Made by a program: the position numbers and the translations under genes. Below are positions 1 to 64,000 of a stretch of 64,000 nucleotides of DNA, piece after piece. The stretch comes from Wenzhouxiangella sp. 15190 (GTDB lineage Bacteria; Pseudomonadota; Gammaproteobacteria; Xanthomonadales; Wenzhouxiangellaceae): positions 124,001-188,000 of the forward strand of contig NZ_QVMV01000052.1 in the NCBI RefSeq assembly GCF_003417465.1, read 5' to 3'. The notes beneath the pieces were generated by a model. It did no database searches, was not told the origin of the DNA, and was given only the letters and a program-made list of their open reading frames with translations. The stretch's first letter is position 1. Each line of letters starts with the position of its first letter.

Positions 1-1769
1 TGAAGTTCATCCGAGCTCGCGCCCTCAAGGCCGGCAAGGTGAGCGTGACCGGCAGGCAGGAAATGACTGCGGCACTCGGAGGATGCGGGGAAGGTAACGA
101 CCTTGGAGCGGAAGCAACCTTCATCTTCAAGACTTATCTGACCGACTCGGATCATTCGGAATTCGAGGAAGCCTTCGAGTCGGGTGACCGCATGCTGGGC
201 GCCAGCCAGACGACCAAGCGCTGCGCCGAACTCACTACCACGGCAGGCATGGTCAGTCTTATGCCGCTGGACCCCAAAAATGTCATTATCCGACGCACCA
301 ACATGCTGGACTTCACCAGCAACTACTACGAGTACGATCTAACCAGCGGCAAGATCGACTTGCGTTTCCGGGGCAGTCCCGAAGCTTCCCCCGGCCTGTT
401 TCATCCGCGCACTGGAAAATTGCTCACGCGCACCGCGATGAAGTCAAAAGGGGGCAATGAGTACGAGCGGAGCATCGAGATTCGCAATCCGGAGACTGGG
501 GAGTTCGAAGTCCACGAACCCCTGACCACGATGCTGACGGATCGTGTCCAGATGCAGGTTGTCGGCATCGACGACGATACGGGCAAGTATTACGTGCTGA
601 CCGACAAGTTCTCGAATCTCGTCCAGGCCTGGACGTATGACCCGAAGGCACGCAGCTTCGCGGACGAAGCGCTGCTGGCTCACCCGAAATTCTCGATCGC
701 CAGCCTGGGTTTTGATTCCAGGCCGGATAGCTTCAACGAGATTATTTCCTTTACCGTCGCAGGCCCGGTTTACGAGACCACCTATGTGGAGCCGGAGATG
801 CGTTCCATCCACGAAGGGCTCAAGCAAGCCTTCCCCGACCGGAACGTCTCGATAACCAACTACAACAACGATCTTTCCCGCGTGCTCTTCCAGACGTCCA
901 GCAACCGGCATCCCGTCGGCTACCACATTCTTGAGGACCGGAAGTCGGTCAAGAACCTGGGAAATCAGCGCCCGTGGATCGAACCGGAAGACCTCGGTGA
1001 ACAGAGCTGGATCACCTATGAGGCCCGGGACGGCATGGAGATACCTGCCTTGCTCGACCTGCCGGCGGGCTGGAACGAGGAAGAGGATGATCCCCTGCCG
1101 CTGGTGGTCAATCCCCACGGTGGTCCGTGGAGTCGCGACTTTGGCGGCTGGGATGCTTCCGGCTGGGTGCCGTTTCTCACTTCCCGCGGCTTCGCGGTGC
1201 TTCGCCCGCAATACCGTGGCAGCCAGGGCCTGGGTCGGGACTTGTGGGTTGCCGGTGATGCCGAGTGGGGCCAGAAGATGCAGGACGACAAGGCGGACGG
1301 CGCGAAGTGGCTGGTCGAGCAAGGCATTGCCGATTCGGATCGGATGGTTATTTTCGGCTATTCCTACGGAGGTTTTGCCGCTGCGGCTGCTACCGTCAGA
1401 CCCGATACGCCTTTCCGTTGTGCGATCTCCGGAGCGCCCGTAACCAATCTCACGCGCCTGGGCAACCGTTGGAGCCAGAACCGCACGCAACGCTTGCTGC
1501 AGGGCGTTACGGTGCGTGGAATGGACCCCACGAAGAACGCCGACAAGGCGCATATCCCCATATTGCTTTACGTGGGAAGCCGCGACGTACGAACGCCTGA
1601 CCGGCATGCCCAGGAGTTCTACAAGGCGGTCAAGGACAGGGTGCCCGCCCGTCTGGAGATCATCGAGGATATGCCCCACCAGATGCCCTGGTACTACAGG
1701 CATCATGAGGAGACCCTGACGCTTATCGAGGGTTTTCTCGAGGACGAGTGCGGCCTGGGCGAGATTTAG
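1..1769 (+). CDS. S9 family prolyl oligopeptidase-like serine peptidase (5' end outside window)
   Basis: C-terminal part of an alpha/beta-hydrolase peptidase that cleaves peptides. The frame is open from base 3, and the GTG at 39 is not a convincing start, so the gene begins upstream. The first ~300 residues look like beta-propeller sequence and the last ~250 form the catalytic domain. The nucleophile serine lies in GYSYGG (codon 1362-1364), the acid in GSRDVRT (codon 1584-1586) and the histidine in DMPHQM (codon 1677-1679). NPHGGP before the catalytic core is typical of the oxyanion region of S9C/acylaminoacyl-peptidase-like enzymes. About 580 residues are visible; full-length relatives are usually 650-700. 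The gene converges on lexA with a 22-bp gap. Family is certain, substrate unknown. Confidence 0.88.
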   Translation, partial: KFIRARALKAGKVSVTGRQEMTAALGGCGEGNDLGAEATFIFKTYLTDSDHSEFEEAFESGDRMLGASQTTKRCAELTTTAGMVSLMPLDPKNVIIRRTNMLDFTSNYYEYDLTSGKIDLRFRGSPEASPGLFHPRTGKLLTRTAMKSKGGNEYERSIEIRNPETGEFEVHEPLTTMLTDRVQMQVVGIDDDTGKYYVLTDKFSNLVQAWTYDPKARSFADEALLAHPKFSIASLGFDSRPDSFNEIISFTVAGPVYETTYVEPEMRSIHEGLKQAFPDRNVSITNYNNDLSRVLFQTSSNRHPVGYHILEDRKSVKNLGNQRPWIEPEDLGEQSWITYEARDGMEIPALLDLPAGWNEEEDDPLPLVVNPHGGPWSRDFGGWDASGWVPFLTSRGFAVLRPQYRGSQGLGRDLWVAGDAEWGQKMQDDKADGAKWLVEQGIADSDRMVIFGYSYGGFAAAAATVRPDTPFRCAISGAPVTNLTRLGNRWSQNRTQRLLQGVTVRGMDPTKNADKAHIPILLYVGSRDVRTPDRHAQEFYKAVKDRVPARLEIIEDMPHQMPWYYRHHEETLTLIEGFLEDECGLGEI

Positions 1770-1791
1770 CGAGCGTTGGTGGCGGGAGCGC

Positions 1792-2421
1792 TCAGGCTCC
1801 CTGAAAGGCGCGAATCGTGCCGACGGCCAGCCCCTCGATCGCGAAATCACTGCCCGGTTTGACATGGATGCTGGCGTAGGCGGGATTTTCACTGTCCAGA
1901 TAGATACCCCGGCCCTTTCGTCGAAGTCGCTTGACGGTGACTTCGTCGTTGATGCGCGCAACCACGACCTGTCCGGCGCGCGCCTCCGGTGTCCGGTGCA
2001 CCAGAAGCAGGTCGCCGTCGTCGATGCCGGCGCCGGTCATGCTGTCGCCGCGGACCTTGAGCACGTAGTCGGGTTGCGGCCGGAAAAGATGGGGATCGAC
2101 CTGCAACTCGTCTTCCAGGTTTTCGATCGCCAGCAGCGGCGACCCCGCGGCGACCCGCCCGATGACCGGCAGTTTGCGCAGGGGCTGATCCGCGGTTTCC
2201 GGGGCAGGGAGGTTGCGGGTCGGAACGATCCCCCGCGCCCGCCCCGGGCGCAGTTCGATTGCGCCGCGCTGGGCCAGCGCCCGGAGATGGCACTGTGCCG
2301 CATTGGGGGAGGAGAAGCCGAAGTGCGTCACGATCTCCGCGCGCGTCGGCGGCAGCCCGTCCGACAGCACGCGCTGTTCGATGAACTCCAGGATCTGCTG
2401 CTGGCGCGGTGTGAGCTGCAT
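1792..2421 (-). CDS. lexA: LexA SOS repressor
   Basis: Transcriptional repressor of the DNA-damage response, inactivated by RecA-stimulated self-cleavage. The 209-residue protein has the N-terminal winged helix (LTPRQQQILEFI, PPTRAEI, SSPNAAQCHLRAL), the Ala92-Gly93 cleavage site in GRVAAGSP, nucleophile Ser127 in GDSM and general-base Lys164 in VTVKRL. The N-terminus aligns with E. coli LexA, so the ATG at 2421 is right. There is no clear Shine-Dalgarno sequence between the SOS box and the start, so the mRNA may have a very short leader or none. recA is not adjacent. Identification is secure. Confidence 0.97.
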   Translation of the reverse strand: MQLTPRQQQILEFIEQRVLSDGLPPTRAEIVTHFGFSSPNAAQCHLRALAQRGAIELRPGRARGIVPTRNLPAPETADQPLRKLPVIGRVAAGSPLLAIENLEDELQVDPHLFRPQPDYVLKVRGDSMTGAGIDDGDLLLVHRTPEARAGQVVVARINDEVTVKRLRRKGRGIYLDSENPAYASIHVKPGSDFAIEGLAVGTIRAFQGA

Positions 2422-2429
2422 GACCGAAA

Positions 2430-2445
2430 CTGTATCAAAAAACAG
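2430..2445. promoter_or_regulatory. LexA operator (SOS box) of lexA
   Basis: CTGT-N8-ACAG with an A/T-rich centre, a full match to the gammaproteobacterial SOS box. It ends 8 bp upstream of the lexA ATG. Bound LexA would cover the start region, giving autoregulation. No second copy is visible nearby. Confidence 0.9.
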
Positions 2446-2458
2446 TTATGCCGATCAG

Positions 2459-3004
2459 TCAGCGAATGATGACGTGACCCGAGAAATGCCAGCGGGAATG
2501 CGACCACGGGAACCGCGCATAAGGCCACCATGGATCACGGTAGTACCAGGGATCGTGATAGTAGCGGGCGGGAACTTCTTCACCCCAGAGGAACAGGGTG
2601 TCCGCTTCGACGCGGGGGTAGACGTAGCGGAACTCGCCGATGTTGCCTTCGACAAAGCCGGTCAGCGTACCGACGACGGTGATGTCGCGCCCGCGCTCGA
2701 ACACGGCCGGGTCCTCGAAACCGTCACGGCAGGCCAGGAAGCGACCCCGGTCGTCGTCACCGGAATGCGGTCGGGCGCGCGAGTCGAGTGAGCGGGCGAG
2801 CACCTCGATGCAGGTTTCCGACTTGCCGGGGCGGGTATCGACAATGCTGCCGCCCCACCGGACCTGCTGTCCGACGTGCTGATCGCCGGACTGCTCGGGG
2901 GTCAGTTCCTCGAACTCGCCGCCGAGCGGTTCCGGAACCGTTGCACAGCCTGCTACAAGCAAAGCTGACAGAACAAGGCCGGATAGCATAGGTATGACTT
3001 TCAT
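2459..3004 (-). CDS. Slp family outer-membrane lipoprotein
   Basis: Predicted 181-residue lipoprotein of the starvation-inducible Slp family. Signal peptide MKVIPMLSGLVLSALLVAGC carries a lipobox (LVAGC) with lipidated Cys20. The body has the family features: VGQQVRWGGSI, an internal pair of cysteines (TCIEVLA, FLACRDGF) and the OB-like segment VVGTLTGF. The C-terminus is rich in Tyr/Trp/His (YYHDPWYYRDPWWPY), a tail often seen in these proteins from xanthomonad-like bacteria. The ATG at 3004 is chosen because it places the signal peptide correctly and GAGG lies 11 nt upstream; an upstream start at 3031 would add nine residues. Cellular role is poorly known. Confidence 0.85.
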   Translation of the reverse strand: MKVIPMLSGLVLSALLVAGCATVPEPLGGEFEELTPEQSGDQHVGQQVRWGGSIVDTRPGKSETCIEVLARSLDSRARPHSGDDDRGRFLACRDGFEDPAVFERGRDITVVGTLTGFVEGNIGEFRYVYPRVEADTLFLWGEEVPARYYHDPWYYRDPWWPYARFPWSHSRWHFSGHVIIR

Positions 3005-3045
3005 GATCGGAATCCTCAATATGGATACCATTATCCTCTATTTGT

Positions 3046-5025
3046 TTAGACGCTGGCCATGCGTCGCGGTTCAACCCGGTCGGTAGACAGTTTTCGGCTT
3101 TGCTCGATGAAGTGTTCGCGCAGCCCGGCGTCGTCACAGTCGCCGTAGCGGATCCGGCAGTAGCGTTCGGTGAGTTCATGAAGCTTTTCACCCTCGGCGA
3201 GTTCCGGCGCGACTCGTTCCGCCCAGGCCAGCGGTGTTTCGCCGAGTACCGGCCCGAGACCGCGGCGGCCCATCCGGCGCATGAGCCTGATCCAGGCGCG
3301 CTGGACAGGATCGCGTGAACCCGCCGGCCGCTTCAGCCAGGCCCAGGCCAGCACGAGAATGGTCAGGCCGAGCAGGCTGACCATGAGCAGTGCCATCCCC
3401 GTGCTGGAGAGCCGCGGCAGCCCGAGGAAGCGCATCATGCTTTGTTGCCGGTCGGCATCGAAGCCCAGTACCCAGGCGTTCCACAGATGCTGCAGCCGGT
3501 CATAGCGGTATTGCAGGCTGCGTAACCAGTCCAGTCCCGTCGCGTCGCCGGTGGCGACGCGGGCACCGCTCTGAATTCGCGCTGGCGACACCGCAGCCGT
3601 TGGGTCGACCCGGGTCCAGCCGCTTCCCGCGAGCCAGAGTTCGACCCAGGCATGCGCGTCGGATTGTCGAACCAGGAGGTATTGGCCGCCTTCCTGCCAG
3701 TACCCGCCCTGGTAGCCGGTGACGACGCGCGTTGGAATGCCGGCGGCACGCATCAGTACCGCGAATGCGGAAGCGTAGTATTCGCAGTAACCCGTGCGCA
3801 GGTCGAAGAGAAATTCGTCGGCGCCGTGTCGGCCGAGTGGTGCGGTCTGCAGGCTGTAATAGAAGGGTTCCTCGCGTAGCCAGTCGAGCACGTGATCGAT
3901 GAGGGCCCGGTCGTCTTCGAAGCGTTCCCGCAATTGCCGAGCCATCTCGCGGGTGCGCGGGTTACGGTCTTCCGGCAGGCTCAACGCCAGGCGTCTCAGG
4001 GTCTCCGGCAACTGCGGCATGTCGGTGAAGCCGGGATTGCTGCGCATGCGGTATTCGGTCAGCGTGGTGACCGGATCGCGGCGAGTCACCTGGAAATCCA
4101 GCGAGATGTGCGCTTCGTCGGGTGTCGTGACCGGATAGTCCAGGGCAAACAGCCAGCGGCGTTCGTGCGGTTCGAGCTGGACGGTGTAGAGGAAATCGTC
4201 GGGTCCGGGAGGCACCTTGGCGGCGGGTGTGCGTGAGGCCAGAAAGGCCCGCTCCCAGGTGTCACCGTCGAAATGCCAGAGAACCGGTCCGCGCCAGTAG
4301 CGCCGTTCCGGCGGGGGCGGCGTGCCATCGAATTCAGCCCGAAAGGCGGCCGAATCGTCGATGTAGAGATCGGCGATCGAGCCCGGGGACATGCTGTCCG
4401 AGAGACCGGTCTTGGCGTCCATGACCTCGTCGGGCAGGCCCCACAGCGGTTCGGCCAGGCGCGGGAAAGTTACGAACAGGATCAGCGCTACGGGCAATGC
4501 GGTCAGCAGCATCAAGGCTGCATCCCGAATGATCCGAAGATGCCCGGAACGCGGCACGGCCTGGCCCAACTCCAGCAACTGGATCCGCAGCAGGGCACCG
4601 ATTGTAATCAGTACGCCGCCGAACAGGTAGGCGAGGTAGACCAGGCGTTCGTCGAACAGAAACTGCGTGGCGATCAGAAAGAGCGAGACCGAGGCGACCA
4701 TGCGCAGGTCGCGCAGGCGATAGAGTTCCAGCATCTTGGCCGCCAGCATGAGGCACAACAGGCCGGTTGCCGCCCGCCGACCCCACAGGCCGCCGAAGCC
4801 GACGGCGAGCAGCGCGATGGCGCCCACGGTCAGCAACAGCCGTAGCCAGCCCGGCGGCGGCCGCCAGCCCTTACCGGCGGCGAGCAGTCGCCATCCGCAT
4901 AGCAGGACGACCACGGCGCCGAGCAGCGGGGGCATGGCCAGCAGGTGCGGCAGGGCCGCGACAACAAAGGCGGTGATTGTCCAGGCGACGGGCGCGAACG
5001 GCAGTGGTGTCGAAGCCTGTTTCAC
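3046..5025 (-). CDS. tgpA: TgpA-like membrane transglutaminase (DUF3488 + transglutaminase core)
   Basis: Inner-membrane protein with a periplasmic transglutaminase-like domain. It has about six N-terminal membrane segments (residues 12-190), a periplasmic transglutaminase core with Cys414 (TGYCEYYASA), His458 (SDAHAWVELW) and Asp474 (TRVDPT), a further membrane helix near 540-560 and a cytoplasmic tail with a DUF4129-like stretch. At 659 residues it matches Pseudomonas TgpA in length and triad spacing. Its ATG overlaps the stop of the DUF58 gene (ATGA), and the MoxR-DUF58-TgpA order is the usual arrangement. In Pseudomonas the protein is essential, possibly in envelope maturation; the exact substrate is unknown. 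Confidence 0.92.
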   Translation of the reverse strand: MKQASTPLPFAPVAWTITAFVVAALPHLLAMPPLLGAVVVLLCGWRLLAAGKGWRPPPGWLRLLLTVGAIALLAVGFGGLWGRRAATGLLCLMLAAKMLELYRLRDLRMVASVSLFLIATQFLFDERLVYLAYLFGGVLITIGALLRIQLLELGQAVPRSGHLRIIRDAALMLLTALPVALILFVTFPRLAEPLWGLPDEVMDAKTGLSDSMSPGSIADLYIDDSAAFRAEFDGTPPPPERRYWRGPVLWHFDGDTWERAFLASRTPAAKVPPGPDDFLYTVQLEPHERRWLFALDYPVTTPDEAHISLDFQVTRRDPVTTLTEYRMRSNPGFTDMPQLPETLRRLALSLPEDRNPRTREMARQLRERFEDDRALIDHVLDWLREEPFYYSLQTAPLGRHGADEFLFDLRTGYCEYYASAFAVLMRAAGIPTRVVTGYQGGYWQEGGQYLLVRQSDAHAWVELWLAGSGWTRVDPTAAVSPARIQSGARVATGDATGLDWLRSLQYRYDRLQHLWNAWVLGFDADRQQSMMRFLGLPRLSSTGMALLMVSLLGLTILVLAWAWLKRPAGSRDPVQRAWIRLMRRMGRRGLGPVLGETPLAWAERVAPELAEGEKLHELTERYCRIRYGDCDDAGLREHFIEQSRKLSTDRVEPRRMASV

Positions 5026-5987
5026 AACTCTGCCAGTGCCCGCATACAGGCATGCTTGTGGCTTTCGCTGCGATCGGGCCCGAAGCGCTCCTCGCCCAAT
5101 TCGAGTGTCCAGGACCGGTTTTCCGCCTCGGCGCGCAGGATCCAGGCAGTGACGATGCGAATGCGCTCTTCCAGATCTCGGCCGGGCGCGCGCTCCAGGC
5201 TCAGGAATACTTCGCGCGACTGTTCGCGCCGGAACTGGCGGGAAAGCAGGGTCTGATGACGCTGGCTGGCCTTCCAGGCGATGCGGTGCAGCGGGTCGCC
5301 TTCGCGCCAGCGTCGCAGACTGTGGAAGTCTTCGCCTTCCTCGCGAGCCTGCCTGCGCTGCACGCTTTGTGCGTCACCGCCCTCGGGAAGGGGCGGGGCG
5401 TGTTCCGCAGGCTGTGGCCAGACCAGAAAAGGCGTGGTCGGCTCGATCCAGGACCAGGCACGGAAAAGTCCGAGCGGTTGCGTCGTTTCGATCCGCAGTC
5501 GTCCGGGCCGGTGCCAGCCGCGCCCACGGGCATCGAGTTCGATCGTAACCTCACGGACTCCCCTGGCTGGAACGTTGAAAACGGCGTCGGGGCCGGGCCC
5601 CTTGAGACGCAGGCCGTCACGGTTTCGCTCACAGTGATTGACGGCCGTCAGGCGCCAGGGAACGGGTTTGCCGGCGTGCACGGGCCGGGCGGCGCCGTGG
5701 CGCAGGTGCAGGCCGTTGAGATTCCGGAAAGCCAGCAGCATGGAGTTGATCGCCGTTGCGGCGACGATGAAGGTCGTCAGCAGGCCGAGGTTGTTGTTGA
5801 AGTTGAGGCTGCCGATGAGCATCGCGCCCATGAGCAAGCCCAGCATCCAGCCGAAACGCGTCGGGAGAATGAAGATCCGCCGGTAGGCCAGGGTCAGCGG
5901 CAGGTCGAGACGGGTGCGTCTCTTCAGCCAGCGATCAAGCAGTTTCGGCCGGCCGGTTTCGACCGGTGAACCGGTGGCGGTCGCCAT
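5022..5987 (-). CDS. DUF58 domain protein
   Basis: 321-residue protein with two adjacent membrane helices (about 45-85) followed by a DUF58 domain, a von Willebrand A-like fold of unknown biochemical function. The conserved segment RQAREEGEDFHSLRRWREGD, followed by the HRIAWK motif, is the DUF58 signature. It starts one base inside the moxR stop codon (TGATG) and its end overlaps the start of the transglutaminase gene, so the three are probably translationally coupled. By analogy with other MoxR/DUF58 pairs it may be a client or adaptor of the AAA ATPase. Family assignment is firm, function inferred. Confidence 0.9.
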   Translation of the reverse strand: MATATGSPVETGRPKLLDRWLKRRTRLDLPLTLAYRRIFILPTRFGWMLGLLMGAMLIGSLNFNNNLGLLTTFIVAATAINSMLLAFRNLNGLHLRHGAARPVHAGKPVPWRLTAVNHCERNRDGLRLKGPGPDAVFNVPARGVREVTIELDARGRGWHRPGRLRIETTQPLGLFRAWSWIEPTTPFLVWPQPAEHAPPLPEGGDAQSVQRRQAREEGEDFHSLRRWREGDPLHRIAWKASQRHQTLLSRQFRREQSREVFLSLERAPGRDLEERIRIVTAWILRAEAENRSWTLELGEERFGPDRSESHKHACMRALAEL

Positions 5988-6937
5988 CAGGGAACGGGGG
6001 TGGACTCCAGGATTTCCGCCGCCACGGCGTCACCGTCCATATGCGATTCGGCGGTCGGCTGGAGGCGGTGACCCGCCAGGGCCGGGAATACGGTGCGCAC
6101 GTTGTCGGGCAGGCAAAAGTCCTGCTGCATGATCAGGGCGTGGGCGCGCGAGGTCTGCGTCAGCGCCAGGGCGGCACGCGGCGACAAGCCGGACTTCACT
6201 GCCGGATGCGTGCGCGTGGCGGCCACCAGGGCCTGGATGTAATCCAGTATGGGTTCGGAAACGTGCAACCCGGCCGCCAGCTCGATAAGTTCCAGTACCC
6301 GTGCCGGGTCGAGGACGGACTCCATGTCCCGCAGGAGATCGCGGCGGTCCGGCTCGGTCAGTAATCGCCGTTCTTCGGCGGCCGAGGGATAGCCAATACG
6401 CGTGCGCAGCAGGAAACGATCGAGCTGCGAGTCGGGCAGCGGATAGGTGCCGGTCAGATCGAGCGGGTTCTGCGTGGCGATGACATAGAACGGCTGCGGC
6501 AGCCGGTGCGTGTGTCCGTCCACGGTGGCCTGGCCTTCGGCCATGGCCTCGAGCAGCGCGGACTGGGTGCGCGGAGTGGCACGGTTTATCTCGTCGGCGA
6601 GCACGACGTTGGCGAAAATCGGGCCGGGGCGAAATTCGAACTGCTCGTCCTCCCGGCGAAAGATCGACACACCCAGGATGTCGGCCGGCAGCATGTCGCT
6701 GGTGAACTGGATGCGCTGCCAGTTCCCGCCGACGGCAATCGAAAGGGCGTGGGCAAGGGTCGTCTTGCCCACGCCCGGCAGGTCCTCGATCAGGAGGTGG
6801 CCGCCGGCCAACAGGGCGGAAAAGGCGAGATCGACGACCGCTTCCTTGTCGACGATGATGTCGTTGACCGTCGACCGGGCGCGTGCCAGGTCATCGGCCA
6901 GCAAGCTCCCCGAGCGGGCGGGAGACTGGTTATTCAT
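5987..6937 (-). CDS. MoxR family AAA+ ATPase
   Basis: 316-residue AAA+ ATPase of the MoxR subfamily, proposed to act as a chaperone in assembling or activating periplasmic or membrane complexes. Walker A is GVGKTT (residues 55-60), Walker B is VVLADEINRA, and the sensor I region is FYVIATQNP; GTYPLPDSQLDRF is characteristic of MoxR proteins. Its first 8 bases overlap the end of phhB and its stop overlaps the DUF58 start. This links the unit physically to the phhA-phhB genes, which may share transcription with it. Direct substrates are unknown. Confidence 0.94.
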   Translation of the reverse strand: MNNQSPARSGSLLADDLARARSTVNDIIVDKEAVVDLAFSALLAGGHLLIEDLPGVGKTTLAHALSIAVGGNWQRIQFTSDMLPADILGVSIFRREDEQFEFRPGPIFANVVLADEINRATPRTQSALLEAMAEGQATVDGHTHRLPQPFYVIATQNPLDLTGTYPLPDSQLDRFLLRTRIGYPSAAEERRLLTEPDRRDLLRDMESVLDPARVLELIELAAGLHVSEPILDYIQALVAATRTHPAVKSGLSPRAALALTQTSRAHALIMQQDFCLPDNVRTVFPALAGHRLQPTAESHMDGDAVAAEILESTPVP

Positions 6938-7268
6938 CCAGCAGCGCGTTGATCTTGGCTGCGCAGATGAAGTCGTTCTCGCTCAGCCCGTCGATGGCAT
7001 GCGTGGTGAAATGAATCAAGCAGAAGTTGTAGCCCGCTTCGAAGTCGGGATGGTGCCCTTCCTGGTTGGCGATCCAGGCCATGGCGTTGATGAAGGCCAT
7101 GGTCTTGTAGAAGCCCTTGAACTCGAAGCGGCGGTAGATCTTCTTGCCGTCGGCGTCGACCTGCCAGCCCGGAATCTGGGCCAGCAATTCCTCGACTCGG
7201 TCGCCATCGAGCGGATCGGTGCCGCCTTCGCAGGGGGCGCATTTCTTGTCGGTCAGGGTATCGGACAT
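6930..7268 (-). CDS. phhB: Pterin-4a-carbinolamine dehydratase (PhhB)
   Basis: Dehydrates 4a-hydroxytetrahydrobiopterin, regenerating the pterin cofactor used by phenylalanine hydroxylase. The 112-residue protein shows the fold-defining motifs FKTMAF-like (YKTMAFINAMAWIANQEGHH), PDFEAGYN and the C-terminal LSENDFICAAKI. The two consecutive His residues plus the Asp of GHHPDF form the active site. The ATG at 7268 lies 2 bp after the phhA stop. The in-frame extension further upstream runs antiparallel to nothing conserved and overlaps phhA in another frame, so it was discarded. Operon partner: phhA. Confidence 0.95.
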   Translation of the reverse strand: MSDTLTDKKCAPCEGGTDPLDGDRVEELLAQIPGWQVDADGKKIYRRFEFKGFYKTMAFINAMAWIANQEGHHPDFEAGYNFCLIHFTTHAIDGLSENDFICAAKINALLDE

Positions 7269-7270
7269 GA

Positions 7271-8071
7271 TCAGGCTGCTTCCTTGTTCTTGGGTGGATA
7301 AGTGGGTTCGAACTCGCCCAGGGCGCGGGCCTTGCGGATCAGGGCGAGCAGATCGGCATTGGCCAGCTCGAACAGGTCGTCCATTTGATCCAGTACGTAG
7401 TAGACCGTCTGGTAGATGTCGATGCGGTACGGCGTGCGCAGCGCGTCGATCGGGTCGAACGGCCGGCGAATCGGCTCGTCGCTTTCGAGCGAGTAGATCG
7501 TCTCGCCGGGCGACGAGGCGATACCGCCGCCGTAGATGCTCAACTGGCTGCCGTTCTGGATCAGGCCGAACTCGACGGTGAACCAGTACAGCCGCGCCAG
7601 GAATACGCGTTCCTTCTTGGTCGCCTTCACGCCGGCCAGGCCGTAGGCGTGCGTGAAGTCGGCGAAAGCCTGGTGGGTGAGCATGGTGGTGTGGCCGAAG
7701 ATCTCGTGGAAGATATCCGGTTCCTGCAGGTAGTCCATCGATTCGCGCGTGCGGATGAACGAGGCGGCCGGAAACTTCTTTTCCGAGAGCAGTTTGAAGA
7801 ACTTGTCGAAATTGATCAGGGCCGGCACCGGGGCCACTTCCCAGCCGGTGCGCTCGCGCAACACGCCCGAGACTTCCGTTGGCTGGGGAATGCGATCGGT
7901 GGGCAGGTCCAGGATCTCGAGGCCGTCGAGGAATTCCTGGCAAACGCGGCCCTGGATGACCTCGATCTGGCGTGCATACAGGTCGCGCCAGACGCTATGC
8001 TCTTCGTCGGTGTACGGGATAATGCCGTTTTCGTCCGGCACCTTGGCTTCGTACTTGGTTGACTTACCCAT
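7271..8071 (-). CDS. phhA: Phenylalanine 4-monooxygenase
   Basis: Iron- and tetrahydropterin-dependent hydroxylase converting phenylalanine to tyrosine in the cytoplasm. The 266-residue protein is the size of bacterial PhhA. Iron ligands are His122 and His127 in FHEIFGH and Glu167 in YWFTVEFG, the same spacing as in characterised bacterial enzymes. The ATG at 8071 is preceded by GGAGG with a 5-nt gap; the GTG two codons upstream lies inside that ribosome-binding site and is unlikely. It is followed immediately by phhB. A divergent oxidoreductase starts 28 bp away, so the two promoters must overlap. Confidence 0.96.
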   Translation of the reverse strand: MGKSTKYEAKVPDENGIIPYTDEEHSVWRDLYARQIEVIQGRVCQEFLDGLEILDLPTDRIPQPTEVSGVLRERTGWEVAPVPALINFDKFFKLLSEKKFPAASFIRTRESMDYLQEPDIFHEIFGHTTMLTHQAFADFTHAYGLAGVKATKKERVFLARLYWFTVEFGLIQNGSQLSIYGGGIASSPGETIYSLESDEPIRRPFDPIDALRTPYRIDIYQTVYYVLDQMDDLFELANADLLALIRKARALGEFEPTYPPKNKEAA

Positions 8072-8098
8072 GAGCACCTCCTTGAATTTTCAGACCCA

Positions 8099-9427
8099 AT
8101 GTTATCACCCGAGCGGCAAACTGCCATGAATTCGGGGGCTGATCGCTGGCCCGGCGAGAGCTGGTATCAGGCCGAGGCCGGGGGGTGCAACTGGCCCGCT
8201 CTCGATGGGGATCGGCGCTGCCGGGTGGCGGTCGTGGGCGGCGGCCTGGCCGGCATCTCGACGGCCGTCGGCCTGATCGAGCGCGGCATGTCGGATGTCT
8301 ACGTGCTGGATGCCGGGGAGCCGGGTGCCGGTGCTTCCGGACGCAACGGCGGCTTCGTGTTCGCCGGCTATTCACTCGGCAACGACGCGCTTATCGACCA
8401 GGTGGGCGAGGACAAGGCGGCGCGGTTGCACGGCTACACGCGCGAGACCGTCGCGGTGATCCGTGAGCGTATCGAACGGTATCGCATTGATTGCCAGGTC
8501 AACGACGCCGGTGTCGTGCTGGCGGACTGGTTCGACGAGCCGGAGACCCTTCAGGCGATGGCTGAACGAATGCGAGCCCGGCTCGGTTTCGAACTTGCGT
8601 GGATTCCGGCCGCGGAAATGGACGATTGGGTCGGCTCATCGCGCTATGGCGGCGGATTGTTCGAGCCCGGGAGCTTCCATTTTCATCCGTTGCGGCATAT
8701 CCGCGGCTTGTCGGCGGTGATCGAGGCCGGGGGTGGGGGTGTATTCGGACGATCGGGCGTTCGCTCGATACGAAAAGCCCGATCAGGGTGGCGCGTGGAT
8801 ACCGGACAGGGGCGACTCGAGGCCGAACAGGTCGTGCTCGCGACCGGTGGCTACGATCGCCGGCTGGCGCCAACCATTCAGCGTGCGCTTCACCCGGTGG
8901 CGACCTATATCGCCGTGACGGAGCCCCTGGGAGAAAGACTCGGGGATCATCTGCCGCGGCCGGTGGCGGTCTACGACACACGTTTTGCCTTCGACTACTA
9001 CCGGCCGCTGCCCGATACCCGCCTGCTCTGGGGCGGGCGCATTTCCATGGCCGGCCGCTCGCCCGCCGCCATTCGTCGCCTGATGCGGCGCGACCTGGCC
9101 CGGGTCTTTCCGGCGCTCGGCGAGGTGCGCCTGGACTATGCCTGGGGTGGCTGGATGAGTTACGCACGGCACGAGATGCCGCTGCTGGGACGGACCGGCG
9201 ACGGGCTGTGGTATGCGTTGGCCTTCGGTGGGCATGGCATGGCCACGACCACCCTGGCCGGGGAAGTGATGGCCGAGGCGCTTTGCGGAGACGGCCAGCG
9301 CCTGGCCGAGTTCGAGCGCTGGCGCCCCGTCTGGGCTGGCGGCATCCTGGGGCGCGCCGTGGGGCAGGGTATCTACTGGCGAGCCCAGTTGCGTGACCTC
9401 TGGCGGGATCGAACGCGACGCTTGTAG
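8099..9427 (+). CDS. FAD-dependent oxidoreductase (DAO/gamma-glutamylputrescine oxidase-like)
   Basis: Flavoprotein of the glycine/D-amino-acid oxidase superfamily. The Rossmann motif VAVVGGGLAGISTA is at about residues 43-56, followed by GASGRNGGFV, the signature of the OrdL/PuuB group. The C-terminal FAD-binding stretch is FGGHGMATTTLAGEVMAEA. Length 442 fits PuuB-like oxidases (about 425-435). Such enzymes oxidise amines or N-substituted amino acids; the actual substrate cannot be told from the sequence and no polyamine pathway genes are adjacent. A start at 8126 (MNSGAD) is equally possible, as neither has a good ribosome-binding site. The stop codon lies inside a 20-bp perfect palindrome. 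Confidence 0.85.
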   Translation: MLSPERQTAMNSGADRWPGESWYQAEAGGCNWPALDGDRRCRVAVVGGGLAGISTAVGLIERGMSDVYVLDAGEPGAGASGRNGGFVFAGYSLGNDALIDQVGEDKAARLHGYTRETVAVIRERIERYRIDCQVNDAGVVLADWFDEPETLQAMAERMRARLGFELAWIPAAEMDDWVGSSRYGGGLFEPGSFHFHPLRHIRGLSAVIEAGGGGVFGRSGVRSIRKARSGWRVDTGQGRLEAEQVVLATGGYDRRLAPTIQRALHPVATYIAVTEPLGERLGDHLPRPVAVYDTRFAFDYYRPLPDTRLLWGGRISMAGRSPAAIRRLMRRDLARVFPALGEVRLDYAWGGWMSYARHEMPLLGRTGDGLWYALAFGGHGMATTTLAGEVMAEALCGDGQRLAEFERWRPVWAGGILGRAVGQGIYWRAQLRDLWRDRTRRL

Positions 9428-9441
9428 GAAATTTCCTACAA
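9422..9441. promoter_or_regulatory. 20-bp perfect palindrome across the oxidoreductase stop codon
   Basis: TTGTAGGAAATTTCCTACAA, uninterrupted and perfectly symmetric; it contains the TAG stop of the preceding gene. The sequence resembles operator sites of NarL/LuxR-type regulators (TAGGAA-TTCCTA). It lies 5' of a structured, terminator-ended region. A half-site (TGTAGGA) occurs at 17305-17311 upstream of fimT. Confidence 0.45.
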
Positions 9442-9489
9442 AGTGTTGGGGAGATTTCTTACCTGAAGTCGGGTGGATTTGCTTCTATG

Positions 9490-9627
9490 CCGATCGACCG
9501 GAGTCTGCAAAACTATGACTCATCAGCTTTGGCAGGTCAGCCCGTTTGCTGGTACGGGCGCACCCAGTGGTCTCTTGCGAGACCCGCTGGGGGGTTAAGG
9601 CGGCGCATCCCCTGCGCCGCCTTTTTT
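9490..9627 (+). ncRNA. Candidate structured small RNA or 3' UTR ending in an intrinsic terminator
   Basis: The 202-bp gap between the oxidoreductase and the convergent thiolase gene contains three consecutive stem-loops on the plus strand: GCCCG/CGGGC (9540-9559), CCAG-GGTCTC/GAGACC-CTGG (9564-9590) and a 10-bp GC-rich stem followed by six T (9597-9627). There is no open frame of note. This is the layout of a small non-coding RNA or a processed 3' UTR. The 5' end is not defined; no strong promoter is seen, only a weak extended -10-like sequence near 9475-9485. The family is not recognised. Confidence 0.35.
9597..9627 (+). terminator. Intrinsic terminator
   Basis: Stem AAGGCGGCGC / GCGCCGCCTT with a 7-nt loop, followed by TTTT on the plus strand. 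Its position also suits the end of the convergent thiolase transcript, although the U tract is on the plus-strand side only. Confidence 0.85.
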
Positions 9628-9629
9628 AA

Positions 9630-10808
9630 TCACATCCGCTCGAAGATGCCGGCCGCGCCCATGCCGGTGCCGACGCACATGGTGACCATGCCGTAGCGCT
9701 GGTCGCGTCGGTGCAGGCCGTGGATCAGCTTGGCCGAGAGCACGGCGCCGGTCGCACCCAAGGGGTGGCCCAGGGCAATGGCGCCGCCGAGCGGGTTGAC
9801 CTTGTCGGGATCGAGCTCGGTGTTCCGGATGACCGCCAGCGCCTGGGCGGCGAAGGCTTCGTTGAGCTCGACCCAGTCGAGATCGTTCTTGCCGATACCG
9901 GTCTGCTTGAGCACTTTCGGAATGGCCTCGATCGGGCCGATGCCCATGATTTCCGGCGGGACACCGGCGACCGAGAAACCGCGGAAGACGGCCAGGGGTT
10001 TCAGGTTCAATTCCTTGACCACGCGCTCGGAGACGAGGATCAGCGCACCGGCGCCGTCGGACATCTGCGAACTGGTGCCGGCGGTCACGGTACCCTTGGC
10101 GTCGAAGACCGTACGCAGCTTGCCCAGCGCCTCGGGTGTGGTGTCGCGGCGCGGCCCTTCGTCGGTGTCGACCACCGTTTCGATCTCGCGAACCGTGCCG
10201 TCGGGACCGGGGACGCGATTGGTCACGGTGACCGGACGGATCTCGGTGAACTCGCCGCCGTCGATCGCCTTGATCGCCTTCTGGTGCGAGCGGTAGCCGA
10301 ACTCGTCCTGGTCCTCGCGTGAGACATCCCATTTCTTCGCCACCTTCTCGGCGGTGATGCCCATGCCGTAGGCAATCGCGACGTTGTCGTCTTCGAACAC
10401 CTTTGGGTTCATCGCGACCTTGTGGCCCATCATCGGGACCATGGTCATGGTCTCGGTGCCGCCGGCGATCATCACGTCGGCCTCGCCGAGACGAATTCGA
10501 TCGGCGGCCATGGCGACCGTCTGCAAACCGGAAGAACAGAAGCGGTTGACGGTCACGCCGGGCACATGATCGGGCAGGCCGGCGAGCAGGGCGCCGATTC
10601 GGGCGACGTTCATGCCCTGCTCGGCTTCCGGCATGGCGCAGCCGACGATCACGTCCTCGACGCGGGCCGGGTCGAGTTCGGGTACCTCGGCCAGCGATTC
10701 GCGGATCACGTGGGCCAGCATGTCGTCGGGACGATAGTTTTTGAAAGCGCCCTTGAACGCCCGGGCGACGGGCGTCCTGACGGCGGCTACTACGTATGCA
10801 TCACTCAT
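9630..10808 (-). CDS. fadA: Acetyl-CoA acyltransferase (thiolase, beta-oxidation)
   Basis: Cleaves 3-ketoacyl-CoA with CoA in the last step of fatty-acid beta-oxidation. The 392-residue protein has the nucleophile Cys91 in NRFCSSGLQ, His348 in GGAIALGHPLGA and Cys378 in MCVGTGMG, i.e. a complete thiolase triad. The N-terminal VRTPVARAFKG is typical of the degradative FadA/FadI group. It lies downstream of the multifunctional hydratase/dehydrogenase gene with a 128-bp spacer that contains a tandem/inverted repeat element, an unusually long gap for an operon of this kind. Function within the cluster is clear. Confidence 0.95.
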   Translation of the reverse strand: MSDAYVVAAVRTPVARAFKGAFKNYRPDDMLAHVIRESLAEVPELDPARVEDVIVGCAMPEAEQGMNVARIGALLAGLPDHVPGVTVNRFCSSGLQTVAMAADRIRLGEADVMIAGGTETMTMVPMMGHKVAMNPKVFEDDNVAIAYGMGITAEKVAKKWDVSREDQDEFGYRSHQKAIKAIDGGEFTEIRPVTVTNRVPGPDGTVREIETVVDTDEGPRRDTTPEALGKLRTVFDAKGTVTAGTSSQMSDGAGALILVSERVVKELNLKPLAVFRGFSVAGVPPEIMGIGPIEAIPKVLKQTGIGKNDLDWVELNEAFAAQALAVIRNTELDPDKVNPLGGAIALGHPLGATGAVLSAKLIHGLHRRDQRYGMVTMCVGTGMGAAGIFERM

Positions 10809-10839
10809 TTCGATATTCCTTTGCCGAATTCATTTGACT

Positions 10840-10916
10840 GGAACCACGGAAGACACGGAATTCACGGAAGAATATTGATTGTCTTTCTCCGTGTGTTCCG
10901 TGATTTCCGTGGTTTC
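10840..10916. repeat. Intergenic inverted repeat, family I (CACGGAAnn 9-mer arms), copy 1
   Basis: Left arm 10840-10871 holds three 9-bp units of the form CACGGAAnn. After an ~12-bp spacer the right arm (10883-10916) holds three units of the complement TTCCGTGnn. The arms are near-perfect reverse complements, so the RNA or single strand folds into a hairpin of about 30 bp. It fills the spacer between the thiolase and hydratase/dehydrogenase genes. Confidence 0.9.
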
Positions 10917-10936
10917 TCTCGAGTTCATGTCTAGCC

Positions 10937-13306
10937 TTAATTGCGAAGGGGCTTGCCGGTCTTGAGCATGTGCGCCACGCGTTCCTGGGTCTTGTCCATG
11001 GCGGCCAGCTTCAGGAAGTGCTCGCGCTCGAGGCGGTGAATCCATTCCTCGTCGACCTGTCCGCCGCGGTCGATCTCGCCGCCGCAAAGCACAGTGGCAA
11101 TGCGTGAGCCGATCTCGTAGTCGTGCTCGGAGATGAAGTGGCCTTCGAGCATGTTGACCAACAGCATCTTGAGCGTGGCGATGCCGACATCACCGGCGGC
11201 CGGGAACTTGCGTCCGGCCAGCGGCGGACGGTAGCCGGCCGCGGCCATGGCACGGATTTCGTGGTGGGCGGCATGCAGCAGTTCGTGTTCGTGCAGCACG
11301 ATGCGGTCGTGCTCGCGCAGGTAGCCCATCTCGCGCGCTTCCATCGCGGAGCCGGCCACCTGGCCCATGGCGACCTGCTTGTAGCGTTTTTCCAGCAGGG
11401 GATGGGTGTCGCCGGCCTTGGTGTCGTCGACGATCTGCATGGCCAGGGTGCCCAGTCCGCCGCCGGCCGGTACCAGGCCCACGCCGGCCTCGACCAGCCC
11501 CATGTAGCTTTCCAGATGCGCCACGCGCGTGGCCGTGTGCATGGCCAGTTCCAGGCCGCCGCCCAGGGCCAGGCCGCGCACGGCGGCGACCGTCGGTACG
11601 GATGCGTAGCGCAGGCGCAGGTTGGCGGCCTGGAAGCCTGCCACCAGGTCGTGCACGCTGTCGAAGTCGCCCTTCTGGATGGCCTCGGCGGCCGCCTTGA
11701 GGTTGGCGCCGGCCGAGAAAGGCCCCTTGGGCTGCCAGATCACCAGGCCCTCGAAGTTCGACTCGGCCCGTTCGACGGCCTCGTCGAGTCCCTCGACCAC
11801 GCCGTTGTCGATCACCGCCATCTTGCTTTTCAGGCTGGCGATAAGCACGTCGTCTTGCAGCGTCCACAGGCGGATCGAGTCCGTTTCGTGAACGGTCGTG
11901 CCGTTGTCGGTTTTCTCTCCCAGCAGACGTACCGGCTGGTACTGGCGCTGGAACACCGGCAGGTCGGGACGCGGCAGGTAGCGCGCCTGGTCGGCGGCCC
12001 AGGAGCCTTCCGGCGTGTGCACGGCTTCGATCTGGTTGACCCATTCCGGCAGGTCGGCGTCGACGCCGGTCTTGCCGTCGCTGATGTCCTTCTGGACAAG
12101 CTCGGCCATTTTCTGCCAGCCGGCCGACTGCCAGATCTCGAACGGGCCGAGTTTCCAGCCGTAGCCCCAGCGGATCGCCAGGTCGACTTCGCGCGCGCTG
12201 TCTGCGATCTCCGCCAGGTGGTAGGCGCAGTAGTGGAAGAGGTCGCGGTGAATCGACCACAGGAACTCGGTGTGCGCGTTCTCGCACCTGGCCAGTTCGG
12301 CCAGCTTCTCGCCCGCGTCCTTGATCGCCAGCACTTTCTGCACGTCATCGGGCAGGCTGTAGTCGCTGTCGCGGTAGTCGCCGGACTCGGGGTCGAACAC
12401 GCGAATGGACTTGCCTTCCTTGCGAAACACGCCCGCGCCGGATTTCTGGCCCAGGGCGCCGGCTTCGATCAGCTTCTGCAGCCATTCGGGCTGTTTGAAC
12501 CAGTCGTGCCAGGGATCGTCTTCGAGCTGGGCCTGCATGGTATTGATGACATTGCCCATGGTGTCCAGCCCGACGACGTCGGCCAGGCGGAAGGTGGCGC
12601 TCTTGGGCCGCCCGATGGCCGGGCCGGTCATGGCGTCGACGGTGTCGAAGCCCAGGCCCAGGCGATCGGCGTGGTGCATCACCGACAGCATGGTGAACAT
12701 GCCGACCCGATTGCCGATAAAGTTGGCCGTGTCGCGACAGCGCACGACGCCCTTGCCCAGATTGCGGGTGAGGAAATCCTCGAGCAGGTCGAGTACATTG
12801 TCGTCGGTGCCGGCATGCGGGATCAGTTCCACCAGGTGCATGTAGCGCGGCGGATTGAAGAAATGTACGCCGCAGAACCGGCCGCGCAGTTTCTCGGGCA
12901 GTTCCTTCGACAACTCGGTAATGGAGAGGCCCGAGGTGTTGGAGGCGAAGATCGCGTCGTCGCGAACGTGCGGCGCGAGCTTGCCATAGAGGTCGCGCTT
13001 GATGTCCATGCGTTCGGCCACCGCCTCGATGATGAAGTCGCAGTCGGCAAGCTTGTCGAGATCGTCGGCGAAGTTCAGCGGCCGAATGAACTCGACCAGG
13101 TCCTTGCTGGCCAGCGGCGCGGGCTTGAGCTTGAGCAGCCCCTGCCGGCCTTTCTCGGCCAGCTGGTTGCGGTCGCCCTCGTCGGAGGGCAGGTCGAAGA
13201 GGTCGACCGGAATGCCGGCGGCGGTCAGGTGCGCGGCGATCTGCGCACCCATCACCCCGGCGCCCAGCACCGCGGCACGTCTTACCTTGAGCTTGTGGTC
13301 CGTCAT
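10937..13306 (-). CDS. Bifunctional 3-hydroxyacyl-CoA dehydrogenase / enoyl-CoA hydratase (FadN-type domain order)
   Basis: Carries out the hydration and NAD-dependent dehydrogenation steps of beta-oxidation. Domains run in the order dehydrogenase then hydratase: the NAD-binding motif VLGAGVMGAQIAAHL is at residues 13-27, HFFNPPRYMHLVELI contains the catalytic His, and the crotonase part begins near residue 485 (FSAGANL and ALGGGLELAM form the oxyanion region). E. coli FadB has the opposite order; this order is that of B. subtilis FadN. At 789 residues it matches FadN. The ATG at 13306 is preceded by GGAAGGA; the upstream TTG at 13321 is less likely. Probably co-expressed with fadE and the thiolase. 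Confidence 0.92.
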   Translation of the reverse strand: MTDHKLKVRRAAVLGAGVMGAQIAAHLTAAGIPVDLFDLPSDEGDRNQLAEKGRQGLLKLKPAPLASKDLVEFIRPLNFADDLDKLADCDFIIEAVAERMDIKRDLYGKLAPHVRDDAIFASNTSGLSITELSKELPEKLRGRFCGVHFFNPPRYMHLVELIPHAGTDDNVLDLLEDFLTRNLGKGVVRCRDTANFIGNRVGMFTMLSVMHHADRLGLGFDTVDAMTGPAIGRPKSATFRLADVVGLDTMGNVINTMQAQLEDDPWHDWFKQPEWLQKLIEAGALGQKSGAGVFRKEGKSIRVFDPESGDYRDSDYSLPDDVQKVLAIKDAGEKLAELARCENAHTEFLWSIHRDLFHYCAYHLAEIADSAREVDLAIRWGYGWKLGPFEIWQSAGWQKMAELVQKDISDGKTGVDADLPEWVNQIEAVHTPEGSWAADQARYLPRPDLPVFQRQYQPVRLLGEKTDNGTTVHETDSIRLWTLQDDVLIASLKSKMAVIDNGVVEGLDEAVERAESNFEGLVIWQPKGPFSAGANLKAAAEAIQKGDFDSVHDLVAGFQAANLRLRYASVPTVAAVRGLALGGGLELAMHTATRVAHLESYMGLVEAGVGLVPAGGGLGTLAMQIVDDTKAGDTHPLLEKRYKQVAMGQVAGSAMEAREMGYLREHDRIVLHEHELLHAAHHEIRAMAAAGYRPPLAGRKFPAAGDVGIATLKMLLVNMLEGHFISEHDYEIGSRIATVLCGGEIDRGGQVDEEWIHRLEREHFLKLAAMDKTQERVAHMLKTGKPLRN

Positions 13307-13347
13307 ATGTGTTCCTTCCAATCCGGATTGGGTGTCAATTAGTCTCT

Positions 13348-13422
13348 GGAACCACGGAGGACACGGAATTCACGGAGATTCTCTTGCTTGGCTTCCGTGG
13401 ATTCCGTGCTTTCCGTGGTTCC
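13348..13422. repeat. Intergenic inverted repeat, family I, copy 2
   Basis: Left arm 13348-13380 has three CACGGAnnn 9-mers and right arm 13392-13422 has three TTCCGTGnn 9-mers, separated by ~11 bp. Same design and outer ends (GGAACCACGGA / TCCGTGGTTCC) as the copy at 10840. It occupies the gap between fadE and the FadN-type gene. Confidence 0.9.
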
Positions 13423-13429
13423 CGTGTAT

Positions 13430-15868
13430 CTAGCTGGCCTTGGCCACGGGCGGCTGCATGGCCTGCGTGCCGCCGATCTCTTCGGGCGTGAACTCGTCGA
13501 CGGCGATGACTTTCGCGGTCAGTTCCTGTGCCCGTTTGAGGCCGGTGCCCTGTTCCTCGGTGATCACGCCGGCGGCGACGGCCTTGCTGACCACCTTGTC
13601 GACATTGACCGGCGTCGGCACGACCTTGAGTGCGTTGCGCACGGCCATCTCCGCGGGCGCCGCCTCGAGTACGGCCTCGAACGCCTGTGCGAGCAGTCCG
13701 GCGCCGTCATCGCCCTTCGACTGGTAGGCGCCGGCAATCAGGCGCTCGCGGCTCGGCGAGACTTCCATCATCAGGCGGGCCATCTTGTGCGTCGTGCGGT
13801 CGTCGACCGGATGATGCCGGCGTCCCCAGGGGAACAGCAGCGGACGAAGCACACCGCCCATTCCGGCGACCGGGAAGTTTTGCAGTACACCGAAGATGGC
13901 GTTTTCGGCCTGGTGCAGGCTGTCGGCCACGGCCCATTGCACCAGCGGCAGGTCTTCTTCCGGCCGGCCGTCGTCCTCGAAGCGCCGCAGCGCGGTGGAG
14001 GCCATGTAGAGGTGCGCCAGCGCGTCGGCCAGGCGGCCCGACAGCTTTTCCTTGAACTTGAACTTGCCGCCCAGGATGAGCAGGCACAGGTCGGCGACCA
14101 GGGTGAAGGCGGCGCTGAGCCGGTTGATCTTTCGGTAGAGGCCTGCCGTCGGGCCGGATACGGGCGAGCGGCTGAGTAGTCCGCCGGTCAGCCCCAGCAG
14201 GGGCGCACGCACGAAGTTCGAGATCACGAATCCGATGTGACCGAACAGGGCGCTGTCGAAAGCCTTGGCGTCGTCGTCCGCCGCGGACTCCATTTCCTTG
14301 AGCAGGTAAGGGTGGCAGCGAATCGCGCCCTGGCCGAAGACGATCATCGAGCGCGTCAGGATATTGGCGCCCTCGACGGTAATGGCCACCGGAATCGATT
14401 GCCAGGGAATGGAAAGATAGTTGTTGGGCCCTTCCACCACGGCCTTGCCGCCGTGGACGTCCATGGCGTCGTTGAGTACGCGCCGGTTGGCTTCGGTGAG
14501 ATAGGCCTTGAGGATGGCCGACAGCACCACCGGCTTCTCGCCGTGGTCGAGCGCGCTGAGCGTGAGCTTGTGCGCGGCCTCCATGCGGTAGGTCTCGCCG
14601 GCGATGCGTGCCAGCGGTTCCTCGATGCCTTCGAAATGGCCGATCGGCTGCTTGAACTGGTAGCGCACCCGGGCGTACGCCCCTGTGGTCATGCTGGTGA
14701 GCTTGCCGTTGGCCACGCTCTGGGCCGGCAGCGAGATGGCGCGGCCGGCCGCCAGGCAATGCATCAGCATGCGCCAGCCCTGGCCGATGCGCTCCTGTCC
14801 GCCGATGATCCAGTCCATCGGGATGAACACGTCCGTGCCCCGGGTCGGGCCGTTGAGGAAGACGCTGCCGCCCGGGATGTGGCGGTCGCCGATCTCCACG
14901 CCCGGTGTGTCGGTCGGGATCAGGGCGCAGGTGATGCCCAGGTTCTTCTTGTCGCCCAGGAGGCCGTCGGGGTCCTTCGCCTTGAAGGCCAGGCCCAGAA
15001 CGGTGGCGACCGGGGCCAGCGTGATGTAGCGCTTGTCCCAGCTTACCCGCAGGCCGAGTACCTCCTCGCCCTTGTAAGTGCCCTTGCAGACGATGCCTTC
15101 GTCCGGCATGGCGGCCGCGTCGGATCCGGCCAGCGGGGAGGTGAGGGCGAAACAGGGAATGTCCTCGCCCTTTGCCAGGCGCGGCAGATAGTGGTTCTTC
15201 TGCTCGTCGGTGCCGAAGTGCATCAGCAGTTCACCCGGGCCGAGCGAGTTGGGCACCATGACCGAAACCGCCGCCGACAGGCTGCGCGAGGCGATCTTGG
15301 TGACCACGGCGCCGTTAGCTTGAGAAGTGAAACCGAGGCCGCCGTACTCCCTGGGGATGATCATGCTCAGGAAGCGCTTGTCACGGATAAACTGCCAGGC
15401 TTCAGGCGGCAGGTCCTTGAGTTCGTAGTTGATCTGCCATTCGTCGAGCATGCCGCACAGTTCCTCGACCTCCCCGTCGAGAAAAGCCTGCTCCTCGGCC
15501 GAGAGTGCCGGCTTGTCGATGCCGAACAGCTTCTTCCAGCGGGGACGGCCGGAGAACAGTTCGGCGTCCCACCAGACGGTGCCGGCATCGAGCGCCTCGC
15601 GCTCGGTATCGGAGATCGGCGGCAGCACCGACTTGAACCAGCCGAACAGACGGTCGGACACGAGAACCCGGCGCAGCGGGCGGATGGCGACCACGGTCAG
15701 TGCGACTGCGGCGACCGTATACAGCGTGATCACCGGCCAGGAAGCGGCCTGCCAGATGGTGCCTAGCAGGGCGGCAATCGCGAGCAGCGCGGCCAGCCAG
15801 GACGGGGTTCGGAACCAGGCCAGCGCGAGCAGGCCCACGGCGAGTGTGATAATCAACAACCAGGTCAT
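13430..15868 (-). CDS. fadE: Acyl-CoA dehydrogenase FadE
   Basis: Membrane-associated flavoprotein catalysing the first step of beta-oxidation. At 812 residues it has the size of E. coli FadE rather than of the ~380-residue family. Two N-terminal hydrophobic helices (residues 3-40 and 45-62) precede the dehydrogenase core: MIIPREYGGLGF, then ALTSPLAGSDAA for the FAD/substrate site, and EGANILTRSMIVFGQGAIRCH further on. The C-terminal ~250 residues correspond to DUF1974, found in FadE proteins. The ATG overlaps the stop of the upstream TetR gene (ATGA), which implies co-transcription with its regulator. Confidence 0.96.
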   Translation of the reverse strand: MTWLLIITLAVGLLALAWFRTPSWLAALLAIAALLGTIWQAASWPVITLYTVAAVALTVVAIRPLRRVLVSDRLFGWFKSVLPPISDTEREALDAGTVWWDAELFSGRPRWKKLFGIDKPALSAEEQAFLDGEVEELCGMLDEWQINYELKDLPPEAWQFIRDKRFLSMIIPREYGGLGFTSQANGAVVTKIASRSLSAAVSVMVPNSLGPGELLMHFGTDEQKNHYLPRLAKGEDIPCFALTSPLAGSDAAAMPDEGIVCKGTYKGEEVLGLRVSWDKRYITLAPVATVLGLAFKAKDPDGLLGDKKNLGITCALIPTDTPGVEIGDRHIPGGSVFLNGPTRGTDVFIPMDWIIGGQERIGQGWRMLMHCLAAGRAISLPAQSVANGKLTSMTTGAYARVRYQFKQPIGHFEGIEEPLARIAGETYRMEAAHKLTLSALDHGEKPVVLSAILKAYLTEANRRVLNDAMDVHGGKAVVEGPNNYLSIPWQSIPVAITVEGANILTRSMIVFGQGAIRCHPYLLKEMESAADDDAKAFDSALFGHIGFVISNFVRAPLLGLTGGLLSRSPVSGPTAGLYRKINRLSAAFTLVADLCLLILGGKFKFKEKLSGRLADALAHLYMASTALRRFEDDGRPEEDLPLVQWAVADSLHQAENAIFGVLQNFPVAGMGGVLRPLLFPWGRRHHPVDDRTTHKMARLMMEVSPSRERLIAGAYQSKGDDGAGLLAQAFEAVLEAAPAEMAVRNALKVVPTPVNVDKVVSKAVAAGVITEEQGTGLKRAQELTAKVIAVDEFTPEEIGGTQAMQPPVAKAS

Positions 15869-16503
15869 GATGTTGCCTCCAGAGTGCGTCGGGCACTATC
15901 GGGGATGCGGTTTTCGAGACTGCCGCGCAGGCCGGCGGCAGCGAACTGAACCAGTTCGGCGGCGATGATGCGGGTGTCCTTCAAGGCCGATTCGGCCATG
16001 GTCAGAGTCAATGCACCGACAATGAAATCGAGTTGATGTCGCAGGCGAGTCGGATCTGCGTTCGGCAGTGCCTCGGAAACGGCGTCGGCGAAACGACGCA
16101 TGACGTGCGCATATTCGGCACGCATTGCTTCGTGCAGGGCTGTGTCACGGTCGGCAAAGGCGCGCAACAGGAGTTGCATGAATCGCTGTCCTTCGGCGTC
16201 GCCGCCGCGAGTGAACTCCAGCGCGGGCTCCACGAAAGCGTCGAGCACGGCTTCGAGTTCGGGACGGTCAGTATCGCTTTCGATCGCGTCCAGGCGTTCG
16301 AGCCGGGCCGCGTTGAGTGCATCCAGCCGGCGCCGAAAGATCGCCCGGATGAGTTCCTGTTTGGACCCGAAGTAATAGTTGACTGCTGCCAGGTTGGCTT
16401 CGGCCGCCTGGGTAATCTGCCGCAGCGTGGTCAGGTGGAATCCCTGGTCGGCGAACAGCCACTCTGCAGCGTCGAGGATGCGATCCCGGGTCGAAATGGC
16501 CAA
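15865..16503 (-). CDS. psrA: TetR family regulator, PsrA-like
   Basis: Probable acyl-CoA-responsive repressor of the fad genes. The 212-residue protein has an N-terminal TetR helix-turn-helix (RDRILDAAEWLFADQGF, then EANLAAVNYYFGSKQELI), where the NLAAVNYYFGSK stretch is characteristic of Pseudomonas PsrA. The start is a TTG at 16503 with a weak ribosome-binding site; no ATG or GTG is available nearby in frame. fadE overlaps its stop. A perfect AAAAC-N4-GTTTT palindrome lies 12 bp upstream, matching the known PsrA operator form, so autoregulation and control of fadE are likely. Ligand is inferred, not shown. Confidence 0.85.
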   Translation of the reverse strand: MAISTRDRILDAAEWLFADQGFHLTTLRQITQAAEANLAAVNYYFGSKQELIRAIFRRRLDALNAARLERLDAIESDTDRPELEAVLDAFVEPALEFTRGGDAEGQRFMQLLLRAFADRDTALHEAMRAEYAHVMRRFADAVSEALPNADPTRLRHQLDFIVGALTLTMAESALKDTRIIAAELVQFAAAGLRGSLENRIPDSARRTLEATS

Positions 16504-16514
16504 TTAAAACGCTC

Positions 16515-16536
16515 GATTAAAACAACCGTTTTAATC
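16515..16536. promoter_or_regulatory. PsrA-type operator palindrome
   Basis: GATTAAAAC-AACC-GTTTTAATC: two perfect 9-bp arms around 4 bp, fitting the GAAAC-N4-GTTTC style of PsrA sites. A further direct half-site ATTAAAAC at 16503-16510 overlaps the TTG start of the regulator gene. Together they suggest occlusion of the promoter and start region by the regulator. Confidence 0.75.
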
Positions 16537-16594
16537 CTACGCTTCCCGGAATCGATGTGCAAGACGGGGAAGGAAAACAGAACAATCTAGCGAG

Positions 16595-16668
16595 GGAAAA
16601 CACAGAAAGCACGGAATAAAGAATTTGTGCTATTTCAATTCCGTGATTTCCGTGTCTTCCGTGGTTCC
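16595..16668. repeat. Intergenic inverted repeat, family I, copy 3 (one arm decayed)
   Basis: Right arm 16634-16668 has three intact TTCCGTGnn units and the family outer end GTGGTTCC. The left arm (16595-16623) keeps only a CACAGAAAG and a CACGGAATA unit. It lies between fimT and the psrA-like gene. Confidence 0.82.
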
Positions 16669-16686
16669 AGGGTTTTTAGAGGCGTC

Positions 16687-17217
16687 TCAATCGCCCCCGC
16701 ACTCTGACGGATCGACATCGCGGGTGCTGCGGATGCGTCCCGGATTGGAGACGATCACCGCGCGCGCCTTGTCCGGATCTTCGGGGGCACAAACGCGGAT
16801 GGTGAGGTTGGTGCCGTAGGCGCCGCCGTGGCCCTGGAAGCGGACCCGGTAACGTCCGGCCGAGTGCATGAGCAAAGATTCCCGTGGTTCGACGACCCGC
16901 AGCACGTCCTCGGGCCCGTCAGGCTGGCCTTTCTTTTCGGGATCGAGATAGACGATCCAGCCGATGTCCCAACGATTGCCGCCGGTACAGGCGAGGCCGT
17001 TGGAGCTCGGGCAGGCAGCTACCGGCTGGTTGCGGAAAACGGCTTCATGCCGCGCGTAGTTGAGATGGCTGACCAGCTGGTTGGCTGCTGCCGTCAGCCG
17101 TTGCTGCGCCATGAAGTTGCCGAGCGCCGGCACGGCAGTGGTGAGTATGACTGCCATTACCGAAACTGCAATCATCAGTTCGATCAGCGTGAGACCGGAC
17201 TGTCGTTCCGTTGTCAT
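16687..17217 (-). CDS. GspH/FimT family type IV pseudopilin
   Basis: Minor pilin-like protein of 176 residues. The prepilin leader MTTERQSG is followed by the processed N-terminus LTLIELMIAVSVMAVILTTA, with Glu at +5 of the mature protein (the FTLIE-type class III signal cleaved by PilD), and by a hydrophobic helix. The C-terminal domain has the GspH/FimT pattern including an early Cys pair (AACPSSNGLACTG), NRWDIGWIVYLD and a late pair (RVCAPED...SECGGD). The ATG at 17217 is chosen because GGGGATT precedes it and the leader then has normal length. No other pilin gene is adjacent, so this is an orphan FimT, often seen in xanthomonad-like genomes. Confidence 0.88.
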   Translation of the reverse strand: MTTERQSGLTLIELMIAVSVMAVILTTAVPALGNFMAQQRLTAAANQLVSHLNYARHEAVFRNQPVAACPSSNGLACTGGNRWDIGWIVYLDPEKKGQPDGPEDVLRVVEPRESLLMHSAGRYRVRFQGHGGAYGTNLTIRVCAPEDPDKARAVIVSNPGRIRSTRDVDPSECGGD

Positions 17218-17394
17218 GCGAATCCCCGTTACATTGCGAGCCGTGTGGAACAGCTTCGGCAATCGGTCGGGGATGGCGAAACCGCCAAGTCACCAGCGGT
17301 GATGTAGGAGTTTTTCGTTCTGCTGCGTAGTACTGGGGAGCCTCCCGCAAAGGCACCGTCGCGCCCGCGCAGAGTTATTCAGAGGCTCCCTGAA

Positions 17395-18087
17395 TCAATC
17401 TTCGGCAGGCTTGCCCTCTTCGAGCGCCTTCACTCGCCGTTCCAGCGCTTCGATGCGCTCGACCAGCGCATCGGTTGACGATGAATCCTCCGTCGCTTCC
17501 GGGCGTTGCGCGGTCGCCGGCTCATCGACATCGACCGGTCCGCAGAGCAGGTGCATGTAGCGATCTTCGCGCTGCCCGGGTTGTCGCGGCAGGCGAACCA
17601 CCAGGGGAGGCGATTTCTGGCCAAGTCGTTCCAGCGTGTAGGCGACTTCGTCGGCGTCTTCGAAGCGATGGATGCGTTCGCTCCGGGTCAGCAATTCATT
17701 GACCGTCTGTGGGCCGCGTAACATCAGCAGGGCAACCAGCGCGAGCTGGGCCTTGGTCAGGGAGAGGCCCTTCTCGGCGGTGTGCCGGTAACGTTCAGCG
17801 CGCGAGGAGAAGTCATGGCGCACCAGGCCCATGCGTTCGAGTTCGCGCAGGGCCTGGCCGACCCGGCCCGGCTCGAGCTTCATGACGGGCTCGCGGCTGG
17901 TTTTCTGGTTGCAGGCCGTCGTCGTGGCGTTGAGCGTCAGTGGGTAGGCGTCCGGCGTGGTCGATTCTTTCTCGATGAGGCAGCCGAGCACTCGCGCCTG
18001 CACGGCGTTGAGCCGAAGACCTTCCGATTCCCTGTGGGGAGATTCCGGTGAGTCATCCTGACCTTCGGTTCGGCTCTCGTCGATCAA
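17395..18087 (-). CDS. YceH family protein (DUF480)
   Basis: 230-residue protein of the UPF0502/YceH family, which has two tandem winged-helix folds (residues about 25-105 and 110-185) and unknown function. Recognised from LRLNAVQARVLGCLIEKEST, PDAYPLTLNATTTACNQKTS and the LMLRGPQTVNELLTRSER segment. The C-terminal 30 residues look like a short coiled coil (ALVERIEALERRVKALEE). Translation appears to start at TTG 18087, overlapping the TGA of the upstream aminotransferase gene (TTGA), so the two are coupled. No regulatory target is known. Confidence 0.9.
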   Translation of the reverse strand: MIDESRTEGQDDSPESPHRESEGLRLNAVQARVLGCLIEKESTTPDAYPLTLNATTTACNQKTSREPVMKLEPGRVGQALRELERMGLVRHDFSSRAERYRHTAEKGLSLTKAQLALVALLMLRGPQTVNELLTRSERIHRFEDADEVAYTLERLGQKSPPLVVRLPRQPGQREDRYMHLLCGPVDVDEPATAQRPEATEDSSSTDALVERIEALERRVKALEEGKPAED

Positions 18088-19262
18088 AGCGCGTCTCCGA
18101 TACGTTCGACGGCCGTCTTCAGCGTGTCGAGGCCGCAGGCAAAGGACAGGCGCAGATGGCCGACGGTGCCGAAGGCGCTACCGGGCACGGAGGCGACCAG
18201 CGCCTTTTCGAGCAGGTGCTCGGCTAACTCGATGTCGTCGCTCAGGCCCAGATTCTCGATCGCGCCGCTGAAATCGGCAAAGGCGTAGAACGCGCCTTCG
18301 CCGGGCTCGCAGTTCACGCCCGGCAGTTCGTTGAGCGCCGGGATCAGCCAGTCGTGGCGCTCCTTGAAGGCTTGGCACATCTCGCCCACGCAACTCTGGT
18401 CGCCGTTGAGTGCAGCAACCGCCGCGGCCTGGCTGACCGAGCTCGGATTGGAAGTGCTCTGGCCCTGGATCTTCTTCATTTCCTTGATGACCTCGGCCGG
18501 GCCGGCGGTGTAGCCGATGCGCCAGCCGGTCATCGCGTAGGCCTTGGAAACGCCGTTGACCACCAGCGTGCGCTCCCTCAGGCCCGGTACCACCTGGGCA
18601 AGGGTGGAAAACGGTTCATCGGCCCACCAGATGTGTTCGTAGATGTCGTCGGTGCAGACGACGATTTTCGGATGCTCGAGCAACACCTCGCCGATGGCGG
18701 CCAGTTGCTCGCGCGTGTAGGCGCGGCCACTGGGGTTGCTCGGGGAGTTGAGAACCAGCAGGCGCGTCTGCTCGGTGATCGTGGCCTCGAGCTGAGCGGG
18801 GCTCACCAGGTAATTGTTCTTGGCCGAGGTGTTGAGGATCACCGGCGCGCCGCCGGCCAGCCGCGCCATGTCGGGGTAGGACACCCAGTAGGGCGCGGGG
18901 ATCAGTACTTCGTCGCCCTCGCCGATCAGGGCCTGCATCAGGTTGTAAAGGCTCTGCTTGGCGCCGGTGGAGGCGAGGATCTGGTTCGGCTCGTAGCTGA
19001 GTTCGTTGTCGCGCTGGAACTTCGAGATGACGGCCTGCTTGAGTTCCGGCGTACCGTCGACCGGCGTGTAGCGCGTCTGGCCGGCCTCGATGGCCTCGGC
19101 CGCCGCTTTGCGAATATGCGCCGGCGTGTCGAAATCGGGCTCGCCCATGCTCAGCGAAATCACGTCCTTGCCGGCGGCCTTGAGTTCGGCAGCCTTGGCC
19201 GCCATTGCAATGGTGGCCGATGGCTTGACCTGGCTGACGCGCGATGCAAATCGGAAAGTCAC
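18084..19262 (-). CDS. Aspartate aminotransferase (class I, subgroup gamma)
   Basis: PLP enzyme transferring the amino group between aspartate and 2-oxoglutarate (possibly prephenate as well). The 392-residue protein has the Schiff-base Lys240 in VNGVSKAYAMTGWRIGY, NSPSNPSG around residue 176 for the cofactor, and the substrate carboxylate Arg in LRLSFA near the C-terminus. SMGEPDFDTP at the N-terminus marks the Thermus-type AAT-1 gamma group. The start is the GTG at 19262, preceded by AGGGAG with a 7-nt gap; the 40-codon upstream extension lacks similarity to the family. Divergent from uvrB, sharing a 100-bp promoter region. Confidence 0.93.
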   Translation of the reverse strand: MTFRFASRVSQVKPSATIAMAAKAAELKAAGKDVISLSMGEPDFDTPAHIRKAAAEAIEAGQTRYTPVDGTPELKQAVISKFQRDNELSYEPNQILASTGAKQSLYNLMQALIGEGDEVLIPAPYWVSYPDMARLAGGAPVILNTSAKNNYLVSPAQLEATITEQTRLLVLNSPSNPSGRAYTREQLAAIGEVLLEHPKIVVCTDDIYEHIWWADEPFSTLAQVVPGLRERTLVVNGVSKAYAMTGWRIGYTAGPAEVIKEMKKIQGQSTSNPSSVSQAAAVAALNGDQSCVGEMCQAFKERHDWLIPALNELPGVNCEPGEGAFYAFADFSGAIENLGLSDDIELAEHLLEKALVASVPGSAFGTVGHLRLSFACGLDTLKTAVERIGDAL

Positions 19263-19324
19263 GATACAACTCCCTACTGGATTCCTGTGGCGCGGCCGAT
19301 CACGGCCGCTATCGGATGAACCAT

Positions 19325-19330
19325 TATAAT
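19325..19330 (+). promoter_or_regulatory. -10 element for uvrB
   Basis: A consensus TATAAT lies 32 bp before the uvrB ATG in the divergent aminotransferase/uvrB region. The matching -35 is poor, and no CTGT-N8-ACAG SOS box is visible, unlike for lexA. Confidence 0.5.
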
Positions 19331-19362
19331 CGCCCTGCCATGTCGACGAGTGATTACGGTCA

Positions 19363-21381
19363 ATGAACAAGCGTTTCCGCATGGCGTCGAGCTACGAGCC
19401 GGCCGGCGACCAGCCGACTGCCATCGATACGCTGGTCAAAGGGCTCGGCGCCGGGCAGTCGCACCAGACGTTGCTCGGGGTAACGGGTTCGGGCAAGACC
19501 TTCACCATGGCCAACGTGATCGAGCGCGTCCAGCGCCCCGCCCTGGTGATGGCGCCCAACAAGACCCTGGCCGCGCAACTCTACGGCGAGTTCAAGGCCT
19601 TCTTTCCCGACAATGCCGTCGAGTACTTCGTCAGCTATTACGACTACTACCAGCCCGAGGCCTACGTGCCGTCGTCGGACACCTTCATCGAGAAGGATGC
19701 CTCGATCAACGAGCACATCGAGCAGATGCGCCTGTCGGCGACCAAGGCCCTGCTCGAGCGGCCCGATTCGCTGATCGTTGCCACCGTCTCTTCCATCTAC
19801 GGCCTGGGCGATCCCAGCTCCTTCCTCAAGATGACCCTCCCGTTGAAGGTGGGCGAGCGCATGCCCCAGCGCGAGATCCTGCGGCGCCTGGCCGAAATGC
19901 AGTACTCGCGCAATGACTTCGAGCTGCGGCGCGGCACCTACCGCGTGCGCGGCGAGGTCATCGACATGTTCCCGGGCGATTCGGAGATGGAGGCCGTGCG
20001 CGTCGAGCTGTTCGATGACGAAATCGAGCGCGTGAGTTTCTTCGATCCGCTGACCGGGGAAGTGCACGAGAAGACCGACGAACTGACGATCTTCCCCAAG
20101 ACCCATTACGTCACGCCCCGCCAGGTCGTGCTCGACGCCGTCGAGGCGATCAAGGCCGAACTCAAGGAACGCCTCGAGCAACTGGAACAGGCCGGCAAGC
20201 TGCTCGAGGCGCAGCGTCTCAAGCAGCGCACCGAGTTCGATATCGAGATGATGCTCGAGCTCGGCTATTGTCAGGGCATCGAGAACTACTCGCGTCATCT
20301 CACCGGCCGGCAACCCGGCGATCCGCCGCCGACCCTGTTCGACTACCTGCCCAAGGACTCGATGCTGATCGTCGACGAGTCGCACGTGACGATTCCCCAG
20401 ATCGGCGGTATGTACCGCGGCGACCGCGCCCGCAAGGAAACCCTGGTCGAATACGGATTCCGGTTGCCGTCGGCGATGGACAACCGGCCGCTTACTTTCG
20501 AGGAGTTCGAGGAACGCGCCCCGCAGATGGTCCTGGTTTCGGCCACCCCGAGGCAGTGGGAGTTCGATCATTCCCAGACCGTGGCCGAACAGGTCGTGCG
20601 TCCCACCGGGCTCGTCGACCCGGAAGTGGAGGTTCGTCCGGTGTCCAGCCAGGTCGACGACCTGCTTTCGGAAATTCGCGATCGGGTCGGGCAGGGCGAC
20701 CGCGTGCTGGTGACCACGCTGACCAAACGCATGGCCGAGAACCTGACCGAATACCTGGCCGAGCACGATGTGCGCGTGCGCTACCTGCATTCCGATATCG
20801 ACACGGTCGAGCGCGTGGAGATCATTCGCGACCTGCGGCTGGGCGCGTTCGACGTCCTGGTCGGCATCAACCTGCTGCGCGAGGGCCTGGACATGCCCGA
20901 GGTCTCGCTGGTGGCGATTCTGGACGCCGACAAGGAAGGCTTCCTGCGCTCGGAAGGCTCACTGATCCAGACCATCGGCCGGGCGGCGCGCAACGTGCGC
21001 GGCAAGGCGATTCTCTATGCCGAGAAGATCACCAACTCGATGCAACGAGCGATCGAGGAGACCGAACGCCGACGCAACAAGCAGATCGCGCACAACGAGG
21101 AACAAGGCATTACGCCGCAGACCATCGTCAAGAACATCGAGGACATCATGGCCGACGCCCAGCAGATGCCGGGCAAGAAGAAGCCGGCGCGCAAGGTAGC
21201 CGAGGAGCGCCAGTCGGATTACGCGGTCGAGCCGGTTTCTCCCGCCGATGCCGCGAAGGAAATCGCGAAGCTGGAGAAGGAGATGTTTCAGGCGGCGGAA
21301 GACCTCGAGTTCGAGAAGGCGGCCGAGATCCGCGATCGGATCCACAAGATTCGCGAGCAGGGCTTCAAGGTCGCGACCTGA
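19363..21381 (+). CDS. uvrB: Excinuclease ABC subunit UvrB
   Basis: DNA damage-verifying helicase-like subunit of nucleotide excision repair; it forms complexes with UvrA and then UvrC. The 672-residue protein has Walker A in [13 protein letters not shown] (39-51), the beta-hairpin region [21 protein letters not shown], the DEAD-like [12 protein letters not shown] and helicase motif VI in [18 protein letters not shown]. The UVR motif that contacts UvrC is at the C-terminus ([19 protein letters not shown]). The length and start agree with E. coli UvrB. A monocistronic gene as far as can be seen. Confidence 0.98.
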
Positions 21382-21462
21382 TTCCTGCCGGGGTCTCCCT
21401 TGAATTGTTCCTGAAGTGAGTGCAGTACTGTTGTTGTCATCATTAATAACTGGAGTTGAAGA

Positions 21463-21981
21463 ATGGCCATCAGTGACAAGCACATCGCGATTCTCGCCGA
21501 AGACGGCTACCAGGAACTGGAACTGCATTATCCGCGGCTCAGGCTGATCGAGGCCGGCGCGCGGGTGTCGGTTCTGGGCGCCGGCAAGGACGAATACCAC
21601 AGCGGCAAGGGTTATGCCGTCAGCGTTGACGCGAACGCCGCCGACGTCAGGGCGGAAGATTTCGATGCGGTGGTGATACCGGGCGGGATGGCGCCGGACA
21701 AGATGCGTCGTCACGAGGCGATGGTCGACCTGGTGCGGGCGCTGCACGACGCCGGCAAGCCGGTGGCCTGGATCTGCCATGCCGGATGGGTGCCGGTATC
21801 CGCCGATATCGTCCGCGGCCGTCGCGTCACGTCCTTTCCCTCGATTCGCGACGACATGGTCAATGCGGGCGCCGATTGGGTCGACGAGGAAGTGGTCGTT
21901 GACGGCAATCTGATCAGCAGCCGCGTGCCCGACGACCTGCCGGCCTTCTGCAAGGCCATCCTCGCCGCGCTGGAGAATTGA
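21463..21981 (+). CDS. DJ-1/PfpI family protein
   Basis: 172-residue member of the DJ-1/PfpI superfamily, cytoplasmic, in the YhbO/PfpI branch to which protease, chaperone and deglycase activities have been attributed. The nucleophile elbow is AWICHAGW with Cys105-His106, and the conserved acidic residue is Glu18 in EDGYQELEL; VVIPGGMAPDKMR is the family's glycine-rich loop. GGAG lies 8 nt upstream of the ATG. The gene follows uvrB by 81 bp and converges with a DUF4156 lipoprotein gene 2 bp after its stop. Exact activity cannot be assigned from the sequence. Confidence 0.9.
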   Translation: MAISDKHIAILAEDGYQELELHYPRLRLIEAGARVSVLGAGKDEYHSGKGYAVSVDANAADVRAEDFDAVVIPGGMAPDKMRRHEAMVDLVRALHDAGKPVAWICHAGWVPVSADIVRGRRVTSFPSIRDDMVNAGADWVDEEVVVDGNLISSRVPDDLPAFCKAILAALEN

Positions 21982-21983
21982 TC

Positions 21984-22304
21984 CTACCTTGAGCGGCAGC
22001 GGTAGATGATGAACCGCCGCTCGCCGTCCTGAACGGGTCCGTCGGCCACGATGGTGTCGCCGGTCATGTCCCAGGCGCTGTTGCGGGCGAGATCGGCAAG
22101 TTCGGCCTCGACCTTGCCCGGGCTGCGCTCGACGCCCGCGACGCGCTCGCGCACGGAAGTCGTGGTCGTGCCCAGGCGTTCGCAGTTGGTGACCCTCGAC
22201 GGTTCGACCAGGCGTACGCCTTCGGCGCCGCGCTCCAGTTTGACCCAGCTGCAGCCGGCGGTCAGGAGCGCAACCGCGGTGCCGGCAATCAGTGCTTTTT
22301 TCAT
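21984..22304 (-). CDS. DUF4156 lipoprotein
   Basis: 106-residue predicted lipoprotein with signal peptide and lipobox LLTAGC (Cys18). The mature part contains VRLVEP, a cysteine in RVTNCERLG, LADLARNSAWDMTGDTIVA and the C-terminal RRFIIYRCRS, which correspond to the DUF4156 pattern (ArN..A...GaN.vv). Two conserved Cys may form a disulphide in the periplasm. Function unknown. Monocistronic, between pfpI and the TonB-receptor gene. Confidence 0.78.
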   Translation of the reverse strand: MKKALIAGTAVALLTAGCSWVKLERGAEGVRLVEPSRVTNCERLGTTTTSVRERVAGVERSPGKVEAELADLARNSAWDMTGDTIVADGPVQDGERRFIIYRCRSR

Positions 22305-22434
22305 TCGGTATAACCTCTGGATGTCCGGGTGACGGCGAAGGCATCACGATAGGGCGCGGGTGCCCGGGCGTCAACGCTCGCAACGCGGGGGAGATGTGTC
22401 CGGGCCTGCGGTCAGGCCCGGACTGCGCGATGGA

Positions 22435-24627
22435 TCAGAACTGGTAATCGACGCCGACCATGCCGGTGCGCGGCTTGTTGGGCCGGGCGCCGTCGGGCAG
22501 GCGCGAGATGATCACCTGGCGGTCGAGCAGATTGGTTACCTTGACGAAGGCGGTCATGGCATCGGTGACGGCATAGCGCGAGATCCAGTCGACCACGAAC
22601 AGCGATTCGGTGCGGTCGAAGGGTTCGTCGGCGCGATTGCAGCCGACCTGGATGCAGGTCTCGTCCATGTACTTGGCCACGAAGTGGTTGTCCCACCCGC
22701 TGGCGTGCTCCAGGCCGAGGCGCAGGCTGAAGAGATGCTCCGGAATGTCGGCCAGTTCGTCGCCGTCGGACACGCCGGTGACGGGATTGTCCTCGCTGAT
22801 CTCGGCGCTGGAATAGGTGTAGTTGAAGCTCAGCGGAATGTCCAGGCCGTCGGTACGCCACTCGTTGCCGATCTGGAACTCGACGCCCTTGACCACAGCC
22901 TCGCCGGTGACGAAGCTGCCGCTGGTGGCGCCGTTGCTGCAGGGGCTGGCGACCGAGCAGACTTCGGCCTGATTTTCGAAGTCACTGAGAAAGCCCACCA
23001 GCTCGACAAAGAGGTCGTCGCGAAAATGGCGCAGGCCCAGTTCGTAGTTAACGCTGGTCTCCGGCTCGTCGTTTTCGGTGGCGCCGCCACTGAGCGGGGC
23101 GAAGCCGCGATGTACGCCGGCGAGAAGTTGGTATTGGTCGGTGAAATCCCATGTCATGGACGCGCCGGGCAGCCATTCGGCGGCCGAGCTGCTGCGGCGC
23201 GCGGGATCGGTGCTGCGATCCGGGGTGTCGAACTGGCGCCGGAAGGTGTCGGCGTCTTCGTAGCGCAGGGCCAGGTCGAGCTTGACGTCCGGGCTCACCT
23301 GCCATTCGTCCAGGGCCCAGAAGGACACGGCGTCGGCACCTTCGAGGCGATTGTTGCTCCCGGTCGGGGCGATGGTGTCCTGGAACACCAGGCTGCCGTT
23401 GATCTGGTCGTAGACGTCAATCGGCTGGAAGCGATCCATGCGGTCGCTATGGTCACGCACGCCAAACTGCAGTTGATGGTCGCCGATCATTGCATCAACG
23501 CCCAGTTCCAGCCCGTAGGACTCGTACTCGCGGTTGTTGTTCTTGTATTGCAGGCCTGAAAAGTCCAGGTCACCGTGCAGAACAGCCAGTGCGTCGGCAT
23601 CGCCGGCGTTGGCGGCGTCGAGCAGGGATCCGATACCCGACTTGAACCAGTTGCGCGCGAACTCGTTGTAGTAGGCCAGGGCCGAGAATGTGACGCGGCT
23701 GGAGAGGTCGAAGTCCCAGGCCAGCGAAAAGCCCTGGTGGTCGTTGTTCATCTGGTCAATATCCGAGAGGCCGTAACGGCGGTTCGCATCGCGCTCGAAA
23801 TCCGTGTCGGTCAGTCCGGCATAGGTCTCGTTGGAGGTCTCCTCGGAATATTGCGCCTTGGCCAGCAGGCTCTGGCGCTCTCCGGTCCAGCCGAACTTGA
23901 GGATGTAGCTTTGGATATCGAAGCCCGTATCCCGGTTGCTGCGGTCGATGTCCTTGAAGCCGTCGCTATTGCGGTACACGGTATCGACCAGCCAGCCGAA
24001 GTCGCCCTCGCGGCCGCCGACCCAGGCGTGGGTGTTGTGCTCGCTGTTCTCACCCAGGGTGGTGACAATGCGGCCACTGGTATCGGATGGAATGGGCGTG
24101 GTGACGAGGTTGATGACCCCACCGGTGGTTTGCGGACCGTAGCGGAGCAGGGGGGCGCCCTTGAGCACCTCCACGGCTTGCATCTGGAAGGCCTGAGGAA
24201 AGTAATAGGCGGCTGGGTTGGAATAGGGCGCCGGGGCGATCATCACCCCGTCCTCGAGCAACGTGACCTTGCTCGAGCGCCCGCCGGCGGCGGCGCGAAT
24301 GCCGATGTTGGGGCGTAGCCCCTCGCCGTCTTCCTCGCGGATGTAGACGCCAGGCACGGTCTTGAGCAGCTGGTTGACGTCGGTCTGCTGCTCGACTTCC
24401 ATCTGCTGCGGGTCGACGACGGCACTGGTGCCCGCCAGGCGTCGTGCATCCTCCCTTGTGCCGATGATTCGGACGCGGTCGAGGATGATTTGCAGGTTTT
24501 GCTGCGTTGTCTGTGCAGCAGCGTTCTCTTCTTGGTTCTGCTTCTCCCGTTCGGGCTCGGCAGATTGGCCAACGGCGGCGGTGGTGGCGAGTGCGAGCGC
24601 AATCGCCGCGAGCGAGCGGTGTTTCAT
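22435..24627 (-). CDS. TonB-dependent outer-membrane receptor (FecA-like)
   Basis: 730-residue outer-membrane receptor for an iron complex. Signal peptide at 1-22, a plug domain from about 50 (RVRIIGTREDARRLAGTSAV; LLKTVPGVYIREEDGEGLRP; KGAPLLRYGPQTTGGVINLVT), then a 22-strand barrel ending in the expected C-terminal aromatic residue (VGVDYQF). It lacks the N-terminal signalling (STN) domain of true FecA, in line with the absence of a sigma/anti-sigma pair nearby. Two Cys pairs (VCSVASPC, TCIQVGC) fall in predicted extracellular loops. A Fur-like site precedes it. Probable ferric citrate or siderophore uptake; the ligand is an inference. Confidence 0.9.
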   Translation of the reverse strand: MKHRSLAAIALALATTAAVGQSAEPEREKQNQEENAAAQTTQQNLQIILDRVRIIGTREDARRLAGTSAVVDPQQMEVEQQTDVNQLLKTVPGVYIREEDGEGLRPNIGIRAAAGGRSSKVTLLEDGVMIAPAPYSNPAAYYFPQAFQMQAVEVLKGAPLLRYGPQTTGGVINLVTTPIPSDTSGRIVTTLGENSEHNTHAWVGGREGDFGWLVDTVYRNSDGFKDIDRSNRDTGFDIQSYILKFGWTGERQSLLAKAQYSEETSNETYAGLTDTDFERDANRRYGLSDIDQMNNDHQGFSLAWDFDLSSRVTFSALAYYNEFARNWFKSGIGSLLDAANAGDADALAVLHGDLDFSGLQYKNNNREYESYGLELGVDAMIGDHQLQFGVRDHSDRMDRFQPIDVYDQINGSLVFQDTIAPTGSNNRLEGADAVSFWALDEWQVSPDVKLDLALRYEDADTFRRQFDTPDRSTDPARRSSSAAEWLPGASMTWDFTDQYQLLAGVHRGFAPLSGGATENDEPETSVNYELGLRHFRDDLFVELVGFLSDFENQAEVCSVASPCSNGATSGSFVTGEAVVKGVEFQIGNEWRTDGLDIPLSFNYTYSSAEISEDNPVTGVSDGDELADIPEHLFSLRLGLEHASGWDNHFVAKYMDETCIQVGCNRADEPFDRTESLFVVDWISRYAVTDAMTAFVKVTNLLDRQVIISRLPDGARPNKPRTGMVGVDYQF

Positions 24628-24654
24628 CGGTCGTCAATCCTTCGGTTGTGGAAC

Positions 24655-24688
24655 TGAGAATCGATAGTCTAAACGCAAATCATTCTCA
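24655..24688. promoter_or_regulatory. Fur-box-like site upstream of the TonB receptor
   Basis: The 19-mer 24669-24687 (ending AAATCATTCTC) matches about 12 of 19 positions of the classical Fur box. The region also carries TGAGAAT (24655-24661) and its inverse ATTCTCA (24682-24688). It lies 28-61 bp upstream of the receptor start, where iron-dependent repression would be expected. Confidence 0.55.
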
Positions 24689-24772
24689 GGCGCAATACCA
24701 ATATCCTCCTTGGACTTCCGATAGGGGCGCTGCAGATTCCTCGTTCTGAGGCAATGGATCGAGCTTGAGAAG

Positions 24773-25007
24773 TTCCAAATCTCAAGCACCAAATATCAAA
24801 CAAATTCGAATGACCGAATATTTAATGACCGAAACGGGCATGGAGCCAAAATGACAAGCCTGTGCGGATGGGCAGGCGGGGTTCCCATATGCACGGCCGG
24901 CGAGGGCCGAGCCGATCCGGGATGAATTGGCCGCCCCTCGGTTTAGGTCATTGGAATTTCGTTCATTGAAAATTGTTTGATATTTGGTGCTTGTGATTTG
25001 GTGCTTG
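24773..25007. repeat. Long intergenic inverted repeat, family VI (CAAGCACCAAAT arms)
   Basis: Left arm 24773-24830 and right arm 24946-25007 are near-complete reverse complements (CAAGCACCAAATATCAAAC / GTTTGATATTTGGTGCTTG and outward). The arms are A/T-rich against a GC-rich genome and contain internal echoes (CAAGCACCAAAT, AATGACCGAA). The 115-bp spacer is GC-rich and has no coding potential. It accounts for most of the 393-bp gap between the TonB receptor and the ABC operon; the rest contains the Fur-like site. Confidence 0.88.
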
Positions 25008-25020
25008 CCGTAACAACAAG

Positions 25021-25359
25021 CTAGGGTGACGGCGGATGTCGCCGTTGATCGCGCTGCCACAGCATCCAGATGATCAGCGATGCCAGCGCCGTATAGAGCG
25101 TCCAGGCGTGCTGATCACCGAAGCGCAGACTACCGACCATGGCGATGATGCAGCCCAGACCGCTGAGCACTGAAACGGTTATCGGGTGATGATCCAGCGC
25201 TCGCTGCGTTCGCAGACGCACCGCGACAAAGACCAGCGGTGCCCCGGCGGCCAGGCCCGGGCCGATGACGAAGGGCCAGGCAGCCCCCTGCCAGAGGGCG
25301 GCAATCGCCCCGGCCGTCAGTGCGGCCAGGGCGACAAGGGTGAGTGGCGTCGGTATCAA
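25021..25359 (-). CDS. Small four-helix membrane protein, last gene of the GntR-ABC operon
   Basis: 112-residue hydrophobic protein with about four membrane helices (TLVALAALTAGAIAALW, WPFVIGPGLAAGAPLVFVAV, ITVSVLSGLGCIIAMVG, WTLYTALASLIIWML) and a basic C-terminal tail. It starts at TTG 25359, overlapping the TGA of the ABC permease gene (TTGA), so it is translationally coupled and likely part of or a helper of the exporter. No family recognised. A longer frame reaching back into the permease gene was rejected because of the 75-bp overlap. Confidence 0.65.
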   Translation of the reverse strand: MIPTPLTLVALAALTAGAIAALWQGAAWPFVIGPGLAAGAPLVFVAVRLRTQRALDHHPITVSVLSGLGCIIAMVGSLRFGDQHAWTLYTALASLIIWMLWQRDQRRHPPSP

Positions 25360-26324
25360 GTGTCGGTGGCGCGGCGCCGGAACCACACGGCACCGGCCAG
25401 TAGGGCCAGGGCGATGAGCAGGCCGATCCACATGCCGGGGCGCAGCAGGAAGTCGAGGCTGTTGGAGAAGCTCATGAACACGTCCTCGCTGAAGGTGACG
25501 TCGCCCATGTCGACCTGGCCATTCCTGGATTCCACTTGCCAGCCGATGTTGCTGGGAATGAGGCCGCTGCCCAGGCGTTCGAGCACAATCCTGCCCAGAT
25601 TGAACTGGGGCAGGCTAAAGCTCGAAAGCATGCTCCAGGCATGTTGCAACAACGAGATCGCGGCCGGAACGGCGACCGCGACCAGGATGGGTACGCGCGG
25701 TGCCCAGGAAGAACAGAACACCAGCCAGGCGTAAATCGGCATCAGCCAGAGCCCCTGCACCAGCAGACCCAGCGCCATGACGAGCCATAGCCTGGGCAGG
25801 CTGGCCGGCAGCCAGAACTCCGTGATGGGATTGATGCCTGCCATCAGGCCGTAGCCCGAAGCGATCAGGAGAACCAGCAGCTGGGTGACGATGGCGGCCA
25901 GCAGGTAGATAGCCGGGGCGAGCAGCCAGGCGGTCAGCACCTTCGAGCCCACGGTCATGCTGTCGGAGATCGGCAGCGACTTCCAGAAAAGGATCGAGCG
26001 GTCCTTTCGTTCGTCGTAAAGGCAACTCGAAAGATAGAAGAGCAACACCAGAATGAGCAACTGCAGGAAAAGGCCCGACACCGCGAACAGGGCTCCGGTC
26101 ACGAACAGTCGCTTCTGGTCTTCCGGTACATCGGCGAACTGTCGGATGGCATCCAGTGTGAAGGCCATCTCGTTGTCGAAGCGCGAGCCCAGGATCAGCC
26201 CGAAAACGATGAAGAAGAGGATCAGGCCCAGAATGATGATGGGCGCCCATTTGAACGCGCCTGGACTTTCCCAGAGCTCGCGGCGCATCAATGTCCACAT
26301 GTTCGAAATCGCGCGTGTGCTCAT
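25356..26324 (-). CDS. ABC-2 type transporter permease
   Basis: 322-residue inner-membrane permease with six membrane segments (about 27-47, 80-100, 125-150, 165-200, 212-235, 295-315). The stretch LSSCLYDERKDRSILFWKSLPISD is typical of ABC-2 permeases in which this cytoplasmic loop follows the second helix. The gene overlaps the upstream ATPase gene by 4 bp and the downstream small membrane gene by 4 bp. The GntR-linked arrangement resembles YtrA-type operons that respond to envelope stress or antimicrobial compounds; the substrate is unknown. Confidence 0.88.
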   Translation of the reverse strand: MSTRAISNMWTLMRRELWESPGAFKWAPIIILGLILFFIVFGLILGSRFDNEMAFTLDAIRQFADVPEDQKRLFVTGALFAVSGLFLQLLILVLLFYLSSCLYDERKDRSILFWKSLPISDSMTVGSKVLTAWLLAPAIYLLAAIVTQLLVLLIASGYGLMAGINPITEFWLPASLPRLWLVMALGLLVQGLWLMPIYAWLVFCSSWAPRVPILVAVAVPAAISLLQHAWSMLSSFSLPQFNLGRIVLERLGSGLIPSNIGWQVESRNGQVDMGDVTFSEDVFMSFSNSLDFLLRPGMWIGLLIALALLAGAVWFRRRATDT

Positions 26325-27205
26325 GCTGCTTCCTCCGCACCGGCGTTGTCTTCGTATTCCTCGCCCATCAGGGCAACGAACAGGTCGGCTACGCTGGGTC
26401 GATGCAGCTCGCCGATCTCGTTCAGGCGGTCGATATCGCCGCCATCGAACAGAAAGATGTGACGGCCGAAGAGCACGCGTTCGTGCAGGGGATTCATGGC
26501 GCGTGCCTCTTCGACATGATCCGGCTTGACCATGACCTCGCGGTAGCGCTCGTGGACGGCGTCCATGGTGGCGTTGACCACCAGCTTGCCGTCCTTGATG
26601 AACAGCAGGTCGGTGAGAATGTGTTCGACTTCCTCGACCTGGTGGGTGGTGATGAGGATCGTGCGCTCCTCGTCGAAGTATTCGTTGAGTAGATTGGAGT
26701 AGAAACGCTTGCGAAACAGAATGTCCAGGCCCAGGGTGGGTTCGTCGAGCACCAGCAGCTTGGCGTCGATGGCCATCACCAGGGCGAGGTGAAGCTGCAC
26801 GACCATGCCCTTGGACAGGGCCTTGACCTTCGTCTTCGGTTTGACCTTGGTGTTCTTGAGATAATGCATGCAGCGCTCACGCGAGAAGCGCGGGTGGAGC
26901 CGTTCGGTCATTTCGATGACCTGCCAGACCCGCGCCCAGCGAGGCAGTACGGCGACGTCGGCAATGAAGCACACATCCTCCATCAGCCGATCGCGGTCCT
27001 TGTCGGGCTTTCGGCCCAGCACCTCGAGCTCACCGCTGTAGCCGGTCAAGCCGAGTATGGCCTTCAGCGCCGTGGTCTTGCCGGCACCGTTGGGGCCGAT
27101 CAGGCCGACGATGCGTCCGGACGGAATTTCCAGGTCGATACCGTCGACAGCCCTGTTGTTGCCGTAATATCGCTTCAAATCCCGGGCATGAATGGTCAAA
27201 CTCAT
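26321..27205 (-). CDS. ABC transporter ATP-binding protein
   Basis: 294-residue ATPase powering the adjacent permease. Walker A GPNGAGKTTALK is at about 37-48, Walker B with the following acidic residue is LLVLDEPTLGLD, and the H-loop is in TTHQVEEVEH. The signature motif is LSKGM rather than LSGGQ (in VKALSKGMVVQLHLAL), as in other exporters of the YtrB/CcmA-like class. About 60 extra residues at the C-terminus follow the nucleotide-binding domain. ATGA-type overlaps with both neighbours indicate a tightly coupled operon. Confidence 0.92.
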   Translation of the reverse strand: MSLTIHARDLKRYYGNNRAVDGIDLEIPSGRIVGLIGPNGAGKTTALKAILGLTGYSGELEVLGRKPDKDRDRLMEDVCFIADVAVLPRWARVWQVIEMTERLHPRFSRERCMHYLKNTKVKPKTKVKALSKGMVVQLHLALVMAIDAKLLVLDEPTLGLDILFRKRFYSNLLNEYFDEERTILITTHQVEEVEHILTDLLFIKDGKLVVNATMDAVHERYREVMVKPDHVEEARAMNPLHERVLFGRHIFLFDGGDIDRLNEIGELHRPSVADLFVALMGEEYEDNAGAEEAA

Positions 27206-27576
27206 GACTTGCTCTCCTCTTTATCGCGTGCGGCTAGCAGATCCTCGATCGACAGACCGAGCTTGTCGATCCGCTGCGCCAGTCGCGGCCATTCTTCGTT
27301 GAGAAATCGCTTGCGTTCACTTGCCAACAGCATGCCGCGTGCACCCTCGCGCACGAACATGCCGACACCCCGGCGCTTTTCCACCAGTTCGTCGTCAACC
27401 AGTGACTGATAGGCCTTGGAGACCGTCAGCGGATTGATCTGGAAGTCTACCGCCACCTGCCGCACGGACGGGAGCGGTTGGCCTTCCTTCAGGGTGCCGT
27501 CAAGAATGGCGGCCACGGTCTTTTCCCGCAGCTGCCAGTAGATCGGCTGGTTGTCGTCCCAGCGCGCTTCGATCAT
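27202..27576 (-). CDS. GntR family regulator, YtrA subfamily
   Basis: 124-residue repressor: an N-terminal GntR winged helix (QPIYWQLREKTVAAIL, LPSVRQVAVDFQINPLTVSKAYQSL, VEKRRGVGMFV) and a short C-terminal helical dimerisation region of about 45 residues, as in YtrA-type members that control ABC transporters. The ATG at 27576 overlaps the TGA of the small gene upstream (ATGA). The likely operator is the ACTAG-A-CTAGT palindrome over the operon's -10 at 27876-27886. Effector unknown; in relatives, cell-wall-active compounds relieve repression. Confidence 0.92.
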   Translation of the reverse strand: MIEARWDDNQPIYWQLREKTVAAILDGTLKEGQPLPSVRQVAVDFQINPLTVSKAYQSLVDDELVEKRRGVGMFVREGARGMLLASERKRFLNEEWPRLAQRIDKLGLSIEDLLAARDKEESKS

Positions 27577-27845
27577 GGGCGCGACAGGCCCGAGAACCAG
27601 GGCAGCAGGCGGAGATTGGAATCGCCGCCCGAGCTGGACCCGCCGGCCTGCTCGCGCTGCGTCACCGCGTTTGATTCGGAAGTGACCGCTTCGGCTCGAT
27701 CCACGGGTTCGGCCCGCTCGGCCTGAAGCTGCTCTTCGATACCCGAGCGATCGACGGTAAAGGACAACGCCAGGCACACTGCGGCGGCGATCAGCGCCAG
27801 TCGATGGGGTATGACGAGTGTTCGGCGTTTCGAAATCGGCAACAT
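27573..27845 (-). CDS. Small single-pass membrane or exported protein heading the GntR-ABC operon
   Basis: 90-residue protein of unknown family: basic N-terminus, one hydrophobic segment (residues 13-29, RLALIAAAVCLALSFTV), an acidic/Gln-rich middle (GIEEQLQAERAEPVDRAEAV) and a Gly/Ser-rich stretch. The ATG has GGAG 6 nt upstream, and its stop overlaps the GntR start, so it is a real first gene behind a good sigma-70 promoter. It might be a membrane-anchored sensor or accessory factor of the exporter, but this is inference from position only. Confidence 0.7.
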   Translation of the reverse strand: MLPISKRRTLVIPHRLALIAAAVCLALSFTVDRSGIEEQLQAERAEPVDRAEAVTSESNAVTQREQAGGSSSGGDSNLRLLPWFSGLSRP

Positions 27846-27875
27846 GGTCAGCTCCTTCAGCTGTCGTGTTGGTGT

Positions 27876-27907
27876 ACTAGTCTAGTAAAACACCACCACA
27901 GAGTCAA
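27876..27907 (-). promoter_or_regulatory. Sigma-70 promoter with overlapping palindromic operator of the GntR-ABC operon
   Basis: Reading the minus strand, TTGACT (27907-27902), a 17-bp spacer and TAGACT (27884-27879) form a good promoter. An 11-bp palindrome ACTAG-A-CTAGT (27876-27886) covers the -10, extended by partly symmetric GTGT/ACAC flanks, as expected for GntR autoregulation. Confidence 0.8.
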
Positions 27908-28026
27908 GCCCCCCGGAGGATTCGGGACTCGTGAGTGATCTGGTAAACTCCCGCGATTGAACCGACTGCCATTCGGCTGGTCACAGGCAAACTCGAAAAG
28001 CCCATTTTCCCAAGGAGATTGTTTCC

Positions 28027-28746
28027 ATGAAGATTGCCCGAATTCTGGCCGGCTCCGTGCTGGTTGCAAGCGCTTCGACCGCGGCCCTGGCCGAAGACGA
28101 AGCCCTCGAAACACCCGAAGACCGCTTGAGTTACACCATCGGCATGGATATCGGCGGTTCTCTGGCCGAGCAGGATATGGATCTCGATCTCGATCTGCTG
28201 ATCGAAGCCCTGCGCGCCAGTTACAACGGTGAGGAAACGCGCCTGACCGAGGAAGAAGCCCTGGCCGAGCGCGAAGCCTTCATGCAGCGCCGCCAGCAGC
28301 AGATGGAGTCCCAGCGCGAGGAAGAAGGTGCTGCCAACCGCGAGGCCGGCGAAGCCTTCCTGGCCGAAAACGCCGAGCGTGACGACGTCATGGTGACCGA
28401 TTCCGGACTGCAGTACCGCGTGATCGAGGAAGGCGACGGCGACAGCCCGGCTGCTGAGGATCAGGTAACCGTCCACTACAAGGGCACGCTGATCGACGGC
28501 ACCCAGTTCGATAGCTCCTACGACCGTGGCGAGCCGGCGACCTTTGCGCTTAACCAGGTCATCCCCGGCTGGACCGAAGGCCTGCAACTGATGTCCGAGG
28601 GTGGCAAGTACGAATTCTTCATCCCCTCCGAGCTGGCTTACGGAGACCAGGGTCGCCCCGGCCCGATCGGCCCGAACTCGACCCTGATTTTCGAAGTCGA
28701 GCTGCTCGAAGTGGCCGACAGCGAGTCCCAGGAATCCCAGGAATAA
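28027..28746 (+). CDS. FKBP-type peptidyl-prolyl isomerase, periplasmic (FkpA/Mip-like)
   Basis: 239-residue isomerase and chaperone of the periplasm. Signal peptide 1-22 (ending AALA), then an N-terminal dimerisation region with a long charged helix (residues 72-105, rich in Glu/Arg/Gln), then the FKBP domain: VTVHYKGTLIDGTQFDSSYDRG, VIPGWTEGLQLM, YEFFIPSELAYGD and STLIFEVELL. This layout is that of FkpA and Mip. AAGGAG precedes the ATG. Followed after 17 bp by the DUF2058 gene, possibly one transcript. Divergent from the GntR-ABC operon. Confidence 0.95.
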   Translation: MKIARILAGSVLVASASTAALAEDEALETPEDRLSYTIGMDIGGSLAEQDMDLDLDLLIEALRASYNGEETRLTEEEALAEREAFMQRRQQQMESQREEEGAANREAGEAFLAENAERDDVMVTDSGLQYRVIEEGDGDSPAAEDQVTVHYKGTLIDGTQFDSSYDRGEPATFALNQVIPGWTEGLQLMSEGGKYEFFIPSELAYGDQGRPGPIGPNSTLIFEVELLEVADSESQESQE

Positions 28747-28763
28747 GCGACGACTCGAACGCC

Positions 28764-29354
28764 ATGGGGACTTTGCAGGATGCCCTGCTAAAGGCAGGGC
28801 TGGCCGACGAAAAGCAGGCCGAAAAGGACCGGCGTCGGGGCAAGCCCGGCGCCGGTGATTCCGGCCCGAAGAAGGCCCGCGGCAGCGCGCCGGCCAAGAA
28901 GAAAAAGCGCGCGGCGGGAGCAACCGGGAAGAAGGGTGCCGATTCGGACCTGGCACGAGCCTATGCCGCCAGGCGCAAGGCCGAAGTGCAGGAAAAGGAA
29001 GCTGAAAAGCAGCGTCGTGTTGCCGAGCAGGAAGAGCGGCGCAGGCGCAATCTACAGCTCGACGAGATCCTCAAGGGCAACACCCTCAACCGCAAGGAAG
29101 CCGAGGTGCCGCGCTATTTCGAGCACATGGGGCGTATCCGCCGTGTACTGTGCACCCCCGAGCAGCGTGATCAACTCAACAACGGCGAGATCGGCGTGGT
29201 TAACCTGCGCGGTTCCTATTTGCTGGTTCCGCTCGAGACCCTCGAGAAATACCGCGAAGTCGCCCCGGACCTGGTCCCCAGCCTGGAAGGTCGCGAAGAG
29301 CCCGAGGACGACGGCAGCCACTATCCGCCGGTGCCGGACGACCTGGTCTGGTAA
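28764..29354 (+). CDS. DUF2058 family protein
   Basis: 196-residue highly charged cytoplasmic protein of the DUF2058 family (E. coli YaiL group). The N-terminus MGTLQDALLKAGL is the family signature, followed by a Lys/Ala/Gly-rich linker (residues 20-60), a long Glu/Lys/Arg helix likely to be a coiled coil (60-100) and the conserved C-terminal part (FEHMGRIRRVLCTPEQRDQL, GSYLLVPLETLEKYREVAP). It may bind nucleic acid or ribosomes, judging from the basic N-terminal half, but no function is established. The stop codon is followed within 6 bp by a tandem/inverted repeat element. Confidence 0.85.
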   Translation: MGTLQDALLKAGLADEKQAEKDRRRGKPGAGDSGPKKARGSAPAKKKKRAAGATGKKGADSDLARAYAARRKAEVQEKEAEKQRRVAEQEERRRRNLQLDEILKGNTLNRKEAEVPRYFEHMGRIRRVLCTPEQRDQLNNGEIGVVNLRGSYLLVPLETLEKYREVAPDLVPSLEGREEPEDDGSHYPPVPDDLVW

Positions 29355-29360
29355 AGGAAG

Positions 29361-29428
29361 TTTTCAGGTTTCAGGGTTCAGGTTTCAGGAAAAGACAGAT
29401 CGAAGCCCGCCCCTGAAACCTGAAACCT
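29361..29428. repeat. Intergenic inverted repeat, family II (TTTCAGG 7-mer arms)
   Basis: Left arm 29361-29389 has four near-tandem copies of TTTCAGG; right arm 29411-29428 has CCTGAAA repeated. It occupies the gap between the convergent DUF2058 and metH genes and could form a hairpin in both transcripts, although neither side has a long U tract. Confidence 0.88.
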
Positions 29429-29432
29429 ACTT

Positions 29433-32104
<2,672 letters not shown>

Positions 32105-32108
<4 letters not shown>

Positions 32109-33139
32109 GCCGCCTTCTGTTGTCGGATGGGACGGGGGGAATGACCATCGATCACCTCGGCGATCGCGGCCAGATGTTCGGGCGTGGTGCCGCAGCAACC
32201 GCCGATAATGTTGACCAGGCCGTCGCGAGCGTAGGCTTCGACGATCTCGGCCATTTCCTCTGCTGTCTGGTCGTATTCGCCGAACTCGTTGGGCAGGCCC
32301 GCGTTGGGATGAGCCGAGACCAGGCAATCGGCCATGCGAGACAGGGCCTTGATATGGGGCTTGAGCTGGTCGGCACCCAGGGCGCAGTTGAAACCCACCG
32401 AGAACGGCTCGCCATGCTCGATCGAGATGTAGAAGGCCTCGGGCGTCTGCCCCGACAGGGTGCGGCCCGAAGCGTCGGTGATGGTGCCGGAGATCATCAG
32501 CGGCCAGCGCTCGCCGCGCCGCTCGAACTCCTCGTAAACAGCATAGATTGCCGCCTTGGCGTTGAGCGTGTCGAAGATGGTCTCGATCAGGATCAGGTCG
32601 GCGCCGCCGTCGAGCAGGCCGCGCGCGGCTTCCGTGTAGGCCTCGACCAGCTTGGCGAAATCGATGTTGCGGTAGCCCGGGCTGGAAACGTCCGGGGAAA
32701 TGGAGGCGGTGCGATTGGTCGGCCCGATCACACCCACCGCATAGCGCGGACGGCCGGTTTTCTCGGCCGACTCGTCGCAGGCCTGGCGGGCCAGTTTCGC
32801 CGCTTTACGGTTGATCTCCTCCGACAATTCCTCCAGCGCATAGTCGGCCTGGCTGATGCGGTTGGCGTTGAACGTGTTGGTCTCGATCAGGTCGCAGCCC
32901 ACCTCGAGAAAGTCCTGGTGGATGCGTGTGACCAGATCCGGTTTCGTCAGGGTCAGCAGATCGTTGTTGCCCTTGAGGTCGTCGGCGTGATCGCTAAATC
33001 GTTCGCCGCGGAACGCGGCTTCGTCGAGCTGCTCGTTCTGAATCATGGTGCCCATGGCACCGTCGAGCAGCAGGATGCGTTCACCAAGGGCGTCGAACAG
33101 CGCTTCGACGCGGTCGGGGTTATGCCATTTCAGGCTCAT
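32105..33139 (-). CDS. metH: Methionine synthase, homocysteine S-methyltransferase subunit (MetH N-terminal part)
   Basis: 344-residue homocysteine-binding TIM barrel that supplies the substrate thiolate to the cobalamin subunit. Start [15 protein letters not shown], and the zinc-binding cysteines lie in VGFNCALGA and in [12 protein letters not shown], so all three ligands are present. It ends where the domain boundary falls in E. coli MetH, so this is a clean gene split rather than a frameshift: there are a stop, an overlapping ATG and no leftover coding. It overlaps the upstream SahR-like regulator gene by 4 bp, giving a three-gene operon. Confidence 0.95.
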
Positions 33140-34029
33140 GATTTCTCCGCGAGAAAGGTGATGATTTCGAAGTTCGGGGTCTTGCGTTCGACCGAGGTGA
33201 CGTCGCAGAACTCGGTCTGCAGCGCGGCCTTCTTCAACATGGCCGACAGTTGCTTCGGCGTGAAACCATTGTTGGCGTGGCCGAAGTTCTTGACCTGGGC
33301 ACTGTGGCGATGCTTGCTGAGCGTTGCTCCCACCAGGCGGCCGCCGGGCTTGATCGTTCGCGCCGCTTCGGTGAGCGCCTTCTGTGGCTGGTCGCTGTAG
33401 GTCAGGGCGTGCATCATCAGGACGCTGTCGAAGACCTTGTCGTCGAAAGGCAGGGCATGCATGTCGCCGAGATGGAACTGGACGTTGGCAAAGGGTTTGA
33501 CGCGCTCACGGCCGGCGGCGACGACCTTCTCCGAAACATCAACGCAGTCGATGGACTTAGCCTGGCGGGCCAGCAGTTCGCCCATCACCCCGTCGCCGGA
33601 GGCAATGTCGAGCACGCGGCCGAGCGAGAGCAGCTGCACCAGTGCGCGAGTCGTCGCCTCCCAGGTCCGCCCCGGCGAATAGTGGCGTTCCATGTCGCCG
33701 GCAACCGTGTCCGGCCAGTTGCGCCCCAGCGCTCGCTGCGCCATGATTTCGGGCAGTCTCTCGGCGTCGGCGGCCACTACGGCGTCGTCCAGATCGTCGC
33801 GGAAAAGCGCCCAGAGCCGGTGCAGCTCGGGGTTGTCTTCGGGATTGCCCAGCCGGTAGTAGACGGATACACCGTCGCGTCGGTCGACTACCAGCCCGGC
33901 CTCGCGCAGCCGTGCCAGGTGCGTGGACACGCGCGGCTGAGCCAAGCGCGTGATCTGCGCCAGCTCGGCTACCGTCAGTTCCTCGGTTTCGAGTAGCGCC
34001 AGCAGCCGCAGCCGGGTGGCATCCCCCAA
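33136..34029 (-). CDS. SahR-like ArsR regulator with SAM-methyltransferase domain
   Basis: ArsR winged helix ([40 protein letters not shown]) fused to a class I methyltransferase fold ([16 protein letters not shown] as the SAM-binding glycine loop). Known SahR proteins have this design, bind S-adenosylhomocysteine and repress SAM-cycle genes such as metH, which directly follows with a 4-bp overlap. The ends given use TTG 34029. The open frame continues upstream through [12 protein letters not shown], which looks like the missing first helix of the ArsR fold, but contains no ATG/GTG; an ATC at 34063-34065 lies 7 nt after GGA. The true start is therefore uncertain. Confidence 0.82.
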
Positions 34030-34067
34030 CAGGCTGCAGTGCCTTCCGACACGGTCCAGGTCGATAA

Positions 34068-34099
34068 CTATATCCTTTTATCGCGATTGAAAGATATAG
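34068..34099. promoter_or_regulatory. 32-bp imperfect palindrome, candidate SahR operator
   Basis: Arms CTATATC...GATATAG, symmetric at 13 of 16 positions around 34083/34084, directly upstream of the SahR-like gene and overlapping its probable leader. ArsR-family regulators bind such A/T-rich inverted repeats; autoregulation of the regulator-metH operon is the natural reading. Confidence 0.6.
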
Positions 34100-34263
34100 C
34101 ATAGCCTAGCCCGAACTACGGGGGCTTTCAAGCGAAGGTTGGTCTGATTTCAGGAGATCGATCGTCTCCCCGTTTAAGCGCAGTTGTCTTTATCGCGCGG
34201 CAGCGGGGCGAATTGCGGTATCGGTATTTGCTTGCCGGGGGCGGGTCCCGGTGCGGATGAAAG

Positions 34264-34286
34264 GGGCGCGGCATTCCGCCGCGCCC
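34264..34286 (-). terminator. GC-rich hairpin after the CMD-family gene
   Basis: Perfect 9-bp stem GGGCGCGGC / GCCGCGCCC with a 5-nt loop, 18 bp past the stop codon at 34304. On the minus strand it is followed only by CTTTC, so as an intrinsic terminator it is weak. Confidence 0.5.
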
Positions 34287-34303
34287 GTCTCCATTCCGGT
34301 CGA

Positions 34304-34873
34304 TCAGCCCTTCCAGGCGTAATCGCTGAAAGCGTCGTCGAGTTCCGGCTTGTTGAGGTGGTTGGAGTAGTTGCTGAGCGTCTTGACGGCCAGCGCGACC
34401 ACGATCTGCAGGATGTGGTTCTCCTCGTAGCCGGCGTCGAGGAAGGCGTGTACGTCGGCGTCGCTCGGGTTGCCGCGGGTGTCGAACATGCTGCGCGTGA
34501 ATCGGCTCAGCGCGGCCAGTTTCTCGTCGGGAATCGGCTTGTCCTCGCGCAGGGCCTCGAGCACCTCCGGGGGAACATTGGAGACCTGGTCGGCCAGCAT
34601 GCTGTGGGCACCCATGCAGTAGCCGCATCCATTGGCGCGGCTGATCGTCAGGAAGACCACTTCCTGCTCGGCCGGCTCGAACCCGGAATGCTCGCGGAAC
34701 TGCTCGTAGCCATGCATGTAGGTGCTCAGCAGTCCCGGTGCCTTTGCCATGTGCCGGTACATCTCCGGAACGAAACCGAGCGCCTTTTGCGCGCTCTCCA
34801 GCAGTGGACGCTGGGCGTCGTTGGCGGTTTCCAGGGTGGGGGTGTCCATTTTGATGGTGTATTCGGCGGTCAT
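34304..34873 (-). CDS. Carboxymuconolactone decarboxylase / AhpD-like protein
   Basis: 189-residue all-helical protein with the AhpD-like redox motif CGYCMGAH (residues 83-90: two Cys three apart plus the nearby His), typical of peroxidase-related CMD proteins. FVPEMYRHMAKAPGLLSTY and HILQIVVALAVKTLSNYSNHL are the family helices. The ATG at 34873 has AGGAG 4 nt upstream. It follows a TetR gene by 77 bp on the same strand and is probably controlled by it. Likely role: thiol-dependent peroxide or electrophile detoxification, inferred from family only. Confidence 0.88.
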   Translation of the reverse strand: MTAEYTIKMDTPTLETANDAQRPLLESAQKALGFVPEMYRHMAKAPGLLSTYMHGYEQFREHSGFEPAEQEVVFLTISRANGCGYCMGAHSMLADQVSNVPPEVLEALREDKPIPDEKLAALSRFTRSMFDTRGNPSDADVHAFLDAGYEENHILQIVVALAVKTLSNYSNHLNKPELDDAFSDYAWKG

Positions 34874-34950
34874 GTCATCTCCTGTGTGGCTTGGCTGTCG
34901 GTTGTCGTCATGGACCGGATGGTCCAAAAATGAATCAAAAAAAAACGGCG

Positions 34951-35538
34951 TCATTGGAGTGCCGCGAGCATCTGCCGGGCGGTGGCGCGGGCGGTGCGGC
35001 GTCCCACGCCGGATTTCACCAGGGTACGGAGGCCGGCCATGCTGGCGGTCAGATAGTGGGCCAGCGTGGCACTGTCGCGATCGGCCGGGATCTCTCCCCG
35101 GGATTGCGCGCGTTCGACACAGGACTGGAGCAGGCCGGTCAACTGCCGCAGACTGCGACGTGCCTGTTCGGCGGCACGTCCATCGTCGTGGCCGAGCTCG
35201 GCGGCGGAATTGAAAATCAGGCAGCCCAGCCTCGCCTGCTCCGAACCGGCTGAATCCGCGGCCTCCATAAACAGGTCCTCGAGGAAAGTCCGGGCGGAAG
35301 GCGCTGCATCCATGCGTTGTCTCAGCCCAGCCAGCAGATTGTTGCGATAGGCGCCGAGGCAATCGATGAACAGCTGTTCCTTGTTGCCCATGGACTGGTA
35401 AAAGCTCGAGCGCGACAGTGCCATCTCGCGCGTCAGGTCGCGCAGCGACGTACCCTGATAACCACGCGCCCAGAACAGGTGCATGGCGGCGTCTCTGGCC
35501 CGATCGGGATCGAATTGCAGTGGACGGCCTCTAGCCAT
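34951..35538 (-). CDS. TetR family regulator
   Basis: 195-residue regulator beginning MARGRPLQFD, with HTH residues LFWARGYQGTSLRDLTREMALSRSSFYQSMG, close to the AcrR/YxaF-type group that controls neighbouring redox genes. The C-terminal half contains GCLIFNSAAELG, where the Cys is often conserved. The start at 35538 is chosen because a near-consensus promoter (TTGATT-17-TATAAT) ends 7 bp before this ATG, so the mRNA would be leaderless; the upstream TTG at 35574 would lie in the promoter itself. Probable regulator of the downstream CMD gene. Confidence 0.85.
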   Translation of the reverse strand: MARGRPLQFDPDRARDAAMHLFWARGYQGTSLRDLTREMALSRSSFYQSMGNKEQLFIDCLGAYRNNLLAGLRQRMDAAPSARTFLEDLFMEAADSAGSEQARLGCLIFNSAAELGHDDGRAAEQARRSLRQLTGLLQSCVERAQSRGEIPADRDSATLAHYLTASMAGLRTLVKSGVGRRTARATARQMLAALQ

Positions 35539-35574
35539 ACCGGAGATTATAGGACCGGTCGGTTCATAAATCAA
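35539..35574 (-). promoter_or_regulatory. Leaderless promoter and inverted repeat of the tetR gene
   Basis: On the minus strand TTGATT (35574-35569), a 17-bp spacer and TATAAT (35551-35546) are followed by 7 bp and then the ATG. ACCGG (35539-35543) and CCGGT (35555-35559) flank the -10 symmetrically and may be the TetR operator. Confidence 0.7.
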
Positions 35575-35604
35575 GCGAGACCCGGTTCCAGGCCCGTCGT
35601 TTCC

Positions 35605-36474
35605 TTATACGGTTGTTTCGAGTCGCCTGTGTGTCTTGCTGCGGGCCCGGCGCTCGTTGCGGTCATTCCAGGGCTGACCGACGGTCTTGCGCATGACGCC
35701 GTCGACGGTGCGCAGCACCAGCAGGTTGTAGAGCATTTTCGAGAGATTGCCCGGTGTGCGCGGGAAGGCGCGTAGCGACATCGAGAAACCGATATCGTGG
35801 TACTCGACGAAATGCCAGTAGCCGGGCGGGATGTAGAGCACGTCGCCGTGTTCCAGGTCGGCGACCTGGCCCTGGACTTGCTTGAGCGCCGGGTACTTGT
35901 CGTAATCGGGCTGGTCCACGCGGGCATCGAACAGGGCGCTGAAGGAGAATGGCACGCGGTAGAGCCAGGGCGTCTGCTCGGGTGAAAACAGCATCACGCG
36001 CTTGGGTCCGCCGAAGTGGCAGAGCATGATGTCGGCCAGGTCGATGTCGAAGTGCAGCTGCACCCTGGATCCCTTCCCGCCCATGAACAGTACGGGCAGC
36101 TTCTTGAAGAATTTCAGCCCCACGTCCGGATACTCGAAGTCTTGCTTGAGGTCGGGAATGGTGTTGAAGAAGTTGAAGAAGAACAGCCGCAGGTCGTTTT
36201 CGCCTTTCTCCAGCAAATCCATGTATTCGCCCAGCGGCATGCGCGCCGCCGGGGCGTGCTGGTGCTTGTGGTCGCGCGACGGTTTGCTGTCGTAGAGCGG
36301 CACGACTACATCGCCGGCGCGCTCCCTGAGGTGCTCGACGGTCCATTTCTCCCGGGCCGGCCACGACTCGGTGAGGCGTTCGATGACTACCGGCCGGGCC
36401 GGCTGTTTGTATTCGCGCTGAAACGTCGAGGCATCAACGTTCTCGATTTGATTGACGCGGGTGAGGTCGACCAT
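35605..36474 (-). CDS. Cupin-like JmjC-domain protein (putative Fe(II)/2-oxoglutarate hydroxylase)
   Basis: 289-residue protein with a cupin_8/JmjC fold. Iron ligands are in QLHFDIDLAD (His-x-Asp) and in YIPPGYWHFVEY (distal His). PVVIERLTESWPAREKWTVEHL is the usual N-terminal segment of bacterial factor-inhibiting-HIF-like hydroxylases. Residues 225-265 after the cupin core may contribute to dimerisation, and the C-terminus is very basic (RNERRARSKTHRR). Such enzymes hydroxylate proteins or tRNA; the target here is unknown. Single gene, 16 bp after gloB in the opposite sense of travel (both on the minus strand, this one downstream of gloB's stop is not implied). Confidence 0.82.
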   Translation of the reverse strand: MVDLTRVNQIENVDASTFQREYKQPARPVVIERLTESWPAREKWTVEHLRERAGDVVVPLYDSKPSRDHKHQHAPAARMPLGEYMDLLEKGENDLRLFFFNFFNTIPDLKQDFEYPDVGLKFFKKLPVLFMGGKGSRVQLHFDIDLADIMLCHFGGPKRVMLFSPEQTPWLYRVPFSFSALFDARVDQPDYDKYPALKQVQGQVADLEHGDVLYIPPGYWHFVEYHDIGFSMSLRAFPRTPGNLSKMLYNLLVLRTVDGVMRKTVGQPWNDRNERRARSKTHRRLETTV

Positions 36475-36490
36475 GACTAGCGAGCGTCCA

Positions 36491-37258
36491 TTAAAAGCTG
36501 TCCTTCCAGCGGCGCAGGGCGGCGAAGACCTCGACCGGGTCCTCGCCGCAGTTCGGCTCGTGCTCCCTCACCGCCGCGATCACGGCCGGTTCACGCGAGC
36601 GCAGAAAGGGGTTGTAGCGGCGTTCGTCCCCGATCCGGGAGGGCAGGGTGATTTCGCCTTTTTCGCGCAGCGTCTCGGCTTCCCGGGCCCGGGCCTGAAG
36701 CGCTTCGTTGTCGGGTTCGACGGCCAGCGCGAAACGGCAGTTCGCGGCGGTGTATTCGTGGCCGCAGAATAGCCGCGTATCGGCGGGCAGGTTGGCCAGC
36801 TTGTCCAGTGAGGCGAGCATCTGATCTGGCGTGCCCTCGAACAGGCGTCCGCAGCCGGCCGAGAACAGGGCGTCGCCGCTCAGTACCAATCGGTGCCCGA
36901 AGTAGGCGATGTGGATACTGGTGTGGCCGGGCACGCTGAGTATCTCGAAGTGAGCGCCGGGCGAATCGATTTCCACGTGATCGCCCTCGCGGACGGGATG
37001 GTCGACTTGCGGAATACGCCGGTCTTCCGGACCGTAAACCGGTACGGCATGCTGCGCGAGAATCTCGTCGATGCCGTTGGTGTGATCCCAGTGATGATGC
37101 GTAATCAGCAGGGCGCCCAGGTCCAGACCGTTTTCGGCCAGCCACTTCAGCGGTGGGCCGGCCTCGCCGGGGTCCACGAGCAGGGCGCAGCGACCGTCGT
37201 GCAGGGCCCAGACGTAGTTGCTTTCCAGGGTGGGAATGGCGTCGATAGACAGCGGCAT
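36491..37258 (-). CDS. gloB: Hydroxyacylglutathione hydrolase (glyoxalase II)
   Basis: Hydrolyses S-lactoylglutathione in the methylglyoxal detoxification pathway. The 255-residue metallo-beta-lactamase-fold enzyme has THHHWDHTNGI (metal site), VPGHTSIHIAY, LSGDALFSAGCGRLFEG and FCGHEYTAAN, plus the C-terminal RYNPFLR segment that contacts glutathione. The ATG at 37258 agrees with the family start (MPLSIDAIPTLESNYVW); further upstream coding in this frame is not conserved. Divergent from yafS with a 28-bp gap, the same arrangement as in E. coli. Confidence 0.96.
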   Translation of the reverse strand: MPLSIDAIPTLESNYVWALHDGRCALLVDPGEAGPPLKWLAENGLDLGALLITHHHWDHTNGIDEILAQHAVPVYGPEDRRIPQVDHPVREGDHVEIDSPGAHFEILSVPGHTSIHIAYFGHRLVLSGDALFSAGCGRLFEGTPDQMLASLDKLANLPADTRLFCGHEYTAANCRFALAVEPDNEALQARAREAETLREKGEITLPSRIGDERRYNPFLRSREPAVIAAVREHEPNCGEDPVEVFAALRRWKDSF

Positions 37259-37286
37259 GTGCGGCTCCGTCTGGTATCCTTTTCGC

Positions 37287-37916
37287 GTGTCCGAGAAGCA
37301 TTCTAACGCGCCCCGCATGCCGGCCGGTTTTTCCGGCCTGCAGCCCCTGGAAACCCGACTGGTCGAGGCCGGGTTCGCCAAACCGCGTCCGAACTGGATT
37401 CTCGAAGTCGCGCCCACGGCCAGCGCGTCGCCGCAGATCGAACCGCAAAAAAGTCGTGTGCTGGTCGACGCTGATTCCTGCTGCTGGCCGTTCAGGGCCG
37501 AACTCGAATGCTGGCCGCTGGACGACGACAGCGTTCCGGCCGTGCTGCTGCGGCATGTCTGGCAGCCGGCCATTCACGGCGACTTGCTGGGAGAGGCCAC
37601 GCGCGTGCTCAAGCCGGGGGGCGTGCTGGTATCGGTCTCGGCCAATCCCTGGCATCGCCTGGCCTGGCGGGAGCTGGGGCGGTCAGCGCTGCGTCTTCCG
37701 AGCTGGCCGCAGTTCCAGTGGATGCATGTTCGCTGCGAGCTGCAGCTTTCGATATCGGCCAATGTCCAGGTGCGCGGCCTGGTGCCGGGGCTCGTCCCCG
37801 TCCTGGTGGTGGTGGCGCGAAAGCCGGCGGAACCGGCGCGCATCGAACCGATTCGCTTCCGACAGCCGAACATGGTCGGCGGCTCGGCCGTACCCAGCCA
37901 GTGCCGCGCCGCATGA
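37287..37916 (+). CDS. YafS-like SAM-dependent methyltransferase domain protein
   Basis: 209-residue class I methyltransferase-like protein. The core shows the post-I region [30 protein letters not shown] and the conserved [21 protein letters not shown]. The SAM-binding glycine loop is not recognisable, as is common in YafS-type proteins, so catalytic activity is uncertain. It lies between gloB and rnhA as E. coli yafS does. The GTG at 37287 is taken as start; ATG 37317 (MPAGFSG) is an alternative. Its stop overlaps the rnhA ATG (ATGA). Confidence 0.8.
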
Positions 37917-38350
37917 GCAAGCCGGTGCACATCTGGACCGACGGCGCCTGCCTGGGCAATCCCGGCCCCGGTGGCTGGGGCGTGCTGCTGCGCTGGAATG
38001 GCCATGAGCGCGAGCTTTCCGGCGGCGAGGCGGAGACCACCAACAACCGTATGGAACTGATGGCCGCCATACAGGGCCTGGAATCGCTCAAGCGCTCATG
38101 CAGGGTGATCCTGACGACGGACTCCCAGTACGTGCGCAAGGGCATCACCGAGTGGATGCCCAACTGGAAGAAAAACGGCTGGAAAACGGCCTCGAAAAAG
38201 CCGGTCAAGAACGCCGAACTCTGGCAACGCCTCGACAAGGCGCGCGAACGCCACGACGTGCAGTGGGACTGGATCAAGGGCCACAGTGGTCACCCGGAGA
38301 ACGAGCGGGCAGACGAACTCGCCAGTGGCGCCGCACGGGCGCAGTGTTGA
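37913..38350 (+). CDS. rnhA: Ribonuclease HI
   Basis: Degrades the RNA strand of RNA-DNA hybrids. The 145-residue protein keeps all four catalytic acids at the E. coli positions: Asp10 (WTDGAC), Glu48 (NRMELM), Asp70 (TTDSQYV) and Asp134 (ERADEL), plus the basic handle helix region ([16 protein letters not shown]). The start overlaps the yafS stop. The stop codon TGA coincides with the start of a tandem/inverted repeat element, so the last residues (AARAQC) may be a recent alteration. dnaQ follows after 80 bp, as in enterobacteria where rnhA and dnaQ are divergent; here they are co-directional. Confidence 0.97.
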
Positions 38351-38424
38351 GTGTGAAGTGTGAAGTGTGAAGTGGGCCGGCCTCATTCGCGCCTTTACAC
38401 TTCACACTGAACACTTCACACTTT
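38345..38424. repeat. Intergenic inverted repeat, family III (TGTGAAG 7-mer arms), copy 1
   Basis: Left arm 38345-38374 holds three tandem TGTGAAG units, right arm 38394-38424 holds CTTCACA units with the same period; spacer about 20 bp, GC-rich. The left end (TTGAGTGTGAAGTG) contains the rnhA stop codon. It spans the rnhA-dnaQ gap up to 7 bp before the dnaQ ATG. Confidence 0.9.
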
Positions 38425-38430
38425 CTCGCC

Positions 38431-39132
38431 ATGAGACAAATCGTTCTCGATACCGAAACCACCGGCCTCGAACCCACGGAAGGGCACCGGATCATCGAGA
38501 TCGGCGCCCTGGAGATGATCGAGCGGCGCCAGACCGGGCGCAGCTTCCATGTCTACATCAATCCCGAGCGCGATGTGGAAGGCGGCGCGTTGGCCGTACA
38601 CGGCATTACCAACGAGTTTCTCGCCGACAAGCCGCGTTTTACCGACCTGGCCGACGACTTCATCGAGTTCATTCGCGACGCCGAACTGATCATCCACAAC
38701 GCCCCCTTCGACGTGGGCTTTCTCGATGCCGAACTGGCCCGGCTGGACTCGCCGGCCCGCGTCGAGGATCACGCCACCATTCTTGACACGCTGCCCCTGG
38801 CGCGCGAGTTGCATCCGGGCCAGCGCGTGAGCCTGGACGCGCTGTGCAAGCGCTACGAAGTGGACAATTCCGGCCGCGACCTGCACGGGGCCTTGCTCGA
38901 CGCCGAGTTGCTGGCCGAAGTCTACTTGGCCATGACCGGCGGCCAGGTCGATCTGGCGCTTGATCTGTCGGGCGAAAGTGATGGCGGTGAGGCCGGCAGC
39001 GAGATGACGCTGGAAGTCGATGTCTCGAAACTGGTCGTGCGCGAAGCCGACGAGTCGGAACTTGCGGCGCATCGGGACCGCTTGGAGGCGATCCGGGAGG
39101 CGGCCGGCCACTGCCTCTGGCAGGAGGATTAG
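38431..39132 (+). CDS. dnaQ: DNA polymerase III epsilon subunit (proofreading exonuclease)
   Basis: 3'-5' exonuclease of the replicative polymerase. The 233-residue protein has ExoI IVLDTETTGLEP, ExoII IIHNAPFDVGFLD and ExoIII LHGALLDAELLA, with the catalytic acids and His intact. The C-terminal ~50 residues form the tail that tethers epsilon to the polymerase subunit. The ribosome-binding region of the gene is provided by the right end of the repeat element upstream, which has no clear Shine-Dalgarno sequence. Converges with mltF, overlapping it by 4 bp at the 3' ends. Confidence 0.96.
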   Translation: MRQIVLDTETTGLEPTEGHRIIEIGALEMIERRQTGRSFHVYINPERDVEGGALAVHGITNEFLADKPRFTDLADDFIEFIRDAELIIHNAPFDVGFLDAELARLDSPARVEDHATILDTLPLARELHPGQRVSLDALCKRYEVDNSGRDLHGALLDAELLAEVYLAMTGGQVDLALDLSGESDGGEAGSEMTLEVDVSKLVVREADESELAAHRDRLEAIREAAGHCLWQED

Positions 39133-40619
39133 GGTCCGTCGTCGGTCGCGGCCTCCGCGGCTTCGGGGCCCGGCAATCCGGGCTCTTCCGAGTCAACCAG
39201 CAGGGGATGGTCGCGGCCCTCCATCCACAGCAGGATTTCGTAGAAGGTCCGGACGTTTTCCACGTACTGGACCGGCTCGTAGCCGCGCGCATAGCCATAG
39301 CGCGTCTGGCTGTACCAGCGCTCCTGGGTGAGCAGGGGTAGTGAATCGCGTACGTCCACCCAGCGGTCGGGATCACCGCCGCGAATCTCGGTGAGAATCC
39401 GCGCATCCTCGAGATGCCCGTAGCCGACGTTGTAGGCGGCCAGTGCCAGCCACAGGCGGTCGGGATACTCGATGCGCTCGGGAATGCGGTCGATCATCGA
39501 GCGCAGGTAGCGCGCCCCGCCCCTGATGCTCTGCTCGGGATCGACGCGGTTGTCGATGCTCAGCTGCCGGGCCGTTCGTTGTGTAAGCATCATGATTCCG
39601 CGAACCCCGGTGTGAGAAACGGCCGACGGATCCCAGTGCGACTCTTGGTAGCCCACTGCCGCCAGCAGGCGCCAGTCCAGGTCGTGGGCAGCGGCCGCTT
39701 CTTCGAAGAAGGGGCGCAGGTCGGGCAGTCGCTCCCGGATCTGGCGCATGAAGGTGAAAGTGCCGACCGGCTCGTAGTGGTCGATGTGCCCGTAGTGCCG
39801 CTGGCGCAATTCGGCGAGCAGCGAGTCGGCCGTTGCCACCAGGAAGAACTCGCGCATGACCTGCACCAGGGAATCATCGTCGGATCGTTCGGTCGCCCAG
39901 GCCAGCGGTTGCGGCTCGCCCAGCTCGAAGGCGGGGCGAATGGCCGGAAAGAACCGGCGATTGAGTTCGAGGATGTTGGAATCGATGATGGTGTAGTCGA
40001 TCTCCTCGCTGCTGATGTCCTCGAACAGGTCTTCGATACTGGCGTGGGGCCGGATTTCGGGTTCGATCTCGACATCATGACGGTCCAGCAGGGAGCGGTA
40101 CGCGGTGCCCTCCATCAGTGCCAGCCGACCTTCAGACAGTTCCTCGACCGAGCGGGGACGCGGTGATCCGCGCCGGTAGACCACCGTCGGCACAACCTCC
40201 TCGTAGGCCGGGCCGAACCGAAGCCGCGACTGCCGGTCAGGGGTCCGCGTCAGATTGGCCGCGATGAAATCGCCGCGCCCGTCCATCAGCGCCGGGATCA
40301 GGTCGCCCACACTGGGTACGGTGACTACCTCGAGCGGCACGCCGAGATAGCGCGAGAACTCGAGCGCAAGCTGGTATTCGAATCCGGTTTCGCCCTCGGC
40401 ACCCAGATAGTAGGTTGATGCGCCGTTGACGGTCAGCATGGCCAGGTTGCCGCGTGCCTGGATGCGCTCGACCAGTGTCAGGCCGCTGTCCCCGGAAGTG
40501 GTGGCGATCAGTATGGTCACCCCGACAATGGCAATCTGGCCGAGCGTTCGAAGACGTTCGGTCAGCACCTTTCGCCAGCCAGGAGTAGCTTGCTCGGTAT
40601 TTGTTCCGGGGTCGCTCAT
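39129..40619 (-). CDS. mltF: Membrane-bound lytic transglycosylase MltF
   Basis: Cleaves peptidoglycan glycan strands at the outer membrane. The 496-residue protein has an N-terminal hydrophobic segment (TLGQIAIVGVTILIATTS), a solute-binding-protein-like regulatory domain (about 55-275; GNLAMLTVNGASTYY, GDFIAANLTRTPDRQ) and a C-terminal SLT domain with the catalytic Glu in AAVGYQESHWDPSAVS and the GVRGIMMLTQRTA motif. The start at 40619 (MSDPGTN) leaves a short cytoplasmic or signal region; the long upstream extension in this frame is unsupported and overlaps gltX antisense. Single gene. Confidence 0.94.
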   Translation of the reverse strand: MSDPGTNTEQATPGWRKVLTERLRTLGQIAIVGVTILIATTSGDSGLTLVERIQARGNLAMLTVNGASTYYLGAEGETGFEYQLALEFSRYLGVPLEVVTVPSVGDLIPALMDGRGDFIAANLTRTPDRQSRLRFGPAYEEVVPTVVYRRGSPRPRSVEELSEGRLALMEGTAYRSLLDRHDVEIEPEIRPHASIEDLFEDISSEEIDYTIIDSNILELNRRFFPAIRPAFELGEPQPLAWATERSDDDSLVQVMREFFLVATADSLLAELRQRHYGHIDHYEPVGTFTFMRQIRERLPDLRPFFEEAAAAHDLDWRLLAAVGYQESHWDPSAVSHTGVRGIMMLTQRTARQLSIDNRVDPEQSIRGGARYLRSMIDRIPERIEYPDRLWLALAAYNVGYGHLEDARILTEIRGGDPDRWVDVRDSLPLLTQERWYSQTRYGYARGYEPVQYVENVRTFYEILLWMEGRDHPLLVDSEEPGLPGPEAAEAATDDGP

Positions 40620-40767
40620 GCAGGTTCCGGAGATGGGTGGCGAAGTTCGATCATGCTTCCTGCCGCGAAATGGATCATCATGCCCTTTATAGCGGATTTG
40701 GCGTGTGAGCTTAAGGCAGAAGCCTCTGCTAGAATAGCCGGCTTTTCCCCAATCGAGCCAACCCGCC

Positions 40768-42198
40768 ATGGCGCGCGACACCCAACCGATTCGAACACGT
40801 TTTGCACCGTCGCCTACGGGGTTCCTGCACATCGGCGGCGCACGGACCGCGCTGTTTTGCTGGCTGGCGGCACGCGCCACCGGCGGGCAATTCGTGCTGC
40901 GCATCGAGGATACCGACCGCCAGCGCTCCACGGTCGAATCGGTACAGGCCATTCTCGACGGCATGGCCTGGTTGGGCCTGGATGCCGACGAAGGCCCGTT
41001 CTACCAGAGCGAGCGCATGGACCGCTACCGCGAGGAGGTTGATCGCCTGCTCGACAGTGGTCGGGCCTACCGCTGCTATTGCTCGAAGGAGCGGCTCGAG
41101 AAGCTGCGCGAAGAAGCCATGAATGCCGGCGAAAAGCCGCGCTACGACGGCCACTGCCGTGACCTGGCCGAAGCGCCCGAAGGGATCGAGCCGGTCATCC
41201 GTTTCCGCAATCCGCTCGAGGGCGCGGTGGCGTTCGAGGATCGTGTGCGCGGTCGCATCGAGGTGTCCAACGACGAGCTCGACGACCTGGTGATCATGCG
41301 CGCCGACGGTTCGCCCACCTACAATTTTGCCGTGGTCATCGACGACCTCGACATGGATATCAACCTGGTCATCCGGGGCGATGACCACATCAACAACACA
41401 CCGCGGCAGATCAATATCTACCACGCCCTGGACGCCGAGCCGCCGGAATTCGCGCATGTGCCGATGATCCTCGGTGACGATGGCGCCCGGCTGTCCAAAC
41501 GCCACGGGGCGGTCAGCGTCATGGCCTGGCGAGAGCAGGGCTACCTGCCCGATGCCATGGTCAACTACCTGGCCCGGCTGGGCTGGTCGCATGGTGACCA
41601 GGAAGTGTTTTCGCGGCAGGAGCTGATCGAGCTGTTCGACATCGCCGAGGTCAATCACAAGGCTTCGCGCTTTGACACCATGAAACTCAACTGGCTAAAC
41701 CAGCACTACCTGCGCGAGGGCGATCGCGACCAGGTCCACTCTGAACTGGTCTGGCACCTGCAGCGTGGCGGCCTGCACGCCGAGAACGGCCCGCCGCTGG
41801 CGGACCTGATTTCGGTGCAGGCCGAGCGCGTCGAGACCCTGGTGGAACTGGTCGAGCGCAGCCGACCGTTCTTCGAGGATTTCGCCGACTACGAGCACGG
41901 CGCTGCCAAGAAGCATTTGCGGCCGGTCGCCGCCGAGCCATTGGAGAACCTGCGCAATCGGCTCGCCGAACTGGCGCACTGGGATGCCGAGCTTCTGCAG
42001 GCTGCCGTGCAGGCCACGGTCGACGAACTGGGTATCGGCTTCGGCAAGATCGGCATGCCGCTGAGGGTGGCGCTGATGGGCCACGGCGAGTCACCGTCGA
42101 TCGACAAGACCCTGTGGCTGATGGGCCGCGAGCGCACGCTGGCACGCATCGACCGCGCCCTGGCCTACATCGCCGACCGCGCCGCTGCCCAGGGCTGA
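40768..42198 (+). CDS. gltX: Glutamyl-tRNA synthetase
   Basis: Charges tRNA-Glu with glutamate. The 476-residue class I synthetase has the HIGH-type motif in SPTGFLHIGGARTALF, the KMSKS-type motif as LSKRHGAVS and the conserved YNFAVVIDDLDM and RGDDHINNTPRQINIY. The CYC (residues 97-99, YRCYCS) is part of the zinc-binding-like region seen in the longer proteobacterial enzymes. A -10-like TAGAAT lies 37 bp upstream of the ATG. Followed by a long repeat element and zur. Confidence 0.97.
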   Translation: MARDTQPIRTRFAPSPTGFLHIGGARTALFCWLAARATGGQFVLRIEDTDRQRSTVESVQAILDGMAWLGLDADEGPFYQSERMDRYREEVDRLLDSGRAYRCYCSKERLEKLREEAMNAGEKPRYDGHCRDLAEAPEGIEPVIRFRNPLEGAVAFEDRVRGRIEVSNDELDDLVIMRADGSPTYNFAVVIDDLDMDINLVIRGDDHINNTPRQINIYHALDAEPPEFAHVPMILGDDGARLSKRHGAVSVMAWREQGYLPDAMVNYLARLGWSHGDQEVFSRQELIELFDIAEVNHKASRFDTMKLNWLNQHYLREGDRDQVHSELVWHLQRGGLHAENGPPLADLISVQAERVETLVELVERSRPFFEDFADYEHGAAKKHLRPVAAEPLENLRNRLAELAHWDAELLQAAVQATVDELGIGFGKIGMPLRVALMGHGESPSIDKTLWLMGRERTLARIDRALAYIADRAAAQG

Positions 42199-42220
42199 GT
42201 TTGGCGGGCAAGTCCCTTAA

Positions 42221-42409
42221 AACCTTTAAAACGCAAAGACGCTAAGACGCAAAGAACGCCAAGAAAGAAAAATCCATAAAGCAGGTGACCACGGAAGTTG
42301 CTGAAAGGCTGGAGTTAACCCAGTTCGCTGATTGTTGGTTTTTATCATTCAATTATTTGTTTTTCTTTGCGTTCTTTGCTACTTCGCGTCTTTGCGTTTT
42401 AAAGATTTT
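42221..42409. repeat. Long intergenic inverted repeat, family IV (ACGCAAAGA arms)
   Basis: Left arm 42221-42272 and right arm 42357-42409 are reverse complements at roughly 85-90 percent, with recurring ACGCAAAGA / TCTTTGCGT units of period 8-10 bp. The 84-bp spacer shows no coding. It separates gltX from zur and its right end lies 28 bp before the zur start, so the zur promoter must be inside or overlap it. Confidence 0.9.
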
Positions 42410-42437
42410 CATATTCGCCGCCTGATAGAATGAAGGC

Positions 42438-42884
42438 ATGGATTCGAGCCAGGTCATTCGTGAGGTCGAGCAGCGCTGCAGGCAGCGTGGCCTGCGTCTG
42501 ACGCCGACCCGGCGGCGGGTGCTCGAGCTGGTACTTTCGGCCGAAGGGCCGGTCAAGGCCTACGACCTGCTCGACCAACTCAAGGCCGAGCAGCCCAACG
42601 CTGCCCCGCCGACGATTTATCGGGCGCTGGAGTTCCTGCTCGAGAACCACTTCATCCATCGTCTCGAGTCCCTCAATGCGTTCGTCAGCTGTTTCCATCC
42701 GGCCGAGTCCCACCAGGGCCAGTTTCTGATCTGCGACGAATGCCAGACCGTGACCGAGATCCACGATTCCGGACTGAGCCAGCACCTGCGCGATGCGGCC
42801 GAGCACGAGCGTTTTCATCCCAGCCGGCAGGTGCTCGAAATCTACGGCTTGTGTGACGACTGCTACGGGGCCAGTCGCTCTTGA
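42438..42884 (+). CDS. zur: Fur family regulator, probably Zur
   Basis: 148-residue zinc-dependent repressor. DNA-binding domain LTPTRRRVLELVLSAEGPVKAYDLLDQL and PPTIYRALEFLLENHFIHRLESLNAFVSC, then the metal-binding C-terminal half with two CxxC pairs (ICDECQTV, LCDDCYGA) forming the structural zinc site and His residues in HPAESHQGQF. The LNAFVSC and CDEC pattern is typical for Zur rather than Fur. No znuABC genes are adjacent; instead a WYL regulator overlaps its stop. Start ATG 42438 has weak Shine-Dalgarno. Confidence 0.88.
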   Translation: MDSSQVIREVEQRCRQRGLRLTPTRRRVLELVLSAEGPVKAYDLLDQLKAEQPNAAPPTIYRALEFLLENHFIHRLESLNAFVSCFHPAESHQGQFLICDECQTVTEIHDSGLSQHLRDAAEHERFHPSRQVLEIYGLCDDCYGASRS

Positions 42885-43849
42885 GTCGGCGCGAGCGTCT
42901 CTATCACCTGCACGACATCCTGCGTCAGCGGCGCACGCCGATTGCCCGCCAGGAGTTGATGGAAGAACTCGGCTGCAGCCAGGCGACCCTCTATCGGCTC
43001 ATCAACGAACTGCGCGACCACTTGGGCGCCCCGCTAGAGCAGGATCCGGACGGCCGGGGCTTCTTCTACGACCGCAGCCTCGCCGGCAGTTTCGAGCTGC
43101 CCGGGCTGTGGATCAGCCCGGACGAACTGCAGGCCCTGCTGACCGCGCGTCACGTGCTGGGCAATGTCCAGCCCGGCTTGCTGGAAGACGAGCTCGAGGG
43201 TGTGCAGCAGCGTATCAATCAGCTGCTCGACGCCCAGGGGCTGGATTTCTCGACCCAGCCCGGACGCATCAATATCCGGCATGACGCCGGCCGGCCGGTG
43301 CCGGCCGAACTGTTCGAGGATGTCCTTCAGGCATTGTTTAAGCGCCAGCGCCTGGTGATTACCTATCATGGACGCCGGCGCGACGACGTCAGCGAGCGCG
43401 AAGTCTCGCCGCAGCGGCTGACCAGTTATCGCGACCGCTGGTACCTGGATGCCTGGTGCCATCGTTCGGAAGGACTGCGCAGTTTCGCCCTGGAGCGCAT
43501 TCGCAGCATCAGCCGGCTAGAAGAAGAGAGCACCGAGTTGCCGGACACGGAAATTGCGCGGCATTTCGACCAGGCTTTCGGTATCTTCTCCGGCCCGGTC
43601 GAACACGAGGCTGTGCTGCGCTTCGGCGCCGAGGCGGCGCGTTGGGCGGCCGACGAGGTCTGGCATCCCGAGCAACGTTCCGAGTGGCGGGACGACGGCC
43701 GCTTCGAGCTGACCCTGCCGTTCGGACGCAGCCGCGAATTGATCATGGAGATATTGCGCTATGGCGCCGATGTGGAGGTCGTGGCACCCGATTTCCTGCG
43801 CGAGTCGGTGTCGAAGCAGCTCGAAACCGCTCTGGGCTATTATCGATAA
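42881..43849 (+). CDS. WYL-domain HTH transcriptional regulator (YafY-like)
   Basis: 322-residue protein with an N-terminal DeoR/HTH_11 helix-turn-helix (LYHLHDILRQRRTPIARQELMEELGCSQATLYRLINELRD is the helix region), a central WYL domain (ITYHGRRRDDVSEREVSPQRL; RWYLDAWCHRSEGLRSF, where the YRDRWYLDAW motif names the family) and a WCX C-terminal extension. Such proteins respond to nucleic-acid or nucleotide ligands and often control DNA-damage or defence genes; no such genes lie here. Starts at TTG 42881 in a TTGA overlap with zur, so both are co-expressed. Confidence 0.87.
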   Translation: MSRRERLYHLHDILRQRRTPIARQELMEELGCSQATLYRLINELRDHLGAPLEQDPDGRGFFYDRSLAGSFELPGLWISPDELQALLTARHVLGNVQPGLLEDELEGVQQRINQLLDAQGLDFSTQPGRINIRHDAGRPVPAELFEDVLQALFKRQRLVITYHGRRRDDVSEREVSPQRLTSYRDRWYLDAWCHRSEGLRSFALERIRSISRLEEESTELPDTEIARHFDQAFGIFSGPVEHEAVLRFGAEAARWAADEVWHPEQRSEWRDDGRFELTLPFGRSRELIMEILRYGADVEVVAPDFLRESVSKQLETALGYYR

Positions 43850-43883
43850 TGGGTTCCTGAAGGTGTCCCGAGTGTAGGGAGCC

Positions 43884-43911
43884 TGTCACTGTCGTGTCAC
43901 GAAAGTGTCAC
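43884..43911 (+). promoter_or_regulatory. Pho box (three half-sites) upstream of phoB
   Basis: Three TGTCAC repeats at 43884, 43895 and 43906, spaced exactly 11 bp, form an extended PhoB-binding direct repeat 44 bp upstream of the phoB ATG. This predicts autoregulation of phoBR. Confidence 0.88.
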
Positions 43912-43954
43912 ATGACATTGCTGCAATGATGCCAGGTTGACTGTAAGGCATGCC

Positions 43955-44653
43955 ATGAACACCCAGACCATTCTGGTAGTGGAGGACGACGAGGCGATTC
44001 GCGATATGATCGTCTTCAATCTGGAGCGCGCCGGTTTTCAGACGATCGAGGCGGGCGACTGCCAGACTGCCCGGGTACGGATCGCCGATGACTTGCCCGA
44101 CTTGTTGCTGCTCGACTGGATGCTGCCCGACACCAGCGGCGTTGAACTGGCCCGCAGCCTGCGCCGCGACGAGATGACCCGGGATTTGCCCATCATCATG
44201 CTGACCGCCAGGACGATGGAAGACGACAAGGTTCGCGGGCTCGACAGCGGCGCTGACGATTACGTCACCAAGCCCTTCGGGGCACGTGAGCTGATCGCAC
44301 GCATTAATGCACTGCTGCGGCGGTTGGCGCCTGGAGGTGTGGATGAAGAAGTGGTCGTCGACGGGCTCGTGCTCAACACCGCCAGCCACCGCATCACGGG
44401 CAACGGCAAGCCGATCGATCTCGGGCCGACGGAATTTCGCATGCTGCGCTTCTTCATGACCCATCAGGACCGCGTCTATTCGCGCACGCAGCTGCTCGAC
44501 TACGTATGGGGCGGTGGCGTCTACATCGAGGAACGTACGGTCGATGTTCACGTGCTGCGCCTGCGCAAGGCCCTGGCGCCGCTGGGTTTCGATCGCTACA
44601 TCCAGACCGTCCGTGGTTCGGGTTATCGATTTTCGGCGGTGGAAACGGCCTGA
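43955..44653 (+). CDS. phoB: Phosphate regulon response regulator PhoB
   Basis: 232-residue OmpR-family response regulator. Receiver domain with acidic DD at 11-12, phospho-acceptor Asp54 (LLLDWMLPD), Thr84 and Lys106 (DDYVTKPFG); effector winged helix with PTEFRMLRFFMTHQDRVYSRTQLL and RTVDVHVLRLRKAL. The ATG at 43955 gives the normal N-terminus (MNTQTILVVEDD) with TAAGG upstream; a frame start six codons earlier is unlikely. Its stop overlaps phoR (TGATG). Regulated by the Pho box upstream. Confidence 0.97.
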   Translation: MNTQTILVVEDDEAIRDMIVFNLERAGFQTIEAGDCQTARVRIADDLPDLLLLDWMLPDTSGVELARSLRRDEMTRDLPIIMLTARTMEDDKVRGLDSGADDYVTKPFGARELIARINALLRRLAPGGVDEEVVVDGLVLNTASHRITGNGKPIDLGPTEFRMLRFFMTHQDRVYSRTQLLDYVWGGGVYIEERTVDVHVLRLRKALAPLGFDRYIQTVRGSGYRFSAVETA

Positions 44654-45969
44654 TGTCGAGAGCCTGGGTCAGCGAGCTGCTCTATCTGGCTGCGCTGCTG
44701 GCCGGCGCCCTTCTTCTGGCACTTTTCTTCGGGAATCTTCCCTGGTTTCTCCTGCTGGCCCTGGTCGTTCTTGTCGGGCGCTGGTTTCATCAGCTCTATC
44801 GCCTCGACCAGTGGCTGCGCAGCCGAAGACGCAGTCCGCCGTCATCGTGGGGTGTGTGGGGGCAGTTGTTCGATGACTATTATCGGTTGCGGCGTCGACA
44901 TCACATGAGCAAGCGAAGGCTGGCGGCCGTCATTCGCGAATTCCGGGAAGCCACCGCCGCCATGCCCGACGGCACGCTGGTGCTCGACCGCGAGTTCCGC
45001 ATTCTCTGGTACAACCAGGCAGCTTGTACGCTGGCGGGTCTCACTAACCGTAGTGATTTCGGCCAGCCGGTTACCAATCTGATTAGAAGCCCGGCGCTGG
45101 TGGCATACATTGAGTCGGGTGACTACGAAAACGCCATTGAGATTGCCTCTCCGGTCGATTCGAGCCGGCGGCTGCTGATGCGGTTGGTGCCTTATACCAA
45201 TGAGCAGTACCTGCTGTTGATTCGTGACGTCACCCGGCTGCATCGCCTGCAGGCCATGCGCCGGGACTTCGTCGCCAATGCCTCGCACGAGCTGCGCTCT
45301 CCCCTGACCGTGCTTGGTGGCTATCTCGATTCGATGGTCGAGGACCGAGAGCTTGATCCGTCCTGGCGCACACCGGTGCGACAGATGCGTGCCCAGACCC
45401 AGAGAATGAACAGCCTGGTCAATGACCTGCTCGAGCTCTCCAGGCTCGAGACCGAGGAAAGCGAGGCACCGATGGACAGCCCGGTGGATATGCCCGCGCT
45501 TATCCGGCGCCTGGGTCGTGATGCCTGGCTTGCCGATGGGGAAGCGCACCCGCTAGAGATCCAGGTGGAGACGGAGCGATGTCTCAACGGGGTGGAAAAC
45601 GAGCTCTACAGCGCGCTCTCGAACCTGGTCATCAACGCCTTCCGCTACAGCGAGACGGGACAACCAGTTTCGGTGCGCTGGCAGGAAGAAGAAGACGGCA
45701 GCCTGGTGTTCGAAGTGCAGGATCACGGCATGGGTATCGACCGCCGGCACTTGCCTTTCATCACCCAGCGTTTCTATCGTGTTGACAGTTCCCATAGCCG
45801 GGCCCGGGGCGGCACCGGGCTCGGTCTGGCCATCGTCAAGCACGTTCTCAAGCGCCACGGTGCCCGGCTGGACGTCGAGTCCGAGCCGGGCGTGGGCAGC
45901 GTCTTCCGCTGCATCTTTCCGGCAACCCGGGCCTGCGCGGCACCGAGCCGCCGTAACGGCGCCGCGTAA
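44653..45969 (+). CDS. phoR: Phosphate regulon sensor histidine kinase PhoR
   Basis: 438-residue sensor kinase: two N-terminal membrane helices (about 8-26 and 30-45) with almost no periplasmic loop, a charged linker, a PAS domain (95-200) and a HisKA/HATPase core with phospho-acceptor His212 ([14 protein letters not shown]), N box [12 protein letters not shown], and G boxes DHGMGID and [14 protein letters not shown]. The lack of a periplasmic sensor fits PhoR, which takes its signal from PstSCAB and PhoU. Overlaps phoB by 1 base. Confidence 0.96.
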
Positions 45970-45974
45970 TCAAA

Positions 45975-45992
45975 CTGTCATCTTTCATTCAT
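45975..45992 (+). promoter_or_regulatory. Pho box upstream of pstS
   Basis: CTGTCAT-N4-CATTCAT, two heptamers with 11-bp periodicity as in the consensus PhoB site, 38 bp before the pstS ATG and just after the phoR stop. It indicates an internal PhoB-dependent promoter for the pst operon. Confidence 0.85.
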
Positions 45993-46030
45993 ACAATCTC
46001 CAGGCAGAATCGCCAAGGAGTCCGATCGAC

Positions 46031-47002
46031 ATGATCAAGCAGCTGTTCAAGTTATCCGCCTTTGCCGCCATCCTGGCCAGTGGCGCGGCCTTTTCCCAGG
46101 CCGAAGTCGACCCCGAACTGCCGGAATACGAGCCGGTGTCGGGCATTTCCGGCAACCTCTCGTCCATCGGTTCGGATACGCTCAACAACCTGATGACGTT
46201 GTGGGCCGAGGCCTTCCAGGACTACTATCCCAATGTCAATATCCAGATTCAGGGCGCCGGCTCGTCGACTGCACCCCCGGCGCTGACCGAGGGCACGGCC
46301 AATTTCGGGCCGATGAGTCGCCCCATGCGCTCGTCCGAGATCCAGGCCTTCGAGGAAAAGCACGGCTACCCGCCGACCCAGGTTGGCACCGCCATCGACG
46401 TGTTGGCCGTCTACGTCAACAAGGACAATCCGGTGGAGTGCCTGACCATGGAGCAGGTCGACGCGATCTTCTCCGTGGGTCGTCGCTGCGGCGCAGCCGA
46501 CGACATCACTCGCTGGGGTCAGCTCGGGCTTGAAGGTGACTGGGCTGATCGCGACATCGCTCTCTACAGCCGTAACGCGGTATCAGGGACCTACGGCTAC
46601 TTCAAGGACAACGCGCTCTGCGGCGGCGACTACAAGCCCTCGATCAACGAACAGCCCGGTTCGGCCTCGGTCGTGCAGGGCGTGACCGAATCGCTCAACG
46701 GGATTGGCTACTCGGGCATCGGTTACGAGACCTCCGGCGTCAAGACGGTCGAACTGACCCATGTCGGCGATGATGTCTGTTACGCACCGACGCCCGACAA
46801 TGGCGTCAGCGGCGACTATCCGCTGGCCCGCCTGCTGCTGGTCTACGTCAACAAGAATCCCAATCGCGAGCTGTCGCCACTGGAGCGCGAGTTCTTCCGC
46901 ATGGTCCTGTCACGCCAGGGTCAACAGGTTGTCTTGCGCGACGGCTATATTCCCCTGCCGGAGTCGGCCGCTTCGCGCATTCGCGACGAGCTGGGGCTTT
47001 AG
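46031..47002 (+). CDS. pstS: Periplasmic phosphate-binding protein PstS
   Basis: 323-residue solute-binding protein for inorganic phosphate. Signal peptide 1-23 (ending AAFSQA), then the phosphate-loop residues: [36 protein letters not shown]. Four Cys in the mature protein ([31 protein letters not shown]) may form two disulphides. AGGAG lies 12 nt before the ATG. A PstS of the type found in Pseudomonas-like Pst systems with large permeases. Induced by PhoB via the box at 45975. Confidence 0.95.
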
Positions 47003-47106
47003 GCACCGTCCGGATCGCATGTTGAGTCCGAGCGGCCCCGATACTTTCGGGGCCGTTCGATATCGGCCCGCCGGCGACAACGATCAGTACACGACCGAAT
47101 TTCTGG

Positions 47107-49410
47107 ATGAGCAACAACGCTACACAAGCAGGCCAGCGGCAGTCCTACCTGCCGAGCGCCGACGCGATGGCGCGTCGCCGGCGCAGCCGCTACCTGGCTG
47201 ACGGTGCAGCGCGCTGGATGGTACGCGCCGGCGGCGGCGGTGTCGTCGTGGCACTGGCGCTGATCTTCGTGTACCTGTTCAGCGAGGTCTTGCCGCTGTT
47301 CAAGGGTGCGTCGGTGGAACGACAGGAAAGCTACGTCACCGCCGATTCCGGGACGACGGCGCCGGCCTACCTGGCGTTGGAACGTTACGGTGAAATCGGC
47401 ATGCGCTACAGCCGTGACGGCGAACTGGTGTATTTCAGGCTCGGTGACGGCGAGGTAATCCGCCGCATTGACCTGGCCGTGCCGGAAGGGGTGCGCGTGA
47501 CCAGCGTCGGAAACGGCGAGCCGCGGGCCCGCCGCGTGGCGCTCGGCCTCAGCGACGGCACGGCCATCATCGTCGAGCACAATCATGAGCTCGAATTTCC
47601 CGAAATGGGCGTTCGCGAGGTGGTTCCGGACCCGAGCTTTCCAGTCGGCTCCGAACCCGTCGTGGTCGACGATTCGGGCGAGGCCCTGACCGCGATCGCC
47701 GTCCAGAAGTCGCGGGACGACACCGGGGTGGCGGCGCAGACAGCCGACGGCCGCATGCTGTTTGTGCGCTACCGGGTCCGTACCGGCTTCCTGACCGGTG
47801 ACCGGGAGATCGAGCGCGAATCATACGATCTGCCGGCCTTCGGCACCCCGGTCACCCATCTGCAGCTGAGTGCGAATCTCTGGAACCTGATCGCCGCGGA
47901 TGCCGGCGGCAGCCTGATTTACTGGGATATTTCCAGGCCCGCCGAGGCCGTCATGCGCGATCGTCGGGAGGTCGCCGGTGAACCGGGCGAGTCGATCACC
48001 AGCCTGCAGTTTCTCAACGGCACATTCTCGGCCATCGTCGGCACCGCCTCCGGCAACATTTCGCAGTGGTTCCTTGTCCGAGACGAGACCGAGGATGCCG
48101 GAGACAACATTTTCTACCTGGCACGGGCGCGCGATTTCGAACAGCATCCGGGTGCCATCACGGCCATTCAGCCCGAGTACACGCGCAAGGGCTTCGTCGC
48201 CGTCGACGATGCCGGTTACCTCGGCATTCATTACGGCACTTCAGCACGAACGCTGTTTCTCGACCAGGTTTCCGAAGAGCCGTTGGTCGGCGTTGCTGTT
48301 TCTCCCGTCAATGAACGGATTCTGGTAGAGGGTCGCGAGGGCACAATCACCGAGTTCGACTTGTGGAACGAGCATCCGGAGACCTCGTTTCGCGCGCTCT
48401 GGAGCAAGGTCTGGTATGAAGGTCGCTCCGATCCCGATTATGTCTGGCAGGCCTCGTCGGGGAGCGACAGCTTCGAGCCCAAATATTCCATGGTGCCGCT
48501 GACCGTCGGCACGCTCAAGGCCGCCTTCTTTGCCATGTTGTTCGCCATGCCGCTGGCGATTGCCGGGGCGATCTACACCGCCTATTTCATGTCACCCAGC
48601 TTGCGCGGTTACGTCAAACCCACCATCGAGGTGATGGAAGCGCTGCCGACCGTCATTCTCGGCTTTCTCGCCGGACTTTGGCTCGCGCCCTTCCTGGAAA
48701 ATCATATTCCCGTGGTGTTTACCGTCTTGGTTGGTCTGCCGCTGGCCTTCCTGGTCGTCGCCTGGGCCTGGGCGCAGCTTCCAAGAGGGGTTCGCAGTCG
48801 CATTCCGGGCGGCTGGGAAGCGCTGATCCTGATGCCGGTCATCTGTCTGCTGGTATGGGGTTTGATCGAACTCTCGCCGCTGATCGAGATCTGGTTCTTT
48901 GACGGCTCGATGCGGCAGTGGTTTACCGACATTGGTATCACCTACGATCAGCGCAATGCGCTGGTGGTTGGCATCGCCATGGGTTTTGCCGTAATTCCCA
49001 CCATTTTCTCGATTGCCGAGGATGCGGTCTTCACCGTACCCAAGCATCTGACACAGGGCTCGCTTGCGTTGGGCGCCACACCCTGGCAGACAGTCACACG
49101 GATCATCCTGCTCACAGCCAGTCCCGGTATTTTTTCGGCAGTGATGATCGGCTTTGGCCGCGCCGTGGGCGAGACCATGATCGTGCTCATGGCGACGGGC
49201 AACAGCCCGGTGGTCAACTTCAACATTTTCGAAGGCATGCGCACCCTGTCGGCCAACATCGCTGTTGAGTTGCCGGAAACGGCCGTCAATTCCACGCATT
49301 TCCGCATCCTGTTCCTGGCTGGCCTGGTGCTATTTGCCATGACCTTCATCGTCAATACCATCGCCGAAGTCGTGCGTCAGCGCTTGCGCACGAAGTACAG
49401 CAGTCTGTGA
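47107..49410 (+). CDS. pstC: Phosphate ABC transporter permease PstC with large periplasmic propeller-like insert
   Basis: 767-residue permease, more than twice the length of E. coli PstC (319). After the first membrane helix (about 42-60) comes a ~400-residue extracytoplasmic region with at least four WD40/propeller-like repeats (VTHLQLSANLWNLIAADAGG; ITSLQFLNGTFSAIVGTASG; ITAIQPEYTRKGFVAVDDAG; LVGVAVSPVNERILVEGREG). The normal permease core follows from about 470, including the EAA-like loop HLTQGSLALGATPWQTVTR. Long PstC forms occur in Pseudomonas and relatives; the role of the insert is unknown. It may contact PstS or sense periplasmic conditions. Confidence 0.93.
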   Translation: MSNNATQAGQRQSYLPSADAMARRRRSRYLADGAARWMVRAGGGGVVVALALIFVYLFSEVLPLFKGASVERQESYVTADSGTTAPAYLALERYGEIGMRYSRDGELVYFRLGDGEVIRRIDLAVPEGVRVTSVGNGEPRARRVALGLSDGTAIIVEHNHELEFPEMGVREVVPDPSFPVGSEPVVVDDSGEALTAIAVQKSRDDTGVAAQTADGRMLFVRYRVRTGFLTGDREIERESYDLPAFGTPVTHLQLSANLWNLIAADAGGSLIYWDISRPAEAVMRDRREVAGEPGESITSLQFLNGTFSAIVGTASGNISQWFLVRDETEDAGDNIFYLARARDFEQHPGAITAIQPEYTRKGFVAVDDAGYLGIHYGTSARTLFLDQVSEEPLVGVAVSPVNERILVEGREGTITEFDLWNEHPETSFRALWSKVWYEGRSDPDYVWQASSGSDSFEPKYSMVPLTVGTLKAAFFAMLFAMPLAIAGAIYTAYFMSPSLRGYVKPTIEVMEALPTVILGFLAGLWLAPFLENHIPVVFTVLVGLPLAFLVVAWAWAQLPRGVRSRIPGGWEALILMPVICLLVWGLIELSPLIEIWFFDGSMRQWFTDIGITYDQRNALVVGIAMGFAVIPTIFSIAEDAVFTVPKHLTQGSLALGATPWQTVTRIILLTASPGIFSAVMIGFGRAVGETMIVLMATGNSPVVNFNIFEGMRTLSANIAVELPETAVNSTHFRILFLAGLVLFAMTFIVNTIAEVVRQRLRTKYSSL

Positions 49411-49417
49411 GGTTCGA

Positions 49418-49681
49418 GTGTACCCCGCCGCTAATTCTGTAGCATTCAGAGCGTGCCTGAGCCGACAGTGCAAGGCGCGCCCCGCAGTGAATGGCAAGCC
49501 CTTTACAAGGGGGGCAACGCCGCAATGTCGTCTCAGGCACGCTCCCGAAGGGCGAGCCGGAAAGCGTTCACCTGCGGTGTTATGCCTCTTGACAAGGACG
49601 CTGCCATTGCCTGCGAGCCATGCCTTGCAGCTAAACGCTTTCCGACTCGCTGAAAGTTACAGCATTAACGGCGGGGTACAC
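49418..49681. repeat. 264-bp element of nested inverted repeats between pstC and pstA (MITE-like)
   Basis: Terminal inverted repeats of 32 bp (49418-49449 and 49650-49681, 28 of 32 identical, outer end GTGTACCCCGCCG) enclose two further inverted repeats: GCGTGCCTGAG... (49451-49477 / 49518-49542) and GCGAGCCGGAAAGCGTT... (49553-49582 / about 49615-49650). A small CCCTT/AAGGG hairpin sits inside the first. No coding region and no clear target-site duplication. It fills the pstC-pstA gap (8 bp after pstC, 5 bp before pstA). Confidence 0.85.
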
Positions 49682-49686
49682 CACCC

Positions 49687-51354
49687 ATGAAGTTCAGGGA
49701 ATGGTTCAAATCCGGCGATCCGTGGATCTGGTTGATCGGCGGGGCGCTGAGTATCTCGGTAATCATGGTTGTCGGGCTGCTGCTGTTGATCGCCGTCCGC
49801 GGCTTTGCCCATTTCTGGCCGGCCGAATTGGTCGAAACGACCGTGAGCGCCGTCGATGGCAGTGAAACCGTGATTCTCGGCGAACAGGTTGAAAGCGAAA
49901 CCCTGCCGGCCCATCGTGTTCGCGAGTCCGGCCAGCTTATCGATGAGGAAACCCTGGTCGTCACGCGTCATCTGTTCAAGGTGGGTAACCGGGATCTGAC
50001 CGGCCGGGATTTCGTCTGGCATCTCGAACCCGCGCTTGGGGAATGGCACTACCCCGAAGACGCGATGATGGTCGAGCGGCGCGAATGGGGCAATTTTTAC
50101 GGTTATCCCCTGCGCCTGGAAGAAAACGGACAGATTGTCGCTGAAGGTGAAAACCTATGGGATGAACTGCAGGCTCGCATCGAGCGTGCCAACGAACTGC
50201 ATGCACGCATTCAGCAGATCGAACGTTACGAGATCGGCCGGATCAACAGCCAGCTCGAGGAGATCCGCCTCGAAGAGCGCGGGCTGGATCATCGCGGCGT
50301 CACCGGCGCCGAGCGGGAAGCCGCCATGGCCGACCTGGACGCGCGTCGCTCCGTGCTGGAGGAGCAATACGAAGAACTGCGGGCGCAGCGCAACGATCTG
50401 CAGGAGCAGAACGAGCGCGATGTGCTCCACGCGCGCACGGCCAATGGGCAGAAAGTGGCCATCAAGGTTGGCGACATCGTTATGGCGTCGAAGAACAATG
50501 CCCTGAGCCTGGCGGGGAAGGCCGGTTTCTATTGGCACAGGATCACGGATTTCCTAACCGGCTATCCGCGCGAGGCCAATACCGAAGGCGGTATATTCCC
50601 GGCCATTTTCGGGACGGTGGTCATGGTGCTGATCATGTCGGTGCTGGTGACGCCGTTCGGTGTTCTGGCTGCCATCTACCTGCGCGAGTATGCCCGACAG
50701 GGTCCGATCCTGCGCATGATCCGGGTGTCGGTCTACAACCTGGCCGGTGTGCCCTCGATCGTCTTCGGGGTGTTCGGGCTGGGGTTCTTCGTCTACATGC
50801 TTGGCGGCAGCATCGATGAGTTGTTCTTCCCAGAGCGGCTGCCGGCGCCGACCTTCGGTACGCCGGGACTGTTCTGGGCTTCGCTGACGCTTGCCTTGCT
50901 GACCCTCCCCGTGGTTATCGTTTCCACCGAGGAAGGCCTGGCGCGTATTCCACGCACGGTGCGTGAGGGTTCACTGGCGCTGGGTGCGACCAAGTGGGAA
51001 ACGCTGTGGAAGGTGGTGGTGCCGTTGTCGGCGCCGGCGATGATGACCGGCCTGATCCTGGCCGTGGCGCGTGCCGCGGGTGAGGTGGCGCCGCTGATGC
51101 TCGTCGGCGTGGTCAAGCTTGCCCCCAGCCTGCCGGTCGACGGTGAGTTTCCCTATGTGCACCTCGAGCGCAAGATCATGCACCTGGGCTTCCATATCTA
51201 CGATGTCGGCTTCCAGAGCCCCAACGTCGAGGCGGCCCGGCCACTGGTCTATGCCACGGCATTGACCTTGGTGGCGCTGATCCTGATCCTGAACCTGAGC
51301 GCAATCGCCATCCGCAACCGGCTGCGTGAAAAGTATCGCTCAGAGAGTGATTGA
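49687..51354 (+). CDS. pstA: Phosphate ABC transporter permease PstA with coiled-coil insert
   Basis: 555-residue permease (E. coli PstA 296). After the first membrane helix (about 18-40) lies a ~230-residue extracytoplasmic region ending in a long heptad-rich coiled coil (about 155-255: ARIERANELHARIQQIERYE, then further Glu/Arg/Leu-rich helix to EQNERDVLHA). The permease core runs from about 300 with the EAA loop RTVREGSLALGATKWETLWK. The long insert parallels that of PstC, so the two may interact in the periplasm. The ATG is preceded by GGGG inside the end of the 264-bp element, so that element supplies the translation signal. Confidence 0.93.
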   Translation: MKFREWFKSGDPWIWLIGGALSISVIMVVGLLLLIAVRGFAHFWPAELVETTVSAVDGSETVILGEQVESETLPAHRVRESGQLIDEETLVVTRHLFKVGNRDLTGRDFVWHLEPALGEWHYPEDAMMVERREWGNFYGYPLRLEENGQIVAEGENLWDELQARIERANELHARIQQIERYEIGRINSQLEEIRLEERGLDHRGVTGAEREAAMADLDARRSVLEEQYEELRAQRNDLQEQNERDVLHARTANGQKVAIKVGDIVMASKNNALSLAGKAGFYWHRITDFLTGYPREANTEGGIFPAIFGTVVMVLIMSVLVTPFGVLAAIYLREYARQGPILRMIRVSVYNLAGVPSIVFGVFGLGFFVYMLGGSIDELFFPERLPAPTFGTPGLFWASLTLALLTLPVVIVSTEEGLARIPRTVREGSLALGATKWETLWKVVVPLSAPAMMTGLILAVARAAGEVAPLMLVGVVKLAPSLPVDGEFPYVHLERKIMHLGFHIYDVGFQSPNVEAARPLVYATALTLVALILILNLSAIAIRNRLREKYRSESD

Positions 51355-51366
51355 GAATGATTTTAT

Positions 51367-51404
51367 GGAACCACGGAAAACACGGAGGTGAATTCCGTGG
51401 TTCC
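51367..51404. repeat. Intergenic inverted repeat, family I, copy 4 (short)
   Basis: Left arm 51367-51386 (GGAACCACGGAAAACACGGA, two units) and right arm 51393-51404 (TTCCGTGGTTCC, one unit) with a 6-bp spacer. Same ends and 9-bp period as the three copies in the fad region. Located in the 85-bp gap between pstA and pstB. Confidence 0.85.
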
Positions 51405-51439
51405 CGATCGCAGGAATCTAATCGAGAGTTGAACAGTCA

Positions 51440-52279
51440 ATGATGGAAGAGAAGCAACAGGAAACGCAGATTCCATCCGGCGTATCCGTCAATCAGGATC
51501 GCCAGACGCTCAATATCGAGCGTGAGGATATCTGTATCGAGACCCGTGGCCTCAACTTGTACTACGGCGAGGATCAGGCGCTGAAGAACGTCGATCTGCG
51601 CATCCCGCGCAATCGGGTGACGGCCTTCATCGGGCCGAGCGGTTGCGGCAAGTCGACGTTGTTGCGCTGCTTCAACCGCATGAACGACCTGATCGATATC
51701 TGCAGTATCGAGGGCGAGATCCTGATCGACGGGCAGGACATTCATCACCGCAACGTCGACGTGGCCGAACACCGGCGACGGGTGGGTATGGTGTTTCAGA
51801 AGCCCAATCCGTTTCCGAAGTCGATCTTCGAGAACGTTGCCTACGGGCTGAGGCTGCAGGGCGTTAACGACAGACGCAAGCTCTCGGAAGTGGTCGAGAA
51901 TGCGCTGCGTTCGGCAGCGCTCTGGGACGAGGTCAAGGATCGCCTGGACGACAACGCCTTCGGGCTTTCGGGCGGCCAGCAGCAACGGCTGGTCATCGCC
52001 CGCGCAATCGCCATCGAACCGGAAGTGATCCTGCTCGACGAGCCTTGTTCCGCGCTGGATCCGATTTCCACGGCCAAGGTCGAGGAACTTATCATCCAAC
52101 TCAAGGATCGTTATACCATTGTCATCGTGACGCACAACATGCAGCAGGCCGCGCGTGTTTCCGACTTCACCGCCTACATGTATATGGGCGAAATGGTCGA
52201 GTTCGACGACACGGCCCGGTTGTTCACCAATCCGCGCCGCAAGGCGACGGAAGACTACATCACCGGGCGGTATGGGTGA
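51440..52279 (+). CDS. pstB: Phosphate ABC transporter ATP-binding protein PstB
   Basis: 279-residue ATPase of the phosphate importer. Walker [14 protein letters not shown], signature LSGGQQQRL, Walker [14 protein letters not shown] and the H-loop in [13 protein letters not shown]. An N-terminal extension of about 35 residues precedes the NBD ([16 protein letters not shown]). Probably two ATG-like starts (MMEEKQQE at 51440 is the first). It is separated from pstA and phoU by repeat elements instead of the usual tight spacing. Its stop TGA coincides with the left edge of the next element. Confidence 0.97.
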
Positions 52280-52402
52280 GTGTAAAGTGTGAAGTGACTG
52301 TTTCGATTTGGGTGTTTGGTTTTAGGTTTTCTAGGTGTTAGGTGTTAGGCACAAGCTCAATGCGCTGATTGTTTTACTTCACACTTAACACTTAACACTT
52401 AA
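52278..52402. repeat. Intergenic inverted repeat, family III (AGTGTGAAGTG arms), copy 2, with an inner tandem repeat
   Basis: Left arm 52278-52299 (GAGTGTAAAGTGTGAAGTGAC) and right arm 52372-52402 (TACTTCACACTTAACACTTA...) use the same words as the rnhA-dnaQ element. Between them lies a separate direct repeat of TAGGTGT (52333-52349). The left end overlaps the pstB stop TGA. It fills most of the 150-bp pstB-phoU gap. Confidence 0.85.
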
Positions 52403-52429
52403 GTCTCGTTCGGACTTGGAGTAGATTTG

Positions 52430-53158
52430 ATGGACAAGCTGCATCTCGATAGACATATTTCCCGCCAGTTCAACGAGGAACTCGAGTCCTTGCGTCAGCA
52501 GGTGATGACCATGGGCGGGCTCGCCGAGGAGATGATCGGTGATGCCGTACGGGCACTGGTCGAGGGTGATTCCGAACTGGCGCAGCAGGTAGTCGAGGCC
52601 GACGATCGTATCAACGAGATGGAAAAATCCATCGATGAGCGTTGCATCATGGTTCTGGCCAGGCGCCAGCCGACAGCCAGCGACCTGCGATTGGTTGTTG
52701 CAATGATCAAGGCCATCAACGATCTCGAACGTATCGGCGACGAGGCCGAGAAAATCGCCCGCATGGCGATCCGGCTGGCCGAGGCTGATCGGCCGCGCAA
52801 CAATTATCGCGAGCTCGAGGTCATGGGGACGACCGTGCGTCGTATGCTTCACGATGCCCTGGACGGCTTCGCGAGGTTAGCTGCGGAAGTCGCGGTGAAC
52901 CTGGTGCGCGAAGACAAAAACGTGGATGCTGACTACGAGGCCATCCTGCGCCAGTACCACACCTACCTGGTCGAAGAGCCGCGCAACACCCGCCGGATCA
53001 TCGACGCCATCTGGGTAGCCCGTTCGATGGAGCGCATCGGCGATCATGCCAAGAACATCGGTGAGTACATCGTCTACCTCGTCGAGGGCAAGGATCTCCG
53101 CCACGCATCCCTGGCCGAGATGGAGCGGGAAATCGGCGACGACGTCGATTCGAAGTGA
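52430..53158 (+). CDS. phoU: Phosphate signalling protein PhoU
   Basis: 242-residue all-helical negative regulator linking PstB and PhoR. Two repeats of the three-helix PhoU domain, with the metal-binding acidic motifs (ERIGDEAEKIARMAI and ERIGDHAKNIGEYIVYL, the two E(x)xxD signatures). The ATG at 52430 has GGAG 10 nt upstream; the TTG one codon earlier was not chosen. Last of the pst genes. Followed by two hairpins and a 61-codon ORF. Confidence 0.96.
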   Translation: MDKLHLDRHISRQFNEELESLRQQVMTMGGLAEEMIGDAVRALVEGDSELAQQVVEADDRINEMEKSIDERCIMVLARRQPTASDLRLVVAMIKAINDLERIGDEAEKIARMAIRLAEADRPRNNYRELEVMGTTVRRMLHDALDGFARLAAEVAVNLVREDKNVDADYEAILRQYHTYLVEEPRNTRRIIDAIWVARSMERIGDHAKNIGEYIVYLVEGKDLRHASLAEMEREIGDDVDSK

Positions 53159-53170
53159 GGAATCGCCCCA

Positions 53171-53231
53171 TTCTCAGGTTCTGAGAAGCTGGCGTGCTGA
53201 ACTGTCATCACGTTCAAGTGATGGAGTTCAG
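53171..53231 (+). promoter_or_regulatory. Two tandem hairpins; the second sequesters the ribosome-binding site of the next ORF
   Basis: Hairpin 1: TTCTCAG-GTT-CTGAGAA (53171-53187). Hairpin 2: CTGAACT...CATCAC-GTTCAA-GTGATG...AGTTCAG (53197-53231), 13 paired bases with a small internal bulge, ending 2 nt before the ATG at 53234. The only Shine-Dalgarno-like sequence (TGGAG, 53222-53226) is in its stem. A lone Pho-box heptamer CTGTCAT (53202-53208) lies in the same stretch. It looks like a cis-acting translational control leader; type not recognised. Confidence 0.6.
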
Positions 53232-53233
53232 AC

Positions 53234-53419
53234 ATGCAGGCTACGATCGCAAACCGCCAGGCCCGTCCCCGTATTCACTTCCGGACAACCCTCCGCCAGT
53301 GCACCCGGCAGTTGGTGGCCATTTCCGGTGAGTTGCTGGCCCTGGCGAGCCTCACGGTCGCCATGGCCGCCGGCATAATGATACTGGCAGGCCTGGTGGG
53401 GGGAAGTATTGCAGCTTAG
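53234..53419 (+). CDS. Small membrane protein downstream of phoU
   Basis: 61-residue protein: a basic N-terminal half (NRQARPRIHFRTTLRQCTRQ) and one long hydrophobic helix (residues 30-57: LVAISGELLALASLTVAMAA, then GIMILAGLVGG). Type II or single-pass small membrane protein of unknown family. Coding support: start with GGAG 8 nt upstream, sensible amino-acid composition, and conserved-looking context directly after phoU. Translation seems controlled by the hairpin that covers its ribosome-binding site. Might modulate the Pst/PhoR complex, which is inference from location. Confidence 0.6.
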   Translation: MQATIANRQARPRIHFRTTLRQCTRQLVAISGELLALASLTVAMAAGIMILAGLVGGSIAA

Positions 53420-53432
53420 CCCGGCAAGGAAG

Positions 53433-53457
53433 GCGCGGTGCGCGTGCCACACCGCGC
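53433..53457. terminator. GC-rich hairpin between convergent genes
   Basis: GCGCGGTG / CACCGCGC with a 9-nt loop between the 61-aa ORF and the convergent aminotransferase gene. No U tract on either side, so efficiency as an intrinsic terminator is doubtful. Confidence 0.45.
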
Positions 53458-53469
53458 GATCCAGTGCTC

Positions 53470-54972
53470 TCAGGCCGCTTGTTCGGATTGACGGACAGGA
53501 CCGTTGACCAGGGCGTCGCGCGTGGCTTCGACGATCAGGTCCACCTCTTCGGAGGTGATGCCGAACGGCGGCGTGTAGCGCAACGAGTTGGCACCGCCGT
53601 GGATCACGTTGATGCCGTGCATGCGCAGGTATTCCTCGGTGGAGCCTTCGCCGTAGGCCTTGTAGACGCTGCTGTCGAGTTCGATGGAAAACAGCAGGCC
53701 GGTGCCCTGCACACGGGTGATGCGCCCATCCAGTTCCTCGGCCAGCTGGCCGAACTTTTCCAGGAACTCGTGCCCACGCTCGACGATGTTCTCGCGCAGT
53801 TCGGGTGTGACCTGGCGCAGTACGGCGGTGCCGACATCCAGCGCGCGCGGGTTCGCCGTCATGGTGTTGCCGTAGACGCCCTTGCGGTAAAGGCCGGCGG
53901 CCTTGTCGTTCATGGCCAGCACCGACAGCGGGTACTGGCCGGCGTTGAGCGCCTTGGAGTAGGTTTCGAGGTCGGGCGCTTCCAGCCCTTCGAAGCCGGG
54001 ATAGTCGACCACCGACAGCACGCCCTGGCTGCGCAGGCCGGCCTGGATGGAATCCATCAACAGCAGGGTGCCGTGTTCCTTCGTTAGGCGCCGGGCCTCG
54101 GCGTAGAACTCGGGGGTGACGGCCATGCCCGGATTGCCCTCGCCCATGACCGGTTCCAGGAACATCGCCTCGATGAAGATCCTGTTCTTGTCGGCCCAGT
54201 CGAAGACCTGCTGCAGGTGCTCGATGTTGTTGGGCTCGACCGTGATCAGCGTGTCTTCCTCGCGATAGGAAGCCAGGTGCTGGCTATAGGTCTTGCGCGT
54301 CGAGTCCGAGAAGCGCGCGGGCCGGTCGGTGCGGCCATGGAAACTGCCCGAGAGCGACAGGCGGTGCAGCTTGTAATCCGCCTTGAGGCCAGCCGGGTCG
54401 GTCATCTGCTTGGCGTTGATATCGGCGATGCGGCTGGCGACGGTAACCGCTTCGGAACCGGAGTTCATGCACAGGAAGCGGTGGAAGGGACAGCCCTCGT
54501 CGCGGCGCATGCCGATCTCTTCGGTCAGCGCATCGAAGAAGCGCTGGTGCGAAAAGCTCGGCGTCATGATGTTGGCCATCACGTGCGGCTGGTTCATGGC
54601 GTCGAGGACCGCCCCGGGGGCATGACCCAGCCCCAGCATGCCGTAGCCGCCGGAGTCGTGCAGCACTGCGCCCTTGGTGGTGATGATCCAGGGTCCACGC
54701 GCGGCCAGCGCCACGAAAGGGTTGACGCAGTCGTCCGGGTAGAAGTTGACGTAACCGGACTGCAGAGCCGCTTTCTGGTCGACCTCATCGATGCCGATCA
54801 GGTCCGGATAGGCTTCGCGCCAGCATTCCAGCAGGCCCAGTGCATCGTCCACGGCCTGCCCGAGCCGGGGATCGCTCTCGGCAAAGCGTTCGAGGACGTC
54901 GTCGGCCAGGCCGTTGGTCAGCGGCTTGCCGCCGATCTTGCGCAGGGTGTCGAGTTTGCTGATGATGCTCAC
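53470..54972 (-). CDS. Class III aminotransferase (PLP-dependent)
   Basis: 500-residue cytoplasmic transaminase. Features: PLP-phosphate loop MNSGSEAVTVA, the aromatic/His segment SGSFHGRTDRPARFS, LLLMDSIQAGLRSQG carrying the Asp that contacts the pyridine nitrogen, and the lysine in LETYSKALNAGQYPLSV. The Glu-Pro-x-x-Gly-Glu-Gly motif (LEPVMGEGNPGM) is present. It is similar in outline to lysine 6-aminotransferases and to long aminotransferases of unknown substrate; no substrate can be named. The GTG start at 54972 has AAGGAG 6 nt upstream. Monocistronic. Confidence 0.85.
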   Translation of the reverse strand: MSIISKLDTLRKIGGKPLTNGLADDVLERFAESDPRLGQAVDDALGLLECWREAYPDLIGIDEVDQKAALQSGYVNFYPDDCVNPFVALAARGPWIITTKGAVLHDSGGYGMLGLGHAPGAVLDAMNQPHVMANIMTPSFSHQRFFDALTEEIGMRRDEGCPFHRFLCMNSGSEAVTVASRIADINAKQMTDPAGLKADYKLHRLSLSGSFHGRTDRPARFSDSTRKTYSQHLASYREEDTLITVEPNNIEHLQQVFDWADKNRIFIEAMFLEPVMGEGNPGMAVTPEFYAEARRLTKEHGTLLLMDSIQAGLRSQGVLSVVDYPGFEGLEAPDLETYSKALNAGQYPLSVLAMNDKAAGLYRKGVYGNTMTANPRALDVGTAVLRQVTPELRENIVERGHEFLEKFGQLAEELDGRITRVQGTGLLFSIELDSSVYKAYGEGSTEEYLRMHGINVIHGGANSLRYTPPFGITSEEVDLIVEATRDALVNGPVRQSEQAA

Positions 54973-55059
54973 GCGCGTCTCCTTGTGGGCTGGTCTCGCA
55001 GCGGGTGAAAACCGAACATTATAGCAAGCGACGGCTCTGAAGGCCGCATCGGGCGGTTT

Positions 55060-55481
55060 TCAGCGCTTGACGCGAATCGTGCGCCCGCCGCCTTCGCGGT
55101 CGTCGATATGGATATGCCAGTCGGGGCCCGGCAGCCAGCCCTCGCCGCGCTCGGGCCATTCGACCAGCAGCAGGCTGCCTTCGGTCAGCAGGTCCTCGAG
55201 TCCCAGGTAGGCAATTTCCTCGCCGTGGCCCAGGCGGTAGAGATCGAGGTGGTGGATGTCCCGCCCGTCGATGACGTAGCTCTCGATCAGGCCGTAGCTG
55301 GGGCTCTTGACCCGTCCCTCGTATCCAAGCGCTCGCAGGAGGCCGCGTACCAGTGTGGTCTTGCCCACGCCCAGGTCGCCCGAGAGATAGACGATGCCCC
55401 CGTCGGCGAACTGGCCGGCCAGCGCCCCGCCCAGAGCCAGGGTTTCGGATTCGCTGAGGGCTGTGTATTCGCGCGGCTTAC

Positions 55482-55485
<4 letters not shown>
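55060..55485 (-). CDS. tsaE: tRNA threonylcarbamoyladenosine ATPase TsaE
   Basis: 141-residue P-loop ATPase essential with TsaB and TsaD for t6A modification of tRNA. Walker A LSGDLGVGKTTLVRGLL (around 35-51), SPSYGLIESY, the HLDLYRL motif and LLVEWPERGEGWLP are all diagnostic. The start overlaps the stop of the upstream nnrDE gene by 4 bp, an order (nnrDE-tsaE) found in E. coli (yjeF-yjeE), so the assignment is secure. Its usual amiB neighbour is missing. Confidence 0.96.
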
Positions 55486-56954
<1,469 letters not shown>

Positions 56955-56963
<9 letters not shown>

Positions 56964-58037
56964 GATTGCGATTATAGGCAAGGTGAGCTCGATTCCGGTG
57001 AACTGGTCGAGAAGATTCGCCAGTGGGGGCTGGAGCTCGGGTTCGCCGAGGTCGGTATTGCCGACACCGACCTCTCCGTCTACGAGCAGCGCCTGGATGC
57101 CTGGCTGGCCGAAGGCCGGCACGGTGAAATGGACTGGATGGCGGCCCACGGGCGCAAGCGCAGCCGGCCCGCGCTGCTGCATCCCGACACCCGCTCGGTG
57201 ATCGTCGCGCGCATGGACTATTTGCCGGAGTCGGCCCGGCCGGTGGAGGAACTGCTCGACCAGCCCGACCGCGCGGTTGTGTCGCGTTATGCCCTGGGCC
57301 GCGATTACCACAAGCTCATCCGCAAGCGGCTCAAGAAACTGGCCCAGCGCATCGAGCGCGAGATCGGGCCTTTCGGCCATCGTGTGTTCACCGACTCGGC
57401 GCCCGTACTGGAAAAGCCGCTGGCCGAAAAGGCCGGCCTGGGCTGGATCGGCAAGCACACCCTGTTGCTCAGCCGCCATGCCGGGTCGTGGTTCTTCCTG
57501 GGCGAGATCTATACCGATCTGGAGCTGCCGGCCGACGAGCCGGTGACCCCGCACTGCGGCACTTGCCGGCGCTGCATCGACGTCTGCCCGACGCAGGCGA
57601 TCACCGGGCCGTACCAGCTCGATGCGCGCCGCTGCATCTCCTACCTGACCATCGAATTGAAGGGCTCGATCCCCGAGGAACTGCGGCCGCTGATGGGCAA
57701 TCGCGTGTTCGGCTGCGACGACTGCCAGATGGTCTGTCCCTGGAACCGCTATGCGCAGCACACCGGCGAGGCCGACTTCGCGCCGCGCAAGGACCTGGAC
57801 GCCGGCGATCTGGTCGAACTGTTCGGTTGGGACGAGGCCACTTTTCTCGATCGGACCGAGGGCAACCCGATCCGGCGAACGGGCTACGAGTGCTGGCTCA
57901 GAAATCTTGCCGTGGCCCTGGGCAACGCCCCGACCTCAAGTGAGGTGGTCGAGGCGCTCAGAGCGCGCCGGGATCATTCCTCCGAACTGGTGCGCGAACA
58001 TGTCGCATGGGCGCTCGATCGGCACGCAACCGAGTAA
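56955..58037 (+). CDS. queG: Epoxyqueuosine reductase QueG
   Basis: Cobalamin- and iron-sulphur-dependent enzyme for the last step of queuosine synthesis. The 360-residue protein has the cobalamin domain (GFAEVGIADTDLS; DWMAAHGRKRSRPALLHP; ALGRDYHKLIRKRL) and the two 4Fe-4S motifs CGTCRRCIDVCPTQAI and CDDCQMVCPWN with all eight Cys. The C-terminal HEAT-like segment (GYECWLRNLAVALGNAP) is normal. The start is at 56955, as nothing upstream is conserved; the 5' end overlaps divergent nnrDE by 9 bp. Confidence 0.96.
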
Positions 58038-58038
58038 T

Positions 58039-58764
58039 TCAGGACTGGCTCCGCGCCTGCAGATCTTCGAGATAGGCCTTAATGCGCGCGGCATTGGCGC
58101 CCACGTCGCTCTGTCCCACGCGCGACTTGGAACGCACGTCGATTGCGCTGCCGTTGTTATCGCCCCGGATCCGGATTACGACGTCGTCCTTGAAGCCGAA
58201 CCAGAATGTGGTCGCTGTCGCCTCGATGCGACCTTCCGCCTCGCTCGCTTCAACGATTTCCCAACCCTGGGCACGGGCCGCCTCCAGGGCATGTTCGAAG
58301 GCGATGGCCGGCCAGGCGTCGAGCTGCAGGGTTCGGATGTCGGGATAGTGATCCCGCTGTTTCTCCGCCGTTTCCTCGCCGGGGTATTCGACGGGATTGG
58401 GGGCGTCTGCCCGCAAAGGCGCGATGGCCACGAATTCGGGTGGATCGGCGGTGTCGGTGGTGATGTCATGAATCGGCGGCACCGATCGCGCCTTCTGGAC
58501 CTGCAGGTACGGCACAGCCGCCGTCGTGAGGCCGATCACTACGGCGGCGACGAGCACAGTGGCGCCGCCGCGGCGTGTGGCCGGTATCAGCAGCAAAAGG
58601 ATGCCGAGGATGCCGGCGGCGACACCCCCGTACAACGCCCACTCCATCATCGTGAACCCGAAGCGGAAGTCCCACCAATCCATACGCGTGCCCGGGCCGG
58701 CCAGCAGCAGAAGCCCGACCGCAATGATGGCGATCACAAGGATGATGATGCGCAGTGCTTTCAT
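58039..58764 (-). CDS. DUF1499 membrane protein
   Basis: 241-residue protein with three membrane helices (about 5-22, 40-60, 68-88) and a C-terminal extracytoplasmic DUF1499 domain (VPPIHDITTDTADPPEFVA; the WEIVEASEAEGRIEATATTF stretch; VVIRIRGDNNGSAIDVRSKS). Domain of unknown function, common in proteobacteria, resembling lipid-binding folds. Converges with queG at the 3' end and is divergent from uppP by 142 bp. No operon partner. Confidence 0.87.
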   Translation of the reverse strand: MKALRIIILVIAIIAVGLLLLAGPGTRMDWWDFRFGFTMMEWALYGGVAAGILGILLLLIPATRRGGATVLVAAVVIGLTTAAVPYLQVQKARSVPPIHDITTDTADPPEFVAIAPLRADAPNPVEYPGEETAEKQRDHYPDIRTLQLDAWPAIAFEHALEAARAQGWEIVEASEAEGRIEATATTFWFGFKDDVVIRIRGDNNGSAIDVRSKSRVGQSDVGANAARIKAYLEDLQARSQS

Positions 58765-58906
58765 ACCGTATCTCCCCGAGGCATGGCGCCGGTTGTCTCC
58801 GACCGATTGAATTGAACGGTATCATAACGCCCGAATCCCTGACGCCCCGTCAATTGGACTGGCACATGCCCGCAGCGCGGCGAAACAACCCGACCGAGGA
58901 ACAAGC

Positions 58907-59707
58907 GTGGACTGGCTGCAGACCCTGCTGATCGCCCTGATCCAGGGCCTGACCGAATTCCTGCCCGTCTCCAGCCAGGCCCACCTGGTGCTGTATTCCT
59001 GGGTGACCGGCGGCGTCTACCAGGGCCTGGATTTCGACATCATCCTGCACGCGGGCTCGTTGTTCGCCGTGGTGTGGTATTTCCGCACCGAACTGCAATC
59101 GATGGCGCGTTCCTGGTTGGGCTCGCTCGCAGGTGGACGGGCCGATGCCGACTCGCGACTGGCCTGGTGGCTGATTATCGGCACACTGCCGGTGGTCGTT
59201 TTCGGCTTCCTGCTCAAGGACCTGGCCGCCGAAGAGCTTCGCGGTGTGGGTGTCATGGCCGCCGCGCTGATTGTCTTCGGCCTGCTACTGGGCTGGGCCG
59301 ACTGGCGCGGGCGGTGCGATCGCGACGAGTATCAGCTAGGGCTCCGGGCCGTACTGGTGATCGGTTTCGCCCAGGTATTGGCGCTGATTCCCGGCACCTC
59401 ACGTTCGGGCATCACCATCACGGCCGCGCTGTTCATGGGCCTGACCCGCGAGGCCGCCTCGCGGTTTTCCTTCCTGCTGTCGATCCCGGTCATCGCGGGC
59501 GCCACGGTGCTGGGTCTGCACGATCTTTCAACGGCCGAACTGACCACGCCGTGGGGGCTGTTGCTGCTGGGTTTCGTGGTCTCGGCGATCAGCACCTACG
59601 CCTGCATCCACTACTTCCTGGCCTTCATCAAGCGCATCGGCATGCAGCCGTTCGTGATCTACCGGATCGTGCTGGGCGGTCTTCTTCTGGGCTACGTTCT
59701 TTTGTAA
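58907..59707 (+). CDS. uppP: Undecaprenyl-diphosphatase UppP (BacA)
   Basis: Integral membrane phosphatase recycling the lipid carrier of cell-wall synthesis. The 266-residue protein has about eight helices and both active-site motifs: LIQGLTEFLPVSSQAHL (Glu17) near the N-terminus and ALIPGTSRSGITITAAL (Arg and Ser of PGTSRSG) in the middle. SSQAHL rather than the usual SSxGHL is the common variation of the gammaproteobacterial form. GTG start at 58907, GAGG lies 9 nt upstream. Converges with mutS. Confidence 0.96.
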   Translation: MDWLQTLLIALIQGLTEFLPVSSQAHLVLYSWVTGGVYQGLDFDIILHAGSLFAVVWYFRTELQSMARSWLGSLAGGRADADSRLAWWLIIGTLPVVVFGFLLKDLAAEELRGVGVMAAALIVFGLLLGWADWRGRCDRDEYQLGLRAVLVIGFAQVLALIPGTSRSGITITAALFMGLTREAASRFSFLLSIPVIAGATVLGLHDLSTAELTTPWGLLLLGFVVSAISTYACIHYFLAFIKRIGMQPFVIYRIVLGGLLLGYVLL

Positions 59708-59720
59708 GAGAGCCTCTGCC

Positions 59721-62288
59721 TCAGCCGTCTATCTTCTTGAGCCTGTAGAGCCAGTCCAGAGCCTCGCGTGGGCTTAGGTCGTCGGGGTCGACGTCCTCGA
59801 GCATGTCACGCAGCGGATCGGGCTCGGAAGTGGATTTCTCCTCAGCCCTGGACTGACCGAACAGGCCGAGCTGGGGTGTGCTGGCTGTGACGGCCTCGTT
59901 TTCCAGGCGGTCGAGGTGTTTTCGGGCCTGGGCAATGACGGGTTTGGGTACGCCGGCAAGGCGCGCGACCTGGATGCCGTAGCTCTGGCTGGCCGGGCCT
60001 TCCCTGACTGAATGCAGAAAGACGATCTCGTCGCCGTGCTCGCGGGCGTCGAGGTGGACGTTGGCGATGCCCTCGTGGTCCTCGGCCAGGCGGGTGAGCT
60101 CGAAGTAGTGGGTGGCGAACAGGGTCAGCGCGCGCAGGTTCAGTGCCAGTTCGGTCGCCACCGCCCAGGCGAGGGCGAGGCCGTCGAAGGTCGAGGTGCC
60201 GCGGCCGATCTCGTCCATCAGCACCAGCGAGTGCTCGGTGGCGTTGTGCAGGATATTGGCGGTTTCGACCATCTCGACCATGAAGGTGGAGCGGCCGCGG
60301 GTGAGGTCGTCGCCGGCGCCGATGCGCGAGAAGATGCGATCGATCGGGCCGATACGCGCCGATTTCGCCGGCACGAAAGAACCGGCGTGGGCCAGGATGG
60401 TGATCAGCGCGGCCTGGCGCATGTAGGTGGACTTGCCGCCCATGTTGGGGCCGGTGATCACCAGCATGCGTCGGTCGGGATCGAGGCGGCAGTCATTGGG
60501 CACGAAGGCCTCGTCCTGGACGCGCTCGACCACGGGGTGGCGACCCTCGGTGATTTCCAGGCCCGGGGTTTCGTCGAGCACGGGGGCATTCAGGCGCAGG
60601 GTCTCGGCGCGTTCTGCGAAGGTCACGAGCACGTCCAGCGCGGCCAGCCCGGCGGCGATGATCGCCAGTCGCCCGTGTTCGTTGCTGAGGCGCTCGATCA
60701 GTTCCTCGTAAAGCGCCTTTTCGCGAGTCAGCGCCCGCTCGCGCGCCGACAGCACCTTGTCCTCGAAGGCTTTCAGTTCCTCGGTGATGTAGCGTTCGGC
60801 GTTCTTGAGCGTCTGGCGGCGGCTGTACTCGGTCGGCACCTTTTCCATGTGGGTCTTGCCGATCTCGATGTAGTAGCCGTGCACGCGGTTGTAGCCGACC
60901 TTGAGCGTCTGGATGCCCGTGCGCTCGCGTTCCTGTTCTTCGTAGCGGACCAGGAAGTCGCCGGCGTTCTGGCTTAAGCTGCGCAGTTCATCGAGTTCGG
61001 CATCAAAGCCTTCGGCGATCACGCCGCCGTCGCGGATGACCATCGGCGGCTGTTCGACGATAGCGGTCTCGAGCAGCTCGAACAGGTCGGGGCAGGGCGC
61101 GAGGTCGTCGCGCAGCTCGTCGAGCAGCGGTACCGAAACCTGCTCCAGGGCATCGCCCAGCGCCGGCAAGCGGCCCAGGCCCTCGCGCAGGGTCGCCAGG
61201 TCGCGCGGCCGGGCGGTTTTCAGCGCAATGCGGGTCAAGACGCGCTCGATATCGCCCAGGCCGGAAAGCTGCTCATTGAGGCCGGGGTGTGCATGGGTCT
61301 CGAGCAGGGCGGCCACGGCCTCGTGGCGCGCCCCGAGGGCGGCGCGGTCGCGCAGCGGATGGGTCAGCCAGCGTTTGAGCTTACGGCTGCCCATGGGCGT
61401 GCCGGCGGTGTCCATCAGGCCGACCAGGGTGTGCTCGCTGCGGCCGTCGGGATGGACGTCGATTTCCAGGTGGCGGCGCGTGGCCGCGTCGAGTACCAGG
61501 TGCTCGGCCGGGCGCACGGCGCGCATGCCAGACAGGTGCGGCAGGTCGCCGGAGAGCATGTCGCGCGCGTAGCCGAGCAGGGCCCCGGCGGCGCCAACGT
61601 GCGGGCCGCGGCCCTCGATGCCGAAACCGGAGAGGTCCTGCACGCGGAACTGCCGGCACAGTTCGCGCTCGGCGGATTCGGTGTCGAAGGCCCAGGGTGG
61701 ATGTTCACGCACGGCCGCGCCTTCGCGGTTGAAGGGCACGGCGGCGTCTTCCGGCAGCAGCACTTCGGCCGGGCGCAGGCGTTCCAGTTCTGCGGTCAAT
61801 TCGGCCGCCGAGGCCAGCGCGCAGCAGCGCAGCCGGCCGCCGGCCAGGTCCAGCCAGGCCAGGCCGAAGCCGTCCTTTGCTGGCAGGATCGCCGCCAGCA
61901 GGCGCTCGGCGCGCTCCTCCAGCAGGGATTCCTCGGTGACCGTGCCCGGCGTGACGATCCTGACGACCTTGCGCTCGACCGGCCCCTTGGCGGTATCGGG
62001 GTCGCCGATCTGTTCGCAGATGGCCACCGATTCGCCCTTCTTGAGCAGGCGCGCAAGATAGCCGTCGACGCTGTGATAGGGCACGCCGGCCATCGGAATC
62101 GGTTCCCCCGCGGATTTGCCGCGGTGGGTTAGCGTGATATCGAGCAGCCCGGCGGCGCGCCTGGCGTCGTCGTAGAACAGTTCGTAGAAGTCGCCCATGC
62201 GGAAGAACAGCAGGATGTCCGGATAATCCGCCTTGATCCGGAGGTATTGCTGCATCAGGGGCGTGTGCTGGGTGCTCGTGTCGGCCAT
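59721..62288 (-). CDS. mutS: DNA mismatch repair protein MutS
   Basis: Mismatch-recognising ATPase. The 855-residue protein matches E. coli MutS (853). The mismatch-contacting Phe34-x-Glu36 is in [11 protein letters not shown], Walker A is [15 protein letters not shown], Walker [19 protein letters not shown] and the His switch ATHYFELT. The C-terminal helix-turn-helix and the beta-clamp motif region (QLGLFGQ) are present, followed by the tetramerisation tail ending [16 protein letters not shown]. The ATG at 62288 gives the normal start; an upstream in-frame start in the repeat element was not used. Confidence 0.98.
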
Positions 62289-62310
62289 TAGCTTGGAAGC
62301 TCTTGAAAAA

Positions 62311-62440
62311 ATTCGTCCACAGATGAACACAGATGAAAAAACAGAACATCAAAGGTGATGAAGCGGACTGTCTTTTCCCAACAAAGTGTTCTGAGGGGAT
62401 CCTTTTTTAATATCTCTGTTTATCTGTGGACATAAAGAAT
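62311..62440. repeat. Intergenic inverted repeat, family V (CACAGATGAA 10-11-mer arms)
   Basis: Left arm 62311-62347 (GTCCACAGATGAACACAGAT and following A tract) and right arm 62403-62440 (T tract, ATCTCTGTTTATCTGTGGAC and following), reverse complementary with some drift; about 55-bp spacer. It fills the gap between the divergent genes mutS and pncC and must contain or flank both promoters. Confidence 0.85.
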
Positions 62441-62471
62441 TTCAGAACGAGGCATTATAGGAGCCATGGCG

Positions 62472-62969
62472 ATGCGACACGACGATGAAGCGCTCTCGAT
62501 GCTGGCCACCGCCCTGGCGGCCGAGATGAAGATGCTGGGGCGCAGGCTGGTCACGGCCGAGTCCTGCACCGGTGGCTGGATCGCCAAGGTGTGCACTGAC
62601 CTGCCGGGCAGTTCGGAATGGTTCGAGCGCGGGCTGGTGACCTATTCCAACGAGGCCAAGACCGAGCTGCTGGGCGTCAGGCCCGGCGATATCCACCGTT
62701 TCGGCGCCGTGAGCGAGGAAGTGGCGGCGGCCATGGCGCGCGGCGCGGTCGAGAACAGCCGCGCCGACGTGGCGGTTTCGGTTTCCGGAATCGCGGGTCC
62801 GGACGGTGGCACGCCCGACAAGCCGGTGGGTACGGTCTGTTTCGGCTGGGCGCTGCCGGACGATATCGTCGAGACCGAGGTGCATCGTCTCGGCGGAGAC
62901 CGGGAGGAAGTCCGCCGTGCAAGCGTGGGCGTGGCCATTCAAGGGTTGCTCGAGCGGCTCGCTTCCTGA
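62472..62969 (+). CDS. pncC: Nicotinamide-nucleotide amidase PncC (CinA C-terminal type)
   Basis: Deamidates nicotinamide mononucleotide in pyridine nucleotide recycling. 165 residues: RRLVTAESCTGGWIA with the nucleophile Ser, GLVTYSNEAKTELLGV, VSGIAGPDGGTPDKPVGTV, all standard for the stand-alone domain. The ATG at 62472 is preferred over 62466 because AGGAG lies 8 nt away instead of 2. In many gammaproteobacteria recA follows; here the next gene is on the opposite strand and unrelated, so the usual mutS-pncC-recA string is broken. Confidence 0.93.
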   Translation: MRHDDEALSMLATALAAEMKMLGRRLVTAESCTGGWIAKVCTDLPGSSEWFERGLVTYSNEAKTELLGVRPGDIHRFGAVSEEVAAAMARGAVENSRADVAVSVSGIAGPDGGTPDKPVGTVCFGWALPDDIVETEVHRLGGDREEVRRASVGVAIQGLLERLAS

Positions 62970-62990
62970 GACTTGGCGTGGGGCCTAAAA

Positions 62991-63023
62991 AAGGAAACGG
63001 GCGCTCTCGGCGCCCGTTTCCTT
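62991..63023. terminator. Strong bidirectional terminator between pncC and the SMP-30-like gene
   Basis: Perfect 14-bp stem AAGGAAACGGGCGC / GCGCCCGTTTCCTT with loop TCTCG. On the minus strand it is followed by TTTT (from AAAAAA at 62987-62992), so it is a strong terminator for the gene at 63098; on the plus strand the U tract is short. Confidence 0.9.
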
Positions 63024-63097
63024 GTGCTTTCCGAAGCCTGGTTGTGTCATCCGGACTGCTTGGATGAGTAAGCGCTGAAGCAGCGAAGGAGTGTTTC

Positions 63098-64000
63098 TCA
63101 CTCCGCGCTTTCCGGAGGCGGTCCCAGGTGGAATGTGTGAACGGCGGGCTTGGGCTCAACGCCGAGATTGGCGGCCACGACATCCCAGTTGGCAACGTAG
63201 ATCTGTTGCCGTCCCGCAGCCCGCTTGGCGAATGCGAGATTCGTCGGGAACTGCAGACCGTCTTCGGGGCCCAGAACGGGTTCGGGAGCCGCATCCGGTT
63301 GGATACGCATGATCCGGCCAAGACCCTCGCCGCGCAGACCGACGATGGCCCCATAGAGCCGGCCGCGGTGGTCAATATCGAGTCCGTCCACGGCGAACAG
63401 GTCCGGATGTTGCGCGAAAATCTCCGGTGCACCGGCTGACCCGTCCGGCTGAATCTCGATGCGAACGACACTTGCCCCTTCGGTCACCGCGACAAAGACC
63501 TCGCGGTCATCGATCGCGATGCCGTTGGCGCCCAGATTGACCTCCGGATTGAGCGCTCCGCTGGCCTGGAGCATCGGATCGTGGATCCACAGTTCGACCG
63601 GTCGGCCATTCGGTCGTGACGGTCCGATGCGCCAGACTGCGCCCATGATGGTGTCGGTGGCATAGAGATTGCCCCGGCGGTCGAAATCGAGATCATTCGG
63701 CATCAGGATTTCCTCGCTGCCGGGGATGCGGAATCCCTCTCCATCGGAATCGATGTGCCAGACACCGTGAGTGGCGGGATCGAAACTGGCAACAGCCGCA
63801 TACACGTGACCGTAGTGATCGGTCGTCAGGCCCAGGATTCCGAAGGAACCGAGTGGTGCCGGATCGAGCTCGAAGAACGGGCTCGCACCGCCCTGGCCAT
63901 CCAGTCGCCGGATCTCCCCGCGATCACCGGTGATGCTGACGTAGAGATTGCCGAAGCGGTCCGGGGCGACATCCTCGGGGAATTCGCCGGCCGAGGGATC
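63098..64000 (-). CDS. SMP-30/gluconolactonase-like beta-propeller protein (5' end outside window)
   Basis: At least 300 residues of a six-bladed propeller; the frame is open to the window edge, so the N-terminus is missing. Repeated blades contain patterns of the NHL/SMP-30 type: DRFGNLYVS, DHYGHVYAAV, DFDRRGNLYATD, DDREVFVAVTEG, DIDHRGRLYGAIVG and KRAAGRQQIYVAN. These correspond to gluconolactonase/SMP-30 or strictosidine-synthase-like proteins, often exported. Whether a signal peptide exists cannot be seen. No metal-site residues were assigned with certainty, so activity is open. Confidence 0.75.
   Translation of the reverse strand, partial: DPSAGEFPEDVAPDRFGNLYVSITGDRGEIRRLDGQGGASPFFELDPAPLGSFGILGLTTDHYGHVYAAVASFDPATHGVWHIDSDGEGFRIPGSEEILMPNDLDFDRRGNLYATDTIMGAVWRIGPSRPNGRPVELWIHDPMLQASGALNPEVNLGANGIAIDDREVFVAVTEGASVVRIEIQPDGSAGAPEIFAQHPDLFAVDGLDIDHRGRLYGAIVGLRGEGLGRIMRIQPDAAPEPVLGPEDGLQFPTNLAFAKRAAGRQQIYVANWDVVAANLGVEPKPAVHTFHLGPPPESAE

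Follow-up and report, generated by a model that had tools for sequence, protein, structure and literature searches.

This locus raises the question of why one unusual build, an inverted repeat whose arms are themselves tandem copies of a short word, should recur between genes in so many different words. The window analysed here, a stretch of 64,000 nucleotides from Wenzhouxiangella sp. 15190, was described in an initial annotation as holding nine such places, although ten were listed; all ten can be read. A blind scan for gapped inverted repeats (arms of at least 14, spacer of at most 250) found 14 in the window, compared with a mean of 1.5 and a maximum of 5 in 40 dinucleotide shuffles, so that the recurrent build is real. 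Tandem-periodic arms occur in 7 of the 14 (shuffle mean, 0.05; maximum, 1). Nine of the ten places were among these repeats, and the tenth, at 51367, has 12-bp arms and was recovered by a targeted check only. Across 464 kb of this genome, the number of such repeats is 70, compared with 13 in one shuffle, and further arm words appear, namely, GTTGGCTG, GTGGTCG, GAAAATAG, and CGCAGATGAA. The ten elements are as follows (window coordinates; no strand assigned).

10842..10914, family I: word CACGGAA with a 9- to 10-bp period; between thiolase and 3-hydroxyacyl-CoA dehydrogenase genes.
13350..13420, family I: between 3-hydroxyacyl-CoA dehydrogenase and acyl-CoA dehydrogenase genes.
16595..16668, family I: left arm partly decayed.
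24775..25001, family VI: 44-bp arms CCAAATCTCAAGCACCAAATATCAAACAAATTCGAATGACCGAA and a 139-bp interior.
29361..29435, family II: word TTTCAGG (7 bp).
38350..38422, family III: word GTGTGAAG/TGTGAAG; reaches the stop codon of an RNase H gene.
42219..42409, family IV: arms AAAACCTTTAAAACGCAAAGACGCTAAGACGCAAAG; after a glutamyl/glutaminyl-tRNA-synthetase-type gene.
51367..51405, family I, minimal: one to two words per arm; between transport permease and ABC ATPase genes.
52279..52392, family III: in the gap after that of 51367; reaches the ABC ATPase stop codon; GTGTTAGG repeats inside.
62315..62431, family V: word CACAGATGAA (10 bp).

The elements are poor in GC, as first reported (0.38 to 0.56, versus 0.635 for the window). 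By longest-ORF calls they lie between genes, those at 29361 and 38350 touching a stop codon; the claim that all are intergenic needs qualifying for 62315, which shares 16 bp with the 5' end of an ORF call whose true start is uncertain. Neither the window nor five gene loci gave an Rfam match, and the window gave no tRNA match. The window also contains inverted repeats outside the word-armed class, at 49418-49681.

The initial annotation saw six families with no common sequence. That there are many words is correct, but the six families reduce to two grammars, and each grammar is paired with a separate family of small partner genes. By eye, families I, IV, and V have a common grammar close to ACRC-RRA-RR, and families II and III are both short G/T/A-rich 7-mers. 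Family VI, whose arms had been read as a tandem word, has instead the 44-bp inverted repeat listed above. The earlier picture was incomplete in that the partner genes were invisible to it, because none lies in the window.

A gene-bearing copy consists of a tandem-word arm, one small gene, and an inverted arm, and spans about 0.4 to 0.7 kb in the measured loci. In relatives, GxxExxY genes (PDDEXK_3, nuclease-like) have arms of types IV and V and near-relatives of type I, and four-helix-bundle genes (23S_rRNA_IVP) have arms of types II, III, VI, and others. A flanking inverted-repeat score of at least 14 was obtained for 37/40 GxxExxY loci and 35/45 four-helix loci, compared with 1/270 control ORFs of the organism's own genome at the same setting. 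The profile match has both arms no more than 100 bp away at 32 of these 37 and 24 of these 35 loci, respectively. An earlier count with a longer seed gave 28 of the first 30 GxxExxY loci. The GxxExxY loci without a repeat at this threshold are L054 (contig edge), L294 (broken gene), and L299; the four-helix loci without one are L095, L100, L103, L109, L111, L112, L116, L117, L120, and L132. Four-helix scoring covered 45 of 49 places, leaving out G032:C8, G030:C276, and two of the three in G034:C50, and the repeats of L110 (score, 15) and L105 are not clearly word-like.

Words found with GxxExxY genes include CACAGATGAA, ACGCAAAGA, CACCGAA, and CACAGAGA, as well as CGCAGATGAA and ACGCAAAGCAGC; those found with four-helix, S23-like genes include TTTCAGG, GTGTGAAG, and GTTGGCTG. 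The families of the window recur around such genes. Arms similar to family VI flank a four-helix-bundle gene fragment in the organism's own genome (L126), and the words of family II and family III flank four-helix-bundle genes in relative G003 (L131) and in the own genome (G000:C22) and G018 (L125, L128), respectively. Arms similar to family IV flank GxxExxY genes in G003, G016, and G024 (L079, L081, L293), and the family V word flanks one in G003 (L056). Among the loci seen, no GxxExxY gene has CACGGAA arms, despite 91 exact family I matches in the own genome; the nearest GxxExxY arm words are CACCGAA and, in other phyla, CACGGAG.

The association extends far beyond the genus. Arms were found at 54/80 GxxExxY loci of other phyla, L207 being included although its repeat is not word-like, versus 2/141 shifted controls, and at 20/30 four-helix loci, with L269 and L292 (scored 0, perhaps through a coordinate slip) counted as misses, versus 1/55 controls. 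The gene-arm link recurs across about 15 phyla, as labelled by the titles of records that are mostly metagenome bins, and the elements are two repeat families occurring in many bacterial phyla. Plasmid records with relatives number 8 for GxxExxY and 21 for the four-helix protein; 32 pattern matches for viral carriage of GxxExxY yielded none that was confirmed.

The partner proteins are not known transposases. All five GxxExxY proteins tested match the GxxExxY profile (TIGR04256/PF13366) with 129 to 156 bits (cutoff, 35), and all five four-helix proteins tested match the four helix bundle profile (TIGR02436/PF05635) with 62 to 113 bits (cutoff, 24); the latter profile also matches XCC0516 (2gsc) at an E value of 4.6e-38. 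Residues E23, D63, E73, K75, Q87, and Y91 are invariant in 18/18 GxxExxY proteins; in 31 others, D62 and K74 are invariant and E72, the equivalent of E73, is conserved in only 90% or more. The catalytic D..ExK residues of PD-(D/E)XK nucleases are thereby present, and the protein is predicted to be nuclease-like. We take its motif order to be akin to that of Cas4/RecB-type PD-(D/E)XK nucleases, from which it differs in being only about 115 amino acids long. One scan returned at least 587 GxxExxY relatives, and solved structures included no relative by sequence up to an E value of 1. One of the five four-helix proteins tested, L124, matches Avd of diversity-generating retroelements (NF033474) at an E value of 1.8e-8, with a score far below the cutoff of that model (34.6 versus 80 bits). 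dN is well below dS in 9/9 GxxExxY pairs (two with dS saturated) and in 6/6 four-helix pairs (one saturated).

Arm word and partner protein vary together. The Spearman correlation of protein and arm distances in Mantel tests is 0.62 (n = 28) and 0.34 (n = 31), with 0/5000 permutations reaching it in each case; these sets exclude armless loci, and the arms of L051 were taken by eye. Plain linkage within one gene-bearing element is an alternative reading of this covariation. Copy number speaks to the same relationship, with matches per genome including the arms of the gene-bearing copy. For three of the four words tested, most copies are in genomes holding the gene of that word; for the fourth, they are not. 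The CGCAGATGAA type reaches at least 25 matches in 5/5 genus genomes with an intact gene, compared with 2/25 without (Fisher p = 1.5e-4); G001 and G005 (65 and 88% complete) have CGCAGATGAA matches and no gene that we found. For CACCGAA, the two gene-holding genomes rank first and second of 61 (164 and 139 matches), and matches without such a gene being found occur in G028 (72), G016 (43), G011 (37), G010 (16), and G015 (14). The expectation for GTGTGAAG was set beforehand, and its two gene-holding genomes also rank first and second of 61 (172 and 86 matches); G009 has 58 matches and no four-helix match, and control counts for this word are uninformative, as the reversed pattern fits the array too. 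Family V supplies misfits: G010 has the gene and 0 exact matches (its arm word differs), the own genome has 36 matches and no gene found, and G024 has 33 matches and a truncated gene.

In family I arms, the second word carries 1.2 to 2.0 bits, compared with 0.07 to 0.6 bits for the spacers. Free spacer letters are equal between the two arms at 7/38 positions in the own genome (shuffle mean, 12.7) and at 1/8 in relatives (mean, 2.8), and therefore neither arm was recently copied from the other. No GTAG/CGTC tag ending a 20- to 40-nt palindrome was noticed by eye in the arms inspected. Gene-free copies are dispersed and have the same arms around mostly unrelated interiors. Across 29 elements, no interiors match one another among the 9 of family I, 4 of V, 3 of III, and 2 of II; some of those of IV and VI do, and by inspection these matches are arm extensions, nested family I elements, and one inverted pair. 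Among the matches listed for interiors in own-genome stretches and relatives, the only sources are class elements or the same place. Gene-free copies often lie directly past gene 3' ends, and some lie within likely operons; by longest-ORF gene calls, 36 elements comprise 17 codirectional, 11 convergent, 5 divergent, 2 inside a long ORF, and 1 unplaced. Word arrays also occur at some contig ends and therefore may break assemblies.

Comparison of orthologous sites shows turnover. The site of 10842..10914 has the same word in two of 15 relatives and other words in the rest, and sister species generally have different words or nothing at orthologous sites, which amounts to gain, loss, and word replacement; one-orientation arrays and a single arm also occur there. 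The initial annotation named identical elements at the same loci in distant relatives, kept there by a conserved regulatory function, as evidence that would refute its reading. On this point the outcome is mixed: the sites are common to relatives, but the words often differ. GxxExxY copies compared within the genus sit at common chromosomal loci, one of which holds different gene-plus-word cassettes (L079/L081 versus L086/L090), so gene-bearing copies look as if they were inherited or replaced in place, not jumping. Target duplications show no excess, by the threshold applied, in 21 family I elements (offsets of 0 to 6; lengths of 2 to 6, 8, and 9; element ends uncertain).

We conclude, with a probability of roughly 0.58, that the elements form two superfamilies of intergenic repeats, built on the plan of REPIN-RAYT systems but accompanied by different partner proteins. 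As described in the relevant parts of PMC3116915, REPIN-RAYT systems likewise comprise inverted repeats that are scattered between genes and enclose a variable spacer, a resident single-copy gene beside the same repeat, and several repeat types per genome, each adjoining its own gene, for which coevolution is suggested. The present elements are also inverted pairs of conserved repeats with a poorly conserved spacer. Unlike in REPIN-RAYT, the arms are tandem 7- to 10-bp words and the partners are GxxExxY or four-helix-bundle proteins. Matches to PF01797, the Y1 (HUH) transposase, number 3 in the own genome. Relatives G003 and G024 (99 and 97% complete) have none at an E value of 0.001 or below and still hold 25 and 73 family I matches, which rules out RAYT/Y1 as the mover of family I in these two genomes and agrees with the initial separation of the elements from REP/RAYT. 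Counting against our conclusion are the absence of a repeat at threshold in 10/45 four-helix loci and 26/80 other-phyla GxxExxY loci, the fact that no movement was observed, and the four-helix protein itself, for which we know of no catalytic site.

An alternative that we consider unlikely is that the elements are bound by a host protein that shapes DNA architecture or regulates genes, and that the small genes are unrelated passengers. In Geobacter metallireducens, "global regulator binding sites" of classes 1 to 3 are paired opposite-strand sites of 3 to 5 tandem 7- to 9-mers with variable spacing, which the authors attribute to global regulators yet to be identified, perhaps IHF/HU, and call unique to that genome (PMC2700814, relevant sections). 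Compared via the legends of that paper, the present elements have the same paired opposite-strand tandem 7- to 9-mers, and the class words GTTGCTYN, TCTCCGTS[Y], and MTYCTGA resemble GTTGGCTG, CACGGAGA, and TTTCAGG; the Geobacter sites differ in being described, in those sections, without a partner gene. Conserved words with free spacers do resemble a protein footprint, and the sites are near gene 3' ends. However, a single conserved host protein is a poor fit to the many words of each genome and to their replacement at orthologous sites, every word goes with a protein clade, and presence within the genus is patchy.

It is quite improbable that the elements act at the RNA level, through a transcript hairpin serving as an RNase III site, 3'-end protection, or a terminator. 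The position near stop codons and inside likely operons would suit such a role, as would the 23S rRNA intervening sequences, short elements in which an S23 four-helix ORF lies between terminal inverted repeats, which are cut out by RNase III as intervening sequences, and which are called selfish and possibly mobile by the authors (PMC4990558, relevant sections). Those sequences differ in lying in rRNA helices, and tandem words, gene-free copies, and intergenic spread are not described in the sections cited. A transcript hairpin would gain from pairing, but the arm spacers are unpaired; one-orientation arrays and single arms occur at the same sites, and the Rfam search described above found no family.

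Ordinary MITEs, that is, remnants of DDE or other transposons that have lost their internal parts and are moved by a transposase elsewhere in the genome, are very unlikely. Short, dispersed, intergenic elements with terminal inverted repeats that are present or absent between relatives fit this description, whereas the lack of target duplication in family I, interiors that are mostly unrelated within a family and show no derivation from a parent transposon, gene-bearing copies with one small non-transposase gene, and arm spacers that were not copied along with the words all argue against it (the transposase search covered Y1_Tnp only). Self-templating, in which snap-back replication or templated repair turns any tandem word into an inverted arm, was among the generators suggested in the initial annotation and would explain one architecture across many words and the growth of tandem arrays (one-orientation arrays at one site), but it is hardly credible given that the arms of one family I element are not mutual copies at free positions and that one word recurs dozens of times per genome and across phyla.

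Returning to the REPIN-RAYT-like organisation, the initial proposal of one recurrent class with many words and a common process, probably acting in trans, is sustained. The protein may bind its own word in tandem as an oligomer, with one word per subunit, and the bound protein would mark or cut the element ends. Gene-free elements could thereby appear at further intergenic positions or take the place of existing elements. Replacement of the resident gene by an allele for another word would then re-populate the genome with the new word, with the result that sister species would carry different words at the same sites. More tentatively, a pan-prokaryotic repeat-spreading class may be involved, in which an approximately 115-residue Cas4/RecB-like nuclease or an Avd/S23-like four-helix oligomer would read tandem words and cause hairpin elements at gene 3' ends to be gained, lost, or replaced by those of another family. 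Such a class would fall outside the DDE, HUH, and tyrosine/serine recombinase systems and the known retroelements, and a swap of the resident cassette would re-write the word of the genome. The repeat-gene link was not found in searches of the open literature (preprints and most subscription journals were outside the scope), in which the arm words as letters matched a fish eDNA paper (PMC8438044) and a human GLI2 paper (PMC7367210). Papers matching the partner gene names are PMC8934634, PMC12085832, and PMC9756366.

The link to genes suggests that DNA repeats may be spread or maintained by a route not yet described. If this is true, two large protein families without a known role would get a testable job, and a widespread class of intergenic repeats would gain partner genes. 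Word replacement at fixed sites in sister species provides a natural experiment in the takeover of a genome by a repeat family, and bears on the roles of IVS/S23 elements and Avd-like proteins.

The inverted repeats with tandem-word arms that the initial annotation picked out are borne out. Scanned blind, the window yielded 14 gapped inverted repeats, compared to a mean of 1.5 and a maximum of 5 in 40 dinucleotide shuffles, and 7 with tandem-periodic arms (mean 0.05, maximum 1, 40 shuffles). Nine of the ten places were recovered in this way; the exception, at 51367, has arms of just 12 bp and was recovered by a targeted check. As had been claimed, the elements are poor in GC (0.38 to 0.56 for the ten, compared to 0.635 for the window). 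A wider scan, covering 464 kb of the organism's own genome (3.13 Mb, 55 contigs), yielded 70 inverted repeats versus 13 in a single shuffle, and a word variety exceeding that first noted. Hand-written word patterns matched 36 of these 70; genome-wide, the CACGGAANNCACGGAA pattern matches 91 times, and the same pattern reversed as a control does not match at all.

Arms of this kind are associated with two types of small gene, encoding GxxExxY proteins (PF13366, PDDEXK_3, nuclease-like) and four-helix proteins (PF05635, 23S_rRNA_IVP, S23-like). Both were taken from 61 genomes (this one and 60 relatives), with a single flank criterion for all loci in the recount, an inverted repeat scoring at least 14. 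Such repeats flank 37 of 40 GxxExxY loci and 35 of the 45 four-helix loci scored (49 listed), compared to 1 of 270 open reading frames of the own genome. Word grammar differs between the arms of the two gene types, to which the families of the window relate as follows (L numbers are loci):

Family I (CACGGAA): near words alone beside GxxExxY genes, CACCGAA in L086 and L090, CACGGAG in other phyla
Family II (TTTCAGG): arms flank a four-helix gene, L131
Family III (TGTGAAG): arms flank four-helix genes, L125 and L128
Family IV: similar arms flank GxxExxY genes, L079, L081, and L293
Family V: arms flank a GxxExxY gene, L056
Family VI: a similar arm type flanks a four-helix gene fragment, L126

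A single GxxExxY gene is present in the own genome (L075, with ACGCGAAG as its word), along with five matches to the four-helix family; all six lie outside the window.

The association extends well beyond these relatives. A scan of 84,980 species genomes found at least 587 relatives of GxxExxY; among the matches listed, the loci span about 15 phyla by database label, an archaeal bin among them (L220, Methanosarcinales), and the word ACCACAGAGACACAGAG recurs across these phyla. Of the listed loci from other phyla, 54 of 80 have an inverted repeat scoring at least 14 (one of the 54, L207, is not word-like), compared to 2 of 141 in a shifted-interval control. Of 40 genomes from the GxxExxY listing, 29 also carry four-helix genes, and 20 of 30 four-helix loci in other phyla pass the same score, versus 1 of 55 controls. 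A search of viral contigs for GxxExxY genes gave no confirmed match.

Both proteins are under selection: in 9 of 9 GxxExxY pairs, dN is 0.01 to 0.18 and dS many-fold larger or saturated, and 6 of 6 four-helix pairs show the same pattern more weakly. Eleven GxxExxY residues are invariant in 18 of 18 relatives (G18, G20, E23, Y26, D63, E73, K75, Q87, Y91, G100, and N104); 31 proteins of other phyla show no variation at the equivalent D, K, Q, and Y, with the glutamate of ExK conserved in at least 90%. By its residues the protein has a predicted PD-(D/E)XK layout, in the order E..D..ExK..QxxxY of RecB/Cas4 nucleases. GxxExxY had no match among solved structures; four-helix proteins match XCC0516 (2gsc) and 2rld, and one of five weakly matches the Avd model. 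Two GxxExxY domains of one relative lie within open frames of >500 codons (G034:C8:36816-37160, L297, and G034:C23:30207-30542, L087), possibly fusions or merely long open frames.

Protein and word covary, as protein distance correlates with arm distance in the GxxExxY set (Spearman 0.62, n = 28) and, less strongly, in the four-helix set (Spearman 0.34, n = 31), a level reached by 0 of 5,000 permutations in each case. This correlation could be plain linkage within one element; word matches were therefore counted genome by genome, including the arms of the gene-bearing copy itself. For CGCAGATGAACGCNGAT, 5 of 5 genomes of the genus in which the corresponding gene is intact have 25 to 50 matches, and 2 of the 25 other genus genomes reach the same count (Fisher p = 1.5e-4), namely G001 (65% complete) and G005 (88% complete); outside the genus, G034 has 14. 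For CACCGAANNCACCGAA, the two gene-holding genomes have the highest counts of all 61 (164 and 139 matches), and 8 to 72 matches occur where no such gene was found (G028, G016, G011, G010, G015, G025, and G003). The GTGTGAAGTGTGAAG count was run last, with this outcome expected, and again the two gene-holding genomes come out on top (172 and 86), followed by G009, which has 58 matches but lacks any four-helix match, G021 with 10, G024 with 7, and the remaining 56 genomes with 0. The CACAGATGAACACAGAT (family V) counts do not fit the gene-word expectation: there are 46 matches in G003 and 0 in G010, which both have the gene (the arm word of G010 differs), 33 in G024 with a truncated gene, 36 in the own genome with none found, 12 in G021, and 8 in G016.

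Within the elements, it is the word that is conserved. In 23 family I arms, laid out as GGAACCACGGAA nn CACGGAA n(2-3) CACGGAA with the first word as search anchor, the second word carries 1.2 to 2.0 bits per position and the spacers 0.07 to 0.6; the third is blurred owing to the shift of the n(2-3) spacer, and the maximum outside the arm is 0.9 bits (T at -1). Free letters of a family I element's two arms are equal in 7 of 38 positions, below the shuffle mean of 12.7; thus, the arms are not mutual templates, a perfect hairpin is not the conserved feature, and the snap-back or templated origin initially proposed is not supported. Nor are the elements simple deletion derivatives of a single parent, as interiors within one family are mostly unrelated (29 elements compared). 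No target duplication was detected for family I. In 4 of 21 cases a family I element sits inside one of family IV, versus 0 of 2,100 random positions. Of 17 elements in codirectional gaps, 13 lie closer to the 3' end of the preceding gene, 3 to the 5' end of the following one, and 1 is tied (p = 0.02); convergent gaps hold 11 others and divergent gaps 5 (background gaps: 109 codirectional, 43 convergent, 43 divergent).

Elements are gained, lost, and replaced at orthologous sites. The presence and absence that the initial annotation proposed to look for were seen at 51367 and 52279, where several relatives are element-free (gap, 5 to 48 bp), and often the word was replaced instead. Between the thiolase gene and the 3-hydroxyacyl-CoA dehydrogenase gene, 12 of 15 relatives carry a word-armed repeat scoring at least 13, and the other three (G015, G006, and G002) weaker or remnant word arms by eye, with at least five word types of both grammars. 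At site 13350 some relatives have no element and one form is a plain GC hairpin; the words found there are CACGGAA, family IV, CACAGAGA, and CACCGAA. The 22 GxxExxY gene-bearing elements that were compared fall into six groups by shared flanks, none of them standing alone; a single locus holds a ACGCGAAG, ACGCAAAGCAGC-type, ACGCAAAG-type, or CACCGAA cassette depending on the species, and these alternating cassettes carry different protein clades. Permissiveness varies between sites, as inverted repeats at the 43850-43936 gap stayed at or below score 10 in all 11 relatives compared, and those at 47003-47106 at or below 11 in 8 of 9. At 42219 the interior, as read by eye, is flipped between the own genome and G024. 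At the 42199-42437 site, words run at length in a single orientation in L174 (G018) and L182 (G006), as (ACCGGAA)n and (GGGCTAA)n/(GGTCAAG)n, and others have inverted pairs or nothing. Arrays of GTGTGAAG form contig ends (first 60 bases of C6 and C9 in the own genome, first 45 of G009:C32), so such repeats may break assemblies.

Two further kinds of inverted repeat are not word-armed:

Window 49418-49681: element of 264 bp whose terminal inverted repeats are plain and 32 bp long
L040 1067-1272, L042 15572-15779, L043 8343-8488: family of about 150 to 200 bp

The first is a recent insertion, as the gap in eight relatives is just 6 to 13 bp, and probably an ordinary MITE; the ends of L038 16957-17240 resemble its own. 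The second has similar inner arm ends, CTCTG(A/C)AAAAC and GCTGAAAAC.

A link of word arms to GxxExxY or four-helix genes was not found in searches of open papers. Paired opposite-strand tandem 7- to 9-mers with variable spacing are described in Geobacter metallireducens, with IHF/HU proposed for the paired sites (Aklujkar et al. 2009, PMC2700814), and multicopy families, part palindromic and part direct repeats, in Geobacter bemidjiensis (PMC2996986). According to the legend of Figure S3 there (PMC2700814), the spacing between ISGme8/ISGme9 and class 1 sites is constant; thus, an insertion sequence may target word hairpins. Elements with S23 (IVS) have been termed selfish (PMC4990558). The nearest working analogue is REPIN-RAYT, in which, as described in PMC3116915, a resident gene adjoining a repeat accompanies dispersed inverted pairs. 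In contrast to that system, the elements here need no Y1 transposase, as judged from family I in two near-complete relatives that lack any Y1 match, and the REPIN tag was not noticed by eye. We put at a little under 60% the probability that these are repeat elements of two superfamilies with a REPIN-RAYT-like organization and GxxExxY or four-helix partners instead; this confidence was lowered slightly in view of the family V counts and of the genomes with CACCGAA or GTGTGAAG matches in which no corresponding gene was found. Each partner protein would bind its own word and may help to generate or maintain the elements.
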